Made by a program: the position numbers and the translations under genes. From contig NZ_QGGI01000004.1 of the NCBI RefSeq assembly GCF_003148465.1, positions 115,006 through 179,005 of the forward strand: a stretch of 64,000 nt of DNA, written 5' to 3'. The stretch is from Oceanotoga teriensis (GTDB lineage: Bacteria > Thermotogota > Thermotogae > Petrotogales > Petrotogaceae). Shown here in pieces: positions 1 to 64,000 of the stretch. Numbering within the stretch: the first letter of the stretch is position 1; the number at the start of each line of letters is the position of its first letter. Under the pieces are notes generated by a model. The model was not told the DNA's origin, searched no databases, and saw nothing but the letters and a program-made list of their open reading frames with translations.

Positions 1-1
1 A

Positions 2-187
2 GGTAAAAATTCATTTGTTGGAAGTAATACATCTTTAGTGGCACCTGTAAATGTTGGAGAGAATTCTATAATAGCTGCAGGATCAGTTATTACAGAAGAT
101 ATTCCTGATTCTACTTTGGCATTTGGAAGGGCCAGACAAATAAATAAAGTGGGAAAGCTTGAAAAAGAAAGAGAGAAGGGAGAGTAA
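2..187 (+). CDS. glmU: GlmU C-terminal end (partial)
   Basis: Only the last 61 codons are present; the gene begins before the window. The reading frame open from base 2 ends at TAA 185-187. It shows left-handed beta-helix hexapeptide spacing (for example [20 protein letters not shown]), followed by a charged tail. This is what the acetyltransferase half of GlmU looks like, the bifunctional enzyme that makes UDP-N-acetylglucosamine for peptidoglycan. Prs follows five bases later, and a glmU-prs pair is a common bacterial arrangement. Another hexapeptide-repeat acyltransferase cannot be excluded from this fragment alone, but context makes GlmU likely. Confidence 0.8.
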
Positions 188-192
188 GAAAT

Positions 193-1146
193 ATGTCTTT
201 AGTTGGGCGTTCTGAGATGAAAGTTTTTACTGGTAATTCTAACCTGGCTCTTGCTAATAAAATAGTTGAATACATGGGTACCAGATTAGGAGATTGTGAA
301 GTTAAGAAGTTTGCAGATGGAGAAATAAATGTAAAGATAAATGAAACTGTTAGGGGTTATGAAGTTTATATAATTCAGTCTTTATCTAATCCTGTAAATG
401 ATAATCTTATGGAACTTCTTATAATGATTGATGCACTAAAGAGAGCATCAGCGGCTTCTATTTCTGTTATAATTCCTTATTATGGATATGCAAGGCAGGA
501 CAGAAAAGCAAGAGGTAGAGATCCGATAACGGCAAAATTAGTTGCAAATTTATTAACAACAGCTGGTGCTGATAGAGTTGCTACGATAGATCTTCATGCC
601 GAACAAATTCAGGGTTTTTTTGATATACCTCTTGATAATTTATGGAGTTTCCCAGTTTTTGCAAATTATTTTTTGGATGAAGCAAAAATAAATCCAGAAG
701 AGTATGTGGTTGTATCACCTGATGTTGGCGGAGTTAAAAGAGCAAGAAAATTTGCTGAAAAAATTTCTGCACCTCTTGCAATACTCGATAAAAGAAGACC
801 TAAAGATAATGTTGCTGAAATAGTTAATGTTATAGGTAATGTAGAAGGTAAAAAATGTATTATTTTTGATGATTTAATAGATACAGGTGGATCTATAGTT
901 GGTGCAGCTAATGCATTATATGAAAGTGGTGCAAAAAGTATAACCGCATGTGCAACTCATGGCGTTTTTTCAGATGATGCAAAAGAAAAAATGCAAAATT
1001 CACGTCTTGATAAAATTGTTGTTACAGATACAGTATATCATAATGAACTGCCAGAAAAGTTTAAAGTATTATCAGTTGCACCACTTTTTGGTGAAGCTGT
1101 TGTAAGGATAAGAAAAAATTTGTCAGTTAGTATTTTATTTAGATAA
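193..1146 (+). CDS. prs: Ribose-phosphate pyrophosphokinase
   Basis: This enzyme makes PRPP from ribose 5-phosphate and ATP in the cytoplasm, for nucleotide, histidine and tryptophan synthesis. The 317-residue protein has the family length. Visible motifs are RQDRK (residues 101-105, ATP site), DLHAEQIQGFFDIP (133-146) and the PRPP-binding loop DDLIDTGGS (226-234). The start at 193 has a GGGAGAG ribosome site about ten bases upstream; an internal ATG at 217 (MKVFTGNSN) is a possible alternative. It sits between glmU and rplY with short gaps, so it is probably part of one operon that continues to pth. Confidence 0.96.
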   Translation: MSLVGRSEMKVFTGNSNLALANKIVEYMGTRLGDCEVKKFADGEINVKINETVRGYEVYIIQSLSNPVNDNLMELLIMIDALKRASAASISVIIPYYGYARQDRKARGRDPITAKLVANLLTTAGADRVATIDLHAEQIQGFFDIPLDNLWSFPVFANYFLDEAKINPEEYVVVSPDVGGVKRARKFAEKISAPLAILDKRRPKDNVAEIVNVIGNVEGKKCIIFDDLIDTGGSIVGAANALYESGAKSITACATHGVFSDDAKEKMQNSRLDKIVVTDTVYHNELPEKFKVLSVAPLFGEAVVRIRKNLSVSILFR

Positions 1147-1165
1147 AACTTAGGAGGTAAAGACG

Positions 1166-1798
1166 ATGGCGAGAAAATATAATCTTGAAGTAGTCGAAAG
1201 AGATTTAAAGAAAAAAGCAAATGTATTGAGAGCAGAAGGATTTGTACCTGCTGAAGTTTATGGTCCTGCTTTGAAGGAAAATAAACATATAGCTATTGCT
1301 GAAAAAGAAATGTCAAGAATGTTAGAAAAAATAACAGAAGCTTCATTAATTGATTTGGATTTTGGAAATGAAAAAATAACAGTATTTTTAAAAACAATTC
1401 AAAGACATAAAGTTTCAGATAAGCCTATTCATGCTGATTTTTATATTCCAGCTGAAGGACGTAAGATGACATTAAATATTCCATTTGAAGTTGAAGGAGA
1501 TCCAATTGGTGTAACAAGAGATAATGGAGTTATGGAAGTTGTATTATTCGAAATACCTGTTGAAATTCTTCCAAAGGATGTTATTGAAGAAATAAGAATA
1601 GATGTTTCAAATTTAGAAATAAATCAACATATAACAGTTGCTGATATTGCTGAATTAATACCTGAAAATGCAAAAGTTCTTCTTGATGAAGATGAAGTTC
1701 TTGTAACAATCAATAAAAAAGTTGTTTCTGTTGAAGACGAAGAAACTGGTGAAGAATCAGCTGAACCAGAAGTAATCGAAGAAAAAACAGAGGAATAA
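1166..1798 (+). CDS. rplY: 50S ribosomal protein L25/Ctc
   Basis: This is the long (CTC/TL5) form of L25, which binds 5S rRNA in the large ribosomal subunit. The 210-residue protein has an N-terminal L25 beta-barrel (about 1-95) with the typical VPAEVYGP and HADFY stretches. A second CTC domain (about 96-185) follows, then a very acidic tail rich in Glu from about 188. The start follows a strong AGGAGGT. The stop overlaps the start of pth (TAATG), so the two are translationally coupled. Confidence 0.94.
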   Translation: MARKYNLEVVERDLKKKANVLRAEGFVPAEVYGPALKENKHIAIAEKEMSRMLEKITEASLIDLDFGNEKITVFLKTIQRHKVSDKPIHADFYIPAEGRKMTLNIPFEVEGDPIGVTRDNGVMEVVLFEIPVEILPKDVIEEIRIDVSNLEINQHITVADIAELIPENAKVLLDEDEVLVTINKKVVSVEDEETGEESAEPEVIEEKTEE

Positions 1799-2379
1799 TG
1801 AAAAAAATAATCATTGGATTAGGTAATCCGGGTCCACGTTATGTTTTTACAAGACATAACGTGGGCTTTTTAACAGTTGACAGATTCGTGGAACTTAATA
1901 AAAGGTATATAGATTATAAAAAAATATCAGCAAAGACTTTTGAAGGATTTGAAACTAATGAATATGTAATTGTTAAACCAATTACATATATGAATTTATC
2001 TGGTCAATCACTTTTTGAACTCAAAAAAAAATATGGAGAAATAGAAGCACAAAATATTATTGTTGTATATGACGATGTAGAACTCGATTTAGGAAAAATG
2101 AGAATAAGGCCAAAAGGATCTGCTGGAGGTCATAATGGCGTTAAATCTATAATAGGGGCTTTAAATTCAGATGATTTTGCAAGAATAAGAATTGGTGTCA
2201 ATAAAAAACCACCATATATGGATTTAGCAGATTATGTACTTTCTGAATTTTCTAAAAATGAATTAGAAAATATTTATAAAATAATAGATCCCGCTTGTGA
2301 AGCCCTGGAAGAGCTTTTAAATGAAGATGTTCAAAATGTTATGAATAAATTTAATGGTAAAAATTTTTTGGACGCTTGA
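1798..2379 (+). CDS. pth: Peptidyl-tRNA hydrolase
   Basis: Pth releases peptides from peptidyl-tRNA that drops off ribosomes, recycling the tRNA. The 193-residue protein matches the family length. It carries GLGNPG (7-12), the catalytic His in RHNVG (His20) and the downstream block KGSAGGHNG. The ATG overlaps the rplY stop by one base, which fits the common ctc-pth pairing. No clear terminator follows; the next gene has its own extended -10 promoter. Confidence 0.96.
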   Translation: MKKIIIGLGNPGPRYVFTRHNVGFLTVDRFVELNKRYIDYKKISAKTFEGFETNEYVIVKPITYMNLSGQSLFELKKKYGEIEAQNIIVVYDDVELDLGKMRIRPKGSAGGHNGVKSIIGALNSDDFARIRIGVNKKPPYMDLADYVLSEFSKNELENIYKIIDPACEALEELLNEDVQNVMNKFNGKNFLDA

Positions 2380-2398
2380 TATTTTATTGTTGAATTTA

Positions 2399-2407
2399 TG
2401 TTATAAT
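2399..2407 (+). promoter_or_regulatory. Extended -10 promoter before HD-GYP gene
   Basis: The sequence TGTTATAAT is a TGn extended -10 element with a perfect TATAAT (2402-2407), 41 bases before the HD-GYP start. A TTGATA at 2376-2381 is 20 bases upstream, too far for an ideal -35, so the extended element would carry recognition. Confidence 0.5.
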
Positions 2408-2447
2408 TATTACATATAAGATTAACAATTAAGCGGGAGTTAAAATT

Positions 2448-4043
2448 ATGAGATTTAAAAATATTTTTAATAAAACAGCAAGAAATATGACATTACAGAA
2501 TATCTTTCTTGTTGTTACTATAATATTGTTATGGTTTATATTGATATTTTTTACTGGTAGCAAGGTTAGAAATATTTCTAAAAATAATATTAATTCATTT
2601 GATTATGTTATTGATGTTTATAAAAGTAATTTTGATTATTTATTTAAAAATGATATTGGACAACTTCCAGATATTTTTAATGATATTTATATTTTAAATG
2701 ATGGAGAAGAAAATAAAAATTTTGTTTTTAATAGAAGTATTTTTGAAACTCTGAATAAAGAAGATTCTTTATTTTTACATGAAGATAAATTATTTTTGTA
2801 TTTCAATTATACTGATAAAACAGTTGTAGCAGAATTGAACAAGGATAATCTTATTTTTGAAAATAGTCATTTTTTTTACATTTTGAATGAAAATAATGAT
2901 ATTATTATTGGAAATAATATGGATCATGAAGTTAAAATTGGGAGAAATAACTTAAATTTTCAGAAATTTAAATTTTATTTTAATGAAATAAAAAAAATAA
3001 ATAATTTGTTTTTTGTAACATCTATAGATATTTCTTTAGAGTCATATATAATTATTTTTTATACAATATTATCTTTTGGATTATTATTTTGGAATATAAG
3101 AACTAAATATAGATCTTTGAAACTTCTTGGGGATTTTGAGACAGAGTTTTCTCAAATAATAAGTAGTATAGAACTTCTTTTAAAAGAATTAAGAAATTTT
3201 GATAATCAAAGTATTTCAATAATACCTGAAGTGAAATTCGATGGTATTCTTGATAATATTAAGAATAAAGAATTTAAATTCGAAGGATTGAAAGAATTAA
3301 AAGAAGTAGAGGAAATAACCTTAAAAGAATTTATAGAATTACTTGAAAATTTAAGTGCATCTTATGAAGAGATAACATCTTCAAATGATGAACTTGAAAG
3401 TCTTTATAGAGAACTTGAAAAGACATATAATAAACTTGAAGATACGTATATTAATTTTTCTAAAAAATTGTCTAAAATAGCTGAAAAATATGATGATATA
3501 ACTGGTAAACATATTGAAAGAGTTGCAGAATACTCTGTTTTTATAAGTCAACAATTGAATATGAATACTTCTTTTACCGATAAAATTCATTATTTTGCCC
3601 CTTTACATGATATAGGGAAACTCCTGATAGATAAAAAAATTTTGAATAAAGAAGGAAGATTGACAAAAGAAGAGTTTGAAGAAATGAAGAAACATACTCT
3701 TTATGCAGCTGAAATTCTTGGTGATGATGAAGAGTTTGAATTTGCAAAAAATATAGCTTTGTACCATCATGAAAAGTATAATGGCAAAGGTTATCCTTTT
3801 AATAAATCTGGAGAAGAAATACCTTTAGAAGCAAGAATTATATCTTTGGCAGATGTTTATGATTCTTTAAGATCTCCAAGAAGTTATAAACCTTCTTTTT
3901 CGCATGAAAAAGCTTATGATATAATTGTAAATGGAGATTGGAAAACATCGCCAGATGATTTTGATCCTAAAATAATGAAAATTTTTAAAGAAAATCATGA
4001 AAAATTTAATGAAATATATGAATCATATAAAGAAGACATTTAA
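2448..4043 (+). CDS. Membrane HD-GYP cyclic-di-GMP phosphodiesterase
   Basis: The predicted role is hydrolysis of cyclic di-GMP in response to a signal sensed outside the membrane. A transmembrane helix near residues 18-38 and a second near 202-220 bracket an extracytoplasmic sensor region. A coiled-coil-prone linker (about 280-345, rich in Glu, Leu and Lys) leads to the HD-GYP domain. The HD pair is at 387-388 (LHDIGK), and the HHE...NGKGYP motif begins at His440. The GYP signature is intact, so activity is expected. No GGDEF partner is encoded in this window. The ligand of the sensor domain cannot be told from sequence. Confidence 0.9.
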   Translation: MRFKNIFNKTARNMTLQNIFLVVTIILLWFILIFFTGSKVRNISKNNINSFDYVIDVYKSNFDYLFKNDIGQLPDIFNDIYILNDGEENKNFVFNRSIFETLNKEDSLFLHEDKLFLYFNYTDKTVVAELNKDNLIFENSHFFYILNENNDIIIGNNMDHEVKIGRNNLNFQKFKFYFNEIKKINNLFFVTSIDISLESYIIIFYTILSFGLLFWNIRTKYRSLKLLGDFETEFSQIISSIELLLKELRNFDNQSISIIPEVKFDGILDNIKNKEFKFEGLKELKEVEEITLKEFIELLENLSASYEEITSSNDELESLYRELEKTYNKLEDTYINFSKKLSKIAEKYDDITGKHIERVAEYSVFISQQLNMNTSFTDKIHYFAPLHDIGKLLIDKKILNKEGRLTKEEFEEMKKHTLYAAEILGDDEEFEFAKNIALYHHEKYNGKGYPFNKSGEEIPLEARIISLADVYDSLRSPRSYKPSFSHEKAYDIIVNGDWKTSPDDFDPKIMKIFKENHEKFNEIYESYKEDI

Positions 4044-4056
4044 TGTCTTCTTTTTT
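4029..4056 (+). terminator. Terminator after HD-GYP gene
   Basis: Inverted repeat AGAAGACATT/ATGTCTTCT followed by six or more T. The stop codon of the HD-GYP gene lies in the loop. Confidence 0.8.
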
Positions 4057-4137
4057 AATTCTATTTTTAAAAGTATCTTGAGTATGATAGAATAATTATA
4101 TAAGATGATTATTTTAAATAAGGCAATAGGTGATATT

Positions 4138-5562
4138 ATGGATGATTATAAAAGAGATAAAGTAATGGTTTTTAATGATACAGGAGAAGAGATAAGGGTC
4201 GCTTTGTTAGAAAATAATATACTTTCTGAGATCTTCTTTGAAGATATAGAAGCGGATAAAAATTCTGGGAAAATATTTATAGGAAGAATAGAAAATGAAG
4301 TTACAGGCCTTGAAGCTTTTTTTGTAAATATAGGCATGAAAAAAAATGGTTTTTTAAGATTTAAAGATCTTGTAGGATTACCCAATGAATACAAACGTGG
4401 TGACAATGTTATAGTACAAGTTAGAAAGGATGGTAATTCAAGAAAAGGTCCCCAACTTTCCATGCAAATAAATATACCAGGTAATTACACTGTTTATATG
4501 CCTTATGGTGAGGGAAGTATTGGTATATCGAGAAAAATAACAGAACAAAGTGAGAGGGATAGAATAAGAGAGATAGCTGAAGATATAATGTATGAAACTG
4601 AAGGTTTGATTTTTAGAACTAATTGTCAAGGAATTGATAGGGAAACCATAAACGAAGAGGTACTTAAGTTAAGAAGAATAATGCATAAGATTTTATTAGA
4701 TTATAAAGATTCAAATAAACCGGGACTTCTTTATTCTGAAGAAGATTTTGTTGATTATGTTCTCAGAGAAAGATTAGATTCAGCTGTTTCAAGAATAGTT
4801 ATGGATTCTAAAGAATTATATCTTAAAATAAGGAGAAAAATAGATAAAATAGATTTTTCTCCAGTATTGGAATTAAAAACAAAAGATTCATTTAATTATT
4901 ATGATATATATTTACAAATAAATGATATATTTGCCAGAAAAATAGATTTAAAAAGTGGTGGAACCATAACAATAGATAAAACTGAAGCTATGACTGTTAT
5001 AGACATAGATTCAGCGGGAAATATAAAAGGTGAAAATATCGAAGAAACTTCTTTTTCTACAAATATGGAAGCAGCTCGAGAAATAATGAGACAATTGAGG
5101 TTAAGAAATATAGCAGGTATCATAATAGTTGATTTTATAGATATGTACAATGAAAAACATAAACAAGCTATAATAGAATTAATATCCTATGAATTAAGAA
5201 AAGATAAGGCTAGAGTTACTATAGTTGGATTTACAGAACTTGGACTACTTGAGTTGACAAGGAAAAGAACAAGTCCTTCAATAGATTCTTTAATATATAC
5301 TCCTTGTCCAGTTTGTCATGGTACAGGAAGAGTTTCAGCCCCATCTGTAGTTTATAATAGGATGATTCAAGAAGTTGAAGATTCTTTAAAAGAACTATCA
5401 GAACATGATATAAAACAAGTTTTAGTCAGTATTCATCATAATTTGTCTGGATATGTCACTCCAGAAATAAAAGCAAAACTTGAAGAAAAGACTGGTACAA
5501 AGATTAAATTTGAATTTAATTGGACAGATCCAAATACATACAATATAAGATATAAAAAATAG
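4138..5562 (+). CDS. rng: Ribonuclease G/E family protein
   Basis: This is an endoribonuclease of the RNase E/G family, acting in rRNA maturation and mRNA decay. It has an N-terminal S1-like RNA-binding region, the catalytic metal-site segments VIDIDSAG (Asp289) and IVDFIDM (Asp332), and the zinc-link CPVCHGTG (Cys390 and Cys393). At 475 residues it matches the short RNase G form without the RNase E scaffold tail. The frame is open from 4105, but the ATG at 4138 is chosen because AGGTGAT sits just before it. The next gene begins eight bases after its stop. Confidence 0.93.
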   Translation: MDDYKRDKVMVFNDTGEEIRVALLENNILSEIFFEDIEADKNSGKIFIGRIENEVTGLEAFFVNIGMKKNGFLRFKDLVGLPNEYKRGDNVIVQVRKDGNSRKGPQLSMQINIPGNYTVYMPYGEGSIGISRKITEQSERDRIREIAEDIMYETEGLIFRTNCQGIDRETINEEVLKLRRIMHKILLDYKDSNKPGLLYSEEDFVDYVLRERLDSAVSRIVMDSKELYLKIRRKIDKIDFSPVLELKTKDSFNYYDIYLQINDIFARKIDLKSGGTITIDKTEAMTVIDIDSAGNIKGENIEETSFSTNMEAAREIMRQLRLRNIAGIIIVDFIDMYNEKHKQAIIELISYELRKDKARVTIVGFTELGLLELTRKRTSPSIDSLIYTPCPVCHGTGRVSAPSVVYNRMIQEVEDSLKELSEHDIKQVLVSIHHNLSGYVTPEIKAKLEEKTGTKIKFEFNWTDPNTYNIRYKK

Positions 5563-5570
5563 GTGATAAG

Positions 5571-6821
5571 ATGAAATTTATTAAAGGTATTATTATTATT
5601 ATTTTAGTTTTTATAGCAATTATGCTATTTATAAGTGTTTTTAATGTTTTTAATTCTAAGAATTATAGATCTCATGAAAATATAACCTCTAAAACGGCTT
5701 ATGAAAGACAAAATTTTGTCGACTATATACAAAACCCAGATATAATAAAAAATGTTTCTAATAGTTATTATTTTAAAACAATTCAGGACAAAGGAATTGT
5801 TTTTAATAAAGTAAAAAATATAAACAATGAGAAATATGCTGTATTGGGGTATGGAGATAATAATAATTTGTTATATGAATTTGATATTGAAGGAAATATT
5901 CAAAAAAAGTTTTTAATAGAAAGTGGATATGTTAGATTTTATGATTTTGCTTATAAAAATGGAAGTTATATATTTGTAGGTGAAAAAGGTCAAAAACCTT
6001 ATATTTTGAGTATAGATTCAAATGGAGGAAAGACTTGGTCTAATATATTTCAAAAAGATGGTAGATTTTATGTAGTGAATTCCACACTTGATGGATTTAT
6101 CGTTGGAGGATATTCTAAAAAAGATGATAATAGACAAGCTTATATTGCAGAGTTGAATTCTATAGGTAATAAAATTTGGGATTCGGAATATGGTAGAGAA
6201 GATGCCGAAGAAATAAAAGATATATATGTAAATCCTAATTATATTGTTGCTGTTGGAGTTACAAATTCTAATCCTAAAAAACAAAATGATATATTGATAT
6301 TAAAATATAGCCGAGAAGGTGTTTTAAAGTTCGATGGTGAGTATGGGAACTCTATTTATGATGAATTTACCACATCTGCTATTATAGACGAGAATAACAA
6401 ATTATATGTGTCTGGATACATAGTTCCAGAAAATCAAAGTACATGGAAACCATTTTTGTTAAAAACTGTTTCTGATATAGAAAGAGATGGTCAGGTAAAA
6501 CCAGAATTTTTTGAGACGAAAGCCGTTCAAAATTTATCAAGAATATTAGAGATGAAGAAAATAGGAGAAAGAATTTATACGGCTGGATTTTCAGTTGAAA
6601 AATGGCCAGACTATGATGGATTTATAAAAATAATGAATTTAAATGGAAATCTTATAGAACAAAAAATATTTGGCACAGAAAATGAAGATAGAATATATTC
6701 TTTTGATATTGCAGAAGATCATTCTATAATAGCTGTTGGATATCAAAGTGCTGGAAACACTGTTTATCCGCTGATTTTAAAGACTGACTCTAATTATAGA
6801 TTGCCTGGATATGAGAAATGA
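5571..6821 (+). CDS. Membrane-anchored propeller-like protein
   Basis: I do not recognise a named family. The 416-residue protein begins with one strongly hydrophobic segment (about 5-28) with no lipobox, so it is probably an uncleaved signal anchor with the rest outside the cytoplasm. The remainder has repeating beta-rich units with patterns such as IVGGYSK...AYIAELN, VAVGVTNS...ILILKYS and YVSGYI. Together they look like blades of a beta-propeller of the kind found in PQQ- or SBBP-repeat proteins. It follows rng by eight bases with an AGGTGATAAG ribosome site, so it is probably co-transcribed. No catalytic residues stand out. Confidence 0.7.
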   Translation: MKFIKGIIIIILVFIAIMLFISVFNVFNSKNYRSHENITSKTAYERQNFVDYIQNPDIIKNVSNSYYFKTIQDKGIVFNKVKNINNEKYAVLGYGDNNNLLYEFDIEGNIQKKFLIESGYVRFYDFAYKNGSYIFVGEKGQKPYILSIDSNGGKTWSNIFQKDGRFYVVNSTLDGFIVGGYSKKDDNRQAYIAELNSIGNKIWDSEYGREDAEEIKDIYVNPNYIVAVGVTNSNPKKQNDILILKYSREGVLKFDGEYGNSIYDEFTTSAIIDENNKLYVSGYIVPENQSTWKPFLLKTVSDIERDGQVKPEFFETKAVQNLSRILEMKKIGERIYTAGFSVEKWPDYDGFIKIMNLNGNLIEQKIFGTENEDRIYSFDIAEDHSIIAVGYQSAGNTVYPLILKTDSNYRLPGYEK

Positions 6822-6866
6822 AACGAAAAAGAAAAAATAATTAAGGTACTCGTTACAACTTGTAAC

Positions 6867-6895
6867 TTGACAGATTTTAATTCTTAGGTTATAAT
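6867..6895 (+). promoter_or_regulatory. Consensus promoter of the tRNA operon
   Basis: A perfect TTGACA (6867-6872) and a perfect TATAAT (6890-6895) are 17 bases apart. This is the best sigma-A promoter in the window and points at the three tRNA genes starting at 6971. Confidence 0.92.
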
Positions 6896-6970
6896 AAATA
6901 TCGGTTAGCGAATGAAACGAGCGAAACAAAAGAAACAAGCTTCAAGTAATGAAGTTAACCACTATGCAGT

Positions 6971-7046
6971 GACCCGCTAGCTCAGATGGTAGAGCATTTG
7001 ACTTTTAATCAAAGGGCCCTGGGTTCGAGTCCCAGGCGGGTCACCA
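6971..7046 (+). tRNA. tRNA-Lys (TTT)
   Basis: The acceptor arms GACCCGC and GCGGGTC pair fully, and CCA is encoded. The anticodon loop is CTTTTAA with anticodon TTT at 7004-7006. The T arm carries GGTTCGAGTCC. It is the first of three clustered tRNAs. Confidence 0.96.
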
Positions 7047-7064
7047 TTTTTTTATATCTAAAGG

Positions 7065-7149
<85 letters not shown>

Positions 7150-7155
7150 AAGCAT

Positions 7156-7230
7156 GCGGAAATAGCTCAGCGGTAGAGCACTTGCTTGCCAAGCAAGGGG
7201 TCGCGGGTTCAAATCCCGTTTTCCGCTCCA
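7156..7230 (+). tRNA. tRNA-Gly (GCC)
   Basis: The acceptor GCGGAAA pairs with TTTCCGC, and CCA is encoded. The anticodon loop TTGCCAA carries GCC. It starts six bases after tRNA-Leu and is last in the transcript. Confidence 0.96.
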
Positions 7231-7234
7231 AAAT

Positions 7235-7264
7235 AAACGAAAGCATAATTGCTTTCGTTTTTTT
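7235..7264 (+). terminator. Terminator of tRNA operon
   Basis: Hairpin AAACGAAAGCA/TGCTTTCGTTT with a four-base loop, followed by a T-rich run, directly after tRNA-Gly. Confidence 0.88.
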
Positions 7265-7362
7265 ATTTTATTTTTTATTTCACATAATTTCACATAATTA
7301 GAACATTTTTCTGCCAATCTTTTTTTTTATAATATAAATGAAAATAAAAGGAGGCGGATTTT

Positions 7363-7950
7363 ATGAAGAAGATTTTATTAGTTGGTGCTGTTATTGGATT
7401 AATAAGTTTATTTGCATTTGCAGGTTATATGGGATATAAAGGCGATTCAAGGAATTATGGTGATTTTGATAAAACATTTAGTTATGGAAGTAGATCATGT
7501 CATGATTATTATGATAATTCATATGGCAGAAATATGATGAATGATGATAGAAGGTATGATATGAGAAATAATATGGGATATAGAAGTGATGATAGAAGAT
7601 ATGATATGAAAAATAATATGGGATATAGAAGTGATGATAGAAATTTTAATAATTATTCGCATATGAAGAATAACTCTTATAGTGATTTACTCGTAGAGAA
7701 ATATTTACCAGAAAGATTAGATGAATACAAAGATTTAAAAGAACAAAAGATTTCATTGATGGAAGAGATGAGAGGTTTAAGATTTAGAGATTATAATGAT
7801 AATTATAGAGGATATCAACATATGGAAGATTTAAATATTGCTTTAGATAATGATGATGATGAACAAATAAAAAATATTTTGAATGAAATGATTAATGAAC
7901 AAAAAGAAAGAATAAAAGATATGCAAGATTTTTTAAATGAGAATAAATAA
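7363..7950 (+). CDS. Small exported protein with tandem repeat
   Basis: I do not recognise the family. The protein has 195 residues with a signal peptide or signal anchor (about 1-21, KKILLVGAVIGLISLFAFAG). A polar middle rich in Asn, Asp, Tyr, Arg and Met contains two copies of a 15-residue unit (near 62-91, NNMGYRSDD in each). A C-terminal helical charged part has LPERLDEYKDLKEQKISLME. A two-component system follows immediately. Small exported helical proteins beside such systems (the Spy/CpxP/ZraP type) act as envelope-stress chaperones or metal buffers, so a similar accessory role is possible. This rests on architecture and context only. Confidence 0.72.
   Translation: MKKILLVGAVIGLISLFAFAGYMGYKGDSRNYGDFDKTFSYGSRSCHDYYDNSYGRNMMNDDRRYDMRNNMGYRSDDRRYDMKNNMGYRSDDRNFNNYSHMKNNSYSDLLVEKYLPERLDEYKDLKEQKISLMEEMRGLRFRDYNDNYRGYQHMEDLNIALDNDDDEQIKNILNEMINEQKERIKDMQDFLNENK
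7546..7635 (+). repeat. Two tandem 45-bp repeats inside CDS
   Basis: Two copies of a 45-base unit (7546-7590 and 7591-7635) differ at only two positions, then a third decays after GATAGAA. They encode the 15-residue repeat of the exported protein. The near-identity at DNA level indicates recent duplication. Confidence 0.9.
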
Positions 7951-7976
7951 TATATAATAGAAGTAAATTAATCAAT

Positions 7977-8004
7977 GCTCAGAATTTAAAATTCTGAGCT
8001 TTTT
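7977..8004 (+). terminator. Terminator between repeat protein and response regulator
   Basis: GCTCAGAATT/AATTCTGAGC hairpin followed by five T (8000-8004). It lies 12 bases before the response regulator start, so read-through may couple the genes at reduced level. Confidence 0.78.
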
Positions 8005-8015
8005 GAGGTGATAGT

Positions 8016-8684
8016 ATGAACTATAAAATTTATCTTCTTGAAGATGAAGAAAATTTAAATACTATACTAAAAAGTTATCTTGAAAAAGAAGGTTGGGAAG
8101 TTAAAAGTTTTTTAAAAGGATTTGATGCTGAAAAATATATAGAAGATAAACCAGATTTGTGGATACTCGATATAATGTTACCGGATACTGATGGATTTGA
8201 GTTTATAAAAAAAATAAAAAATTTTGATAATACTACTCCCGTTATTTTTATATCAGCGAGAGACACTCAAATAGATAGAGTTGTTGGCCTTGATATGGGA
8301 TCTGATGATTATCTTTCAAAACCTTTTATGCCGAGAGAACTTATTATAAGAGCAAAAAATCTTTTAAATAGAGTTTATGGACATAGCTTAGTAGATAAAA
8401 TTATAGATCTTGGAAATATAAAAATAGATCCATTAAAAAGAATTATAATAGATTCCGGAGTAGAAATAGAATTAACTTCTAAAGAATTTGATATGGTTTA
8501 TTATTTATCTAAAAATGCTGGAAATGCTTTTTCACGTGAAAAATTATTAGATGAGATATGGGGAAAAGATTATTTTGGCTCAGATAGAGTAGTTGATGAT
8601 TTAATAAGACGGCTCAGAAAAAAAGTTATTAATTTGAATATAGAATCAATATATGGATATGGATATAGAGTATCTAAATCATGA
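8016..8684 (+). CDS. OmpR/PhoB-type response regulator
   Basis: This is the transcription-factor half of a two-component system. The receiver domain (about 1-120) has the acidic pair at Glu9-Asp10, the phosphoacceptor Asp52 in ILDIMLPD, and the conserved Lys102 in SKPF. A winged-helix DNA-binding domain fills about 128-222 (LTSKEFDMVYYLSKN, VDDLIRRLRKK, YGYGYRV). The start follows GAGGTGAT. It overlaps the kinase gene by four bases (ATGA). The neighbouring exported protein at 7363 is a plausible target or partner. Confidence 0.94.
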   Translation: MNYKIYLLEDEENLNTILKSYLEKEGWEVKSFLKGFDAEKYIEDKPDLWILDIMLPDTDGFEFIKKIKNFDNTTPVIFISARDTQIDRVVGLDMGSDDYLSKPFMPRELIIRAKNLLNRVYGHSLVDKIIDLGNIKIDPLKRIIIDSGVEIELTSKEFDMVYYLSKNAGNAFSREKLLDEIWGKDYFGSDRVVDDLIRRLRKKVINLNIESIYGYGYRVSKS

Positions 8685-10018
8685 TAAAAAATAGACTAGG
8701 TTTAAAAATTTGGATAAGTTTTACATTAATAATAATATTAATATATATTCTTATGGCTTTTATGAATATAAATTCTATAAGGAATTTTTTTACTGAAGAA
8801 GTTTATAAAGCTCTTGAGGATGCTCAAAATTATGTTATAAACAATGATATAAATATGCATGATATGATGATGGGAAATCAAATCAGAGGCTTTCAAAACA
8901 TAAGAAATGTTCAACATGTTATAATAGATAATTATGGTAATATAAGTTCTTATAAAATGATGGGTAATAGAAATTTAGAATATAATAAATTTTTTTATAA
9001 AATTTGGGATAAGATTCAAAAAGATAATTATTCGAACTTTGGGTATTTGAACAATGAAAACAATAAAATTTATTATAAAATTTCAAGAATAAAAGAAGGT
9101 TATCTCATATCTTTTACTCCTGATACATATAAAAAAGAACTTGAATTTTCCCTTTTTAGAAGACTTTTGATAGGGGCTTTGATATCTTCTATTATAGTTT
9201 TTTTTATTTCTTATATTTTATCAAGATATTTAACTGTACCTATTTTAAAACTTGAAAAGACAGTTTCAAAAATCTCTAAAAGACAGTGGGAAGAAGAAGT
9301 AAAAGTTAAAAGAAATGATGAAATAGGAGATTTAGCAAATTCTATAGAACTTTTGAGAAAAAGATTGATAGAAAATGATGATTCTCAACAAAAGTCTTTA
9401 CAGTATATTTCGCATGAATTAAAAACACCTTTAATGGTAATAAGAAGTTATACACAGTCTATAAGAGATGGTATATTTCCAAAAGGAAATCTTCAAAACA
9501 CTCTTAATGTTATAGATGAAGAAATGGATATTATGGAAAAAAGAGTTAGAGATCTTATCTATTATTCTAAACTTGATTTTATAAGTAAAAACCAAAAAGA
9601 AAAAAGTATTTATAATATTTCAAAAATAGCTTTTGAAGTTTCTAAAAGATTTGAAAATATGAATGAAAATATAAAATGGATTTTTGAAGCTAAAGATATA
9701 AATTTTTTAACTAATGAAGAGCAAATAATAGTTTTATTTGAAAATATATATGAAAATCAAATAAGATATACAAAAACTTTCATTAAAACACTTATAGATG
9801 AAGATAAAGATAATATATTTATTATTGTAGAAAATGATGGAGAAAAAATAAAAGAAGAAAATGAGACTTTTCTTTTTGATGCTTTTTATAAGGGAAATAA
9901 AGGTAAGTTTGGACTCGGTCTGTCCCTTGTATATAGAATAGTTAAACTTTATGGTGGAACGATAAGTATATATAATTCATATAATGGTGTGAAATACGAT
10001 ATAAAAATAAAAAAATGA
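8681..10018 (+). CDS. Sensor histidine kinase
   Basis: The partner kinase of the preceding response regulator. Transmembrane helices lie near 10-28 and 162-180, enclosing an extracytoplasmic sensor of about 130 residues that includes a Met-rich stretch (HDMMMGNQ). A HAMP region follows, then the dimerisation domain with phosphorylated His245 in ISHELKTP. The ATP-binding domain has ENIYENQIRY (N box) and FGLGLSLV (G box). The signal is unknown. The Met-rich sensor segment hints at metal or redox sensing, but that is speculation. Confidence 0.92.
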   Translation: MIKNRLGLKIWISFTLIIILIYILMAFMNINSIRNFFTEEVYKALEDAQNYVINNDINMHDMMMGNQIRGFQNIRNVQHVIIDNYGNISSYKMMGNRNLEYNKFFYKIWDKIQKDNYSNFGYLNNENNKIYYKISRIKEGYLISFTPDTYKKELEFSLFRRLLIGALISSIIVFFISYILSRYLTVPILKLEKTVSKISKRQWEEEVKVKRNDEIGDLANSIELLRKRLIENDDSQQKSLQYISHELKTPLMVIRSYTQSIRDGIFPKGNLQNTLNVIDEEMDIMEKRVRDLIYYSKLDFISKNQKEKSIYNISKIAFEVSKRFENMNENIKWIFEAKDINFLTNEEQIIVLFENIYENQIRYTKTFIKTLIDEDKDNIFIIVENDGEKIKEENETFLFDAFYKGNKGKFGLGLSLVYRIVKLYGGTISIYNSYNGVKYDIKIKK

Positions 10019-10044
10019 GCAGTTCATATGAACTGCTCATTTTA
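10011..10044. terminator. Bidirectional terminator
   Basis: Palindrome ATGAGCAGTTC/GAACTGCTCAT (10015-10040), flanked by A on one side and T on the other, lies between convergent genes. Confidence 0.8.
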
Positions 10045-10917
10045 TATTGCACATTCTACAAAACCTATTCCTATTGATCCAGGACCAGAGTGGGCTCCTA
10101 TAACAGCTCCAAGAGTGCCAGAGTATATTTTTATATCATCAAAAGATTCTTTCAAAAGTTCTATTATGTAATTTTCATCATTTTTACATAAAGCTTCTCT
10201 TGTACATATTATAAGGTTCTTAGGCTCTTTAATTCTTAATAGAGCAATTTTTGTCATCGTATTTAAACTGTTTTTTCTACCTCTAACTGCCTTTACCGCT
10301 TTTACTTCTCCTTCGACAAATTCTGCTATTGGTTTTATATTTATTATTTTTCCTAAAAATGCAGTAGCGCCGCCTATTCGTCCACCTTCTTTCATATATT
10401 TAAGGGTTTTAACAGAAAATAAGGTGTTCATGGTGTTGAGTGTTTCTTTTGCTTTTTTTACTACTGTTTCATACTTGAAATTATTTTTTATCATTTTTGC
10501 TATTGATATTTCCAGTGCAGCCTGACCACAAGTACAGCTTTTAGAATTTATTACTTCTATATTTGAATCTTTATATTTTTCTAAAAATTGTTTTTTTGCT
10601 ATATTGGCATTTTGAAAACTTCCAGAAAGTTGTGGAGATATTGTTGTTACTATGATATCTTTATTGCCATTTTTATAAGATTTTTCATATCTTTCATACC
10701 AATCATTTATATTTGGAGCAGCTGTTTTTGGTATTTTCTTAGGATTTTTTTCCATTCTTTTAAAGAATTCTTCATCAGATATATCAATGTTATGTCTATA
10801 AAAATTAACATCATCAAAAGTTATATAAAACGGTATTTTCAATATCCCAAACTCTTTCACTAGATTATCAGGAAGATTACTTGCAGAATCACATATTTGA
10901 CCTATACTATTTTTCAT
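10042..10917 (-). CDS. DegV family fatty-acid-binding protein
   Basis: DegV/FakB-type proteins bind a fatty acid and, where FakA is present, present it for phosphorylation. The 291-residue protein has family blocks near the start (ICDSASNLP), PKTAAPNINDW, TISPQLSGSFQNA and the Gly-rich GGRIGGATAFLG. A second DegV protein is encoded in the fatty-acid operon (31280). A GGGGGAGG ribosome site precedes the start. No FakA-like kinase is in the window. Confidence 0.9.
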   Translation of the reverse strand: MKNSIGQICDSASNLPDNLVKEFGILKIPFYITFDDVNFYRHNIDISDEEFFKRMEKNPKKIPKTAAPNINDWYERYEKSYKNGNKDIIVTTISPQLSGSFQNANIAKKQFLEKYKDSNIEVINSKSCTCGQAALEISIAKMIKNNFKYETVVKKAKETLNTMNTLFSVKTLKYMKEGGRIGGATAFLGKIINIKPIAEFVEGEVKAVKAVRGRKNSLNTMTKIALLRIKEPKNLIICTREALCKNDENYIIELLKESFDDIKIYSGTLGAVIGAHSGPGSIGIGFVECAI

Positions 10918-11069
10918 AAAAACCTCCCCCTTTAAAATATCTTTTTACTCTATTATAACATTTTATTTCTGAATAAAAATGTTCAATTTATATACTAAAG
11001 TTTATTTTTGAATGAAAAAGTTAATTTTATAATAATGATAATTAAAATAAACATTAATTTAATTTAGGC

Positions 11070-11098
11070 TTACTTAGTCTTAATTATTATGATATAAT
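11070..11098 (+). promoter_or_regulatory. Possible promoter of chemoreceptor gene
   Basis: TATAAT at 11093-11098 with a weak TTACTT 17 bases upstream, 50 bases before the gene start. Confidence 0.4.
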
Positions 11099-11148
11099 AT
11101 TTTTGTGATATAAATTTTATTTTTAGTGGGATACTTGGAGGGAATTTT

Positions 11149-12813
11149 ATGCAAATTGGTCAAAAACTTTTATTATTATTTATTACAATCATGGTATTTA
11201 TGGGAATAATATTTACTGGATTATTGCTGTATTCTTTGCAATATTCTTCAAATACAGTAAAAGATGATCTCATTGAGGGAATATTGGAAATGAGTGAGAA
11301 TGTTATAGAAAGTAAATATCCAGGGGATTGGGTTATTAAAAATGATGTTATTTATAAAGGTGATGTAAAGATAAATAAAAATCAGGAATTTATAAACAGT
11401 TTAAAGAGCGATAAATTTTATTATTCTTTTTTTGCAGAAAATAAAAGAATTTTAACCAGTATAGAGAATGTAGAAAATCAATTTCTCGAAGATGATATAT
11501 ATCAAGAGGTTTTGAAAAATGGAAATTATGATGTAAATATTAAAATTAATGAAATTAGTTATAGAGGAACTTATAAATTACTTAGAGATAAAAATAATAG
11601 AGCTATAGGAATATTTTTTGTTGGAGCAAGAAATGATGATTCTGATAAAATAATGAAATTTGATAGAAACATGGCATTGATAATAATTTTGATTTTAGTA
11701 ATAATAAGTAGTGTTATATTTTATTTTTATGCTAGAAAAAATATAACTTTACCTCTTCTATATTTATCAGAACAAATTGTTTTATTTGGTGATGGGGACC
11801 TTTCAATAAAATTCAAACAGAAAACTAAAGATGAAATTGGTAAAATGGCTGGTGCTTTAAAGGCGATGACAGATAATTTAAGAAATTCTATAGAAGAAAT
11901 AAAAGAAAATTCTAATGAAATTAATAATGCTTCAACCTCTTTACTTGGTATTTCACAAGAATCAAATGCATCTATAATACAAATAAGTACTACATTGAGT
12001 AATATAAATGAAAGCAGTATGCAAACATCGAACTCTGTTAATCAAATAAATTCTGGAGTTGAGGAAATAGCACATAATTCTGAAAGTATTTCAAAGTCTG
12101 CTCAAAGACTTTTAGAAATTTCTCAAGAAACATCTGATAATGCTTTAGAGGGAAAGAATAGTATAAGTCTAACTGTGAATACAATTGAAAAAACTGTTGA
12201 ACAATCTTTAATAAACGAAAAGACTTCTAATCAATTGGGAGAATATGTTAATGATGTTAATTCTATTCTCATAAGTATAAATTCAATAACAGAACAAACA
12301 AATCTTTTAGCTTTAAATGCTGCAATCGAAGCTGCACGTGCAGGAGAAGCAGGAAAAGGATTTGCTGTAGTTGCAGATGAAATAAGAAAACTTGCTGAAG
12401 AGAGTAAAAAAGCTACTGAAGAGATAGCGGTTATTTTAGATAAAGTTCAAATAGGTACCAAAGAAGTAAAGAATTCCTCTACTAAAACAAAAGATCTCAT
12501 TTCGGATATAGATAAAAATGCCAGAGTTATAGAAGATAAGTTCAACAATATAGATGAAAGAGTTAAATCTATAACTGATATGGTAGAAAATTTAACCGTT
12601 TCAAGTGAAGAACAATCAGCTTCTACAGAAGAAATAAGCTCAACCATGAATGAGATATCTGTTTCTGTTGAAAACATATGTTCTGAGATAGAAAATACAA
12701 CAAATGCGATTGTTTCTCAAGCCAACAATGTAAGTAATCTAACAGATAATTCTGAAAAATTAAAACTTATGGCTGAATCTTTGATGAACTTTGTTAATCA
12801 ATATAAAATATAA
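11149..12813 (+). CDS. Methyl-accepting chemotaxis protein
   Basis: A transmembrane chemoreceptor that signals to the CheA/CheW array. TM1 lies near 8-28 and TM2 near 175-197. A periplasmic ligand domain of about 145 residues, which ends with GIFFVGARN as in single-Cache receptors, lies between them. A HAMP domain follows TM2, then a long coiled-coil signalling domain whose hairpin tip starts near Glu382 ([20 protein letters not shown]). The start follows GGAGGG. The ligand is unknown. Its presence implies motility, though no chemotaxis enzymes or flagellar genes are in this window. Confidence 0.94.
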
Positions 12814-12818
12814 TAAAA

Positions 12819-12853
12819 TATAATAGCTTATCTTTAGATAAGCTATTATATTT
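12819..12853. terminator. Bidirectional terminator
   Basis: TATAATAGCTTAT/ATAAGCTATTATA with a six-base loop between convergent chemoreceptor and ABC permease genes; T-rich on both strands. Confidence 0.75.
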
Positions 12854-13646
12854 TGAAATCTGATCTTTTAAAAACATTGTATGAAATAAAAGTTATTATA
12901 AAAGATAGAAAAATTATTATTATACTATTTGAAAAAAATATTTTATTATTTTCAACGGTTTCTATTAAAGGAATATATTTGAATATACTCATATAACTTA
13001 TAAAATTTATAGATTCAAAGCTCTCTCCAAGAGTATTTCCAAAATACATAAATATTAATATTATCGTTGATACAGCTGTATTTACTGAAGATTTTTGAGA
13101 TATTATACCTATGAGTGTTGATAAAGAATAAAAAAACAATTGAACTGTAAGTGAATAAAGTCCAAAACCAAGAAGTATTTTTACAGAATATTCTGTTTTT
13201 ATAAAAATATTGAATAATAATAATGTATTTACTGTAAAAATTAAATTTAGGATTATTATATAGAAAATCCCAGAAAGTAGTTTTTGTATAAAAATAAATT
13301 TTCTTGAAACGGGTTTTGTAATTAAAAATTCTATTGTTTTAGAATCGAATTCTTTTACATATAAATTCGAAGATAAAAAGGTTGCAAAAAAAGCTCCGAG
13401 AAAATAAGTAAAAGTCATTCCTTCAGAACCAAAAATACCTTCAGCTTTAGAAAACATTTCTTTATTAAAATTAAATGTTTGTAGTAAAAATTTTGGGAAT
13501 TTATCCACAAAATCCATTAAAGGTCCCATATTTTCGAGTAATTTATTTGTTATTGGTATATACATAAAACCAAAAAGAATAAATATCATTGCCCAAATAA
13601 AGAAATTCTTGAAATTATATTTTAATTCTTTTTTTATTAAAAACAT
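12846..13646 (-). CDS. ABC-2 type transporter permease
   Basis: An integral membrane protein of 266 residues with about six hydrophobic segments (near 16-34, 82-100, 114-134, 150-172, 184-204 and 240-258). It is the membrane partner of the ATPase encoded just upstream (13658-14518), with an 11-base gap and a GAGGTG ribosome site. The two genes form a simple ABC exporter. The sequence does not reveal the substrate. Confidence 0.87.
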   Translation of the reverse strand: MFLIKKELKYNFKNFFIWAMIFILFGFMYIPITNKLLENMGPLMDFVDKFPKFLLQTFNFNKEMFSKAEGIFGSEGMTFTYFLGAFFATFLSSNLYVKEFDSKTIEFLITKPVSRKFIFIQKLLSGIFYIIILNLIFTVNTLLLFNIFIKTEYSVKILLGFGLYSLTVQLFFYSLSTLIGIISQKSSVNTAVSTIILIFMYFGNTLGESFESINFISYMSIFKYIPLIETVENNKIFFSNSIIIIFLSFIITFISYNVFKRSDFKI

Positions 13647-13657
13647 TTTTTCACCTC

Positions 13658-14518
13658 TTATTTATAATATTCTATGAAAATATCTTCAAGTTTTGGTCTG
13701 TCAATTTTTATATCATCAAAACTACATTTTGAAAGTATTCCAAAAAAAATTTTCAGATTTTTATTTTTTATTTTAAATAAATAATCATTATCTTTAATTC
13801 TTTTATGATTATATTTATTTAAATCATTTATAAAAGTCAAATTAGATAAATAAATTTCTTTTATGGAATAATCTTTTAGCTCATCTATTTCAAATTCTTT
13901 TATAAGATTCCCTTCTTTTACTATACCAACACGATCACAAATTTTTTCAACCTCTGATAATATATGAGATGAAAAAAGAATAGTAGATCCTTTTTGTCTT
14001 TGTAATTCTATTATTTCATAAAGTTTTTGTTGCAAAATTGGATCTAAACCATTTGTGGGCTCATCTAATATTAAAAAATCTGGATTATGAACAACACTTT
14101 GAAGAATTCCAATCTTTTTTTTATTTCCCAAAGATAATTCTTTAAATTTCTTTTTTGTGTCTATATTTAATGTTTCTAATAAATATTTTTCATATTTTTC
14201 ATCGTAATTAATATAAAAGTTTTTATTGAATTGTAAAAAATCATATATTTTCATTTCACCATAAAAATTGACTTCACCAGGTAAATACCCCAATTTTTGT
14301 TTTATTTCTTTATTATCACTTGGCAATTCATATTTATCAAAAAAAATATTCCCTTCATCTTGTTTTAATAATCCTATTAATATTCTCAAAGTAGTTGTTT
14401 TCCCAGCTCCATTAGGGCCTATAAGACCATAAACTTCACCTTTTTTTATTTGAAAATCAATATTTTCTATACCTCTATTTTTCCCATAATATTTTTTTAG
14501 ATTTTTTACTTCTATCAT
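13658..14518 (-). CDS. ABC-2 transporter ATP-binding protein
   Basis: The ATPase of the exporter. It has Walker A GPNGAGKTT, the signature-like LSLGNKKK, Walker B FLILDEPTNGLDP and an H-loop in FSSHILSEVE. The C-terminal extension after about 215 is typical of CcmA/NatA-like drug or lantibiotic exporters. The frame is open from 14548, but the ATG at 14518 (MIEVKNLKKYYG) has AGGAGGT at ideal spacing, giving 286 residues. It is probably co-transcribed with the permease. Confidence 0.93.
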   Translation of the reverse strand: MIEVKNLKKYYGKNRGIENIDFQIKKGEVYGLIGPNGAGKTTTLRILIGLLKQDEGNIFFDKYELPSDNKEIKQKLGYLPGEVNFYGEMKIYDFLQFNKNFYINYDEKYEKYLLETLNIDTKKKFKELSLGNKKKIGILQSVVHNPDFLILDEPTNGLDPILQQKLYEIIELQRQKGSTILFSSHILSEVEKICDRVGIVKEGNLIKEFEIDELKDYSIKEIYLSNLTFINDLNKYNHKRIKDNDYLFKIKNKNLKIFFGILSKCSFDDIKIDRPKLEDIFIEYYK

Positions 14519-14631
14519 TTTATACCTCCTTGAATTGTATATTTTCATTATACATTAAATTTAATATAAAAATTTAAAATGAGAATTATTTTAATATTTT
14601 TTTGATAATTTGTAAAAATAAACTCATTTTA

Positions 14632-14640
14632 TGGTATAAT
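14632..14640 (+). promoter_or_regulatory. Extended -10 promoter before cystatin-like gene
   Basis: TGGTATAAT is an extended -10 with perfect TATAAT (14635-14640), 78 bases before the start at 14718. The identical nonamer precedes the sigma factor gene. Confidence 0.6.
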
Positions 14641-14717
14641 TTTGTTGAATTAATTTTTATTTATAAAAACCTTTGTATAAAAGCTCTTTAAAGAGCATAA
14701 TATAAGGAGGGTTTTAT

Positions 14718-14996
14718 ATGGAAGACAAGATGATAGTTGGAGGTTGGAGTGAGTTTAAAACTGATATTTCTGATGAAGAAATGAGTGTTTTCAGTCAATC
14801 TATGGAACATTTTGTTGGAGTTAAATATACACCAATAGCAGTTGCAACTCAAGTCGTAAGTGGTATGAACTATTGTTATTTTTGTAATGCAAAGGCTGCA
14901 TATCCAAATTCTCCTAATGAAGCAGCTATGGTCGAAATATATAAACCTATTAAAGGAGATGCACATATAACTCAAATTAGAAAGTACATATTGTAG
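14718..14996 (+). CDS. Small cystatin-like protein
   Basis: A 92-residue protein without a signal peptide, preceded by AAGGAGGG. The N-terminal part holds a Gly-Gly pair (VGGWSE, residues 7-12). The middle has the segment YTPIAVATQVVSGMNYCYFC (about 36-55), and the end has a beta-rich VEIYKPIKGDAHITQI. The order GG, then QVVSG, then hydrophobic strands matches the stefin (cystatin A/B, inhibitor family I25) layout, where QxVxG forms the loop that enters papain-type cysteine proteases. The family assignment comes from motif reading alone. The target is unknown; no papain-like protease is seen in the window. It appears to be a single-gene unit. Confidence 0.72.
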   Translation: MEDKMIVGGWSEFKTDISDEEMSVFSQSMEHFVGVKYTPIAVATQVVSGMNYCYFCNAKAAYPNSPNEAAMVEIYKPIKGDAHITQIRKYIL

Positions 14997-15028
14997 ATAA
15001 TAATTTAATTACATAATAATTTTTTAAG

Positions 15029-15074
15029 ATCCAAGACTATACTCGATTATATTGAAGTATGGTCTTGGATTTTT
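15029..15074 (+). terminator. Terminator after cystatin-like gene
   Basis: A 14-base stem (ATCCAAGACTATAC with GTATGGTCTTGGAT, one mismatch) followed by TTTTT. Confidence 0.78.
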
Positions 15075-15136
15075 AATTTGATTAAATCATAATATTGTTG
15101 TAAAATTATAGTGTATTATTAAAAGGAGATGATACC

Positions 15137-16009
15137 ATGGAAAAAATTTCTGAGGATTTAAAAAAGAAAATTCTTGTATACCAAAAATATGAATTAACTG
15201 AATATTTAATATATAACAAAATTGCAAATAAAATCAAAGACGAAAAAAATAAATATGTTCTTAAATCTATAGCTGAAGATGAAAAAAAACATTATGAATT
15301 TTGGAAAAAATATACCGAAAAAGATGTAAAACCAAATTATTTTATGGTTTATTTTTATTATTTTATTTCAAGGCTTTTTGGACTTATTTTTGGTATAAAG
15401 CTTATGGAAAAAGGTGAAGAACAAGCTCAACTTACGTATGAAGATATTGTCGATAAAATTCCAGAAGCTATATCAATAATAAAAGATGAAGATAAACATG
15501 AAAATGAATTAATAAATTTGATTCATGAAGATAAATTGAATTATGTTGGTTCAATAGTCCTTGGATTGAATGATGCCTTAGTAGAACTAACTGGAACTCT
15601 TGCGGGTTTAACTTTTGCGTTGAGAAACACCAATATAATAGCGATATCAGGTCTTATAACTGGTATAGCGGCATCTTTTTCTATGGCTGCTTCAGAATTT
15701 TTATCTAAAAGATCAGATGGAGATGAAGATGCTTTAAAATCATCTTTTTATACTGGAATAGCTTATATTTTAACAGTTTTTTTCTTGATTTTACCTTATT
15801 TATTGTTAAAAAATTATTTTTTAGCTCTTTCTATAACCCTATTTATAGCGGTTCTAATAATTTTAATATTTAATTTTTATATATCTGTTGCAAAAGATAT
15901 GTCTTTTAAAAAACGTTTTTTAGAAATGTTTTTTATAAGTATGGGAGTTTCAGCTTTTTCTTTTTTTGTGGGGTATTTAGTTAGAATAATTTTTGGGATT
16001 GATATTTAA
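15137..16009 (+). CDS. Ferritin-like/VIT1 (CCC1) metal exporter
   Basis: A 290-residue two-part membrane protein. The N-terminal part (about 1-135) is a ferritin-like helical bundle with candidate di-metal ligands in [11 protein letters not shown] and [10 protein letters not shown]. The rest is a VIT1/CCC1 transporter domain with about five membrane helices and the characteristic [20 protein letters not shown] and [12 protein letters not shown]. This architecture (MbfA-type) exports Fe2+ or Mn2+ and protects against iron or peroxide stress. AAAGGAG precedes the start. It ends just before the convergent chemoreceptor gene, overlapping it by four bases. Confidence 0.88.
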
Positions 16010-17913
16010 AATTTAAATACATTTATTTTTTTATTTAATTTATTTGATATATTTTTTAATTCAGAAGCTTTTAAATTTAAGTCCAATGAATTTTTGTTAT
16101 TTGTATCAGATATTTTTTCTATATCTGATATTGAATTATTTATAATCTCAAGTTCTTTATTCAATGAAACTATAATATCATCTATAGTTTTAGTTTGATT
16201 GTATTGTTCATTTGCCATTTGATTTAAATCAATGATATCTTCATTTAAATTTTTAGTTTTTAAAAATATAGAATTAAATATTTCTAAAGAATCTTCTAAT
16301 ATTTTTTTTGAATTATTCAATGAAATATTAGTTTTTTGAGTGCCTTTTTTTGAAATTTCACTAAATTTACGAGTTTTCATCAATATATTTGATATTTGTT
16401 GAGTTGCTTGTTTACTTTGATCGGCAAGCTTCCTTATTTCTCCAGCAACAACGGCAAATCCCTTCCCGGATTCTCCAGCACGAGCTGCTTCAATAGAAGC
16501 GTTTAATGATAATAAATTAGTTTGTTCTGTTATATTTTCAATGGTATATAATATTTCTTCTATTTTTAGAGAATTTTCAATCAATTTGTTTATATTTTGA
16601 GTTGATTTTTGTACTTCATCATGTATTCCATTTATATTTTGGCTTATATTTTGTAGATTGTTTTGACCTTTATTTGATAATTCCAAAAAATATAAATGTT
16701 CTTGTTTAAGATTTGAAGATGATTTAGACAATTTCTTAGAGTTTTGTGATAGAAAATTTTTATTTTTGTTTAATATATCTACATCTTTTGAAAATGAAAA
16801 CACTCTTTCATTAACATTTTTAGATCCTCTTTTTAAATTTTCTGAATTTATTTTTAAGTTTTCTGACATATTATAAAGATTTTGAGATATATTATTTATA
16901 TCTTTTGAATTAGAATTTATATCTAAAAAGGAATTTTTTAATTCTTTAGTAGTTGATTCGAGTGAATTAAATATTTTTGAAATTTCATCTTTAGTATTTA
17001 TTTTAAATTCAGTATTCAAATTTCCATTTTTTAATTCTTTGATATTATTTTGTAGTTTTATTATGGGCGTTGAAATTAACTTTCCCATTATTATAGATAT
17101 AATTAAAAAAACTATTATAGATATAAAAAAAATCATAATTAAAGAATTGTTTAATCTGTCCAAATCTTTGTAAAGAATATTTTTATTTATTGTAAGACCT
17201 AAAATCCAAGGGGAATCTTTAATCTTTTTTATCATTATTATATCTTCATTTGAATCTATTTTTTGTATTTTTGAATTATCATTCAGTATTATATTTTTAT
17301 ATGAAATATCTTTTATATTATCAAGCCATGCTGACCCTTTTCCTGATAGATTAATTTTTGAAACTATATTTTCAATTCTTTCAAATTTTATTGTAACACC
17401 ATAAATACCGATTTTTTCTTGATTTATATCTTTTAAAATAAATATCATATCAAATAATTTTTTTTTAGAATCATTTAAATATATATTGCTTATATGAAAG
17501 TCTTGATTTTCTTCTATTATTTTTAAATGAGGAGAATTTGAATAAGAGGTTTCTCCTTCTTTTAAAGACCATCCATCCCCTTTTTTATCAAATATAAATA
17601 TATTTTCATATATATCTTCTTTTTGCATTAATCTATTTTCAAATTCTCTTTCTATCATATCCCAAGTACCCATTATAGTGGCATCTTCGATGAGCCAATT
17701 ATTTGTTAAATAACTTTGAATTTCATCTTTTAATCCATATATTAATGTATTTATTTGATTTGTAGATGCATTCATTATTTCAAAACTAAAATCAGAAGTT
17801 AAATTTTTTATTGTATTTGATGAATTTGAAGATATTATCAAGTATAAAATTATGAAGATTATTATTAAGGTAGAAGAAAACATTAAAATTATTTTATGGC
17901 TTATCTTTTTCAT
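16006..17913 (-). CDS. Methyl-accepting chemotaxis protein
   Basis: A 635-residue chemoreceptor with TM1 near 8-27 and TM2 near 255-280. The large periplasmic region between them (about 225 residues) has a dCache-like layout, including the typical PWILGLTI just before TM2. HAMP and the signalling domain follow, with the tip [20 protein letters not shown]. The frame opens at a GTG at 17922, but the ATG at 17913 is preferred because AGGGGTG lies seven bases upstream. The signalling tail is unusually rich in Asn, Ser and Lys. Its ligand is unknown. Confidence 0.93.
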
Positions 17914-18038
17914 TGACCACACCCCTACAATATTAATTTATGAATCTATTTTAATATTATTGAAGTATGGTTTGAATTATATTAAGAAATTTTAAGTAAT
18001 ATTAATTTTTTTTATTTTAAAAATATTTTATAAAGAAA

Positions 18039-18063
18039 ATGAGAAGATATAAATCTTCTCATT
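18039..18063 (-). terminator. Terminator of nudC
   Basis: AATGAGAAGAT/ATCTTCTCATT hairpin overlapping the nudC stop region, followed by T-rich sequence on the minus strand. Confidence 0.7.
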
Positions 18064-18850
18064 TGCATATAGTATCTATAATATTTCTTGCGATAGAGCC
18101 TTTTTTAGGTATATCGGGTAAATTATTTTTATCAAACCATTTTGCATCAGTTATTTCAACTCCATCTGGTATTATTTCACCAGAATCATATTCAGCAGTA
18201 AAACCAACCATCAAAGAATTAGGAAAAGGCCATGTTTGAGAGTTGAAATATTTAATATTTTTGATTGTTATCCCAATTTCTTCCATTACTTCCCTCTTTA
18301 CAGTATCTTCAAGGGATTCTCCCCATTCTACGAAACCAGCTATAATAGAATACATATTTTCTTTAAATTTATCATTGTGAGCTAATAGTATTTTATCATC
18401 TTTGGTTATTCCAACTATGATTGCGGGAGATATTTCTGGATATATTATAAAACCACATTTATTGCATCTCAAAAATCCTTCAGAAATATTTTCTGTAATT
18501 CTTTCACCACATTTACCACAGAATTTATGTTTAGTTTTCCAGTTTATTATTTCAAGAGCTCTTGATAAAATTATAAAATCTTCTTGTTCTATAAAAGGTA
18601 ATAAATTTCTGAGATTTATTTTTTCAAAAAAAATTTTTTCTTGTTCTTTTATATTAATTGCGAATATTTTTTTTGAATTTAATTTCCCTATATAACTTCT
18701 ATCTATTAATTCTATATTTTTATTTTGAAGCTCTAAAGGCGTCATATAAAAACAGTTGTTTGTATTTATAAAAATCTCATTATTACTAATACAAACTATT
18801 AAAAAATCATTATCTTCTGGAATATCAGGATCCCAATTTATATTTATCAT
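18059..18850 (-). CDS. nudC: NADH pyrophosphatase (NudC)
   Basis: A Nudix hydrolase that cleaves NAD(H), and in known members NAD-capped RNA. The 263-residue protein has an N-terminal domain and a four-cysteine zinc ribbon (CGKCGE...CNKCG). The Nudix box reads GFVEWGESLEDTVKREVMEE with the RExxEE core intact. The NudC-specific SQTWPFPNSLMVGF follows. A GGGGGA ribosome site precedes the ATG. It is divergent from the pyridoxal kinase gene. Confidence 0.93.
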   Translation of the reverse strand: MININWDPDIPEDNDFLIVCISNNEIFINTNNCFYMTPLELQNKNIELIDRSYIGKLNSKKIFAINIKEQEKIFFEKINLRNLLPFIEQEDFIILSRALEIINWKTKHKFCGKCGERITENISEGFLRCNKCGFIIYPEISPAIIVGITKDDKILLAHNDKFKENMYSIIAGFVEWGESLEDTVKREVMEEIGITIKNIKYFNSQTWPFPNSLMVGFTAEYDSGEIIPDGVEITDAKWFDKNNLPDIPKKGSIARNIIDTICK

Positions 18851-18978
18851 AAAATCCCCCTAAAATTTAATTTTTAAATACATTAAAAATTATACCAAAA
18901 TTTAATTTTTTTTAGTAATTGAATAATATTTTATAAAAATATATAATTAATATAGAAATAAATAAAGAAAGGAGTAAT

Positions 18979-19851
18979 ATGATGAGAAATATTGTTAAAA
19001 GAGTCGCTGCAGTACATGATTTATCGGGTTTTGGAAGATCTTCACTCTCGGCAATAACTCCTATTATTTCAACTATGGGAGCCCAAGTCTGTGCAATACC
19101 TACAGCAGTTTTATCTACACATACCGGAGGTTTTGAAAATTATAGTTTTGTAGATCTTACAGATTCTATGACTGAATATATTAATCATTGGAAAAGTCTT
19201 AATATAGATTTTGACTGTATATATACAGGTTTTTTAGGTTCTCCTAAACAGATCGATATTATTACTGATTTTATAGATTACTTTAAAAAAAATGATAATT
19301 TTGTGGTTATAGATCCTGTTATGGCAGATAATGGTGAACTTTATGCCACTATGACTGAAGAAATGGTTATGAAAATGAAAAATTTTATAAAAAAAGCCGA
19401 TATTATAACTCCAAATTTTACCGAGGCTTGTTTTTTATTGGGAGAGAATTATGAAAAGATTACAGATGAAAAAATATTAAAAGACTGGATGATAAGATTA
19501 TCTGAAATGGGGCCTCAAATAATAATACTTACAAGTGTACCTGAAAAAAATGAAAAAGACACTTCTACTTTAGCTTATAATAAAAAAGATAATAAATTTT
19601 GGAAAGTAAGCTGTCAATACATACCAGCTTTTTACCCAGGTACTGGAGATGTTTTTACATCTGTTATAGTGGGAAGTCTTTTAAATGGAGACTCTTTGCC
19701 AATAGCGATAGACAGAGGAGTAAAGTTTATAACTACGGCTATAAGAGCGAGTTATGGTTATGATTATCCAAAAAGAGAAGGTGTTTTATTAGAAAAAGTT
19801 TTGGATAGTCTGAAAGTACCAGTTACAATAAGTACATATGAATTAATGTAA
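18979..19851 (+). CDS. pdxY: Pyridoxal/pyridoxamine kinase
   Basis: A ribokinase-family kinase that salvages pyridoxal or pyridoxamine to the phosphate. It has HDLSGFGRSSLSAITPI near the start, VIDPVMADNGELY in the middle, and the catalytic GTGDVFTSV. PLP is the cofactor of lysine 2,3- and 5,6-aminomutases encoded later in the window. Two ATG codons stand side by side after AAAGGAG (18979 and 18982), and either may be used. The symbol pdxY versus pdxK is a naming choice. An aminopeptidase gene follows after 14 bases, probably in the same transcript. Confidence 0.87.
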   Translation: MMRNIVKRVAAVHDLSGFGRSSLSAITPIISTMGAQVCAIPTAVLSTHTGGFENYSFVDLTDSMTEYINHWKSLNIDFDCIYTGFLGSPKQIDIITDFIDYFKKNDNFVVIDPVMADNGELYATMTEEMVMKMKNFIKKADIITPNFTEACFLLGENYEKITDEKILKDWMIRLSEMGPQIIILTSVPEKNEKDTSTLAYNKKDNKFWKVSCQYIPAFYPGTGDVFTSVIVGSLLNGDSLPIAIDRGVKFITTAIRASYGYDYPKREGVLLEKVLDSLKVPVTISTYELM

Positions 19852-19865
19852 ATGGAGGGATTAAA

Positions 19866-21098
19866 TTGAATTTATTAGAAAATATGGAGAAGTATGCAGA
19901 TTTAATTTTAAAAGTTGGAATTAATCTTGAAAAAGGACAGAAATTAGTTATTAAAACCGATACTGATTCTATAGAACTTGCAAGAGTAATTCAAGAAAAA
20001 GCATATGATATTGGTGCAAGAGATGTTTATATGGATATCTCTGATTCAAAATCTACTTTAATAAAATTTTTAAAAGCTCCAGATGAAGCTTTTAAAGAAT
20101 ATCCATCTTGGAAGGCAGAAGGAATGGAAAAGCTTGCGGAAGATGGAGCTGCATTTTTATCAATTATCTCTGAAGATCCAGATTTATTCAAAAATGTAAA
20201 TCCTGATAGACTTTCTAAATGGAATATAACAGCTTCCAAGGCTTTAAAAAAGTATAGAAATATATTGATGAGCGGATCGATAAATTGGTGTGTTGTAGCC
20301 TCAGCATCTCAAAGATGGGCTGACAAAGTTTTTCCTAATATAGAAAAAAATAAAAGACTTGAAAAATTATGGGAATATATATTTAAAACAGTAAGAGTAG
20401 ATAATTTAGACCCTATTTCAGCTTGGAAAATCCATATGCAAAATTTGAATGATAAACTTTCTTATTTAAATAAAAAACAATTTGATAAATTAATATACAA
20501 TTCTAAAACAGCAAATCTTGAAATAGGATTACCTAAAGATCATATTTGGATTGGAGGGGGCCTAAAAAATACTAAAAGTTTAGTTGAATTTGTTCCAAAT
20601 CTTCCAACTGAAGAAATATTTACAATGCCTGATAGAAATAGAATAGATGGTATTATAAAATCAACTATGCCACTTTCATATTCTGGAAATATAATAGAAA
20701 ATTTTGAATTAAAATTTAAAGATGGAAAGGTTATTGATTTTAAAGCTGAAAAAGGTGAAAAAATATTAAGAAGTATTTTAGAAACAGATGAAAATGCTAA
20801 ATATATTGGAGAAGTAGCTTTAGTACCAGATAATTCACCAATTTCTAATTTGAATTTATTATTTTATAATACTTTATTTGATGAAAATGCATCATGTCAT
20901 TTGGCTTTTGGAGAGGCTTATAGGTATACTTTGAAAAATGGGTCAAATATGACTGAAGAAGAATTTAGGAATAAAGGTGGAAATACCAGTTTAACTCATG
21001 TGGATTTTATGGTAGGTTCTTCGGATCTTGAAATTATTGGTGTTGATAAAGAAGGAAATGAAGAAAAAATATTTTCTGACGGAAATTGGGCTTTTTAG
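19866..21098 (+). CDS. M29 family aminopeptidase
   Basis: A leucyl-type metallo-aminopeptidase (AmpS/aminopeptidase T family) of 410 residues that trims N-terminal residues from peptides. Family landmarks are the GINLEKGQKLVIKTD opening, the metal-ligand-bearing FELKFKDGKVIDFKAEKGE, the YIGEVALVPDNSPIS segment, and the histidines in CHLAFGEAY and TSLTHVDFMVGS. Translation appears to start at TTG behind GGAGG. It supplies amino acids that the fermentation genes downstream could use. Confidence 0.9.
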   Translation: MNLLENMEKYADLILKVGINLEKGQKLVIKTDTDSIELARVIQEKAYDIGARDVYMDISDSKSTLIKFLKAPDEAFKEYPSWKAEGMEKLAEDGAAFLSIISEDPDLFKNVNPDRLSKWNITASKALKKYRNILMSGSINWCVVASASQRWADKVFPNIEKNKRLEKLWEYIFKTVRVDNLDPISAWKIHMQNLNDKLSYLNKKQFDKLIYNSKTANLEIGLPKDHIWIGGGLKNTKSLVEFVPNLPTEEIFTMPDRNRIDGIIKSTMPLSYSGNIIENFELKFKDGKVIDFKAEKGEKILRSILETDENAKYIGEVALVPDNSPISNLNLLFYNTLFDENASCHLAFGEAYRYTLKNGSNMTEEEFRNKGGNTSLTHVDFMVGSSDLEIIGVDKEGNEEKIFSDGNWAF

Positions 21099-21206
21099 TA
21101 TTAAAATCAACTCACTAACCAAAAATATCTAACATAAAATATTTACAAGTAATTTAATAATTTATTTAAATTTAATCAGATTTACATTACGATTTAGTAT
21201 TATGGT

Positions 21207-21214
21207 GGTATAAT
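21207..21214 (+). promoter_or_regulatory. Extended -10 promoter of sigma factor gene
   Basis: The TGG before TATAAT (21209-21214) makes an extended -10 element. No good -35 is visible; the best is TTACGA at 21187-21192. Confidence 0.6.
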
Positions 21215-21234
21215 GGTTATGTGAGGTGATATGT

Positions 21235-22455
21235 TTGGATAAACAGTCATTAAAAGAAAAAAATTTAATAGAACAGATTAAAAATCTTGATATTGAAAGT
21301 ATAGAAAAAGACAATCAAGAAGCAGTTATAAGGTATAAAAAGAAAAAAACACCTAATATTGATAAAGTCATGAAAAAATTGTTTTCTAAAGCATCTAAAA
21401 ACAGTAACATTCTTTATTATGAAGATATAGATAGAGTTATACCTGTTGAAGCAAATAATGAAATAGACAGTTCTTTTATTGAAAATATTTATAATGAACT
21501 TGAAAAAAATGATATAAAAGTTGTGGAAAGAGTAGAAGAAGAATATGATGATGATGAATTTAAGAATGTTTATGCTGAAATAGGTTCAGAAATGTATGAT
21601 AATATTAGTGTTTCAGACCCTATAAAAATATACCTTAAAGAAATAAGCAGAGTTAAATTGTTAAGTCCTCAGAGAGAAAGAAATCTTGCAAGAAGAGCTC
21701 AAAAGAATGATAAACGTGCAAGAGAAGAGTTGATAAAAGCGAATTTGAGACTTGTAATAAGTATAGCGAAAAGATACTCTGGTAGAGGATTGAGTTTTTT
21801 AGATTTAATCCAAGAGGGAAATATGGGATTAATAAAGGCGGTAGAAAAGTTTGACTGGACTAAGGGATACAAATTTTCTACTTATGCTTATTGGTGGATA
21901 AGACAAGCAGTTACAAGAGCTATTGCTGATTATGGAAGAACTATAAGAATTCCTGTTCATTTAGTTGAAACAATAAATTCTATGAACAAAGTTATAAATG
22001 ATTTTGTTCAAAATAATGGAAGAAGTCCCGAAGTCGAAGAAATTGCTAAGATCATGAAAAAAACACCCGATAAAATTAAAGAAATATTGAATAATTCTAA
22101 AAGTATATTTTCTTTGAATTCTCCTATTTCAAATGATTCGGAAGGAGAAGGAGATTCTGAAATGATAGATTTTATAAAAGACAATGCTCCAACTCCAGAA
22201 CAAATAGGTGAAAAAATGATTATTAGAGATACCATTGAAGAACTTATAAATCAACTCAAACCGAGAGAAGCTATGGTATTAAAAATGAGATATGGATTTC
22301 TTGATGGTAAACAAAAAACATTAGAAGAAGTTGGTGCGTTTTTTAATGTAACGAGAGAAAGGATAAGACAAATAGAAAATAAATCACTTAGAAAACTCAG
22401 ACATCCAAAGAGAAGTAAAGTAATAAAAAGTCTATTAGAAGATTTCAAATATTAA
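21235..22455 (+). CDS. rpoD: Primary sigma factor RpoD/SigA
   Basis: The housekeeping sigma factor that directs RNA polymerase to TTGACA/TATAAT promoters. Region 1.2 begins at [13 protein letters not shown]. Regions 2.3-2.4 read [20 protein letters not shown], followed by the region 3 start [11 protein letters not shown]. The region 4.2 helix-turn-helix is [19 protein letters not shown]. The protein has about 406 residues with a short region 1.1. The frame is open from a GTG at 21226, but that codon lies inside the ribosome site AGGTGAT, so the TTG at 21235 is chosen. An out-of-frame ATG-TTT-GGA-TAA overlaps this start. Confidence 0.94.
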
Positions 22456-22483
22456 AAGGAAGAGGTTATCCTCTTCCTTTTTT
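22456..22483 (+). terminator. Terminator of rpoD
   Basis: AAGGAAGAGG/CCTCTTCCTT hairpin followed by a T run. Confidence 0.88.
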
Positions 22484-22518
22484 GATATAATTAATGATAG
22501 ACAAGGGGGAAGATTAAC

Positions 22519-23736
22519 ATGATGAAAATAGGAGAGTTTTCTAAAAAATATGATTTAACGCCAGATACTGTAAGATATTATATATCTGAAGGACTTTTGA
22601 TACCAAAAAAAATTCATAATCAATATTATTTTGATGAAAAATCTGAAATACAGATTAAAGAAATATTAGAACTCAAGAAATTAAAGTTTACAATATCTGA
22701 AATGAAAAAATTAATATCTTTTAATAGAATAAATGAGATATTAAGTGATGATCAAATTTATTTAGATGATTTTCTTGTTCAGAAAGAAAAAGAATTGAAT
22801 GAAGAAAAAGAGAAGATAGAAAATGCCTTAAAAGTTATAAAAGAAAAGAAAAAACAGATGAGTTCTTTAAAAAAGAAGAAATTTAAATATGGAGTTCCAG
22901 TGAATGTTATTAATAATTTTTATTGTCCAACTTGTAAAAAAACATTAAAAATAAATACGTCTCAAATAATAGATAGTAGTATTTTTGATGGTTTTTTAGA
23001 ATGTGAATGTGGTTATAAAGTTGAAATATCCGAAGGGATAATAAAAGCTCCGGGTTTTGATAATTTTGGTGTTGATAGAATTAAAAAATATGATGAAAAT
23101 ACTAAATTGAAAAAATATAATTCAGAAATAACTCCATATTTTTCAGCATTTTTTAAAAAATTATATGAATATAATATAAACTATGTAAAAGATGATTATA
23201 ATGAAATACTCGAATTTGAATATGGAGATATAAACTTTCTTAAGTATTTTGATGATAATAAAAAAAAGAAAGTGAATTATTATTTATATAATAAAAGTTA
23301 TCCAGCTATAAGTTTTGTAAAAAAGAAAATAGAGAAAAGTGAACTTGTTTTAAATCCAATATTTATGTGTGGTGATTTTGATGCATTACCATTTAGAGAT
23401 AATTTTTTTGATATTATATTCGATATCACAGGGTCTATAAATTATTTATCTTTTTTACAAGAACCAAATTTTTCTGAATATAATAGGGTTTTAAAAGATG
23501 AACATTATTGTATTATTCACAGTCTTTTTTATGATGAATGGGCTCAAACTCTTAAAAGTAAAAAAATAAATCCAAATTATTATAAATTAGAGTATTTTAA
23601 AGATTTTTTCTTTAAGTCTAAATTTAATTTATTCAAACAATATGATATTGGAAGTATGAAAAAAGCATCAAGCTATGTAACTGTTCATGTTGATGGTGAT
23701 GAAGTATATTTTAAAAATTTTGTATTTAAAAAATAA
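22519..23736 (+). CDS. MerR regulator fused to zinc ribbon and methyltransferase-like domain
   Basis: The 405-residue protein starts with a MerR winged helix (IGEFSKKYDLTPDTVRYYIS, about 3-22) and recognition wing. A Lys/Glu-rich coiled coil (about 85-120), the usual MerR dimer helix, follows. Next is a four-cysteine zinc ribbon (CPTC...CECG, about 136-165), then about 230 residues resembling a class I SAM methyltransferase. GDFDALPFRDNFFDIIFD fits motifs II-III, but the expected Gly-rich motif I is degenerate. RlmA-type rRNA methyltransferases share the ribbon-plus-methyltransferase order, so the C-terminal half may derive from them and sense rather than modify. GGGGGA precedes the start. 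Confidence 0.75.
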   Translation: MMKIGEFSKKYDLTPDTVRYYISEGLLIPKKIHNQYYFDEKSEIQIKEILELKKLKFTISEMKKLISFNRINEILSDDQIYLDDFLVQKEKELNEEKEKIENALKVIKEKKKQMSSLKKKKFKYGVPVNVINNFYCPTCKKTLKINTSQIIDSSIFDGFLECECGYKVEISEGIIKAPGFDNFGVDRIKKYDENTKLKKYNSEITPYFSAFFKKLYEYNINYVKDDYNEILEFEYGDINFLKYFDDNKKKKVNYYLYNKSYPAISFVKKKIEKSELVLNPIFMCGDFDALPFRDNFFDIIFDITGSINYLSFLQEPNFSEYNRVLKDEHYCIIHSLFYDEWAQTLKSKKINPNYYKLEYFKDFFFKSKFNLFKQYDIGSMKKASSYVTVHVDGDEVYFKNFVFKK

Positions 23737-23738
23737 TA

Positions 23739-24296
23739 TTATAAAAATTTTATAGTATTGCCAGATATATCATCTGATTTTGCGAATAAAATATAACTTT
23801 TATCATTTGGATCTTTAATTATGCAGTATAAAAAATTTTTTTTGAAAGTAATTTTTTTGAAATTTATATCTTTATAATATTTTTTCAAAGTAAATAAAAA
23901 ATTTTCTTTATTATCTGTAATATTTATTTTGAAATAATTTTTTGTTTTTTCTTCTATCCAATTTAAAGCTGTTTTTTCTATAGTTAATAAAGTTTTATTT
24001 TTTAAAATATTTTGAAAATTTTCGGCTTTTAGAAGTGAAGGCATTTCATTTAAAAAGTGAAATTTAATGCTATTTTCGTCGATATAAAATATTGTTATTT
24101 CATATATATCCATATCGGAAAAGTTTATCAAATAAAATTCTTCATTAGAATTACTATAATTCATAACTTTTTTAAAAAATACTGTTGGTTTTGAAATTGG
24201 TAAAGATATTCTATTCAATTTTCTTATTAAAAATAACAATGAAAAAATTAATAAAATTATTGTACATGTTAAAACAAAAACTAAAATAAATTCCAT
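23739..24296 (-). CDS. Uncharacterised single-pass membrane protein
   Basis: I do not recognise this 185-residue protein. One hydrophobic helix spans about 4-24, followed by Arg-Lys, so the bulk is probably cytoplasmic by the positive-inside rule. The soluble part is rich in Phe, Ile, Asn and Lys, with no cysteine cluster or known catalytic motif. A GGGGGG ribosome site precedes the ATG. The gene is convergent with the MerR fusion (three-base gap) and divergent from sufC. Confidence 0.65.
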   Translation of the reverse strand: MEFILVFVLTCTIILLIFSLLFLIRKLNRISLPISKPTVFFKKVMNYSNSNEEFYLINFSDMDIYEITIFYIDENSIKFHFLNEMPSLLKAENFQNILKNKTLLTIEKTALNWIEEKTKNYFKINITDNKENFLFTLKKYYKDINFKKITFKKNFLYCIIKDPNDKSYILFAKSDDISGNTIKFL

Positions 24297-24388
24297 TTTA
24301 ATCCCCCCTGTTTATAAGATATTTTATCATTTTTAAAGAAAAAATTGACTATTTAACAATAAGAAATAAAAATTAAATACGATATAAA

Positions 24389-24417
24389 TTGACTAATTAA
24401 GATATAAGTAGTAAAAT
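24389..24417 (+). promoter_or_regulatory. Promoter of sufCB
   Basis: TTGACT (24389-24394) and TAAAAT (24412-24417) have 17-base spacing, 63 bases before sufC. Confidence 0.65.
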
Positions 24418-24433
24418 AATAATAGAACTTTTA

Positions 24434-24456
24434 AAATACGCTTAAAAAGCGTATTT
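24434..24456 (+). promoter_or_regulatory. Hairpin in sufC leader
   Basis: AAATACGCTT and AAGCGTATTT form a 10-bp perfect stem with a three-base loop. It lies between the predicted promoter and the sufC ribosome site (GGAGG at 24469-24473). There is no proper T run, so it could be an attenuator, an RNA-protecting element or a repressor site. Confidence 0.5.
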
Positions 24457-24479
24457 AATAAATTCATGGAGGATTTCAC

Positions 24480-25226
24480 ATGCTTGAATTAAAGAATATA
24501 TCTTTTTGTACATCCGAAAAAAATATATTAAATGATTTGAATTATACTTTTGAAAGAGGAAAAACTTATTCGGTTCTCGGCAATAACGGTGTTGGTAAAT
24601 CGACGCTTGCAAAGATAATAATGGGTCTCAATGGATATTATAAAAATCATAAAGGTGAAATAATTCTTAATAATGAAGATATAACTGATTTAAAAATAGA
24701 TGAAAGAGCAAGAAAAGGTATAACAATGGCTTGGCAAGAGCCAGCAAGATTCAAGGGAATGTCCGTTATAGATTATTTGAAACTTGGAAATAAAAATCAA
24801 CTTACAATGAATGATATGATAAAATATTTAAATCTTGTAGGTCTAAATGAAAAATATTTAAATAGAAATGTTGATAAAACTCTTTCTGGAGGAGAGAGAA
24901 AAAGGATTGAACTTGCTTCAATAGTTATTTTAAAACCAGAAATTGTTATATTAGATGAGCCTGATTCAGGTATAGATATGATGTCAAATTCTATGATAGA
25001 TTCAATACTTAAAGAACTTAAAAATAATAATAGTACTGTAATAACTATCACACATAGGGAAGAAATATCATTATTATCAGATAAAGCTATTTTGTTATGC
25101 AATGGAATGATAAGAAATGAAGGTACTCCAGAATATATTGGGAATATATATAAAAAATTATGTGATTTTTGTACTAATATCAATGAACCTGCTGAAAAAA
25201 TAGAGGTGAAAAAAGTTGCAAATTGA
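24480..25226 (+). CDS. sufC: Fe-S assembly ATPase SufC
   Basis: SufC is the ABC-type ATPase of the SUF iron-sulfur cluster assembly complex and works in the cytoplasm with SufB/SufD. The 248-residue protein has Walker A GNNGVGKST, the signature LSGGERKRIE, Walker B IVILDEPDSGID (the DEPDSGxD form typical of SufC), and the H-loop ITHREE. It overlaps the SufB-like gene by 11 bases. No sufS, sufU or sufE is nearby. Fe-S enzymes in this window that could use the clusters include KamA and IorA. Confidence 0.93.
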   Translation: MLELKNISFCTSEKNILNDLNYTFERGKTYSVLGNNGVGKSTLAKIIMGLNGYYKNHKGEIILNNEDITDLKIDERARKGITMAWQEPARFKGMSVIDYLKLGNKNQLTMNDMIKYLNLVGLNEKYLNRNVDKTLSGGERKRIELASIVILKPEIVILDEPDSGIDMMSNSMIDSILKELKNNNSTVITITHREEISLLSDKAILLCNGMIRNEGTPEYIGNIYKKLCDFCTNINEPAEKIEVKKVAN

Positions 25227-26175
25227 AAAGAATTATTCTAAAGAGTTTGAATATATACAAAAAGCTTATGATAAAGCAGGTGGAGATGTAAGTGGACTTC
25301 TTACAAAAGATATAGTTTCCATAATTGTTAGTGGACATAAAATTCTTGGAAGAAACACTGTAGAAGGAGTCCATATTGAAGCTGATTGTGATGAAAATCA
25401 TGTTAAATTGTATTTCAAAGTAGATGATGGGGTTGTTGTGAAAAAACCAGTTCATCTTTGTGTAGGTTATTTAAAAGATTTTGGAGAACAAAATCTTGAT
25501 TATGAATTTGATATAGGTAACAATGTTATAATAAATTTTATATCGCATTGTTCTTTTCCAGCAGCTAAAGATATTTTGCATAAAATGAAATCTAAGATGA
25601 TTATAGGAAATAATTCTAAAGTTACTTATGAAGATGTTCATTTTCATAATGAAGAAGGGTTGGTAAATTTAGATACTGATTATGAGACCATTGTTGGAAA
25701 TAATTCTAAATATGATAATAGATTTACACTTACAAAAACAAGAGTTGGAAATATGAAAATAAAGATGGATGTAGATTTAAAAGACGATGCAAAAGCTTAT
25801 ATTGAAACCAAAGTTAGAGAAAAGAAAGATGATTATGTTGAAATAAATGAGATATTGAGATTAAATGGTAAAAATTCTTCTGGAATAGCTAAAACTTTTG
25901 TTATAGCTACAGATGAAAGTAAAGCTAAAGTTATTACAGAAGCTTATGGTAATGGAGATTATTCTAAAGGTCATATAGAATGTGATGAAATAGTGGATGG
26001 TCCGAAAGTAGATCTTTCTACAATTCCGCTTTTAAGAGTAAAAAATGAGCTTGCTGAATTAACTCATGAAGCATCTGTTGGAAGGATAAATTCTGATCAA
26101 CTTGAAACTTTGATGTCAAAAGGACTTACAGAAGAAGAGGCCTCTGAAATGATAATAAAATCAATATTAAAATAA
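25216..26175 (+). CDS. sufB: SufB/SufD family scaffold protein
   Basis: The scaffold partner of SufC. The 319-residue protein is much shorter than E. coli SufB (about 495) and matches the minimal SufBC systems seen in Thermotogota and archaea. Family features are the beta-helical core with IGNNSKVTYEDVHFHNEEG, the DLKDDAKAYIETKVREKKDD region and the C-terminal LTHEASVGRINSDQLETLMSKG. His, Glu and Cys residues for cluster assembly are plausible but not assigned. It starts at TTG behind GAGGTGA inside the sufC end. Whether it is best called SufB or SufD is uncertain. Confidence 0.87.
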   Translation: MQIEKNYSKEFEYIQKAYDKAGGDVSGLLTKDIVSIIVSGHKILGRNTVEGVHIEADCDENHVKLYFKVDDGVVVKKPVHLCVGYLKDFGEQNLDYEFDIGNNVIINFISHCSFPAAKDILHKMKSKMIIGNNSKVTYEDVHFHNEEGLVNLDTDYETIVGNNSKYDNRFTLTKTRVGNMKIKMDVDLKDDAKAYIETKVREKKDDYVEINEILRLNGKNSSGIAKTFVIATDESKAKVITEAYGNGDYSKGHIECDEIVDGPKVDLSTIPLLRVKNELAELTHEASVGRINSDQLETLMSKGLTEEEASEMIIKSILK

Positions 26176-26204
26176 AAAAATCAGGATATTTTCCTGATTT
26201 TTTT
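26176..26204 (+). terminator. Terminator of sufCB
   Basis: AAATCAGGA/TCCTGATTT hairpin with flanking A and T runs. It can also serve the small minus-strand gene that ends at 26203. Confidence 0.82.
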
Positions 26205-26361
26205 ATTCTTTTTTATTTATACCTAAAATTATTATTATAATTCCTAAAAAAAATAGAAAAACTTCACCAAACCCGCCAAGATTACTCATATCATCGATTA
26301 ATATAAATCCAGAAATTAGTATTATACTTAAACCGAGTATACAAATTTTTAGCCCTTTCAT
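26203..26361 (-). CDS. Small two-helix membrane protein (52 aa)
   Basis: A short gene with a perfect GGAGGTG (complement of 26367-26373) six bases before its ATG. It encodes 52 residues in two hydrophobic helices (about 4-22 and 34-47) joined by a polar turn DDMSNLGGFG, with a basic tail NKKE. The clean ribosome site, the hairpin-like fit and the terminator at its end support a real gene. I do not recognise a family. The rest of the sufB-phoA interval holds nothing further that I can see. Confidence 0.6.
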   Translation of the reverse strand: MKGLKICILGLSIILISGFILIDDMSNLGGFGEVFLFFLGIIIIILGINKKE

Positions 26362-26478
26362 GAAAACACCTCCATATACTTATTAAAGTTTATCATATTT
26401 TATTTTTCTTAACAATATTTTGTAATATCTAAAAATAAAGATGAGAAAATAAGTTTAAATATTAAAGGGGGTGAATCA

Positions 26479-27885
26479 ATGAAAAAAACATTTTTGTTGA
26501 TTACTGTATTGGTATTAAGTGTATTATCATTTTCTCAGATAAAGTATGTTTTCTTTTTTATTGGAGATGGGATGGCTTTGCCACAAATAAATTCTGCGGA
26601 ACTCTATCTTACCAAAATTAATAACAAAGACACGAAATTGCAAATGAGCAAATTTGAAGCGCAGGGTATGACAACAACATATTCTCAAGATTCTTTTATA
26701 ACAGATTCAGCAGCAGCAGGTACTGCTTTAGCAACTGGATATAAAACATTATCGGGTGTAATTAATATGAATGCTGATAAAACGATCAAATATGAAACTA
26801 TCGCTGAAAGAGCCAAGAAAAATGGAATGAAAGTGGGTATAATATCTTCTGTTTCACTTGATCATGCTACACCAGCAGCGTTTTATGCACATCAATCTTC
26901 AAGAAGTAATTATTATGAAATAGCTATGGAACTTGTTGAAAGTGATTTCGATTTTTTTGGTGGTGGTGGAATAAAGTATCCTAAAGGAAAAAGTAAAAAC
27001 GAAAAAGATTTTTATGAATATGCTGAAGAAAACGGATATAAAATATTAAATACAGAAAAAGAATTTGATAATTTTGAAGATAAAAATCAAAAAGTAATAA
27101 TAATAAATGAAGATTTATCAAGCGGTTCTGCGATGAAATATGATATAGATAGACAAGATGAATTCTCTCTTTCAGATATAACAAAAAAGGCTATAAATAT
27201 TCTTGATAATGAAAAAGGTTTTTTTCTAATGGTTGAAGGTGGAAAAATTGACTGGGCTGGACATGCAAATGATGCAGTTACAAATATATATGATACATTA
27301 GCTTTTGATGAATCTGTGAAAAAAGCTTATGAATTTTATGAAGAGCATCCAAATGAAACTTTAATAATAGTTACTGGAGATCATGAAACAGGTGGAATGA
27401 CTATAGGTTTTGCTGGAACAGCTTACTCTACATATTTTGATAGAATTAATAATCAAAAAGTATCTTTTGAAAATTTTGATCAAGTTTTATCGAAATATAA
27501 AAAGCAGAATGCATCATTTGAAGATATTAAACATTTAATAAATGAGAATTTTGGATTATTTTTTCCAGAAGATAAAGAAAAAGCTAAAGATAAAGGTATG
27601 ATATTGAACGATTATGAAGTAAAAAAAATAAAACAAGCATATGATATGTCATGGAAAGATAAAGTGCCAAATACTGAATATACATACTTATTATATGGTG
27701 GATATGAACCATTAACTATAACTTTAACTCATATATTAAATGAAAAATCTGGAATATCTTGGACTACATATTCTCATACAGGGGTTCCTGTTGCAACATT
27801 TGCACAAGGATATAATTCAGAAATGTTCAATGGATATTATGATAATACAGATATAGCGAAAAAATTATTTCAAATAATAGGGTAA
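26479..27885 (+). CDS. phoA: Alkaline phosphatase
   Basis: An exported phosphomonoesterase of 468 residues with a signal peptide (about 1-19, ending VLSFSQ). Metal and nucleophile motifs are FIGDGM (about 28-33) and the Ser nucleophile in TDSAAAGTALATGYK (Ser77). GGKIDWAGHANDA, TGDHETGGM and the C-terminal YSHTGVPVATFAQG with a metal-binding His follow. These match the PhoA family order. A GGGGGTG ribosome site precedes the ATG. It frees phosphate from organic phosphates outside the cytoplasmic membrane. No Pho regulator or phosphate transporter lies next to it. Confidence 0.94.
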   Translation: MKKTFLLITVLVLSVLSFSQIKYVFFFIGDGMALPQINSAELYLTKINNKDTKLQMSKFEAQGMTTTYSQDSFITDSAAAGTALATGYKTLSGVINMNADKTIKYETIAERAKKNGMKVGIISSVSLDHATPAAFYAHQSSRSNYYEIAMELVESDFDFFGGGGIKYPKGKSKNEKDFYEYAEENGYKILNTEKEFDNFEDKNQKVIIINEDLSSGSAMKYDIDRQDEFSLSDITKKAINILDNEKGFFLMVEGGKIDWAGHANDAVTNIYDTLAFDESVKKAYEFYEEHPNETLIIVTGDHETGGMTIGFAGTAYSTYFDRINNQKVSFENFDQVLSKYKKQNASFEDIKHLINENFGLFFPEDKEKAKDKGMILNDYEVKKIKQAYDMSWKDKVPNTEYTYLLYGGYEPLTITLTHILNEKSGISWTTYSHTGVPVATFAQGYNSEMFNGYYDNTDIAKKLFQIIG

Positions 27886-27911
27886 TAGTGTAAAATATAC
27901 AGTTATTATTA

Positions 27912-27937
27912 TGCAGGGATTTATCCCTGCACTTTTT
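27912..27937 (+). terminator. Terminator of phoA
   Basis: TGCAGGGAT/ATCCCTGCA hairpin followed by CTTTTT. Confidence 0.88.
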
Positions 27938-27957
27938 AATTAAGGGGAGTGAATGAT

Positions 27958-29124
27958 TTGAAAATGAAATTAAATATAAATAATGAAAATTTTTTCGTAA
28001 TTTTTCTATTAATGATAAATGTATTACTCTTTTATATTCCAGTTAATGAAACAAAAAATAATTATGAATATTATAAATCTGAAGTTATTTCTGTAGATAA
28101 TTCTGAAATTCAACAGTTTGGAATTATAAAACAAGGCGAACAATACGTTGAATTAAAAATACTTAATGGGGAAGACAAAAATAAAATAATTATTTTAAGC
28201 AATATTTTAATCGGTAAGATGGAATTAGATAAAAATTTTAAGATTGGAGATAAAGTTTTAATAGAAAAAAACACTAATTCTAATAGTTTAAACTATTCTA
28301 TAGTAGATTTTTATAGAGCAGATTCACAAATATTGTTAATATTATCATTTTCTATAATACTCATATTAATATCGGGCTGGACCGGAGTAAAATCATTACT
28401 TTCATTTACAACAACTATTCTATTTCTATGGAAAATAATGATACCTCTTTTTTTAAAAGGTTATAATCCAATAATAATATCTTTGTTAATAGTTTCGATG
28501 TTAACATTTATAATAATTTTTTTGGTTGCAGGATTCAACAAAAAAGGTCTTATTGCTTTTTTGGGAGCTATTTCTGGTGTATTAATAACAATAATAATAT
28601 CTGAATTGTTTTCAAGACCATTTTATATAAACGGTTCTGTAAAACCATTTTCAGAAACTTTACTTTATTCTGGGTATTATATGCTTGATTTAAATAAATT
28701 ATTTATAAGTGGAATTTTTTTAGCTTCTTCTGGGGCAGTTATGGATATTTCGATGGATATTTCTGCTTCTATGAATGAGGTGAAAAATAAAGCAAAAAAT
28801 ATAAATTCTAAAGAACTTATAAAATCCGGTTTGAATGTTGGGAAAGCAGTTATAGGAACGATGGCTACTACATTACTTTTAGCCTATTCAGGAGGATATG
28901 CAACTTTATTAATGGCTTTTATGGCAAAGAATACTAATGAATTTGCACTAATAAATATAAATTATATATCTTCAGAGATCCTTAATATAATAGTGGGAAG
29001 TTTTGGTTTAGTACTTACAGCACCATTAACAGCAATAATAGGTGGATTTATTTTAAGCTTTGAAAAGAAAAATATAATAAAAATTAACAAAAAAGCAAAA
29101 AATGTTTCTAAACTTGAATTGTAG
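27958..29124 (+). CDS. YibE/F family membrane protein
   Basis: A multi-pass membrane protein of about 388 residues. The first helix (about 15-30) leads to a soluble beta-rich domain (about 40-115), then seven or so helices. The family blocks WTGVKSLLSF, GYNPIIISLLI, SGAVMDISMDISASM and TNEFALINI are typical of YibE/F-like proteins, whose transport role is not established. The frame opens at a GTG inside the GGGGAGTG ribosome site, so the TTG at 27958 is preferred over it. Confidence 0.86.
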   Translation: MKMKLNINNENFFVIFLLMINVLLFYIPVNETKNNYEYYKSEVISVDNSEIQQFGIIKQGEQYVELKILNGEDKNKIIILSNILIGKMELDKNFKIGDKVLIEKNTNSNSLNYSIVDFYRADSQILLILSFSIILILISGWTGVKSLLSFTTTILFLWKIMIPLFLKGYNPIIISLLIVSMLTFIIIFLVAGFNKKGLIAFLGAISGVLITIIISELFSRPFYINGSVKPFSETLLYSGYYMLDLNKLFISGIFLASSGAVMDISMDISASMNEVKNKAKNINSKELIKSGLNVGKAVIGTMATTLLLAYSGGYATLLMAFMAKNTNEFALININYISSEILNIIVGSFGLVLTAPLTAIIGGFILSFEKKNIIKINKKAKNVSKLEL

Positions 29125-29140
29125 AGCTTTTAAGGCATAG

Positions 29141-29172
29141 GAGAAAACTTAAAATTTTTTAAGTTTTCTCTT
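29141..29172 (+). terminator. Terminator after YibE/F gene
   Basis: GAGAAAACTTAAAA with TTTTAAGTTTTCTC form a long stem. The following TT is short, so strength is uncertain. Confidence 0.6.
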
Positions 29173-29204
29173 AAATATTATTTAGAAGTAATTTTTAACT
29201 ATTG

Positions 29205-29233
29205 TTGATAAAATAAAAAAAAAGTGTTATAAT
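29205..29233 (+). promoter_or_regulatory. Promoter of the TetR gene
   Basis: TTGATA (29205-29210) and TATAAT (29228-29233) with 17-base spacing. The palindromic operator at 29247-29259 lies at or just after the expected transcription start. Confidence 0.8.
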
Positions 29234-29246
29234 AAAAAAAGAAAAA

Positions 29247-29259
29247 TGACCATTGGTCA
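29247..29259. promoter_or_regulatory. TetR operator, site 1
   Basis: Perfect palindrome TGACCATTGGTCA just downstream of the regulator's own promoter, fitting autorepression. The same sequence recurs at 29979-29991. Confidence 0.8.
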
Positions 29260-29272
29260 GAAAGGTGATCTA

Positions 29273-29917
29273 ATGAAAGAAAAAATTCCAGAAAAAATAA
29301 ATAAAGAAGAAAAACGTCTAATGATAATAGATGCATCTGAAAAATTATTTTTTGAAAAAAATTATGAAGATACAACAATGACAGAAATAGCTAAAAATGC
29401 AGGAATAGCTAAAGGAACATTGTATCTTTATTTTTCAAGTAAAAAAGATCTTTATTTTTCTGTTGTTGTAAGAGGTTTAAAACTAATAGAAGATTTAATA
29501 AGAAAAAATATAAAAACATGTCATACCGGTATAGAAAAAGTTGTAATGATGGGAAAATCTTATGTAGAATTTTATAAAGAATATCCTGGTTATTATAATT
29601 TAATAGTAAATTATGAGTCTCAAAAAGCACATTTGAATCCAGAAGATCCTCTTGTGAGACTTTCTTATGAAAAAAGTGAAATGATATTTGATTATTTAAG
29701 TAAGTCAATTATAGAAGGAATAAAAGATAAAACTATAAGAAAAGATGTAGATCCACAAAAATTAGCTATGGTCTTGTGGACTCAAACTACAGGAATGGTT
29801 CAGCAAGTAAAACTTAGAGAAATACTTTATAAAAAATGGAGTAATACAACTCCTGAAACTATACTTGATTATTATATAGAGTTAACAAAAAAAACTCTAC
29901 AAAATAATGAAAGTTAG
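29273..29917 (+). CDS. TetR-family regulator of fatty-acid genes
   Basis: A repressor-type transcription factor of 214 residues. The N-terminal helix-turn-helix is TTMTEIAKNAGIAKGTLYLY (about residues 31-50). The C-terminal helical ligand domain (about 60-214) ends KKTLQNNES. The frame is open from 29246, but that ATG lies in the operator, and the ATG at 29273 has AGGTGAT at good spacing. Matching palindromes at its promoter and before fabF suggest it controls itself and the fab operon, perhaps with an acyl-CoA or acyl-ACP as ligand. The target assignment is inference. Confidence 0.9.
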   Translation: MKEKIPEKINKEEKRLMIIDASEKLFFEKNYEDTTMTEIAKNAGIAKGTLYLYFSSKKDLYFSVVVRGLKLIEDLIRKNIKTCHTGIEKVVMMGKSYVEFYKEYPGYYNLIVNYESQKAHLNPEDPLVRLSYEKSEMIFDYLSKSIIEGIKDKTIRKDVDPQKLAMVLWTQTTGMVQQVKLREILYKKWSNTTPETILDYYIELTKKTLQNNES

Positions 29918-29928
29918 CCATTGGCTAA
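29914..29928. promoter_or_regulatory. Related palindrome at the end of tetR
   Basis: TTAGCCATTGGCTAA overlaps the tetR stop and shares the CCATTGG core with the operators. Because T-rich sequence follows, it may instead be a small terminator. Confidence 0.45.
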
Positions 29929-29938
29929 TTTTTATTTT

Positions 29939-29969
29939 AAAACAAAATGACCAACGGTCATTTTGTTTT
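29939..29969. promoter_or_regulatory. TetR operator, site 2, within a long inverted repeat
   Basis: TGACCAACGGTCA (29948-29960) sits at the centre of a 14-bp-arm inverted repeat that extends into AAAACAAAA/TTTTGTTTT. It may act as both operator and tetR terminator. Confidence 0.7.
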
Positions 29970-29978
29970 AAATGATTA

Positions 29979-29991
29979 TGACCATTGGTCA
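29979..29991. promoter_or_regulatory. TetR operator, site 3, before fabF
   Basis: TGACCATTGGTCA, identical to site 1 and extended to TTATGACC...GGTCATAA, lies 44 bases before the fabF start. Confidence 0.8.
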
Positions 29992-30035
29992 TAACATTAA
30001 TTTAATATTTTATTTTAATTTACAGGAGGCTTAAA

Positions 30036-31271
30036 ATGAGAAGAGTAGCTATAACAGGTTTAGGAACTATAAATTCTATTGCAAAAAATATAAACGAATT
30101 TGAAACAAGTCTTAGAGAGATGAAAATAGGTATTGATAATATAACCCAATTTGATACTGAAGATCATAAAGTCACTATTGCAGCTGAAATAAAAAATTTT
30201 GATCCAAAAGATTATATGGATAGGAAAAAAGCAAGAAGGTATGATAGAGTTTTGCAGTTAGCTATGATAGCTGCTGAAGAAGCTATTAAAAATTCAGGAT
30301 TAAATGATGAGAATGATGAATGGAGAGAAAATGCTGCAGTTATAATAGCTTCTGGGATAGGTGGATTTAAAACTCTTTATAATGAATTTAATAATATGAA
30401 TAAAAAAGGGCCAAAATTTGTTAGTCCATTTTTGATTCCAATGATGATAGCTGATATGCCTTCTGGAGTAGTTTCAATAGAAAATAATTTAAAAGGTCCT
30501 AATTTTTCTACTATGAGTGCCTGTGCATCTTCAGTTCATGCTTTAATAACTTCAGCTATGCTTATAAAACATGGATATGTTGATATTGCTGTTGCTGGTG
30601 GAACAGAAGCTTGCATAGATCCAATGCCAATTGCGGCTTTTGCAAATATGACAGCATTATCTCAAAGAAATGAAGACCCAAAAACTGCTTCAAGACCTTT
30701 TGATTTAAATAGAGATGGTTTTGTTATGGGGGAAGGATCTGGAGTTCTAATACTTGAAGAAGAAGAACATGCATTGAAAAGAGGGGCTAAAATTTATGGA
30801 TATCTTGAGGGATTTGGTATGACAGGAGATGCATATCATATAAGTAAATCAGATCCTGAAGGAAAAGGTGCTGCAAAAGCTGTTCAACTTGCTTTAAATA
30901 TGGCAAATATAAAATCAGAAGACATAGATTTAATAAATTGTCATGCTACAAGTACACCTGTTGGAGATAAATCAGAAAAAATAGCTCTTGAAAGTGTTTT
31001 TAAAGAAAACATATCAAAACCTTATATTCAATCCACTAAAACTCTTATAGGTCATAGTCTTGGAGCGGCAGGAGCTATTGAATTAATAGCCAGTATAATT
31101 CAAATGGAAAAAGGTTTTATTCATGGTATGCCAAATTTATTTGAAATTGACGATGATTTTAAAGATTTAAATATAGTGAAAAAAACTGTTGAAAAAGAAA
31201 CTAAGATTATGTTAAAAAATTCTTTTGGATTTGGTGGACATAATGCATCGATTGTTTATACCAAGAGGTAG
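30036..31271 (+). CDS. fabF: 3-oxoacyl-ACP synthase II (FabF)
   Basis: Condensing enzyme of type II fatty-acid elongation, joining malonyl-ACP to acyl-ACP. The catalytic triad is Cys163 (MSACASS), His303 (NCHATSTPVGD) and His340 (LIGHSLGAAG). These positions are the same as in E. coli FabF. The length of 411 fits. AGGAGG precedes the ATG. It is first in an operon through acpP. No fabH or acetyl-CoA carboxylase gene is present, so initiation must be encoded elsewhere. Confidence 0.97.
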   Translation: MRRVAITGLGTINSIAKNINEFETSLREMKIGIDNITQFDTEDHKVTIAAEIKNFDPKDYMDRKKARRYDRVLQLAMIAAEEAIKNSGLNDENDEWRENAAVIIASGIGGFKTLYNEFNNMNKKGPKFVSPFLIPMMIADMPSGVVSIENNLKGPNFSTMSACASSVHALITSAMLIKHGYVDIAVAGGTEACIDPMPIAAFANMTALSQRNEDPKTASRPFDLNRDGFVMGEGSGVLILEEEEHALKRGAKIYGYLEGFGMTGDAYHISKSDPEGKGAAKAVQLALNMANIKSEDIDLINCHATSTPVGDKSEKIALESVFKENISKPYIQSTKTLIGHSLGAAGAIELIASIIQMEKGFIHGMPNLFEIDDDFKDLNIVKKTVEKETKIMLKNSFGFGGHNASIVYTKR

Positions 31272-31279
31272 GTGAACTT

Positions 31280-32122
31280 ATGAAGATTGGAATAGTAACG
31301 GATAATACATGTAATATATCAAAAGAAAAACTTAAAGAATTAAATATTGGTTATGTGCCATTATATATAAATAAAGAAGATGAATTTATAAAAGCAAATA
31401 GACTTGATTTAGAAGATTATTATGAATTTATAAAAAATTCAAATTATGTTCCTAAAACTTCACAGCCATCTGTTAAAGATTTTGAAGAAGTTTATACTTA
31501 TATGATACAAGAGTTTGATTATATAATTTCTGTTCATCTTTCGGCAGTTTTAAGTGGTACATTTAATTCAGCTTTGATGGCGGCAAATATAGTAAATTCG
31601 GATAAAATAAAAGTTATAGATTCTAAATTAGCTTCTTGGGCTCTTGGTTTTTTAATTGAAGATTTAGAAAAAAAAATAAAGAATGATGAAAAAAATTTAG
31701 AAAGTATAATAAATTTTTGTAAGAATTATTATAAAAGAGTTAAAGTTTATTTCAGTGTTGGAGATTTAAATTATCTTTATAAAGGTGGAAGAATAGGAAA
31801 AGCGAAAAGCCTCATGGGAGGACTTTTAAAACTTAAACCAATATTATCATTGAACGATGGAATATTGACACCCATTAAAAATATTAGAGGGATGAAAAAA
31901 TTAAATAAGGAAATAGTTGATATGAGTTTTGAAAAAAATAAAAATATTAAACATATAATGGTTTTACATACTAATAATAAAGAAATTGCAGAGGATATAT
32001 ATTTAAATATTAAAAATAAAAACATAGATCTTGAAATAAGAAAAGATTATATAGATATTGTCATTGGAACACATTTAGGTCCAGATTCTGGAGGTCTTAT
32101 AACTGTTTGGGAGGAATCTTAA
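31280..32122 (+). CDS. DegV family fatty-acid-binding protein
   Basis: A second DegV/FakB-type protein (280 residues), set inside the fatty-acid operon. Family blocks are IVTDNTCNISKE, PKTSQPSVKDFEEVY, HLSAVLSGTFNSA and GGRIGKAKSLMGG. Its stop overlaps the fabZ start (TAATG), so the two are co-translated. That position supports a role in handling fatty acids, for example delivering or capturing acyl chains for phosphorylation. It is divergent in sequence from the DegV protein at 10042, so they probably bind different lipids. Confidence 0.9.
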   Translation: MKIGIVTDNTCNISKEKLKELNIGYVPLYINKEDEFIKANRLDLEDYYEFIKNSNYVPKTSQPSVKDFEEVYTYMIQEFDYIISVHLSAVLSGTFNSALMAANIVNSDKIKVIDSKLASWALGFLIEDLEKKIKNDEKNLESIINFCKNYYKRVKVYFSVGDLNYLYKGGRIGKAKSLMGGLLKLKPILSLNDGILTPIKNIRGMKKLNKEIVDMSFEKNKNIKHIMVLHTNNKEIAEDIYLNIKNKNIDLEIRKDYIDIVIGTHLGPDSGGLITVWEES

Positions 32123-32547
32123 TGCTTATGAACATAGATGAAATAATGGAAATTTTGCCTCATAGATATCCGTTTTTATTAGTAGATAATGTGATTTCTA
32201 TGGATGAAAAATCAATAAAAGCTGAAAAAATGGTCAGTATAAATGAACCGTATTTTCAAGGACATTTTCCGATGTATCCTTTAATGCCAGGTGTTTTACT
32301 TGTTGAAGGAATGGCACAAACAGCTGGAATTCTTCTTTTAAAAGATTATAAAGGACAAAATGTTATACCTTTGTTTATAGGTATAGATAATTGCAGATTT
32401 AAAAAAGAAGTGAGGCCTGGTGATAGAATTGTATATGAAGTTAGAATTATTCAAAGCAAAAAAGAAGTTTATAAATTAGAAGCAAAAGTTTTTGTAAGAG
32501 AAAAACTTGCAGCTAAAGCTGAAATCATGGCTGGAATAAAAAGGTAA
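32122..32547 (+). CDS. fabZ: 3-hydroxyacyl-ACP dehydratase (FabZ)
   Basis: Hot-dog-fold dehydratase producing trans-2-enoyl-ACP in each elongation cycle. The catalytic His is in LPHRYPFLLVD and the catalytic Glu in MPGVLLVEGMAQ. The length of 141 fits. The frame opens at a TTG at 32107, but GGGAGGA lies in that part and the ATG at 32122 is the sensible start. It overlaps the preceding stop by one base. Confidence 0.95.
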   Translation: MLMNIDEIMEILPHRYPFLLVDNVISMDEKSIKAEKMVSINEPYFQGHFPMYPLMPGVLLVEGMAQTAGILLLKDYKGQNVIPLFIGIDNCRFKKEVRPGDRIVYEVRIIQSKKEVYKLEAKVFVREKLAAKAEIMAGIKR

Positions 32548-32558
32548 GGTGAATTATT

Positions 32559-33506
32559 ATGGATTTTTCTGAAAATTCTATAGTTAAACTTTTAAATATA
32601 AAATATCCCATTATCGAAGGTGGAATGGCTTGGGTTGGAACAGCTAAACTTGCTGCCGAGGTTTCAAATGCTGGAGGACTTGGAACTATTGGTTCTGGAA
32701 GTATGACACCAGATATTTTAAAAGAACAAATAAAAAAAATAAAAGAACTTACAAATAAACCTTATGCAGTAAATATTATAATGATAAATCCTTTTATTGA
32801 GGATATAATAAATATTGTAATAGAAGAAAAAGTGCCTGTTGTTATAATGGCGGCTGGAAATCCAGGAAAATATATACCTATTTTAAAATCAAATAATATA
32901 ATAACTGGTGCAGTTGTTTCATCTGAAAATCTTGCTTTAAGGCTTGAAAAAAAAGGAATAGATTTTATAGTAGGTGAAGGAATGGAATGCGGTGGGCATA
33001 TAGGTGATGTTACCACTATGGTAATAATACCAAAATTAACCTCTATTTTAAAGATTCCTGTAATTGCAGCCGGTGGAATAGCAGATGGAAGAGGTATGGC
33101 GGCAGTTTTTATGTTGGGTGCGAGTGGAATTCAAATGGGAACAAGATTTATAGCTTCTTATGAATGTGAAGCACATGAAAATTATAAAAATAAAATTTTA
33201 AAGGCTGGTATAAGAGATAGTGTTATAACTGGAATAAAAATGGGACATCCAGCGAGATCTATAAAGAATAAATTTGTGAAAAATATAAATAAGATAGAAT
33301 CTGAATCAATAGAAGAAGCAGAAAGACTTTTAATAGGAAGTTTAAAAAAAGCTCATATTGATGGAGATAATGATAATGGTTCTTTTATGGCTGGACAAAG
33401 TGTTGGATTAATAGAAAATATAAAAAGTGTTAAAGAAATAATAGAAGATTTATGTTCTGATATGGATTATACTATTAAAAATTTTTCGGGGGTGTTATCT
33501 AAATGA
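32559..33506 (+). CDS. fabK: Enoyl-ACP reductase II (FabK)
   Basis: FMN-dependent enoyl-ACP reductase of the FabK/nitronate monooxygenase family, the final step of each elongation cycle. It shows the TIM-barrel FMN-binding blocks YPIIEGGMAWVGTAKLA, GEGMECGGHIGDVTT, PVIAAGGIADGRGMAA and GASGIQMGTRFIAS. The position between fabZ and fabD favours FabK over nitronate monooxygenase. It overlaps fabD by four bases. FabK-type enzymes are not sensitive to triclosan. Confidence 0.93.
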   Translation: MDFSENSIVKLLNIKYPIIEGGMAWVGTAKLAAEVSNAGGLGTIGSGSMTPDILKEQIKKIKELTNKPYAVNIIMINPFIEDIINIVIEEKVPVVIMAAGNPGKYIPILKSNNIITGAVVSSENLALRLEKKGIDFIVGEGMECGGHIGDVTTMVIIPKLTSILKIPVIAAGGIADGRGMAAVFMLGASGIQMGTRFIASYECEAHENYKNKILKAGIRDSVITGIKMGHPARSIKNKFVKNINKIESESIEEAERLLIGSLKKAHIDGDNDNGSFMAGQSVGLIENIKSVKEIIEDLCSDMDYTIKNFSGVLSK

Positions 33507-34378
33507 AGGCTTTAATTTTTCCAGGACAAGGATCTCAAAACTTATCTATGGGTAAAGAATGTATAGCTCTTGATGAAAGATATGAAAAATATTTTGATAT
33601 AGCAAATGAAATTTTAAATTTTGATATAAAATCTATAATATTTGGTGAAGATATAAATCAACTTACATTAACTGAAAATGCTCAACCTGCAATACTCATA
33701 TGTAGTTATATAAAGTACATTCACAATGAAAGTAAGTATTTGAATATAAAAGCTTTAGCTGGACATTCTCTTGGCGAATGGACAGCACTTGTAGTTTCAG
33801 GAGTTATAAGTTTTGAAGAGGCAGTTGAAGCTGTTCATAGTCGAGGTTTATTTATGAGTAATGCATGTGAACCTAATAAAGGAAGTATGGCTGCTGTTTT
33901 AGGAATGAAAATAGAAGAAATAGAAAAAATTTTAAACAATTATGATGATGTTATAATAGCAAATTATAATTCTCCAATGCAAACAGTTATAAGTGGAGAG
34001 ACAGAACAATTATTAAAATCTATGGACGAACTCAAAGAAAATGGTGCAAAAAGAATAATAAAATTAAATGTTAGTGGTCCATTTCATTCACATCTTTTGA
34101 ACAAAGCTGAAGAGAATATGAGAATCAAATTAGAGAAAATAAATTTTAAAACGCCAAAAATTCCAATTGTTCAGAATGTAAATGCAAAATTTGAAATAGA
34201 TCCATATATAATAAAAGAAAATATTATAAAACAAATAACAAGACCTGTAAAATGGGTAGAAAGTATAGAAAATATGAAAGAAAATGGAATAGATGAATTT
34301 ATAGAAATAGGACCATCAAAAGTTTTAAGTAAAATGATTAAAAATATACTCATGGATGTAAAACTTGAATATGTTTAG
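33503..34378 (+). CDS. fabD: Malonyl-CoA:ACP transacylase (FabD)
   Basis: Loads malonyl groups onto ACP. It has the opening FPGQGSQNLSMGKE, the nucleophile Ser in AGHSLGEW, and the catalytic His in SGPFHSHLL. The C-terminal block is EIGPSKVLSKMIK. The length of 291 fits. It starts inside the fabK stop and is followed by fabG. Confidence 0.95.
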   Translation: MKALIFPGQGSQNLSMGKECIALDERYEKYFDIANEILNFDIKSIIFGEDINQLTLTENAQPAILICSYIKYIHNESKYLNIKALAGHSLGEWTALVVSGVISFEEAVEAVHSRGLFMSNACEPNKGSMAAVLGMKIEEIEKILNNYDDVIIANYNSPMQTVISGETEQLLKSMDELKENGAKRIIKLNVSGPFHSHLLNKAEENMRIKLEKINFKTPKIPIVQNVNAKFEIDPYIIKENIIKQITRPVKWVESIENMKENGIDEFIEIGPSKVLSKMIKNILMDVKLEYV

Positions 34379-34388
34379 GAGTGAATTT

Positions 34389-35123
34389 ATGAATTTAAAA
34401 GATAAAATTATTTTAATTACTGGTGCATCAAGGGGTATAGGATTTGAAATAGCGAAAAAATTTATTGAAAATAATGCGATTGTAATAGCCATATCAAGAG
34501 ATGAAAAAACATTGAATGAAAATAAAAGTGAACTTAAAAATTATATACCTTATCCTTTAGATATAACAGATTCTGAAGGAATAAAAAATTTGAGTACATT
34601 TTTAAAAGAAAATTTTGAAAAAGTAGATGTTCTCATCAACAATGCGGGAATTACAAAAGATAATTTTTTGATAAGGATGAAAGAAAAAGATTTTGATGAT
34701 GTTATAAATATTAATTTAAAAGGAACCTTTCTCATGACAAAGGAAATATCAAAATTTTTTAAAAAACAAAAATATGGTAATATAATAAATATTTCATCAA
34801 TTGTTGGAATAGAGGGAAATTCTGGTCAAACTAATTATTCTGCTGCAAAAGCTGGAATAATAGGGATGACAAAAACATGGGCAAAAGAACTTACTCTAAG
34901 AAATGAAAATATAAGAGTTAATGCAATAGCTCCAGGTTTTATAAAAACAAGTATGACAGAGAACTTATCTGAGACAGTATTAGAAAAAGTTAAGGAAAAA
35001 TGTTTAATAAAAAGACTTGGTGAAGCTGAAGACATAGCTAATCTTGCTTTATTTCTTGCATCTGACAGATCGTCTTATATAACTGGACAAATTATAAGAG
35101 TGGATGGAGGATTAAGTATATAA
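34389..35123 (+). CDS. fabG: 3-oxoacyl-ACP reductase (FabG)
   Basis: Short-chain dehydrogenase that reduces 3-oxoacyl-ACP with NADPH. It has the Rossmann motif TGASRGIG, the NNAG block, catalytic Ser in NISSIVG, and YSAAKAG containing the Tyr and Lys. The end SSYITGQIIRVDGGLSI is typical. The frame opens at a TTG at 34365 within fabD, but the ATG at 34389 has TAGGAGTGA upstream, giving 244 residues. Confidence 0.95.
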   Translation: MNLKDKIILITGASRGIGFEIAKKFIENNAIVIAISRDEKTLNENKSELKNYIPYPLDITDSEGIKNLSTFLKENFEKVDVLINNAGITKDNFLIRMKEKDFDDVININLKGTFLMTKEISKFFKKQKYGNIINISSIVGIEGNSGQTNYSAAKAGIIGMTKTWAKELTLRNENIRVNAIAPGFIKTSMTENLSETVLEKVKEKCLIKRLGEAEDIANLALFLASDRSSYITGQIIRVDGGLSI

Positions 35124-35140
35124 AAGAGGTTGAAAACAAA

Positions 35141-36202
35141 ATGATAAATCATTTTAGAATAGGAGAATTAAACATAAAATATCCAATAGTTCAAGGAGGA
35201 ATGGCTGTTGGAATATCTTTAGATAATTTGGCTTCTTCCGTTGCAGAAGCAGGTGGAATAGGGGTAATAGGTACGGCAGGTATAGGATTATTTGAAGATG
35301 AAAAAAATTATAAAAAAGCTTGTATAGATGCATTGAGAAAATATATAAAAAGTGCGAAAGAAAAGACTAAAGGTGTTGTTGGAGTAAATATAATGGTAGC
35401 ATTAAATAATTATGCGGATATGGTTAAAACATCTATTGATGAAGGAATAGATATAATTTTTTCTGGAGCTGGATTACCTTTAGAACTACCATCATATTTA
35501 AAAAAAGATAGTAAAACAAAATTAGTTCCAATAATATCATCTTTAAAAGCAGCTCAAGTAATAGTTAAAAGATGGATTAGGAAATATAATTATTTGCCAG
35601 ATGCTTTTGTTTTAGAAGGACCCAAAGCTGGAGGACATTTAGGATATAAATATGAAAATATATTTGAAGAAAATTATAGCCTTGAAAAAAATATACCAGT
35701 ATTAAAAAAGTATATGAAAGAATTAAAAGATAATTATCAAAAAGAAATTCCAATAATTGCAGGCGGAGGAATAAACTCCAAAGAGGATGTAGAAAAAGTT
35801 TTGAATCTCGGTGCAGATGCGGTTCAAATGGGAACAAGATTTATTGCAACATATGAATGTGATGCTGATATTAATTTTAAAAAAGCTATAATTAATGCAA
35901 ATGAAAAAGATTTAACAATAATAAAAAGTCCTGTAGGTCTTCCAGGTAGAGCTATAAAAAATGAATTTATAGAATCTTTTAGAAAAGGAGAAAAAAAGCC
36001 ATTTATATGTAATTATCATTGCATAAAAACATGTGATTTTAAAAATACTCCTTATTGTATTGCTAGAGCTTTGTATAATGCAGCTAAGGGGAATATAGAA
36101 GAAGGCTTTGTTTTTTCTGGTTCTTCAGTTGATAAGGTAAATAAAATTCAAAAAGTAAAAGAAATCATAGAAGAAATTTTTGAGGAGGATAAAAATGAGT
36201 AG
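35141..36202 (+). CDS. FabK-like flavin oxidoreductase with Cys-rich C-terminus
   Basis: A second FMN-dependent FabK/nitronate-monooxygenase family protein in the operon (353 residues). It shares KYPIVQGGMAVGISLDNLA, VLEGPKAGGHLG, PIIAGGGINSKEDVEKVL and GADAVQMGTRFIAT. It differs from fabK in a larger insert before the GGH block and in a C-terminal segment with five cysteines (CNYHCIKTC...YC, about 288-304). It could be a second enoyl reductase for other acyl chains or a detoxifying oxidoreductase. The acpP start overlaps its stop by eight bases. Confidence 0.85.
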   Translation: MINHFRIGELNIKYPIVQGGMAVGISLDNLASSVAEAGGIGVIGTAGIGLFEDEKNYKKACIDALRKYIKSAKEKTKGVVGVNIMVALNNYADMVKTSIDEGIDIIFSGAGLPLELPSYLKKDSKTKLVPIISSLKAAQVIVKRWIRKYNYLPDAFVLEGPKAGGHLGYKYENIFEENYSLEKNIPVLKKYMKELKDNYQKEIPIIAGGGINSKEDVEKVLNLGADAVQMGTRFIATYECDADINFKKAIINANEKDLTIIKSPVGLPGRAIKNEFIESFRKGEKKPFICNYHCIKTCDFKNTPYCIARALYNAAKGNIEEGFVFSGSSVDKVNKIQKVKEIIEEIFEEDKNE

Positions 36203-36437
36203 AGAAGAATTATTAAAAAAGGTAGTTTCTATAATATCAGAAAGTTTAGATATTGAAGAAGAAAAGATAAAAGAAGATTCAAGATTAATAGAAGATTTAG
36301 ATGTTGATTCATTGGAATTAGTAGATTTAACAATGGATTTTGAAACAGAACTTGAGGTAAATATAGAAGATTCTCAAGTTGAAAATATAAGAACGGTAAA
36401 GGATATAGTAAATATACTTCAAGAAAAATTAAATTAA
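36195..36437 (+). CDS. acpP: Acyl carrier protein
   Basis: An 80-residue acidic protein. The phosphopantetheine attachment Ser39 is in LDVDSLELVDL. It carries the growing acyl chain for the Fab enzymes. The frame opens at 36180, but the ATG at 36195 follows GAGGAGGA directly. It overlaps the end of the FabK-like gene and is last in the operon. Confidence 0.95.
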   Translation: MSREELLKKVVSIISESLDIEEEKIKEDSRLIEDLDVDSLELVDLTMDFETELEVNIEDSQVENIRTVKDIVNILQEKLN

Positions 36438-36440
36438 TAA

Positions 36441-36477
36441 AAATGAGGATAATTTTATAATTATCCTCATTTTTTTA
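36441..36477 (+). terminator. Terminator of fab operon
   Basis: AAATGAGGATAATT/AATTATCCTCATTT hairpin followed by a T run. Confidence 0.9.
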
Positions 36478-36490
36478 TTTTTCATATACA

Positions 36491-36506
36491 ATGAAATATT
36501 TTTCAT
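36491..36506. promoter_or_regulatory. Shared palindrome, copy 1 (iorA distal)
   Basis: ATGAAATATTTTTCAT. The 24 bases 36483-36506 are identical to the complement of 60020-60043 upstream of the DUF3798 transporter. It lies about 145 bases before iorA. Confidence 0.7.
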
Positions 36507-36584
36507 GATTTATCGAAATAATCCTAAATAAAAAGATATAGCTTTAATAAAAGACAATAATTATTAATAATCTTAAAAATCGAG

Positions 36585-36600
36585 ATGAAAAAAATTTCAT
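36585..36600. promoter_or_regulatory. Shared palindrome, copy 2 (iorA proximal)
   Basis: ATGAAAAAAATTTCAT, identical to copy 3 before kal. It overlaps the expected -35 region of the iorA promoter (TATAAT at 36610-36615), a position that fits repression. Confidence 0.72.
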
Positions 36601-36651
36601 TAACTGTTGTATAATAAAAATGGGAGAATATCAAAGGAAAGGGGAGAGTTT

Positions 36652-38427
36652 ATGAAAGTATTAATGACTGGTAATGAAGCTACTGCCAGAGGTGCTTATG
36701 AAGCAGGAGTTACATTTGCGTCGGCATACCCTGGAACTCCAAGTACAGAGATTTTAGAAAATCTTGCAAATTATAAAGAAGTTTACTCTGAATGGACTCC
36801 AAATGAAAAAGTTGCAATTGAAGTTGGAGTTGGAGCATCTATTGCAGGTGCAAGAAGTTTGTCTGCCATGAAACATGTTGGCTTAAATGTTGCTGCAGAC
36901 CCTATGTTTACTTATGCATATTTAGGAGTTAATGGAGGATATGTTATAGTAACTGCTGATGATCCTGGTTTACATTCATCGCAAAACGAACAAGATAATA
37001 GATATTATGCAAGACATGCTAAGATGCCTTTAATAGAGCCATCAAATTCTCAAGAGGCAAAAGATTTTTTAAAGGAAGCATATAAAATATCAGAAAGATT
37101 TGATGTTCCAGTTTTATTCAGATTAACAACTAGAATATGTCATTCAAAAAGTGTTGTAGAACTTGAAGAAAGAAAAGAAGTAGAAAAGAAACCTTATAAA
37201 AGAAATATATCTAAATTTGTTGCAACACCAGCAGCTTGTAGAAAGCATCATGTAGAACTCGAAGAAAAGTTAAAAAAATTAGAAGATTTCTCAAGTAATG
37301 ATACTTGGTTAAACAGAGAAGAAATAAATAACTCAGAAATAGGAATCATAACTTCAGGAATTTCTTATGAATATGCAAAAGAAATTTTTGGAAATGAAGC
37401 TTCATACTTAAAATTAGGAATGAGTTTTCCTATACCAAAAGAAAAAATAAAAAATTTTTCTTCCAAGGTAAAAAAACTTTATGTAATAGAAGAAAATGAA
37501 CCTTTTCTTGAAACAGAAATAAAAGCTATGGGGATAAATGTTATAGGTAAAGAGAAAATACCTTTAACTGGGGAATTAAATCCAGATATAATAGCTGAAA
37601 AACTATTGGGAAAAGAAAATAAAAAAATTTCTGTTAATCCGGAAATGATAGTTCCTAGACCTCCTACACTTTGTTCAGGCTGTCCACATAGAGGATTATT
37701 TTTTGAATTAAGTAAAAGAAAAAATGCAGTTATAACAGGTGATATAGGTTGTTATACTCTTGGTTCAGCAGATCCTTTAAATGCTATGGATACAGTTATA
37801 TGTATGGGGGCTGGAATATCTGCAGCTCATGGTTTTTCAAAAGTATTTGAAAAATCTGGAGAAGAAAAAGAAATTTTTGGTATTGTTGGAGATTCAACAT
37901 TTTTTCATTCGGGTATAACAAGTCTTATAGATATCGTTTATAATAAATCAAAAGTTATATCTATTATACTTGATAATAGAGTTACAGGAATGACAGGACA
38001 TCAAGAAAATCCTGGAACTGGTTATACTTTAATGGGAGAAAAGACGGAAGAAATAGATATAGAAGCTATTGTTAAAGCTGTAGGAATAAAACATGTTAAA
38101 ACGGTTGATCCTAACAAACTCGATGAAGTTAGAAGTGCTATAAATGAATTTACAGTATTAGAAGAACCTTCAGTAATAATAACTAAATGGCCTTGTGCAT
38201 TAAAAAAACTAAGAGAAGAAGAAAAACAAAAATATAAAATTAAAACGGTTAGATATCAAGTAAATCATGAAAAATGTAAAAAATGTAAGATGTGTTTGAA
38301 GGTAGGTTGTCCATCAATTTCTTTTGACAAAAATGTAGGATCTATAATAGATATAAATACCTGTGTTGGATGTTCAGTTTGTGCACAAGTTTGTCCTTTT
38401 GATGCAATAGAAAAGGCAGGTGTTTGA
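36652..38427 (+). CDS. iorA: Indolepyruvate ferredoxin oxidoreductase, alpha subunit
   Basis: IorA oxidatively decarboxylates aryl 2-oxo acids from Trp, Tyr and Phe to acyl-CoA, reducing ferredoxin. N-terminal pyrimidine-binding part: GNEATARGAYEAG and AYPGTPSTEI. TPP-binding part: GDIGCYTLG and GDSTFFHSG. C-terminal Cys-rich ferredoxin-like domain: CKKCKMCLKVGC and CVGCSVCAQVC. The first of these two clusters lacks the usual fourth spacing (KVGCPSISF), as is known for IorA. The frame opens at 36607, but the ATG at 36652 follows GGGGAGAG, giving 591 residues. It pairs with iorB. Confidence 0.94.
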   Translation: MKVLMTGNEATARGAYEAGVTFASAYPGTPSTEILENLANYKEVYSEWTPNEKVAIEVGVGASIAGARSLSAMKHVGLNVAADPMFTYAYLGVNGGYVIVTADDPGLHSSQNEQDNRYYARHAKMPLIEPSNSQEAKDFLKEAYKISERFDVPVLFRLTTRICHSKSVVELEERKEVEKKPYKRNISKFVATPAACRKHHVELEEKLKKLEDFSSNDTWLNREEINNSEIGIITSGISYEYAKEIFGNEASYLKLGMSFPIPKEKIKNFSSKVKKLYVIEENEPFLETEIKAMGINVIGKEKIPLTGELNPDIIAEKLLGKENKKISVNPEMIVPRPPTLCSGCPHRGLFFELSKRKNAVITGDIGCYTLGSADPLNAMDTVICMGAGISAAHGFSKVFEKSGEEKEIFGIVGDSTFFHSGITSLIDIVYNKSKVISIILDNRVTGMTGHQENPGTGYTLMGEKTEEIDIEAIVKAVGIKHVKTVDPNKLDEVRSAINEFTVLEEPSVIITKWPCALKKLREEEKQKYKIKTVRYQVNHEKCKKCKMCLKVGCPSISFDKNVGSIIDINTCVGCSVCAQVCPFDAIEKAGV

Positions 38428-38428
38428 T

Positions 38429-39007
38429 ATGATTAAAGAAACTAAAAATGTTTTACTTGTTGGTGTAGGTGGACAAGGAATAATTTTAACTTCAAAGATA
38501 ATATCTACGGCACTTTTAAATGCTGGATACGATGTTAAAATGTCTGAAGTTCATGGTATGGCCCAAAGAGGTGGATCTGTTACAACTCAGATAAGATATG
38601 GAGAACAAGTTTATTCGCCCATAATCGGAAAAGGGCAAGCCGATGTTTTAATATCATTTGAAAAAATGGAAGCTATGAGATGGATTGAATATTTAAAACC
38701 TGATGGATTATTGGTTATAAATGATCATGAAATCCAATCAGCACCTATACTTTCAGGAAAAGCAGAGTATCCAGAAGGAATAATTGAAGAATTAAAAACA
38801 AAAGTTAAAACCTTAATAATTCCAGCTACTAAAATTGCGATAGAATTGGGAAATATAAAAACACAAAATATAGTACTTCTTGCACCTTTGACCAAGGCTT
38901 TGGGTCTTGAAAATATAGATTGGGAAGAATCAATAAAAAATAATGTTAAAGAGAAATTTATAGATATGAACTTAAAAGCTTATAAAAAAGGACTTGAAAT
39001 ATCCTAA
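38429..39007 (+). CDS. iorB: Indolepyruvate ferredoxin oxidoreductase, beta subunit
   Basis: The gamma-type subunit of the oxidoreductase (192 residues). It has LLVGVGGQGIILTSKI near the start, then EVHGMAQRGGSVTTQIRYG and YSPIIGKGQADVLISFE, all typical of IorB. The frame opens at a GTG at 38420 inside iorA, but the ATG at 38429 has AGGTG at good spacing and follows the iorA stop by one base. The two subunits must be made together. Confidence 0.93.
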   Translation: MIKETKNVLLVGVGGQGIILTSKIISTALLNAGYDVKMSEVHGMAQRGGSVTTQIRYGEQVYSPIIGKGQADVLISFEKMEAMRWIEYLKPDGLLVINDHEIQSAPILSGKAEYPEGIIEELKTKVKTLIIPATKIAIELGNIKTQNIVLLAPLTKALGLENIDWEESIKNNVKEKFIDMNLKAYKKGLEIS

Positions 39008-39010
39008 AAT

Positions 39011-39044
39011 AATACCCGGATTTTTAATAATCCGGGTTATTTAT
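39011..39044. terminator. Terminator of iorAB
   Basis: AATACCCGGATT/AATCCGGGTTAT hairpin between convergent genes, followed by TTTA on the plus strand. Confidence 0.82.
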
Positions 39045-39643
39045 AGATCGGGATTTATTTCGTTTGATACTGTAGAAACTATTATTTTAGTATCATTTCC
39101 AATTTTAAAAAGTTCTAATACTATATCTTTATAATCTTTTTTCCATACAGTTTTTAAAGTTGCTTGATTGTTGTCAAAAGCATTTTCAAGTTTTCCAATC
39201 CAAAAACTGTTACTATAATATATTTCATCTTCATCGGGATTTCCATAAATTTCTATTAATTTGCTCTTTATTTTTTCATAGTCTGAAATCCAATATTTTG
39301 CAGAATAATGAACTACTAAGAAATCAGAAATAGTTTTATAAAATAAATCATCATAAAAAAAATAAAAAGAATCTAAAGAGTATTCATTAAATTTTTCTCT
39401 GAATAAAAGATAATCCACATCTTTTTTCAATAATAATTCTTTATTATTTTGTTCTATAAAATCTCTTGTTGATCCAAAATATATATCATCATACATTCCA
39501 TAATATTTTTTTTCTTGTTCTACAAAAGACCAACTACCATTCTCATCAAGTTTTACTTCATTATCATAATATGTAAAAACACTCAAAGGTATAAAAATTA
39601 ATATAAAAAAAATCAAAAATTTTTTAAAAATGCTATCACCCAC
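39041..39643 (-). CDS. Uncharacterised exported protein
   Basis: I do not recognise this 200-residue protein. A signal peptide or anchor occupies about 6-24 (FKKFLIFFILIFIPLSVFTYY). The rest is rich in Asp, Tyr and Phe. It includes YGMYDDIYFGSTRDFIEQN, which suits an extracellular substrate-tracking protein of unknown role. The start is unclear. The GTG at 39643 overlaps the best ribosome site (GGTGGGTGAT), and an ATT at 39631 would be better spaced, so the true start may be non-standard. It is convergent with iorB. Confidence 0.6.
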   Translation of the reverse strand: MGDSIFKKFLIFFILIFIPLSVFTYYDNEVKLDENGSWSFVEQEKKYYGMYDDIYFGSTRDFIEQNNKELLLKKDVDYLLFREKFNEYSLDSFYFFYDDLFYKTISDFLVVHYSAKYWISDYEKIKSKLIEIYGNPDEDEIYYSNSFWIGKLENAFDNNQATLKTVWKKDYKDIVLELFKIGNDTKIIVSTVSNEINPDL

Positions 39644-39802
39644 CTTCAGATATAAAATCGACTATAAAAATAAAAACTTAAAAAATAAGAGATATTTATA
39701 AAACGAAAGATAATCAATTATAATCTAAAATAAATAACAATAACCTATTTAAAATGTAATTTAATTATTAATAATTATAATGTATAATTAAAATGAGAGA
39801 TG

Positions 39803-39868
39803 ATTCACTTTTACAAAAAGTCGAAAATAAAGTTTATAAAAGTAAAACTAAAGTGAATATTTTCACTT
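39803..39868 (+). promoter_or_regulatory. Rex-like palindrome and competing hairpins before acyl-CoA dehydrogenase
   Basis: AAGTGAATATTTTCACTT (39851-39868) has 7-bp arms and a four-base centre, resembling the Rex site form TTGTGAA-N4-TTCACAA. An upstream ATTCACTTT (39803-39811) is also perfectly complementary to AAAGTGAAT (39850-39858), so two alternative hairpins are possible in the leader. Confidence 0.5.
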
Positions 39869-39893
39869 ATATAACAAATAAGGAGGTATAGCT

Positions 39894-41033
39894 GTGAACT
39901 TCAACTTGACAAAAGAACAGGAAATTGTAAAAAAAATGGTAAGAGAATTTACAGAAAATGAAGTAAAGCCAATTGCAGCTGAGATAGACCAAACTGAAAG
40001 ATTTCCTATGGAAAATGTAGAGAAGATGAAGAAATATGGTTTTTTTGGTATGAATATGCCAAAAGAATATGGTGGTGCTGGAACAGATGAAATGAGTTAT
40101 GTATTAGCTGTAGAAGAGTTATCAAGATATTGTGCTACAACAGGAGTAATTCTTTCTGCACACAATTCTTTAGCTTGTTGGCCTATATATAAATTTGGGA
40201 CAGAAGAACAAAAACAAAAATACTTAGTTCCTCTTGCAAAAGGTAAGAAATTGGGTTCATTTGCATTAACAGAACCAAATGCTGGAACAGATGCTGCTGG
40301 TCAGCAAACTTTCGCAAAAAAAGATGGGGAAGATTGGATAATAAATGGATCAAAAATATTTATAACAAATGGTAAGTATGCGGATATATATGTTATTTTT
40401 GCTATGACAGAACCTAGTAAAGGAACTAGAGGAATAAGTGCCTTTATAATAGAAAAAGGAATGGAAGGTTTTTCAATAGGTAAAATAGAAGACAAAATGG
40501 GAATAAGAGGATCAGCTACCGCAGAACTCATATTTCAAAATTTAAGAGTACCTAAAGAAAATATGTTGGGTCAAGAAGGAAAAGGTTTTAAAATTGCTAT
40601 GCAAACTTTAGATGGCGGAAGAATAGGTATAGCTGCTCAAGCATTAGGTATAGCTCAAGGTGCAATGGATGAAACTTTGAATTATATCAATCAAAGAGAA
40701 CAATTTGGCAGATCTATAAGTAAATTTCAAGCATTACAATTTAATATAGCTGATATGGAAACTCAAATACAAGCTGCAAGACTATTAGTTTATCAATCTG
40801 CTCAGGCAAAAAATGATGGACAACCTTATTCAAAGCTTGCGGCTATGGCAAAATTATTTGCTGCTGAAACAGCGATGTTTGTAACTACAAAAGCGGTTCA
40901 ACTTCATGGTGGTTATGGATATACTAAAGATTATCCAGTTGAAAGAATGATGAGAGATGCTAAAATTACAGAAATATATGAAGGAACTTCTGAAGTTCAA
41001 AGAATGGTTATAGCAGCTAATACGATAAAGTAA
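39894..41033 (+). CDS. bcd: Acyl-CoA (butyryl-CoA) dehydrogenase
   Basis: FAD enzyme that, with EtfAB, reduces crotonyl-CoA to butyryl-CoA. In bifurcating complexes it couples this to ferredoxin reduction. The 379 residues include the FAD blocks FALTEPNAGTDA and WIINGSKIFITNG, and the catalytic Glu363 in IYEGTSEVQRMV. It starts at GTG behind a strong AAGGAGGT. It is first in an operon with etfB, etfA and maoC, just upstream of the lysine cluster that makes crotonyl-CoA, so the butyryl-CoA role is well supported by context. Confidence 0.93.
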   Translation: MNFNLTKEQEIVKKMVREFTENEVKPIAAEIDQTERFPMENVEKMKKYGFFGMNMPKEYGGAGTDEMSYVLAVEELSRYCATTGVILSAHNSLACWPIYKFGTEEQKQKYLVPLAKGKKLGSFALTEPNAGTDAAGQQTFAKKDGEDWIINGSKIFITNGKYADIYVIFAMTEPSKGTRGISAFIIEKGMEGFSIGKIEDKMGIRGSATAELIFQNLRVPKENMLGQEGKGFKIAMQTLDGGRIGIAAQALGIAQGAMDETLNYINQREQFGRSISKFQALQFNIADMETQIQAARLLVYQSAQAKNDGQPYSKLAAMAKLFAAETAMFVTTKAVQLHGGYGYTKDYPVERMMRDAKITEIYEGTSEVQRMVIAANTIK

Positions 41034-41050
41034 AAAGGAGGAAAATAAAA

Positions 41051-41839
41051 TTGAAAATAATAGTTTGTGTAAAGCAAGTACCAGACACAACAGAATTAAA
41101 AATAGATCCTATCACAGGGACATTAATTAGAAAAGGTGTACCAAGTATAATGAATCCAGATGATAAAAATGCATTGGAAGAAGCTTTAAAGATAAAGGAT
41201 GAAAATAAAGATACTCATATAACTGTAATTTCTATGGGACCTACTCAAGCTAAAGAAGTTTTGAATGAAGCATTGGCTATGGGTGCTGATGAAGCAATAT
41301 TGTTGAGTGATAGATTTTTTGGTGGTTCTGACACATGGGCAACATCAGAAACAATAGCAGCTGGAATAAAAAAAATAGGTGATTTCGATATAATTTTTGC
41401 TGGTAGACAGGCGATAGATGGTGATACTGCACAGGTAGGACCTCAAATAGCCGAAAGATTAAATATACCTCAAATAACATACGTTAAAAATTTTAAAATA
41501 AATGAAGATAAAATAATTGTTGAAAGAGCTTTAGAAGATGGTTATGAAATAATTGAAACACAAACACCTGTTTTATTGACAGCTATAAAAGAATTGAATA
41601 AACCAAGATATATGAATATGGCGGGAATATTTGAAGCTTTTGGAAATGATAAAGTAAAAGTTTGGGGACTCGATGATTTAGATGTTGATAGAATGAATAT
41701 AGGTTTAAAAGGCTCACCAACACAAGTAAAAAAATCTTTCACACCTGAACCTAAAGGTAAAGGACAGATGTTAGAAGGAAATAATGAAGAAAAGGCACAG
41801 AAATTAATAGTTGAATTGAAAAGAAAACACGTATTATAA
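41051..41839 (+). CDS. etfB: Electron transfer flavoprotein, beta subunit
   Basis: The 262-residue beta subunit of Etf has CVKQVPDTTELKIDP at the start, NPDDKNALEEALKIK, AMGADEAILLSDR and AGRQAIDGDTAQVGPQIAE. It starts at TTG behind AAAGGAGG. The context beside bcd fits the Bcd-Etf complex of butyrate formers. Such Etf proteins can bifurcate electrons from NADH, but this sequence alone does not prove it. Confidence 0.94.
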   Translation: MKIIVCVKQVPDTTELKIDPITGTLIRKGVPSIMNPDDKNALEEALKIKDENKDTHITVISMGPTQAKEVLNEALAMGADEAILLSDRFFGGSDTWATSETIAAGIKKIGDFDIIFAGRQAIDGDTAQVGPQIAERLNIPQITYVKNFKINEDKIIVERALEDGYEIIETQTPVLLTAIKELNKPRYMNMAGIFEAFGNDKVKVWGLDDLDVDRMNIGLKGSPTQVKKSFTPEPKGKGQMLEGNNEEKAQKLIVELKRKHVL

Positions 41840-41851
41840 GGAGGTAAGAAA

Positions 41852-42895
41852 ATGGCTTATGTAGATCCTGCTAAAAATGAACATTCTTTATATAAAGGAG
41901 TATGGATATTTGCAGAGCAAAGAGAAAGAAAATTAATGCCTGTTGTATATGAACTTCTTGGCGAAGCAAGAAAAATGGCGGATAAATTAAATGTAGAAGT
42001 AGTAGCCGTATTGATAGGAGATAAAGTTGAACACTTAAGTCAAGATCTTATAAATCATGGTGCAGATGAAGTATTGCTTTATGAGAATAAAGCTATAAAG
42101 AATTATACTACTGAAGCTTATTCAAAAATAATATCTAAAATGATAGAAGAAAAGAAACCAGAGATAATTTTATTGGGAGCAACACATATAGGAAGAGATT
42201 TAGCACCAAGAATTGCTGCAAGAACGGCTACAGGGTTGACAGCTGATTGTACAAATCTTGAAATAGATGAAGAAGATGGAAAATTACTTATGACAAGACC
42301 GGCATTTGGTGGAAACATAATGGCTACAATAGTTTGTCCAAATCATAGACCTCAGATGTCTACTGTTAGACCTGGTGTTATGAAAAAAGCAGAAGAAGAT
42401 AAATCGAGAAGTGGGAAGATCACAAAATTTGATTATGCTTTAAACGAAGAAGAAATAAGGACAAAAATAATAGAGATAATAAAAGAAGCTAAACATGATG
42501 TAGCAATAGAAGAAGCAGAAATAATAGTTGCTGGTGGAAGAGGTTTGGCTAAAAAAGAAGGGTTTGAACTTTTAGAAAGGTTAGCAAAAAAACTTGGTGG
42601 TGTTGTAGGAGCTTCAAGAGCTACAGTTGATTCAGGATGGATATCTCAAGCTCATCAAGTTGGGCAAACTGGTAAAACAGTTAGACCTAAATTATATATA
42701 GCATGTGGAATTTCAGGTGCCATTCAACATATAGCAGGGATGAAGGACTCAGAATATATAGTTGCAATAAACAAAAATCCAGACGCTGCTATATTTAAAG
42801 TAGCTGATTATGGCATAGTGGGAGATTTATATGATATTATTCCAAAAATTATAGATTCCATAGATAATATAGATGAACTTGAAAAAATTATTTGA
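41852..42895 (+). CDS. etfA: Electron transfer flavoprotein, alpha subunit
   Basis: The 347-residue alpha subunit. The C-terminal FAD domain is clear: [52 protein letters not shown] and GAIQHIAGM. An N-terminal extension of about 15-20 residues before [10 protein letters not shown] fits the clostridial type. AAGGAGGT precedes the ATG. It pairs with etfB. Confidence 0.95.
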
Positions 42896-42910
42896 TAAGG
42901 GGGTAGTCTT

Positions 42911-43318
42911 ATGACGTATGCAGAAATAGAATTGGGACATGTTTATGAAGAAAAAACAAAAATTTCATCAACTGATGTTAATACTTTTGCCGAGATAAGT
43001 GGAGATAAGAATCCTCTTCATATAGATGAAGAGTTTGCAAAAAAATCTATATTCGGTCAAAGAATAGCTCATGGAATACTTGTTTTAGGAAAGATATCAG
43101 CTGTTCTTGGAATGAGATTTCCAGGCAATGGAACTATTTATATGCAACAATCAGCAAAGTTTAAAGCTCCAGTATTTTTAGATGAAGAACTCACTGTTAG
43201 AATTGAAGTAAAAGAAAAAATCGATGAAAAATTCAGATTGATTTTAATAACTCAAGTTATTAAGGAAGATGGAAAAGTTGCTATAGATGGAGAAGCTTTA
43301 GTACAATTTAAAAAATAA
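42911..43318 (+). CDS. MaoC-type (R)-specific enoyl-CoA hydratase
   Basis: A hot-dog-fold hydratase of 135 residues with the PhaJ/MaoC catalytic pair Asp32 and His37 in SGDKNPLHID. FGQRIAHGIL and YMQQSAKFKAPVFLDEEL follow. It interconverts crotonyl-CoA and (R)-3-hydroxybutyryl-CoA in known relatives. It is last in the bcd-etf operon (16-base gap, GGGGG ribosome site), followed by a strong terminator. The lysine route itself makes crotonyl-CoA through Kal, so this hydratase suggests a side entry or exit. Confidence 0.85.
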   Translation: MTYAEIELGHVYEEKTKISSTDVNTFAEISGDKNPLHIDEEFAKKSIFGQRIAHGILVLGKISAVLGMRFPGNGTIYMQQSAKFKAPVFLDEELTVRIEVKEKIDEKFRLILITQVIKEDGKVAIDGEALVQFKK

Positions 43319-43333
43319 TAAAATAATAAAATA

Positions 43334-43373
43334 AAAAAATGAGAAATGTATTAAATACATTTCTCATTTTTTT
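43334..43373 (+). terminator. Terminator of bcd-etf operon
   Basis: A long near-perfect palindrome (AAATGAGAAATGTATT with AATACATTTCTCATTT) flanked by A and T runs. It separates this operon from the kal promoter. Confidence 0.92.
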
Positions 43374-43483
43374 GTCATAATAATTAAATCTAAATATTTT
43401 GTATTATTCATGATTAAAGCCTTTAAAGACTATATTTGTTAAAAAATCATATATAATATGAAATTTTAATTAATAAAGATAAA

Positions 43484-43492
43484 TGATATAAT
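43484..43492 (+). promoter_or_regulatory. Extended -10 promoter of the lysine operon
   Basis: TGATATAAT contains TGn plus perfect TATAAT (43487-43492). The shared palindrome at 43506-43521 begins about where transcription would start. Confidence 0.6.
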
Positions 43493-43505
43493 TAAAAATA
43501 GATAA

Positions 43506-43521
43506 ATGAAAAAAATTTCAT
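43506..43521. promoter_or_regulatory. Shared palindrome, copy 3 (before kal)
   Basis: ATGAAAAAAATTTCAT, identical to the iorA-proximal copy, 43 bases before the kal start and directly downstream of the predicted -10. Confidence 0.75.
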
Positions 43522-43563
43522 AGTGTGAAATTAAAGTGATAAAGTTTTCGAGGAGGTTTTAAT

Positions 43564-43947
43564 ATGGAACAAGTTATTATAAGACTTAGAATGAGTCAGG
43601 CAGATGCTCATTATGGTGGAAATCTTGTTGATGGTGCTAAAATGCTTCAATTATTTGGAGATGTTGCAACAGAATTACTGATAAGAAATGATGGAGATGA
43701 AGGATTATTTAGGGCTTATGAAAGTGTAGACTTTTTAAATCCTGTATATGCAGGAGATTATATTGAAGCAACTGGTAAAATAATCAAACAGGGTAAAACT
43801 TCCAGAAAAATGGAGTTTATTGCAAGAAAAGTTATATCTCCAAGACCAGATATAAATGATTCAGCTGCCGATCTTCTTGAAGATTCAATAGTTGTTTGTA
43901 AAGCTGTTGGAACATGTATAGTCCCTGCTGATAAACAAAGGAGATGA
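43564..43947 (+). CDS. kal: 3-aminobutyryl-CoA ammonia lyase
   Basis: Kal deaminates L-3-aminobutyryl-CoA to crotonyl-CoA, linking lysine breakdown to butyryl-CoA formation. The 127-residue hot-dog-fold protein has [20 protein letters not shown] at the start and [19 protein letters not shown], which match this small family. It is first in the lysine operon, right before kce, as in the Fusobacterium-type cluster. GAGGAGG precedes the ATG. Confidence 0.9.
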
Positions 43948-43951
43948 TGCT

Positions 43952-44770
43952 ATGGAAAAATTAATAATTACTGCTGCATTAACTGGAGCTGAAGTAACAA
44001 GAGAACAGCAACCAAATCTTTCTTTGACTCCGCAGGAAATAGCGGATGAAGCTTATGAATGTTATAAAGCTGGCGTTTCTATAGTTCATGTACATGCAAG
44101 AGATAAGAATGGAAATCCTTCACAGGATTTCGAAATATATAAAGAAATTTCAAAAAAAATAAAAGAAAAATGTGATGTTATTTTTCAACCTTCTACAGGA
44201 GGAGCTGTATGGCATTCTTTTGAAGAAAGAATGCAACCTCTGAAATTAAACCCTGAAATGGCAACACTTTCAGCTGGTACATGTAATTTTGGAGATGATA
44301 TTTTTGTGAATTCTAAAGAATATATAGAAAAATTTGCATTAGAAATGAAGAATAGGGGTATTAAACCAGAAATAGAAGTTTTTGAAAGAGGAATGATTCA
44401 AAATGCAATAAATTTAAACAAAAACGGATTGATTGAATCACCTATGCATTTTGATTTTGTTATGGGAGTTCCAGGTGCGATACCAGGAAATATAGATGAT
44501 TTGGTATATATGGTTAATAAAATACCAGAAGATGCAACTTGGACAGTTGCAGGAATTGGTAGATTTGAATTATCACTTGCAGTACATGCAATTCTTATGG
44601 GGGGACATGTCAGAGTTGGATTTGAAGATAATATATATTATAAGAAAGGTGAAAAAGCTTTATCAAATGTTCAACTAGTTGAAAGAATAGTTAGAATTTC
44701 TAAGGAAATTGGTAGAGAAATTGCAACACCAGATGAAGCTAGAAAAATATTAAACATTAAAGGGAGTTGA
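43952..44770 (+). CDS. kce: 3-keto-5-aminohexanoate cleavage enzyme
   Basis: Kce condenses 3-keto-5-aminohexanoate with acetyl-CoA and yields acetoacetate plus 3-aminobutyryl-CoA. The 272-residue TIM-barrel enzyme has AALTGAEVTREQQPNLSLTP, the zinc-binding VHVHARDKNG, and FQPSTGGA. EVFERGM, GVPGAIPGN and VRVGFEDNIYY follow. It lies between kal and kdd. The zinc ligands His-x-His are visible; the third ligand is probably the Glu in VGFEDN. Confidence 0.94.
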   Translation: MEKLIITAALTGAEVTREQQPNLSLTPQEIADEAYECYKAGVSIVHVHARDKNGNPSQDFEIYKEISKKIKEKCDVIFQPSTGGAVWHSFEERMQPLKLNPEMATLSAGTCNFGDDIFVNSKEYIEKFALEMKNRGIKPEIEVFERGMIQNAINLNKNGLIESPMHFDFVMGVPGAIPGNIDDLVYMVNKIPEDATWTVAGIGRFELSLAVHAILMGGHVRVGFEDNIYYKKGEKALSNVQLVERIVRISKEIGREIATPDEARKILNIKGS

Positions 44771-44774
44771 TCAT

Positions 44775-45806
44775 ATGAAATTGGGAAACCCATATGGAAC
44801 ACATAGAGTTATAGAACCTAAGGGAGCTTTGCCTCAGCCAGCAAAAAAAATAAATAATGATATGAATATATATTCTAATGAAATCTTATTAAATGTTAAG
44901 ACTTTGAATGTAGATTCAGCAAGCTTTACACAAATAAAAAATGCTTGTGATAATGATGAGAAAAAAATAGAAAATATGATTTTAAATATAGTCAATGAGA
45001 GAGGTAAACTTCAAAATCCAGTTACTGGTTCGGGTGGGATGCTCATAGGAGAAGTTTTAGAAATAGGAGATGATTTCCCAGATAAAGATTTATGTGTTGG
45101 AGATAAAATAGCCACACTAGTTTCTTTATCTTTAACTCCTTTGAAGATAGATCGTATTTTAAAAATTAATAAAGATACTGATCAGGTTGATATCATTGGA
45201 AAAGCCATTCTTTTTGAGAGTGGTTTGTATGCAAAAATTCCCGAAGATATATCCGAAAAATTATCTTTAGCTGTTTTAGATGTTGCAGGAGCTCCTGCAC
45301 AAGTTAATAAACTTGTTAAAGACGGTCAAAATGTTTGTATAATAGGTGGCGGAGGAAAGTCTGGAGTGCTTTGTGCATATCAAGCTAAAAAGAATGCAAA
45401 AAATGGAAAAGTAATAGTTGTTGAATACTCCAAAGAAAATGCTGAAAGACTTAAAAAACTCGATATTGTTGATGAAGTTGTAGTAGCAGATGCTACAAAG
45501 CCTGTTGATATATATGAAAAAATTTGTGATATTACAAAAAATGAATTATGCGATGTTGTTATAAATAATGTTAATGTGGAAAATACCGAAATGTCTTCTA
45601 TTTTAATAACAAAAGATGAAGGAATAGTTTATTTTTTTTCTATGGCTACATCATTTACTAAAGCAGCTCTGGGTGCTGAAGGTGTTGGAAAAGATATAAA
45701 TATGATCATTGGTAATGGATATACTAAAAATCATGCAGATTTGAGTTTGAATATTCTTAGGGAATCAAATAAAATAAGGAATTTATTTGAAAAATTATAT
45801 ATTTAG
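44775..45806 (+). CDS. kdd: L-erythro-3,5-diaminohexanoate dehydrogenase
   Basis: Kdd oxidatively deaminates 3,5-diaminohexanoate to 3-keto-5-aminohexanoate using NAD+. The 343-residue protein opens with [20 protein letters not shown], the characteristic start of this family. It has a medium-chain-dehydrogenase-like nucleotide fold ([19 protein letters not shown]). Context between kce and kamA is the established lysine-fermentation order. GGGAG precedes the ATG. Confidence 0.94.
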
Positions 45807-45817
45807 GGGGAGATAAG

Positions 45818-47089
45818 ATGCGGTCATATAAAGATATCTCTTTATGGAAAGATATTAACGATGAACAATGGAATGATTGGCATTGGCAAATAAAAAATAG
45901 AATAACTGATGTTGAATCATTAAAAAAAGTTATAAATTTAACTGAAGATGAAGAAGAAGGAGTGAAGAATGCACTTAAAACATTGAGAATGGCAATAACT
46001 CCATATTATGCCCTTTTAATGGATCCAAATGATCCAAAAGATCCGATAAGAAGACAGGCAGTTCCAACTGGAAAAGAATTGCTCGTGGATAGGTGGGATA
46101 TGTTGGATCCATTGCATGAAGATGCAGATTCACCTGTTCCTGGTTTAACACATAGATATCCAGATAGAGTTTTATTTTTGATAACAGACATGTGTTCTAT
46201 GTATTGTAGACATTGTACAAGAAGGAGATTTGCTGGTCAAACTGATTCAGCAAGAACAAAAAAAGAAATAGATGCGGCTATAGAATATATAAGAGAAACT
46301 CCTGAAGTTAGAGATGTTCTATTATCTGGAGGAGATGCTCTTCTTGCAGGATTACAAATGCTTGAATATATAATAAAAGAATTGAGAAGTATTCCTCATG
46401 TTGAGATAATAAGAATAGGAACAAGAGCTCCTGTTGTTTTACCTCAAATAATCACTCCTGAACTTGTAAATATGTTAGGTAAATATCATCCTATATGGAT
46501 TAATACACATTTTAATCATCCAAAAGAAATAACTCCTGAATCTACAAAAGCATGTGAAATGCTTTCAAATGCTGGAATACCTCTCGGAAATCAGAGTGTT
46601 CTATTAAAAGGAGTTAATGATAGTAAGTATATAATGATGGAATTAGTTCATCAACTTGTAAAGATAAGAGTTAGACCATATTATATATATCAATGTGATT
46701 TATCACAAGGTATAGGTCATTTTAGAACATCTGTCAGAAAAGGACTTGGTATTATGGAAAGTCTTATAGGTCATACATCTGGTTATTGTGTTCCAACTTT
46801 TGTTGTTGATGCACCGGGTGGTGGAGGAAAAATAAGACTTATGCCACAATATATGGTTTCAGAAAGTGATGGAAGTGTTATTTTAAGAAATTATGAAGGG
46901 GTTATAACTACATATCATGAACCAGAAGATACTAAAACAGATGTAAATGATTCTGAATATAGAAAAAAATATGAATTAAAAGGTGTTGCTGCACTTTTTG
47001 AGGCTAAAGATGGAAAGATAAGTCTTGAACCTGAGAATCTCGATAGAGGTAATAGAGTTAAAGAATGGAAGAAAAAACATAGTTTATGA
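45818..47089 (+). CDS. kamA: Lysine 2,3-aminomutase
   Basis: Radical-SAM, PLP-dependent enzyme that converts L-lysine to L-beta-lysine, the first step of the pathway. The 423 residues include the [4Fe-4S]/SAM motif Cys126-x3-Cys130-x2-Cys133 (CSMYCRHC), the GGDALL block, and [12 protein letters not shown], where the PLP lysine is expected. [15 protein letters not shown], with probable zinc- and substrate-binding residues, follows. The length and order match the clostridial enzyme. Two ATP-binding accessory genes follow. Confidence 0.96.
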
Positions 47090-47103
47090 TGAGGGAATAA
47101 AAT

Positions 47104-48099
47104 ATGGATTTAAATTTGAATTTTAAAAGTATTTCTGTTGTTGGATTAGAAAAAAATACTGGAAAAACAGAAACTTTGAATTATCTCATAAAAAAATTAA
47201 ATAAAACCAAAATTCTTGGTTTGACTTCAATAGGAATAGATGGTGAGAAATGTGATCAAGTTACTTATACATCAAAACCTGAAATAAAAATAAAAGAAAA
47301 TATGATTTTTGCGACTTCTGAAAAACATTTTTTACAAAAAAAATTCAATGCGGAAATCTTATATGTTTCAAACAGTAAAACATCCCTTGGAAGAATAGTC
47401 ATTGCAAGAAGTCTTGAAAATGGGCTAGTATTATTATCTGGCCCATCTTCAACTTATAAAATGTATGAAATCATAAATAAAATAAAAAATTATAATTCAG
47501 ATACAGTTTTAATAGATGGTGCGATTTCAAGGCTTTCTCCATCATCACCATTCATAACAGAATCTATGATCTTAACCACAGGAGCTGCAGTTTCTTTAAA
47601 TCAAAAAGAACTGGTGAAAAAAACAGTGCATGTTTTTAATCTTATAAATATAAACCCTTATAAAGGATTATACAGTGAAGAGTTTAAAAAATATGAAGAA
47701 GGCATATTTTATATTAAAGAAAATAATTTTTATAGATTGAATATAAAAACTCTTTTAAACATAAAAAATTTGAATAAAGATATTTCAGAATATTCATATA
47801 AGATATATACTACGGGATCATTAACAAATAATTTTATTAAATATTTAATAGAAAGAAAAGATACCGGAAAATTCGAAATTATAGTAAAAGATTATACAAA
47901 ATTATTTCTGAGTTCAGAAATTTTTTTGCTTTTTTTAAAAAGGGGAGGAAAATTAAGAGTCTTAAAAAAACCAAATTTAATTGCTATAACTGTAAATCCA
48001 GTTTCTCCACAAGGTTATATTATGAATAGTGATAATATAGTTTCAGATTTGAAAAATTATATTGATATACCTATTTTCGATGTTAGAAAGGTTGATTAG
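47104..48099 (+). CDS. P-loop accessory protein of aminomutase cluster
   Basis: A 331-residue protein encoded in every Fusobacterium-type kam cluster I know of, at the same place, between kamA and kamDE, and often misnamed MutL. The sequence shows a P-loop near the N-terminus (VGLEKNTGKTETLNYLI, about 14-30) and ILIDGAISRLSPSSP as a likely Walker B-like region. I see no GHKL ATPase motifs, so mismatch repair is not supported. With the MutS-like neighbour it may act on lysine 5,6-aminomutase, for example exchanging damaged cobalamin. That is inference. The MutS-like gene starts at the next base after its stop. Confidence 0.75.
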   Translation: MDLNLNFKSISVVGLEKNTGKTETLNYLIKKLNKTKILGLTSIGIDGEKCDQVTYTSKPEIKIKENMIFATSEKHFLQKKFNAEILYVSNSKTSLGRIVIARSLENGLVLLSGPSSTYKMYEIINKIKNYNSDTVLIDGAISRLSPSSPFITESMILTTGAAVSLNQKELVKKTVHVFNLININPYKGLYSEEFKKYEEGIFYIKENNFYRLNIKTLLNIKNLNKDISEYSYKIYTTGSLTNNFIKYLIERKDTGKFEIIVKDYTKLFLSSEIFLLFLKRGGKLRVLKKPNLIAITVNPVSPQGYIMNSDNIVSDLKNYIDIPIFDVRKVD

Positions 48100-49470
48100 A
48101 TGTATAAAAATAAAGAAATTAATTTTATTTTAAAAGATATGAATTTATATTCGCCAATTGGATGCAAATATATAGAAAAATTAAAATTTATGACCAATAT
48201 TGAGGATATAGAAAATGAATATGAAAGAATAGAAATAATGAGAAATTATATTAAAAATATTAATTTAATAAATCCTCTAAAAGTTTCTTTGTCTCATATT
48301 AAAGATATTGAAAATACAATATATAAATTATCCGATTCAAATTTATTTTTTAATGATATAGAGTTATTTGAAATAAAAAATTTTTGTATATATTGTGAAG
48401 AAATTTATAATTTGAAAATAGATTCCATAGAAAACTTATTTCCAAAAAGTACAAAAAATTTAATAAATCTTTTAGATCCAGAAAAATATGGATTAAATTC
48501 TTTTTATATTTATAATTCTTATTCAGAAGATTTAAAAGAATTAAGAAAAAAGAAAAAAATTTTTCAAATAGAAGGCAAAGAAAATGAAGAAGCTTATTTG
48601 AACCTTTTGTATGAGGAAAGTAAATTAGAAGATTTGATAAGAAAAAAATTAACGGATATTATCAGAAAAGATTTTAAAATATTAAAAGAAAATTTCGAAA
48701 AAATATCTTACTTGGATTATTTGATAGCTAAAACAGAATTAATAGAAAAGAAAAAATTTGTTAGACCAAGATATTCAAAAAATAATACAGTTTATAAAGG
48801 GCTTTTTAATCCTAGAGTTTTAGATATTTTAAAAAATAAAAATAAGAATTATCAGTCGATTGATGTGAATATAAATCACAAATTAAATATCATAATGGGT
48901 GCCAATATGACTGGAAAAACAGTCTTTTTAAAATCTTTAGCAATTTCCCAATATCTTTTTCAATATGGTTTTTATGTTCCAGCGGAGAATGCTTGTTTAG
49001 ATGTATACGATGATATTGTGATAAATATAGGTGATTCTCAAAATATAGAGAAGGGCTTATCCTCTTATGCTTCTGAAATATTGAAAATAAACGAAGCATT
49101 GAAAAGGTTAAAAAAAGGTGAAAAATTATTTATAATTTTTGATGAATTTGCAAGAACAACTAATCCTGAAGAAGGAGTTGCAATAATAAATGGAACTTTG
49201 AAGACTTTTTATAATTATAATTGTACATTTTTTCTTTCTACTCATTATAGTGGAATCAATTATGAGAATGTTGATTTATTTACAGTTAAAGGGCTAAAGA
49301 AAGATATTTTAAATCTAGAGTTAAAAGCAAATGAAATTGAAAAGTATATAGATTATTCAATTTTAAAAATAGAAGATGAAAAAATGGTATCTAAAGATGC
49401 TATTAATATAGCAAAAATTTTAGGGGTTGATGAAGAATTGATTTTTAATTCTATAGAAAGTCTTGAATGA
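48100..49470 (+). CDS. MutS-like ATPase of aminomutase cluster
   Basis: A 456-residue protein with only the core-clamp and ATPase parts of MutS and no mismatch-binding N-terminal domain. The ATPase shows Walker A GANMTGKT (267-274), a Walker B-like LFIIFDEFARTTNPEEG, and FFLSTHYSG. This matches the MutS-like gene of Fusobacterium-type lysine clusters. Absence of the DNA-mismatch domain and its position between kamA and kamD argue for a metabolic role, such as reactivating the B12 enzyme. It overlaps no neighbour but is tightly packed. Confidence 0.8.
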   Translation: MYKNKEINFILKDMNLYSPIGCKYIEKLKFMTNIEDIENEYERIEIMRNYIKNINLINPLKVSLSHIKDIENTIYKLSDSNLFFNDIELFEIKNFCIYCEEIYNLKIDSIENLFPKSTKNLINLLDPEKYGLNSFYIYNSYSEDLKELRKKKKIFQIEGKENEEAYLNLLYEESKLEDLIRKKLTDIIRKDFKILKENFEKISYLDYLIAKTELIEKKKFVRPRYSKNNTVYKGLFNPRVLDILKNKNKNYQSIDVNINHKLNIIMGANMTGKTVFLKSLAISQYLFQYGFYVPAENACLDVYDDIVINIGDSQNIEKGLSSYASEILKINEALKRLKKGEKLFIIFDEFARTTNPEEGVAIINGTLKTFYNYNCTFFLSTHYSGINYENVDLFTVKGLKKDILNLELKANEIEKYIDYSILKIEDEKMVSKDAINIAKILGVDEELIFNSIESLE

Positions 49471-49483
49471 AAGGAGATATATT

Positions 49484-51046
49484 ATGCGAGAGAGTAAATT
49501 GGGATTAAATTGGAAATATGTAGATGAAGCAAGAAGTAGTGCAAAGAATATAGCTGAAAAAGTTCAGGATTTTGTTGATGTATATTCAACTGTTTCAGTT
49601 GAAAGAACTATATGTAGATTTTTTGAAATAGATGGAGTGAATGATGAAGATATACCTTTGCCAAATGTACTTATAGATCATTTAAAAGAGAATAATAGTT
49701 TAAGTAGTGGTGCAGCTTTTTATATTTCTAATGCTATGATTGAAACTGGTATGAAACCTCAAGAAATAGCAGAAAAGATATCTTCTGGAGATCTGAATAT
49801 AACTAAACTCCCGATAAATGATTTTAATAAAATAAAAGAAAATATAAATCCATTAGTAAAAAGTATGGTCAAAAGAATAAAAGAAAATAAAGAAAAAAGA
49901 GATGGATACATAAAAAATATAGGTGAAGGTAAAAAGCCATATCTTTATGTAATAGTTGCAACTGGAAATGTTTATGAAGATGTTGTTCAAGCACAAGCAG
50001 CAGCAAGACAGGGAGCAGATATAATAGCAGTTATAAGATCAACAGGTCAAAGTTTATTAGATTATGTTCCTTATGGACCTACAACTGAAGGTTTTGGAGG
50101 AACTATGGCAACTCAAGAAAACTTTAGAATAATGAGAAGAGCTCTTGATGAAGTTGGAGAAGAAGTTGGAAGATATATAAGACTTGTGAATTATGCTTCT
50201 GGTCTTTGTATGCCAGAAATTGCAGGTATGGGAGCAATGGAAAGATTAGATGTTATGCTAAACGATGCATTATATGGTATATTATTCAGAGATATAAATA
50301 TGCAAAGAACAATAATAGATCAATATTTTTCGAGAGTTATAAATGGATTTGCTGGAATTATTATAAATACTGGAGAAGATAATTATTTAACTACTGCAGA
50401 TGCTTATGAGGAAGCACATACTGTTTTAGCTTCTGATTTTATAAATGAACAATTGGCATTGATTGCAGGTATTCCAGAAGAACAGATGGGCCTTGGACAT
50501 GCTTTTGAAATGAGTCCAGATATAGAAAATGGATTTTTGTATGAATTAGCTCAAGCCCAAATGATAAGAGAGATATTCCCAAATGCACCTTTAAAATATA
50601 TGCCACCTACAAAATATATGACTGGTAACATATTTAGAGGACATGTACAAGATGCATTATTCAATGTGATATCAATATGGACGAATCAAGGAATACAACT
50701 TCTTGGAATGCTCACTGAAGCAATTCATACTCCTTTTATGTCAGACAGATATTTATCAATAGAAAATGCTAAATATATATTCAATAACATGAGAAATCTT
50801 GGAGATGAAATAGTGTTTAAAGAAAATGGAGTTATACAGAAGAGAGCGAATCATGTTTTAGAAAAATCAAAAGATCTTTTAAAAACTATAGAAGGAGAAG
50901 GTCTTTTTAATGCACTTGAAAAAGGTGTTTTTGCAGATGTTAAAAGGCCTAAAAATGGTGGTAAAGGTCTTAATGGGGTTTTTGAAAAGGATAAAAATTA
51001 TTTTAATCCATTTATTGAAGAAATGTTAGGGGCTGATAAACGATGA
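49484..51046 (+). CDS. kamD: Lysine 5,6-aminomutase, alpha subunit
   Basis: The large TIM-barrel subunit of the adenosylcobalamin- and PLP-dependent enzyme that moves the terminal amino group of beta-lysine (or D-lysine). The 520-residue protein has LIVIVATGNVYEDVVQAQAA-like VIVATGNVYEDV, YGPTTEGFGGTMATQENF and LGHAFEMSPDIENG, typical of KamD. The frame opens at 49463, but the ATG at 49484 follows AAAGGAGA. The stop overlaps the kamE start. Confidence 0.95.
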   Translation: MRESKLGLNWKYVDEARSSAKNIAEKVQDFVDVYSTVSVERTICRFFEIDGVNDEDIPLPNVLIDHLKENNSLSSGAAFYISNAMIETGMKPQEIAEKISSGDLNITKLPINDFNKIKENINPLVKSMVKRIKENKEKRDGYIKNIGEGKKPYLYVIVATGNVYEDVVQAQAAARQGADIIAVIRSTGQSLLDYVPYGPTTEGFGGTMATQENFRIMRRALDEVGEEVGRYIRLVNYASGLCMPEIAGMGAMERLDVMLNDALYGILFRDINMQRTIIDQYFSRVINGFAGIIINTGEDNYLTTADAYEEAHTVLASDFINEQLALIAGIPEEQMGLGHAFEMSPDIENGFLYELAQAQMIREIFPNAPLKYMPPTKYMTGNIFRGHVQDALFNVISIWTNQGIQLLGMLTEAIHTPFMSDRYLSIENAKYIFNNMRNLGDEIVFKENGVIQKRANHVLEKSKDLLKTIEGEGLFNALEKGVFADVKRPKNGGKGLNGVFEKDKNYFNPFIEEMLGADKR

Positions 51047-51834
51047 GTGGAGGTTTATATTCATTAAATAAAAAAGATTATGATAAAACTTTAGATTTGA
51101 AAAATGTAAAACCGTATGGAGATACTATGAATGATGGTAAAGTTCAATTGAGTTTTACATTACCAGTTCCATATGGAGATGAAGCTGTTGAAGCTGCAAA
51201 AATACTTATGAGAAAAATGGGATTTCAAAACCCTCAAATAGTTTTTTATAAAGAATTAAATAAAGGATTTACTTTTTTTAATGCTTATGGAGAATGTCCC
51301 CATGCAGTAGATTATACAGTTATTGAAGTGCCTAAAGTTAAAGTTGATAAAATGTCAATGGAAGAAATAGATGATTATATAAAAAATAATATAGGAAGAA
51401 AACTTGTCGTAATAGGTGCTAGTACTGGTACTGATGCACATACAGTTGGAATAGATGCTATAATGAACATGAAAGGATTTGCTGGTCATTATGGTCTCGA
51501 AAGATATGAGATGTTCGATGCTTATAATATGGGATCTCAAGTTTTAAATGAAGATCTTATTTCTAAAGCTATTGAATTAAATGCAGATGCCATATTAGTT
51601 TCTCAAACGGTAACCCAAAAAAATATTCATATTCAAAATATGACTGAGTTTATAGAGCTTGCAGAAGCTGAAGGAATAAGAAAAAAGACTATTTTAATAG
51701 CTGGTGGTGCGAGAATTAATCATGAACTTGCAAAAGAAATAGGTTTTGATGCGGGGTTTGGGCCAAATTCTTTTGCTGATGATGTTGGTGCATATATAGC
51801 TAATGAAATAGTGAATAGAATGAAAGATGATTAA
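51043..51834 (+). CDS. kamE: Lysine 5,6-aminomutase, beta subunit
   Basis: The cobalamin-binding small subunit (263 residues). It carries the base-off B12 motif Asp131-x-His133-x2-Gly136 (TDAHTVG) and Lys144, the position known in Clostridium sticklandii to bind PLP. It overlaps kamD by four bases. It closes the pathway operon, ending just before a bidirectional terminator. Confidence 0.96.
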   Translation: MSGGLYSLNKKDYDKTLDLKNVKPYGDTMNDGKVQLSFTLPVPYGDEAVEAAKILMRKMGFQNPQIVFYKELNKGFTFFNAYGECPHAVDYTVIEVPKVKVDKMSMEEIDDYIKNNIGRKLVVIGASTGTDAHTVGIDAIMNMKGFAGHYGLERYEMFDAYNMGSQVLNEDLISKAIELNADAILVSQTVTQKNIHIQNMTEFIELAEAEGIRKKTILIAGGARINHELAKEIGFDAGFGPNSFADDVGAYIANEIVNRMKDD

Positions 51835-51849
51835 TATTTAAATTATATA

Positions 51850-51884
51850 AAATTAGGACTCTATTTTAGAGTCCTAATTTTTAT
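51850..51884. terminator. Bidirectional terminator
   Basis: AATTAGGACTCTA/TAGAGTCCTAATT hairpin between convergent kamE and argS, with T runs on both sides. Confidence 0.9.
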
Positions 51885-51887
51885 ATT

Positions 51888-53576
51888 TTACATTTCTTCT
51901 AAAGTTTTAATTCCAAGAAGATTCAAGCCTTTTTCAAGTACATAAGCAGTTTTTTTACATAAAGCTAATTTTGATTCAAGATATTTTCCTTCAGCATTCA
52001 ATACACGAACATTATTATAAAAAGAATTAAAAGTTTGTGCAAGTTCATATAAATAATCTGTTAATAAATTTGGTTTATAATTTTCTCCCGCTCTCATAAC
52101 TGCATTAGGAAATTTTAATAAATTTTTGGCAAGATTTTTTTCATAATCATTTTCAAATATATATATTTCTTGTATATCATTTAAATCTGATTTTTTTATC
52201 AAAGAGTTTATTCTTGCATATGTATATTGTAAATAAGGAGATGAATTTGAATTGAATGAAAGCATTTTTTCCCAATCGAATATTATATCGCTTGTTCTAT
52301 TTTGACTTAAATCGGCATATTTTACCGCTCCAACTCCTATTATTTCTGCTTTTTCTTTTAAATTTTCTTTATTAGAATTTCTTTCTAACAATATTTTTTC
52401 AGCTTCTTGTGTGGCTTTGTCTAAAAGTTCTTTAAGTTTTATAACATTTCCTTTTCTTGTTGAAAAAACTCCATCTACAAATCTCATCAATCCAAAATAT
52501 ACATGATCTTTTTTTTCATTCCAACCAAGATTGTCAGCTATTGTAAATACTTGTTTAAAATGAGTTTGTTGTCTTTGATCTGTTACATATATCAATCTAT
52601 TTATATCATAATTTTCTCTTCTGAACTTTATACATGCGAGATCTGAAGTAGTATATAAGAAACTTCCATTTGATTTTCTAACTATACAATTTGGAAGATT
52701 ATCATCATCAAAACTCACAACTAAAGCGCCATCATCTTCAAAAGCTATATTTTTTTCTATGAGATCTTTTACAACATCTTTCATTATATTGTGATAAAAA
52801 GATTCTCCATAATAAGTATCAAAGTCTATATCCATTCTTTTATATATCTTTTCATAATCTTTTAAAGATACTTCTATGAATTCTTTCCAAAGTTTAGTAT
52901 TTCTTTCATCGCCACTTTGTAATTTTCTTTGTTCTTCTCTGGCAATTTCTATTAAATCTACGTTTTTTTCTGATTCTTGGGTGAATTTTACATAAATTCT
53001 TTCAAGTTCATCGATTGGATTTTGTTTATAATTTTCTTTATCTAGCCATCTATCATATCCGACGATTAAAGAACCAAATTGAGTTCCCCAATCTCCAAGA
53101 TGATTGTCTCCTATAACAGTATAACCTAAATATCTATAAATTCTTTTTATAGCGTCTCCTATAACAGTGCTTCTAAGATGTCCTATATGCATTGGTTTTG
53201 CGATATTAGGAGATGAATAATCTATTATAACATTTCCTTTAGTATTTAAATCAAATTCAATTTCTTCATTACCAAGTTTTTTTAATTGTTCTCCCACAAA
53301 ATCATCACTTATAAATATATTTATAAAACCAGGACCAGCAATTTCAACCTTTGTTATTAAATCACTTTGTGGAAAATTTTCAAGTATTTCTTCTGCAATT
53401 TTTCTAGGGGCTTTTTTTAATGTTTTTGCATTTATCATTGCAAAATTTGTTTGAAAATCTCCAAAATTGGAGTTATTTGTCTCCTGTATAAATAAAGAAT
53501 TTGATATTTCTTCATTATATAAATTTATAAGGTGATCTTTTATTATTTCGTATAAATATTTTTCTGTTAATTTCAT
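51888..53576 (-). CDS. argS: Arginyl-tRNA synthetase
   Basis: Class Ia synthetase that charges tRNA-Arg. The 562-residue protein has the N-terminal Arg-tRNA-synthetase additional domain, the HIGH motif at 130-133 (KPMHIGHLRST), GDWGTQFG, and FSTRKGNVIKL with the KMSKS-like loop. The C-terminal anticodon-binding part includes LSFNSNSSPYLQYTYARINS. GGAGG precedes the ATG. It may be co-transcribed with yaaA upstream (13-base gap). Confidence 0.96.
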   Translation of the reverse strand: MKLTEKYLYEIIKDHLINLYNEEISNSLFIQETNNSNFGDFQTNFAMINAKTLKKAPRKIAEEILENFPQSDLITKVEIAGPGFINIFISDDFVGEQLKKLGNEEIEFDLNTKGNVIIDYSSPNIAKPMHIGHLRSTVIGDAIKRIYRYLGYTVIGDNHLGDWGTQFGSLIVGYDRWLDKENYKQNPIDELERIYVKFTQESEKNVDLIEIAREEQRKLQSGDERNTKLWKEFIEVSLKDYEKIYKRMDIDFDTYYGESFYHNIMKDVVKDLIEKNIAFEDDGALVVSFDDDNLPNCIVRKSNGSFLYTTSDLACIKFRRENYDINRLIYVTDQRQQTHFKQVFTIADNLGWNEKKDHVYFGLMRFVDGVFSTRKGNVIKLKELLDKATQEAEKILLERNSNKENLKEKAEIIGVGAVKYADLSQNRTSDIIFDWEKMLSFNSNSSPYLQYTYARINSLIKKSDLNDIQEIYIFENDYEKNLAKNLLKFPNAVMRAGENYKPNLLTDYLYELAQTFNSFYNNVRVLNAEGKYLESKLALCKKTAYVLEKGLNLLGIKTLEEM

Positions 53577-53589
53577 TTTAAAACCTCCA

Positions 53590-54360
53590 CTATTTTTCTT
53601 TTATCAAATATGAATAATTTTTTGATTCATCGCTTTTTTCATCCAAAAAATATAAATTATCTATTGAAATTTTTTTTAATTCTGTAAAAGAACTTACTTT
53701 ATTTTTTATTATTTCGTTTATGAAAATACCTCGATATTTTTTTGAATTATGTCCAGATTTTTTTATAATATTATTTTTCTGTTCATAAAAATCTATTTTA
53801 AAAGTGTTACATTTTTTTTGATCATACATATTCCTATGTGTATTTGTAAGTAAATCTATTATTAATTCTTTTTTTTGTAAAGAAATCAAGTAATTTGTTA
53901 TTATATTTTTCCAGTATATATCTATTTTTTTAAAGTTTGGTAGAGTTGTATTAGATTTTAATTTATAATTAGGTATGAAATCTTTTGGCGATAAAAGACC
54001 AAAAAGACCTGAAAATATTATAACATTTTCATCATAAAAGTCTGTTTGCTTTACATTAAAATTTTTATAATCTATATATTTGAACATAGTTCCAGTGTAC
54101 AACTCTTTTGATCGTATACATTCAGAATTTTTTATGTTCATATTAGATTTTAATGCTATGTCAAGATTTTCTCCTTTAACAGAGAGGATTTTTTCGATTT
54201 CAGATTTTTTTAATTTATTCATATTTTCTAAATATCGAAAGATTAAATCTCTGTATTCTTCGAGAAAATAAAAAGTATTTTTACTCCGGATATTGGAGTA
54301 AATTATATTGGTGTTAATATTTGTATTTTTTCCTTCTGAGGGGGGTATAAGGATTTTCAT
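53590..54360 (-). CDS. yaaA: YaaA-family peroxide-stress protein
   Basis: A 256-residue UPF0246/YaaA family protein; E. coli YaaA lowers free iron and DNA damage under hydrogen peroxide. The MKILIPPSEGK opening, the FSGLFGLLSP segment, LINLLTN-like IDLLTNTHRN and the late GIFINEIIKNK block are diagnostic. The frame opens at 54390, but the ATG at 54360 follows GGGAGGAAG. Some residues are divergent, as usual for AT-rich genomes. Confidence 0.84.
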   Translation of the reverse strand: MKILIPPSEGKNTNINTNIIYSNIRSKNTFYFLEEYRDLIFRYLENMNKLKKSEIEKILSVKGENLDIALKSNMNIKNSECIRSKELYTGTMFKYIDYKNFNVKQTDFYDENVIIFSGLFGLLSPKDFIPNYKLKSNTTLPNFKKIDIYWKNIITNYLISLQKKELIIDLLTNTHRNMYDQKKCNTFKIDFYEQKNNIIKKSGHNSKKYRGIFINEIIKNKVSSFTELKKISIDNLYFLDEKSDESKNYSYLIKEK

Positions 54361-54390
54361 GGGTTTCTTCCTCCCTTTATATAATATCAT

Positions 54391-54414
54391 AAAAGCCTGC
54401 CTTTATGGCAGGCT
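54391..54414 (-). terminator. Terminator of ABC importer operon
   Basis: AAGCCTGCC/GGCAGGCTT hairpin with a T run on the minus strand, downstream of the five-gene importer operon and upstream of yaaA. Confidence 0.82.
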
Positions 54415-54488
54415 TATTGATTTTCATATTATAAATGTATTATATCAATCATTTGTTTATACATTATAAATATTAAGTAAAAAAGTAT

Positions 54489-54875
54489 TTATTCCTTTTC
54501 TGTTATGAATTTACTATTATTATTTATTAAAGCTGGAATATTAATTATCATATCTTTTTTTAATCCCAAGCTTATATTTTTTGAAATAGAAATTTTTTCT
54601 CCACTTTCATCTTCATATTCTACTATTATTTTATGATTTGGACCTGAGACAACTACTTTTTTTCTTTTTCTTTTAGCAATATCTATAAAATCTTGATCAT
54701 TAATTTTAAATTTAGCTGTATTTATATTTAAATATTCTTCGTTTTCTATGATTATTGTCTTATTATCTATAAATATTTCATGTTGTTTTCCACTTAAGTA
54801 TAGAAAGAAAGAAAATAATATTATTAATATTATTAAGGATAATCTTATTAAAGTTCTTCTTTTTTTTGTAGTCAT
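54489..54875 (-). CDS. Small membrane protein of importer operon
   Basis: I do not recognise a named function. The 128-residue protein has a basic N-terminus (TTKKRRTLIR) and one hydrophobic helix (about 12-28), then a beta-rich soluble domain that probably lies outside the membrane (VVVSGPNHKIIVEYED). It is the last gene of the importer operon, 11 bases after the second permease. A constant small accessory of DUF3798-type importers is my best reading. Confidence 0.7.
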   Translation of the reverse strand: MTTKKRRTLIRLSLIILIILFSFFLYLSGKQHEIFIDNKTIIIENEEYLNINTAKFKINDQDFIDIAKRKRKKVVVSGPNHKIIVEYEDESGEKISISKNISLGLKKDMIINIPALINNNSKFITEKE

Positions 54876-54886
54876 TTTAGTCCCCC

Positions 54887-55999
54887 TTAATTATTATCTG
54901 AGGGAGAAGTATCTCCTCTGAATTCAAATCTTGCCCTTTCTTTATCTTTTTGTCTTCTCCAGGCATGTAAAGCTAATGAAATTGCAATTATACCATAAGA
55001 TATGAAGACTCTAAAGAATTCTCCAAGCATAGCCGAACCTATAAGTTCTTTTCCAGCCCTTGGAGATACAACAAACATCATGTGAAATAGTATTATTCCA
55101 AGAAAAGCGTTTGGTATAGTAGCTTTTATAACTGATGCTCCCCCTATTAAAAGAGCTGCTATTGAAAACATACCTATTTGTTCATGAGAATTATAAGTAT
55201 TCATAGTACCTATGTTTTGCAAAAAAAGTATTTGACCAAATGCTGCAAAAACAGTTGAAATTATTATTGATAATATTCTTGTTCTTTCAACAGCTATACC
55301 AGATGATCTTGCAACTTCCATATCCTGACCAACAGCTTTCATATCTTGTCCAAGTTTAGTTTTTCTAAACCATACTATAATAATACATAGTATTGCTATT
55401 ACAACAAAAGTCATGATAGGTATTCTTATATTTCCTATATTTAAAGGTATTAAATCATCTAAAACTCTTCTTATACCATTTAAATCTATTGCATTTCTTA
55501 TACCATAACCTCTTGGTAATAATATGTTTTTATTAGTTATTGGTATTATATTTCCCATTCCATATAAAACTATTATCTGATAAACTCCATTTATAAAAAA
55601 ACCAAGTATATAAGAGGTTACAGTTTCTCTACCTTTTGCTCTGTTTAATATTATACCTCCAAGTATTCCTAATAATATAGCTATAGGGGTTGATATTATC
55701 ATAGCTAAAAATAGCCCTGAAATTCCAACTATGCCCCAGTCAGTTATAAAAATTAAACCTATTTGACCGGCCATAGCTCCAAGAACTATTCCAAAATTTA
55801 ATCCCATTCCTGCGATTACAGGAATTAAAAGAGATAAAACTAAAAAGGAATTTCGAGATAATCTTATTATCATTTCTTGTATTAAATATTCTGGAGAAAA
55901 ACCAGATATTGGAATAGAAATTGCAGATAAAATTATAAATATTATTGGAACTGCATTACTTATAAAAAAATGAGATAATTTATCTTTTTTATTATCCAT
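54887..55999 (-). CDS. ABC importer permease 2
   Basis: A 370-residue permease of the branched-chain/simple-sugar/nucleoside type with eight to ten hydrophobic segments. The coupling segment GQDMKAVGQDMEVARSSGI matches the EAA-like loop of this family. The charged C-terminal tail ends RGDTSPSDNN. It overlaps the first permease gene by one base (TGATG). The two different permeases probably form a heterodimer. Confidence 0.9.
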   Translation of the reverse strand: MDNKKDKLSHFFISNAVPIIFIILSAISIPISGFSPEYLIQEMIIRLSRNSFLVLSLLIPVIAGMGLNFGIVLGAMAGQIGLIFITDWGIVGISGLFLAMIISTPIAILLGILGGIILNRAKGRETVTSYILGFFINGVYQIIVLYGMGNIIPITNKNILLPRGYGIRNAIDLNGIRRVLDDLIPLNIGNIRIPIMTFVVIAILCIIIVWFRKTKLGQDMKAVGQDMEVARSSGIAVERTRILSIIISTVFAAFGQILFLQNIGTMNTYNSHEQIGMFSIAALLIGGASVIKATIPNAFLGIILFHMMFVVSPRAGKELIGSAMLGEFFRVFISYGIIAISLALHAWRRQKDKERARFEFRGDTSPSDNN

Positions 56000-57042
56000 C
56001 AGCTATTCACCTTCTTTACTCTCGTTAATGCATACAATATCATGCCATTTGAAACTATTATTCTTATAGTTTCTGACATATCTGTTTGTATAATATTATT
56101 TATTACAGAAGGTGTCATTGTAAGTATACCTTGAAATAATATTGTACCTATTATTACATGGGTTATAGTTGCTTTATGAATAGATGCACCACCAAGTAAT
56201 ATTGCAGCAACAGCTGGAAACGCCATATAAAAAGGACCTTGGTATAATTGAATAAAACCAAATGTTTGTTCATAAACTATTATTCCTATTCCACCAAGAA
56301 TTGTTGAAAATACCACTGATATTATTCTCATTTTATTTATGTTGATGCCTGAAGCTCTTGCATAATCAGGGTTTGATCCTACAGCACTCATTGCGGTTCC
56401 TGTTTTTGTTTTGAAAAACATCCATACAATTAAACACATCAATATAAAGAATAGTATGAGACCGGTTGGAATTGTTATATAATCATTTATTTTTATTGGC
56501 AAAAAGTCATTTAATACATGATACCAATATTTTTCAACACTTATTGTAGTTCTCAACCCTTCACCACCATAAGCCCATATCATATCAGGACTCTTAAATG
56601 GCAATAATAACCACATCATAGACATAAAAGCAACTGAAGAAAATCCTACATACACTGAAACAGTCATTTCATCACCTTTTACTCTATTTAGAAGTATTCC
56701 ATAACCTATTCCAAATATTAATGCAAATGGAATAGATATTATTATAGCCATTATGAAACCAGCGAATCCTGTTATACCTATTTCTATACTTATAACAGCC
56801 CCCAAAAGTCCAGCGATTATACCTAATGGAAGTCCAAAATTTAATCCACAACCAGACTGTATCATGGGTACCATAGCTAAAACAAGTACAGAATTCATAC
56901 CAAATCTAATTAATGTATCAGATATGGATGTATCTAATCTTAGACCTACAAAAGGTGTAGCTATAAAGAAAGATAATAAAAATAAAGCTATTATTATCCT
57001 TGGCCAACCAGCTTTTTCAATAAAATTATTTATTTTATTCAT
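55999..57042 (-). CDS. ABC importer permease 1
   Basis: A 347-residue permease, paralogous to the next one, with segments such as LVLAMVPMIQSGCGLNFGL, the coupling loop TAMSAVGSNPDYARASGI, and LLGGASIHKATI. The family moves sugars, nucleosides or branched-chain amino acids; the substrate is not evident. It overlaps the ATPase gene by four bases (ATGA). Confidence 0.9.
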   Translation of the reverse strand: MNKINNFIEKAGWPRIIIALFLLSFFIATPFVGLRLDTSISDTLIRFGMNSVLVLAMVPMIQSGCGLNFGLPLGIIAGLLGAVISIEIGITGFAGFIMAIIISIPFALIFGIGYGILLNRVKGDEMTVSVYVGFSSVAFMSMMWLLLPFKSPDMIWAYGGEGLRTTISVEKYWYHVLNDFLPIKINDYITIPTGLILFFILMCLIVWMFFKTKTGTAMSAVGSNPDYARASGININKMRIISVVFSTILGGIGIIVYEQTFGFIQLYQGPFYMAFPAVAAILLGGASIHKATITHVIIGTILFQGILTMTPSVINNIIQTDMSETIRIIVSNGMILYALTRVKKVNS

Positions 57043-58652
57043 ACATTACTCACCTTCTTTGAATCGGTACTCACATTACCAACCATAAGTTCTCCAAAAG
57101 AAGCTATTGGATCTTTAGGAGAAAGTATACCTGCAATTTTTCCTTCATTTACTATTGAAATTCTGTCACATATAGATCTAAGTTCTTCTAGTTCAGAAGA
57201 AGCTATTATTATTGTTGTACCATATTCTTTATTGTATTTTTTTAAAGTATCTAACACTAATTGTTTAGCACCCACATCAATGCCTCTTGTAGGTTCTGAT
57301 ACAAATAATAAATCTGGTTTTAATGCAAATGATTTAGCAAGGCAAACTTTTTGTTGATTTCCACCAGAAAGTTCTTTTGCTTTTTGTTTCTCAGAAGTAC
57401 ACTTTATTTCTAATGAGTTTATATATTCATTTGCAATATTTTGTAGACTTTCATCATCTCGCCACTTCAATAATCCACCGAATAATTTTTTTATAAATTT
57501 TTCTTGAATATTCATGGCTGTAAACCCTATATTTAGATCTATAGGTTCATCTAATAATAAACCCACACCTCGTCTATCCTCTGATACAAAGGCAAGCCCT
57601 TTTTTTAAAGGTGTCAGAGCATCATTTAAGTGAAGTTCCTGACCTCGAAATTCTACGTATCCACCAGCAGGATATAAACCCATTATTCCATTGGCTATTC
57701 CTAGTTTTCCTTGACCAGCAAGCCCTCCAATACCAAATATTTCACCTTCATATATTTCAAGTGAAACATCTCTAACAGTTTCACCAGGCATATCCACCCA
57801 TAATTTTTTGGTTTTAAAAATAATATTTTCAAATTTTCTTTCTTCAATAGATTTTTTTTCTTTTTTTTCTAAACTTCTTCCGACCATCCATTCAGATATT
57901 TCATGAATACTTGTATCAGAAGGTGAGACTTCTTTTATTAATTCGCCGTCCCTTAAAACAACTATTTTATCTGATATATCAAGAATTTCTTTCAATCTAT
58001 GAGATATAAAGATTATGGATATACCTTTTTTTGATAATTTTTTAATTGTTTTTAAGAGTATATCGGCTTCGGATTCTGTCAATACTGCTGTTGGTTCATC
58101 TAATACAAGAATTTTTGTATTTTTTCTATCTATTTCTCTGGCTATTTCTGTAAATTGCTTATGTCCAACTGGCATTTCATTTACAAGCATATTTATATCT
58201 ACATTTACTTCGAGAGTTTTTATAGCTTTTTCAGCCCTTTTTTTCATTTTAGATCTATTTAGTGTTGAAAGTCTGTCTCCAAAAATATCAACCATAAAAT
58301 TATATTTTGTATCTTCTCTATTAAATACTATATTTTCATAAGCTGTAAATCCAGGGATCAAAGAAAATTCTTGATGAACCATTCCTATTCCTGCATCTAA
58401 AGCATCAAAAGAAGAATTAAAATTAATTTCAGAACCATTTAAATAAATTTTTCCTCCATAACCACCAGTATCTTTTATTATATTAGAGCCAAATATTATA
58501 TTCATCATAGTTGATTTACCAGCACCATTTTCTCCAACTAATCCTATTATTTCTCCCTGTTCAATGGTTAAATTAATATCATTGAGAACTTTATTCCCAA
58601 AGAAATCTTTAGAGATGTTCTCGAGTTTTAATAATGGAACTTTTTCATTCAT
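57039..58652 (-). CDS. ABC importer ATPase with two nucleotide-binding domains
   Basis: A 537-residue sugar/nucleoside-type importer ATPase with two ABC domains. The first has an intact Walker A GENGAGKST and Walker B KILVLDEPTAVLTE. The second has a degenerate Walker A (GLAGQGKLG), the signature LSGGNQQK and FVSEPTRGIDVGA, as typical for MglA/RbsA-like proteins. The frame opens at 58661 inside the ribosome site GAGGTG, so the ATG at 58652 is used. A hairpin separates it from the binding-protein gene. Confidence 0.93.
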   Translation of the reverse strand: MNEKVPLLKLENISKDFFGNKVLNDINLTIEQGEIIGLVGENGAGKSTMMNIIFGSNIIKDTGGYGGKIYLNGSEINFNSSFDALDAGIGMVHQEFSLIPGFTAYENIVFNREDTKYNFMVDIFGDRLSTLNRSKMKKRAEKAIKTLEVNVDINMLVNEMPVGHKQFTEIAREIDRKNTKILVLDEPTAVLTESEADILLKTIKKLSKKGISIIFISHRLKEILDISDKIVVLRDGELIKEVSPSDTSIHEISEWMVGRSLEKKEKKSIEERKFENIIFKTKKLWVDMPGETVRDVSLEIYEGEIFGIGGLAGQGKLGIANGIMGLYPAGGYVEFRGQELHLNDALTPLKKGLAFVSEDRRGVGLLLDEPIDLNIGFTAMNIQEKFIKKLFGGLLKWRDDESLQNIANEYINSLEIKCTSEKQKAKELSGGNQQKVCLAKSFALKPDLLFVSEPTRGIDVGAKQLVLDTLKKYNKEYGTTIIIASSELEELRSICDRISIVNEGKIAGILSPKDPIASFGELMVGNVSTDSKKVSNV

Positions 58653-58673
58653 CAAATTCACCTCTTTATCAAA

Positions 58674-58703
58674 ATAATAAGGGAACTTAAGTTCCCTTAT
58701 TAT
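58674..58703 (-). terminator. Intercistronic hairpin in importer operon
   Basis: A perfect 15-bp-arm palindrome (ATAATAAGGGAACTT with AAGTTCCCTTATTAT) between the binding-protein and ATPase genes, followed by TTTTG on the minus strand. It probably terminates or stabilises part of the transcripts so that the binding protein is made in excess. Confidence 0.72.
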
Positions 58704-58718
58704 GAGTAAATAATTTAT

Positions 58719-59894
58719 TTATTCTATTCCAAAATATTTATCTGGAACTTCTAAGCTTGTCATTCCTAAATAACCTTTACCGAAAACATATGTGTCTTGA
58801 TAAACAAGTATGAAATTTTCTCTGTCAACTCCGTCAGCATCAACATAATAACTTCCATTCCAACCTGCTCCAGGAGTATATTTCATGAATGATTTCATTA
58901 CAGCATCAAAATCTAATAATTCTTCTTTTTTATTTATTACATTGATTGCATGTTCTCCAAGTGCGGCTGTTGTTGTGAATCCAAATGAATATGCCCAAGT
59001 TCCCATTCTATTTTTTCCGCCTCTATCAACAACTTCTTTTTCAACTTTTTTAAGTATTGCAGGCCAATTACCTTTTTCATTATCCGTAAAAACTATACCT
59101 AATGCTCCGGGATAACCCATTGTTGGAGAAGGCAAATCAGCTTCTACAAAGAATCCACCTAATTCAGAAACTTTCTTTAAAAGAGGTTCTGTATGTGCAT
59201 CATTTGTACAGAAGAAAGCTGTTTTATTTCCATATGCATCAAGCCATGCAGGAACTTTTTCTAATATAAATTGTTGAGCACCAGCTATACCTATATCACT
59301 TGTAGGATCAGGAGAGCCCATATCTATAAATTCCATTCCAAGATCTTTTGCAGCTTCTCTCATTATGTCTCTTCTTCTTGATAATAATTCATAACTCATA
59401 TGCCTTGGAAAAGAAATATGCATGAATTTTTCGGCCCCAAGCATTTTTGCAGCCTTTACGATTAAATAACCTCTTGCAACATTGTCAGGCGTTACAGATA
59501 AATCTGCAGCATCTGCTATCATTCCAGGATCTTCATGAGGATTACCAGCGAGTAATATTATGTCAGGTCTTTTTTCTTTTATTCTTCTAAAAGCTTCAAC
59601 TGTTCCTGGAACAGCTTGGTTTACAACTATTGCTTTCATTAAAGGATCATCTGAAAGCCCAACTATTTGAGCTATGGTAGTTTCCATTTCTTGCATAAAA
59701 TTATCTGGATATGTAACATGCTGAATCATTCCACCATTTGCAACATCACCATATTCCTTTATCAATTGTTCTGCTCCTCTTAAATCATCTTCACTTTGAG
59801 AAACAGTTCCTGTTACAACCCCAATATGAAAGTTTGCCGAAAAACTAAATACCATAAAAGATAATAATAATATCAAACTTAATATCTTTTTCAA
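58719..59894 (-). CDS. DUF3798-type extracytoplasmic binding protein
   Basis: A 391-residue exported binding protein (signal peptide about 1-19, SFMVFSFSANF) with the periplasmic-binding-protein layout. Blocks IGVVTGTVSQSEDDLRGAEQ, MIADAADLSVTPDNVARGY, TAFFCTNDAHTEPLL and TWAYSFGFTTTAALGEHA are what I recall of the DUF3798 family, which has no known substrate. It heads a five-gene importer operon. The frame opens at 59912, but TTG at 59894 follows GGGGGTG. The shared palindrome about 125 bases upstream ties it to the amino-acid fermentation genes, so an amino acid or a fermentation intermediate is a guess for its ligand. Confidence 0.83.
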   Translation of the reverse strand: MKKILSLILLLSFMVFSFSANFHIGVVTGTVSQSEDDLRGAEQLIKEYGDVANGGMIQHVTYPDNFMQEMETTIAQIVGLSDDPLMKAIVVNQAVPGTVEAFRRIKEKRPDIILLAGNPHEDPGMIADAADLSVTPDNVARGYLIVKAAKMLGAEKFMHISFPRHMSYELLSRRRDIMREAAKDLGMEFIDMGSPDPTSDIGIAGAQQFILEKVPAWLDAYGNKTAFFCTNDAHTEPLLKKVSELGGFFVEADLPSPTMGYPGALGIVFTDNEKGNWPAILKKVEKEVVDRGGKNRMGTWAYSFGFTTTAALGEHAINVINKKEELLDFDAVMKSFMKYTPGAGWNGSYYVDADGVDRENFILVYQDTYVFGKGYLGMTSLEVPDKYFGIE

Positions 59895-60019
59895 TTGCCA
59901 CACCCCCTTCAATTAAATATAATTTAATTGAATTATAACACAAAATAAATATAAATTAAAATTATGATTACTATTATTATAACAAATATGAAGAAAATAT
60001 TTACAAATATTAATGTTTA

Positions 60020-60035
60020 ATGAAAAATATTTCAT
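60020..60035. promoter_or_regulatory. Shared palindrome, copy 4 (before DUF3798 importer)
   Basis: On the minus strand it reads ATGAAATATTTTTCAT, the same as the iorA-distal copy. The identity extends over 24 bases (60020-60043 with 36483-36506). Confidence 0.7.
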
Positions 60036-60115
60036 TGTATATGTTTGATTTAATAAAATGTTAATAGGGGATTATAGAGAGGCTTGAAAATAGTAGGTTA
60101 TAGTTAATAATAAGT

Positions 60116-60150
60116 AAAGCTCGTTTTTTTAAAAAACGAGCTTTTATTTT
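60116..60150 (+). terminator. Terminator-like hairpin downstream of GNAT gene
   Basis: AAAGCTCGTTTTTT and AAAAAACGAGCTTT form a stem; the T run is on the plus strand. It may end the minus-strand GNAT gene, or a plus-strand transcript from 59.9-60.1 kb. Confidence 0.6.
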
Positions 60151-60675
60151 TTAGAAAGATTTTTCTTTTAACCATATATAAGTAAGAGTTTTTTCATATA
60201 TTATTTTAAAATCATTATTTCTCAAAACTTTTTGTGAAGCTATATTTCCTTTTAATGTTTCTGCATATAAAACATATTGTTTAAAATTTGTAAAAAAATC
60301 ATTTGAAAATAATTTCACTGATTCTGTCATTATTCCTTTATTCCAAAAATCTTTGTTTATTCCATATCCAAATTCATATCCTTTTTTTAAAGATTCATTT
60401 ATAAATAGAATTCCTTTTAAACTTATACTACCTATTCTGGCATTTTCTTTTTTATGATATATTTCATATCTTATATAATCAGAATAGTTTTTTTTACATA
60501 TTTGAATATCTTTAAGTAGAGATTTCATAATTTTTTCAAATAAAATATTTTCTTGTTTTTTAAAAGGAAAAAATGAATTATTTAAATCAAATTTTTTTGG
60601 ATTTTTAATTATTTCATGAAAATCTGAATATTCTAGTTTTAATAGGTTTATTTGGTTACCCTCTATTATTTTTAT
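60151..60675 (-). CDS. GNAT acetyltransferase with apparent ATA start
   Basis: A RimJ/RimL-type N-acetyltransferase. The obvious ATG at 60528 gives only 125 residues, starting in mid-domain. Upstream of it the same frame stays open for 49 more codons with convincing protein (KIIEGNQINLLKLEYSDFHE). It reaches an ATA at 60675, exactly eight bases from a perfect GGAGG (complement of 60684-60688). No ATG, GTG or TTG lies between. The full 174-residue length fits the family, which includes acetyl-CoA-loop residues and the NIASQKVLRNNDFKII end. Either ATA is the start, or an ATG mutated and the gene is impaired. Confidence 0.75.
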   Translation of the reverse strand: MKIIEGNQINLLKLEYSDFHEIIKNPKKFDLNNSFFPFKKQENILFEKIMKSLLKDIQICKKNYSDYIRYEIYHKKENARIGSISLKGILFINESLKKGYEFGYGINKDFWNKGIMTESVKLFSNDFFTNFKQYVLYAETLKGNIASQKVLRNNDFKIIYEKTLTYIWLKEKSF

Positions 60676-60822
60676 GTTTTTTGCCTCCTTTTTATTATAA
60701 TTTAGAAAAAAATTGTAACTTAATATTAACTAAAATTAATTAAATAATTTACAGTATGCTTTAATTAATTTCTCTTATATTATATAATATTTTGAATTTA
60801 TTTTTAAAGGAGAGTGTATATT

Positions 60823-61218
60823 ATGAAAAAACAAGAAGATTTTTTTCATTATATACTAAATTTTTATTTCGAAAATGGTTGTAACTGTGTATATTATACC
60901 GATATTATAAAAGAATTTTCAGATGTTGATATTAATACTGTTAAATGCTGGATTGAATTATTTTATAAAAAAGGTTTTATAAATTATGATTCTGATTTCA
61001 GCGGATTAAAAATTATTGTTGTTAAAAATAAAGCCATATATGAGTATGCAAAAAGATTTAAAGAAGGTTTTGTATATGATATTTCTGTTTTAAAGAGTAT
61101 GAAAGACAAGTTTGATTTTGAACTTTCATCTAAGTTTTTGCATGAAAAAACTGGAATTGATGTTAAAGTTATAAATTTATGGATTGAAAAAAATAAAAAT
61201 GATAAAAATTTAGTATAA
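60823..61218 (+). CDS. Uncharacterised small helical protein
   Basis: I do not recognise this 131-residue protein. It is soluble, with two similar helical halves: DIIKEFSDVDINTVKCWIELFYKKGF and a C-terminal FLHEKTGIDVKVINLWIEKN. Both look like winged-helix or helix-turn-helix units, so it may bind nucleic acid. AAGGAGAG precedes; the ATG at 60823 is preferred over a GTG at 60814. It is a single-gene unit with its own terminator. Confidence 0.65.
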   Translation: MKKQEDFFHYILNFYFENGCNCVYYTDIIKEFSDVDINTVKCWIELFYKKGFINYDSDFSGLKIIVVKNKAIYEYAKRFKEGFVYDISVLKSMKDKFDFELSSKFLHEKTGIDVKVINLWIEKNKNDKNLV

Positions 61219-61251
61219 AAAACGGAGAATTATAAATTCTCCGTTTTTTTA
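61217..61251. terminator. Bidirectional terminator
   Basis: AAAACGGAGAATT/AATTCTCCGTTTT hairpin with a T run, between convergent genes. Confidence 0.9.
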
Positions 61252-63192
61252 AATCAAGTATTTGTTCATCCAATCTGTAATTTCTTTTAAACGTCTTATT
61301 CTATGTTTTGGTTTTCCTGAACGGCTTAACTCATGATTTTCTCCGTGAAATAAAACTAATTTTGAATCTGTTTCATTTACTTTTAAAGCTGTAAACATCT
61401 GAATTGCTTCTGCCATATAACATCTATAATCTTCATCAGATTGTATAAATAATGTAGGAGTTTTTGCTTTGTCTGCATATTTTAATGGTGATTGATTCCA
61501 TAGTTTCATTATATCAGACCAAGGATTTGCATCTTGTTGATCTTGTACAAAATAATATCCAATATCGGTTGTCATAGATTTTGATATCCAATTTGATATA
61601 CTTCTTTGAGAAGCAGCAGCTTTGAATCTATTTGTGTTTCCTATTATCCAGTTTGTCATGAAACCACCATAAGAACCGCCAGTTACACCTATACGATTTT
61701 GATCTATGAAATCATATTTTTTTATTATAGTATCTGTAAAATCCATAATATCTTCATAGTCTATCGTACCAAATTTTCCTCTTATGTCTGAAAATTCATT
61801 TCCTTTACCATCACTTCCACGAGGATTGCAAAAGAATACTACATACCCTTGATTTACCCAATATTGCATTTCATTATAAAATATATCAGAATATACAGTT
61901 TTTGGTCCTCCATGTATATCTAATATCGAAGGATATTTTTTATTTTCATCAAAATCTACAGGCTTTAATATCCAACCATCAATTTTTATATTTTCTTTGT
62001 TCAATTCTACTTTTTCTGGATGAGATAATTTTAATTCTTTTAATACCCAATCATTGAAATTTGTTAATTTTATATTTTGATTATATGTATATATTGATTG
62101 CAAAGATAGATCAGATTTTAATCCATAATATATAAAATCATTTTCTAAAATATCGAATCCATCTACAGTTCCTTTTATATCAGTTATTTGTTTTACATCT
62201 CCATTTAAATCGACACTGAATATATTGCTATAATATCCAACAGTTGAAACAAAGTATAATTTTTTGTCTTTAACTCTTGGTCCATTCGTTGATCCTAATC
62301 TACAATCTGTTCCGACAGAATTCCACATCGATTGATCTAATTCGGGTGTTATACATTTTAGTTGATCATTTCTCAGATCATAAGAATAAAATTTCATATT
62401 TTCATTTATACCATATTTTTTCATATTTGAACCTGAAAATATTAAAGTATTTTCGTCTATAAAATATGCATATGCTATGCTTAGTTTTTCATTTAATTTT
62501 AATTTTTTTGATTCTTCTGTTTTTAAATCATATATATAAATTTCTTCATTTAAAGGCATCTTATGTTCATATTCATTTGATATAAAAACTATTTTTTCAT
62601 TTTTTATATCATAATGAGATATATTTTTTTCTTTACCTGATATATTTTTTATTTTTTTAGTTTCTATATCATACAGATTTAAAGTATTCCTCTTTTTTGA
62701 AACATATCCATTACCATTTGACCAAAATGGAATTTCTTCAAATACTTCATAATCTTTTTCTTCTTCTAATTGATCTTTTGATAGATTGTCTTTGTAATTA
62801 TCATTGATCGATGTAAAAATTATTTTGTTTTCTTGTAATATTTTATATGAACTTATATTTTGGTCAATAGTTATAAATTTTTCGGCTTCACCACCATTTA
62901 TATTTATTTTGTATAAATGTGTAGATTTTTCTTCTTTTTCATCTTTATTTCTTTGGGATATGAATATTAATTCATTTTTATTTAACCATTTTAAATTCAT
63001 ATCTTTTCCGCTATTAGTTAATTTGATTATATTTTTTTGTTCTAAATTACCAAGGTAAATATTTTTTTCATAACAATTATCTTTTAGATTTGCTTTTGAT
63101 AATACAAATGCAAAATTTTCTTTGTTTGCAGATGTTTCTAAGTTTGATATATAAGAATAATCAGTAAAATCATCAATCTTTATATTTCTCAA
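61249..63192 (-). CDS. S9-family (acylaminoacyl-type) peptidase
   Basis: A 647-residue serine peptidase of the prolyl-oligopeptidase superfamily that cleaves short peptides. The N-terminal part is a beta-propeller (LKWLNKNELIFISQRNK and similar blades). The catalytic alpha/beta-hydrolase domain has GGPKTVYSD, the nucleophile Ser507 in TGGSYGGFMTNW, Asp in FIQSDEDYRC, and His in HGENHELSRSG. No signal peptide is seen, so it is cytoplasmic. The GTG at 63201 lies in the ribosome site GGGGTGAT, so the TTG at 63192 is chosen. It fits a peptide-fermenting lifestyle. Confidence 0.93.
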   Translation of the reverse strand: MRNIKIDDFTDYSYISNLETSANKENFAFVLSKANLKDNCYEKNIYLGNLEQKNIIKLTNSGKDMNLKWLNKNELIFISQRNKDEKEEKSTHLYKININGGEAEKFITIDQNISSYKILQENKIIFTSINDNYKDNLSKDQLEEEKDYEVFEEIPFWSNGNGYVSKKRNTLNLYDIETKKIKNISGKEKNISHYDIKNEKIVFISNEYEHKMPLNEEIYIYDLKTEESKKLKLNEKLSIAYAYFIDENTLIFSGSNMKKYGINENMKFYSYDLRNDQLKCITPELDQSMWNSVGTDCRLGSTNGPRVKDKKLYFVSTVGYYSNIFSVDLNGDVKQITDIKGTVDGFDILENDFIYYGLKSDLSLQSIYTYNQNIKLTNFNDWVLKELKLSHPEKVELNKENIKIDGWILKPVDFDENKKYPSILDIHGGPKTVYSDIFYNEMQYWVNQGYVVFFCNPRGSDGKGNEFSDIRGKFGTIDYEDIMDFTDTIIKKYDFIDQNRIGVTGGSYGGFMTNWIIGNTNRFKAAASQRSISNWISKSMTTDIGYYFVQDQQDANPWSDIMKLWNQSPLKYADKAKTPTLFIQSDEDYRCYMAEAIQMFTALKVNETDSKLVLFHGENHELSRSGKPKHRIRRLKEITDWMNKYLI

Positions 63193-63368
63193 TTTTATCA
63201 CCCCTTGATTAGTTTGTTTGGTTAACTATATTATATATTATTTTTTATAATATTTAAAATTGATGATCATTTTTTGTTTTAATTTGTTTAGAATTTTTTT
63301 CTTTGAATATTTTTGTATTTGTCAATGTCTTTTTAATTGTATAATATTAATAAATGTGAGGTGATTTT

Positions 63369-63941
63369 ATGAAAGTTATAAAAGATAAACAAAAAATGAA
63401 TCAGTACATTGAAGAGTTCAAAATTCAAAATATTTTCAGTAAAGATATTACTGAATTTATGGATTTAGTTAAGTATGAAAAAGGCGAAGTTATTTGTATG
63501 ACAAATATTGAAATGGAGTATTTTTATTTATTTGTTGAAGGAAAAGTTAAAATATATACATTGTTGGAAAATGGGAAATCTCTTTTATTAAGATTTTATG
63601 AACCGTTGAAATTTATAGGGGATTTAGAGTATACTTATTCAAATAGAATTGCAAAAACTAATGTGGAATCTATGATGGATAGTTATTTAATAAGAATTAG
63701 TTATGAAAATATAGATAAGTATTGTTTTGATGATAGTATTTTTTTGAGAAACATATGTAATTCTTTGGCTTATAAATTAGATTTTTTATCTAATTCAAGT
63801 TCTATAAATCTTCTTTATTCTGTAGAAAAAAGATTGGCAGCATATTTAGTTTCTGTAACTGAAGAAGAGTCAAGATTTATACAAGAGATGCAAACTAAAA
63901 AAATTGGGTATTCGGATTTTATGGTGGAAAAGGGCCTATAA
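63369..63941 (+). CDS. Crp/Fnr-family regulator, truncated before its DNA-binding domain
   Basis: The cyclic-nucleotide-binding-like beta-roll (about 20-125, YLFVEGKVKIYTLLENGKS and LRFYEPLKFIGDLEY) and the dimer helix (about 130-165, ending EKRLAAYLVS) are intact and resemble YeiL. Where the helix-turn-helix should follow, the frame instead reads KKIGYSDFMVEKGL and stops at residue 190, about 30-40 residues short. A foreign minus-strand reading frame begins to appear right after, so an insertion at about 63.9 kb is possible. GAGGTGAT precedes the start. The window ends too soon to see whether the missing part lies beyond. Confidence 0.75.
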   Translation: MKVIKDKQKMNQYIEEFKIQNIFSKDITEFMDLVKYEKGEVICMTNIEMEYFYLFVEGKVKIYTLLENGKSLLLRFYEPLKFIGDLEYTYSNRIAKTNVESMMDSYLIRISYENIDKYCFDDSIFLRNICNSLAYKLDFLSNSSSINLLYSVEKRLAAYLVSVTEEESRFIQEMQTKKIGYSDFMVEKGL

Positions 63942-64000
63942 GTTACTCTTTTCCAATTTCTTAATAAGTGTGGAAAAATCTACACCATAGTTGCCTGTTT
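63936..64000 (-). CDS. Possible C-terminal end of a gene (partial)
   Basis: Reading the minus strand inward from the window edge gives 20 codons with a clean stop (TGNYGVDFSTLIKKLEKSNL), ending at TAG 63938-63936. The composition looks like real protein, unlike the plus-strand continuation. It overlaps the last codons of the truncated Crp-like gene. It could be the tail of an insertion-sequence transposase or of an ordinary convergent gene. I cannot identify it. Confidence 0.35.
   Translation of the reverse strand, partial: TGNYGVDFSTLIKKLEKSNL

Follow-up and report, generated by a model that had tools for sequence, protein, structure and literature searches.

A palindromic promoter element shared within one family of Thermotogota, likely the operator of a global regulator of amino-acid uptake and catabolism

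Does a single regulator govern amino-acid fermentation and import in Oceanotoga teriensis? The question is raised by the window, i.e. the whole 64-kb stretch of DNA that was analyzed, in which copies of one 16-bp palindrome, ATGAAA-N4-TTTCAT, precede an indolepyruvate oxidoreductase operon, a lysine fermentation operon and an importer operon. An initial annotation, which had reported four copies and proposed one regulator behind them, suggested scanning this genome and related ones for the palindrome.

A recurrent palindrome in the window

All four reported copies proved to be exact matches (Table 1), and the window has no others, compared with a mean of 0.06 and a maximum of 1 in 100 dinucleotide shuffles of the window. 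Comparison of the copies agrees with what had been claimed for them: copies 2 and 3 are one identical 16-mer, and copies 1 and 4 match on opposite strands, as part of a 24-base identity (36483-36506 and 60020-60043). The 16-mer in the kal leader (copy 3) reads ATGAAAAAAATTTCAT. Among the 80 perfect 6-N4-6 palindromes in the window, ATGAAA is the commonest arm (4 copies), followed by AAATTT (3). When up to two mismatches were allowed, there was no clear excess in the window (37 sites vs 32 expected, with 37 reached in 24 of 100 shuffles), and therefore only near-exact sites were counted. In the lysine operon, kal, kamA and kamC are supported by NCBIfam, and kce, kdd, kamD and kamE are presumed from operon order.

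Table 1. Coordinates of the palindrome copies, presumed promoter elements and genes in the window
Feature	Position	Strand	Basis and remarks
Operator copy 1 (putative)	36491..36506	no strand	exact match; ends 145 bp ahead of iorA ATG (36652)
Operator copy 2 (putative)	36585..36600	no strand	exact match; overlaps presumed -35 of iorA; 51 bp from ATG
Presumed -10 of iorA, TATAAT	36610..36615	+	sequence reading; prediction
iorA, indolepyruvate oxidoreductase alpha-type (POR_N, TPP_enzyme_C, Fer4)	36652..38427	+	Pfam, scanned from codon 2
iorB	38420..39007	+	NF005325 above cut-off
Presumed lysine-operon -10, TATAAT	43487..43492	+	sequence reading; prediction
Operator copy 3 (putative)	43506..43521	no strand	exact match; right after presumed -10; 43 bp to kal start
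Lysine fermentation operon: kal, kce, kdd, kamA, 331-aa gene, kamC, 2 more genes presumed kamD/kamE	43564..51834	+	
Importer operon, 4 genes	54887..59912	-	3/4 genes by domain/family match
DUF3798 binding protein of importer	58719-59912	-	
Sugar-type ABC ATPase of importer	57039-58661	-	
Importer permease genes, two	55999-57042 and 54887-55999	-	55999-57042 inferred from position
Operator copy 4 (putative)	60020..60035	no strand	exact match; 108 bp ahead of DUF3798 reading frame

Location, conservation and target genes

The O. teriensis genome contains 17 exact sites vs 2 of the reversed pattern. Fifteen are upstream of genes and two are intragenic when a site within a frame's initial 60 nt is counted as upstream; with naive longest frames, 4 of the 17 fall inside a frame. 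The sites in loci L023 and L026 were counted as upstream because the longest frame begins in the site or shortly ahead of it; the Shine-Dalgarno sequence and start codon come after the site. Expected numbers per genome are 4.6 (first-order model) and up to 8.1 (higher orders), and for intergenic sequence only 0.2-0.5, the latter from a model trained on just 4,077 bases with the sites themselves included.

Across the family, likely Petrotogaceae, 11 genomes from eight genera contain 112 sites vs 27.7 expected from dinucleotides, with the loci of three genomes (G004, G005 and G007) located via the motif itself. The sister family (8 genomes) contains 5 sites vs 8.8 expected; in both families, the composition was taken from fetched loci only. 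The reversed pattern is exceeded in 21/21 family genomes (222 vs 33) and also outside the family (14 vs 2 in the sister family, 69 vs 15 in others), which makes it a weak control. What sets the family apart is where the sites lie and how far they exceed the dinucleotide expectation, the excess over the reversed pattern being nothing special to this family. As for location, 100 of the 112 family sites are upstream of genes, 98 of these facing a gene within 450 bp, and the spacer is AAAA or TTTT in 56/100 upstream sites vs 1/12 intragenic ones. Of the five sister-family sites read, three are intragenic and one is placed 7 bp ahead of an Opp-like gene.

That the palindrome is non-regulatory, being a repeat, a structural element or a word produced by chance in AT-rich sequence, is very improbable. 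The low GC content of the window (26.8%) does favor AT-rich palindromes, and both the lack of clear enrichment at two mismatches and the excess over the reversed control in other families would fit such an origin. However, chance or structure would not readily account for the family-wide numbers and upstream location, a spacer bias restricted to upstream sites and the way several genera have sites at the same functions, and there was no Rfam match at the palindrome sites.

Comparative genomics recognizes a global regulon by a motif ahead of orthologous operons in several genera, and here 10 target groups have exact sites in at least 3 of the 8 genera, SHMT and aminotransferase among them mostly sharing a single region. 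Exact sites precede PLP aminotransferase genes in five genera, and genes for 2,4-diaminopentanoate dehydrogenase (Ord, ornithine fermentation; NF040740), arginine deiminase and SHMT (serine/glycine) in four each, the last mostly in a divergent region common with the aminotransferase. Three genera each have exact sites at genes for an ABC_sub_bind importer, an Opp-type binding protein, methylmalonyl-CoA mutase, an aspartate-type aminotransferase and a CoA-transferase, the latter being the first gene of the kal operon in G004 and G005.

The lysine operon is a recurrent target as well. When operon heads were retrieved by the Kal protein, without using the motif, two one-mismatch sites were found in Marinitoga lauensis and one exact site at the head in each of two near-identical Thermotogae MAGs (L066 and L067). 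A scan of the 400 bp ahead of kal, covering 80 named genome loci but missing operons that begin at another gene, revealed one one-mismatch site (L101, Cloacimonadota), all others having at least two mismatches. Five heads were read further: sites are present in L063, L066 and L067, and two Fervidobacterium loci (L108 and L118) have no site with 0-1 mismatches at the kal operon head.

The proposed link to amino-acid fermentation and import is thus supported by the same functions across genera, but the set of targets is wider, including PEP carboxykinase, FBP aldolase/phosphatase, phosphofructokinase, glutamine synthetase, one-carbon genes and an O-antigen-ligase-like protein. In O. teriensis itself, 6 of the 13 promoter regions with sites have no obvious amino-acid link (O-antigen ligase, folate transporter, MsrAB/histidine kinase, TPR protein, Gate-domain protein and the uncharacterized DUF3798 importer). 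One-mismatch promoter sites in this genome precede hutH and threonine dehydrogenase, as well as an aminotransferase and an Opp binding protein, both named by resemblance. Conservation in related species, the absence of which would have spoken against the initial annotation, holds for the motif family-wide but is only partial at two promoters of the window. The iorA orthologue in G004 has a one-mismatch site at -74, the O. teriensis site being at -70 (both counted from codon 2); no site with up to two mismatches was found within 400 bp of the iorA orthologues of G007 and G011, or of the DUF3798 gene of G001.

Repression or activation

Promoters across the family share the element ATGAAA-(A4 or T4)-TTTCAT, which likely serves as operator for a single dimeric global regulator that mostly represses the uptake and catabolism of amino acids. 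The two inverted ATGAAA half-sites are one helical turn apart (the centers of the conserved TGA and TCA are separated by 11 bp) around a spacer that is mostly an A- or T-tract, and therefore one dimer per site would be expected. In one promoter set, two sites overlapping by 2 bp, with a 14-bp period, could seat two dimers. A repressor occupying the -35, the -10/start region or the leader would shut off genes for fermentation of Lys, Arg, Orn, Ser/Gly/Thr, His and aromatic or branched amino acids, along with those of peptide/amino-acid importers; relief would come once amino acids serve as carbon source.

The alternative that the element is chiefly the site of an activator, or of a dual regulator, of amino-acid catabolism is unlikely, although several features would suit it. 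Over 139 site-gene pairs, the median site-to-start distance is 138 bp and half of the distances lie between 89 and 230 bp, which is compatible with activation; the SHMT/aminotransferase double site is located between divergent genes; and dual action is frequent among global regulators. On the other hand, 18 of the 139 pairs are 45 bp or less from the start codon, several touching the Shine-Dalgarno sequence, and the positions of copies 2 and 3 fit repression, as initially annotated, the former over the presumed -35 of iorA and the latter directly past the presumed -10 of kal. A histogram of TATAAT around the sites showed no single favored position, its counts being inflated by homologous promoters.

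Known systems and candidate regulators

CcpA, a LacI-family protein of Firmicutes, binds cre (WTGNAANCGNWNNCAW) and controls amino-acid catabolism and gluconeogenesis. The family motif resembles cre in being a 16-bp even palindrome with TGAAA/TTTCA half-sites and in its amino-acid catabolism and gluconeogenesis targets. A central CG is the rule in LacI-family operators, with 49 of 1173 surveyed transcription factors differing and 29 being degenerate, according to the portion of PMC4052901 available. In contrast, CG occurs in 0/100 upstream family spacers, and no LacI group spans all eight family genomes compared. The ARG box has a similar architecture, TGAA(T)-W4-(A)TTCA, and arginine catabolism is among the targets of the family motif, but in the family motif the letter next to the spacer is A, not T. 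CodY and Lrp are each one regulator over amino-acid uptake and catabolism, a likeness in function, whereas their motifs differ from the family motif (the CodY box is AATTTTCWGAAAATT).

CarR of Fusobacterium nucleatum is a global regulator that binds the kal promoter and other amino-acid genes, and its site at radA, between the -10 and the start, is a further likeness (PMC12186487, in the part accessible). However, it belongs to another phylum, and a CarR regulon was ruled out because the 17-bp boxes listed there (Table 1 of PMC12186487) are nearly pure A/T, without ATGAAA/TTTCAT arms. The sugar regulons of Thermotoga, from the same phylum and with operators likewise derived from comparative genomics, differ in being local, and this model genus is said not to use global regulatory factors (PMC3750489, accessible sections). 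The P. mobilis spaced motif in the available text of PMC5217627 is different from ATGAAA-N4-TTTCAT. Of five spellings of the motif sought in print, one was found, in one unrelated Borrelia paper.

Among the genes facing the 112 sites, part of which were Pfam-scanned, no transcription factor was recognized; L024 and L159 have histidine kinases facing or following sites. It is somewhat more probable that the regulator belongs to a classical family (GntR, MarR, TetR, CRP, DeoR/SorC, XRE-cupin, CodY, or else a LacI or ArsR-type protein missed in the searches or replaced in some genera) than that it does not. The TGAA-N6-TTCA spacing recalls SmtB/CzrA-type operators, and ATCAAA-N4-TTTGAT, of the same 6-4-6 geometry, stands just upstream of an ArsR gene in two genomes. 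Against this, two classical candidates were rejected: ArgR (PF01316) and Lrp/AsnC (PF01037, AsnC_trans_reg) were each found in 0/21 genomes (13 family, 8 sister family), with 9/14 controls positive for the former, Thermotoga maritima included, and 11/14 for the latter.

A LacI/CcpA-like protein is excluded less firmly. G001 has two LacI genes, the first with orthologues at 52-59% identity in G000, G003, G004, G006 and G012, so that one group is kept in 6 of the 8 family genomes compared. Its best hits in G005 and G007 reach just 32-36% (G007 is 80% complete, and one fragment hit was left aside), and the locus, with tyrS, secG and, in several genomes, an adjoining glucan-hydrolase-like gene, looks local, with no 0-1-mismatch site nearby. 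The group was therefore not considered the shared regulator. The second gene, beside a beta-glucosidase-like gene, has no close orthologue in G004, G005 or G007. HTH_20 hits occur in 21/21 genomes, yet G012 has only two, an ArsR with its own, different operator and a ROK protein, and a search for ArsR-type proteins across the motif genomes found no clear common protein. In O. teriensis, an OsmC / ArsR-TusA operon has a one-mismatch site; none of the other family loci examined showed its ArsR-type protein.

A weak candidate is a 232-aa protein restricted to the family, whose C-terminal part is a winged helix (L177:5485-6183 in O. teriensis) and which would represent a transcription-factor family not yet named; we consider it improbable that this protein is the regulator binding ATGAAA-N4-TTTCAT. 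Its profile gave nothing significant against sequences of solved structures. An autoregulated neighbor was rejected, the surroundings in the 24 loci read being varied and often housekeeping-like; given such surroundings, the protein was kept as a candidate. Were it the Petrotogaceae global repressor of amino-acid fermentation, with its near-invariant recognition helix reading ATGAAA-A4-TTTCAT, which is an equally improbable proposition, this protein family without an earlier name would give Thermotogota its first global regulator, a lineage-specific replacement for ArgR, Lrp and CcpA.

Whichever protein reads it, the element supplies a bait sequence and a target list for finding the putative regulator, and it ties to amino-acid metabolism the uncharacterized DUF3798 and ABC_sub_bind importers and the O-antigen-ligase-like protein. 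A shared regulator would explain switching between sugars and peptides in these fermenters, which keep the element over amino-acid catabolism in eight genera.

The palindrome in the O. teriensis genome

The four copies of the palindrome ATGAAA-N4-TTTCAT reported by the initial annotation are the only exact matches within the window (see table), whereas shuffled windows contain a mean of 0.06 and a maximum of 1. As also described there, copies 2 and 3 are one and the same 16-mer, and copy 1 is the reverse complement of copy 4, the match extending over 24 identical bases; this identity in opposite orientation may reflect an old duplication or chance. With up to two mismatches allowed, the window shows no clear excess (37 sites vs. 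32 expected), and therefore the signal resides in near-exact sites.

Coordinates of the palindrome copies and of other features (L-numbers are single loci)
Feature	Location	Remark
Copy 1	36491-36506	before iorA
Copy 2	36585-36600	before iorA
Copy 3	43506-43521	before kal
Copy 4	60020-60035	before DUF3798 importer
24 identical bases	36483-36506; 60020-60043	around copies 1 and 4
Acyl-CoA dehydrogenase gene	39894-41033	no site (≤2 mismatches) just upstream
Three tRNA genes, side by side	6971-7227	+ strand
O-antigen-ligase-like membrane protein	L017:6151-8772; L154; L304	
~230-240 aa protein	L177:5485-6183	O. teriensis; relatives in L195-L214
OsmC-like gene run	L253:1108-2326	O. teriensis
ATCAAA-N4-TTTGAT	L248:1706-1721; L249:1329-1344; L249:1706-1721	

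Scanning of the whole genome (2,793,031 bases, 45 contigs) identified 17 exact sites, vs. 2 for the reversed pattern and 4.6 expected from dinucleotides. Two are intragenic (L018 and L019) and 15 are upstream of genes in 13 regions, L023 and L026 being scored as upstream by choosing the start with a Shine-Dalgarno sequence after the site. The facing genes encode methylmalonyl-CoA mutase; an aspartate-type aminotransferase and MutL; an Opp-type binding protein; arginine deiminase; SHMT, divergent from an aminotransferase-kinase-phosphotransacylase operon; IorAB; the lysine operon; the DUF3798 importer; a folate ECF protein; MsrAB, across from which lie a 143-aa gene and a histidine kinase; an O-antigen-ligase-like protein; a Gate-domain protein (Pfam score below cut-off); and a TPR protein. 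Amino-acid or peptide genes (methylmalonyl-CoA mutase included) are thus found at 7 of the 13 regions, and other or unknown genes at 6. Allowing one mismatch on an 18-letter pattern gave 95 sites vs. 31. Among the loci read, 13 such sites are upstream or at gene starts, some merely since genes begin with ATGAAA, and 16 are inside frames. The genes behind these 13 sites include hutH and threonine dehydrogenase and, assigned by resemblance, those for an aminotransferase, an importer and an Opp binding protein.

A regulatory element of the Petrotogaceae

Across 103 genomes of the phylum (38 genera), exact sites outnumber the reversed pattern in the family (222 vs. 33, higher in 21/21 genomes), in 17 sister-family genomes (14 vs. 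2) and in 65 other genomes (69 vs. 15). Because the excess extends outside the family, the reversed pattern is a weak control, which does not separate family from sister family. Confidence is kept because the dinucleotide expectation and lysine operon heads fetched by protein compensate. Under a first-order model with composition from fetched loci, 11 family genomes (8 genera) contain 112 exact sites vs. 27.7 expected (2.0- to 8.2-fold per genome), and 8 sister-family genomes contain 5 vs. 8.8 expected. All 112 were read: 100 are upstream, with the facing gene ≤450 bp away for 98, and 12 are intragenic. Five sister-family sites were read: three are intragenic and two upstream, the latter including one located 7 bp in front of an Opp-like gene.

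The spacer is AAAA or TTTT in 56 of the 100 upstream sites and AATA/TATT in 15, whereas AAAA occurs in 1 of the 12 intragenic sites. In intergenic text of the window, AAAA and TTTT represent 8% of 4-mers and 6/32 spacers in AAA-N4-TTT contexts. This bias indicates that the functional site favours an A/T-tract centre, beyond the plain N4 originally described.

Targets facing exact sites in at least three genera (groups defined at 40% identity and 60% coverage) are a PLP aminotransferase (5 genera); 2,4-diaminopentanoate dehydrogenase, SHMT and arginine deiminase (4 each); and an ABC_sub_bind importer, an Opp binding protein, methylmalonyl-CoA mutase, an aspartate-type aminotransferase, a CoA-transferase and the O-antigen-ligase-like protein (3 each). 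The last would be an odd member of an amino-acid regulon. Targets in single or few genomes include glutamate dehydrogenase, PEP carboxykinase, FBP aldolase/phosphatase, phosphofructokinase, glutamine synthetase, glycine cleavage T, formate-THF ligase and phosphotransacylase. Location, spacer and targets together mark the palindrome as a genuine regulatory element within one family; they support and sharpen the initial proposal of a common, still putative, regulator of amino-acid fermentation and import.

Window promoters in relatives

The lysine operon head has an exact site in genomes G004, G005 and G007 (loci located through the motif itself; that of G007 holds only the start of kal). When located via the Kal protein, the Marinitoga lauensis head has two one-mismatch sites, and two near-identical MAG loci have an exact site 35 bp before a first gene that begins like that of G007; two Fervidobacterium lysine loci have no site. 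Among four close iorA orthologues, the one in G004 shows a one-mismatch site at -74 (-70 in O. teriensis) with a similarly spaced TATAAT, G001 has two overlapping two-mismatch sites, and G007 and G011 have none. Of seven DUF3798 orthologues, those of G049 (-73) and G009 (-360) carry a one-mismatch site, four more carry nothing better than two-mismatch sites, which are weak evidence since they occur at chance rate, and that of G001 has none. An exact site precedes the G001 counterpart of the acyl-CoA dehydrogenase gene (73% identical) by 168 bp (L057).

Site geometry and candidate regulators

The conserved TGA and TCA are spaced 11 bp from centre to centre, i.e. one helical turn, as would suit a dimer. 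In the SHMT/aminotransferase/kinase region, two sites overlapping by 2 bp form a 14-bp tandem that is conserved across five genera (G000, G002 and G012, G003, G004, G006). Copies 2 and 3 had been suggested to sit where a repressor would act. Indeed, copy 2 spans the presumed iorA -35 element, and copy 3 lies downstream of the presumed kal -10 element. In 18 of 139 site-gene pairs the site is ≤45 bp from the start codon, often touching the Shine-Dalgarno sequence. Repression is the simplest reading at such start or promoter sites; activation is possible at more distant ones.

Among the matches listed in our literature search, which did not cover subscription papers or RegPrecise, none described this motif or reported a global amino-acid regulator for Petrotogaceae. 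The ~230-240 aa protein, which has no Pfam family, is present in 20/21 family genomes and has a predicted C-terminal winged helix with invariant recognition-helix residues. ATCAAA-N4-TTTGAT, with the same 6-4-6 geometry and one letter changed per arm, lies just upstream of an ArsR gene in two genomes of one genus. The OsmC-like gene run, with a one-mismatch palindrome upstream, also contains an oxidoreductase-like gene and one for an ArsR-type HTH fused to a TusA-like domain (assigned by eye). A LacI-type regulator that in several family genomes neighbours secG and tyrS (L329, L333, L334, L338, L346, L348), and in some precedes a glucan-hydrolase-like gene, is conserved but probably acts locally.
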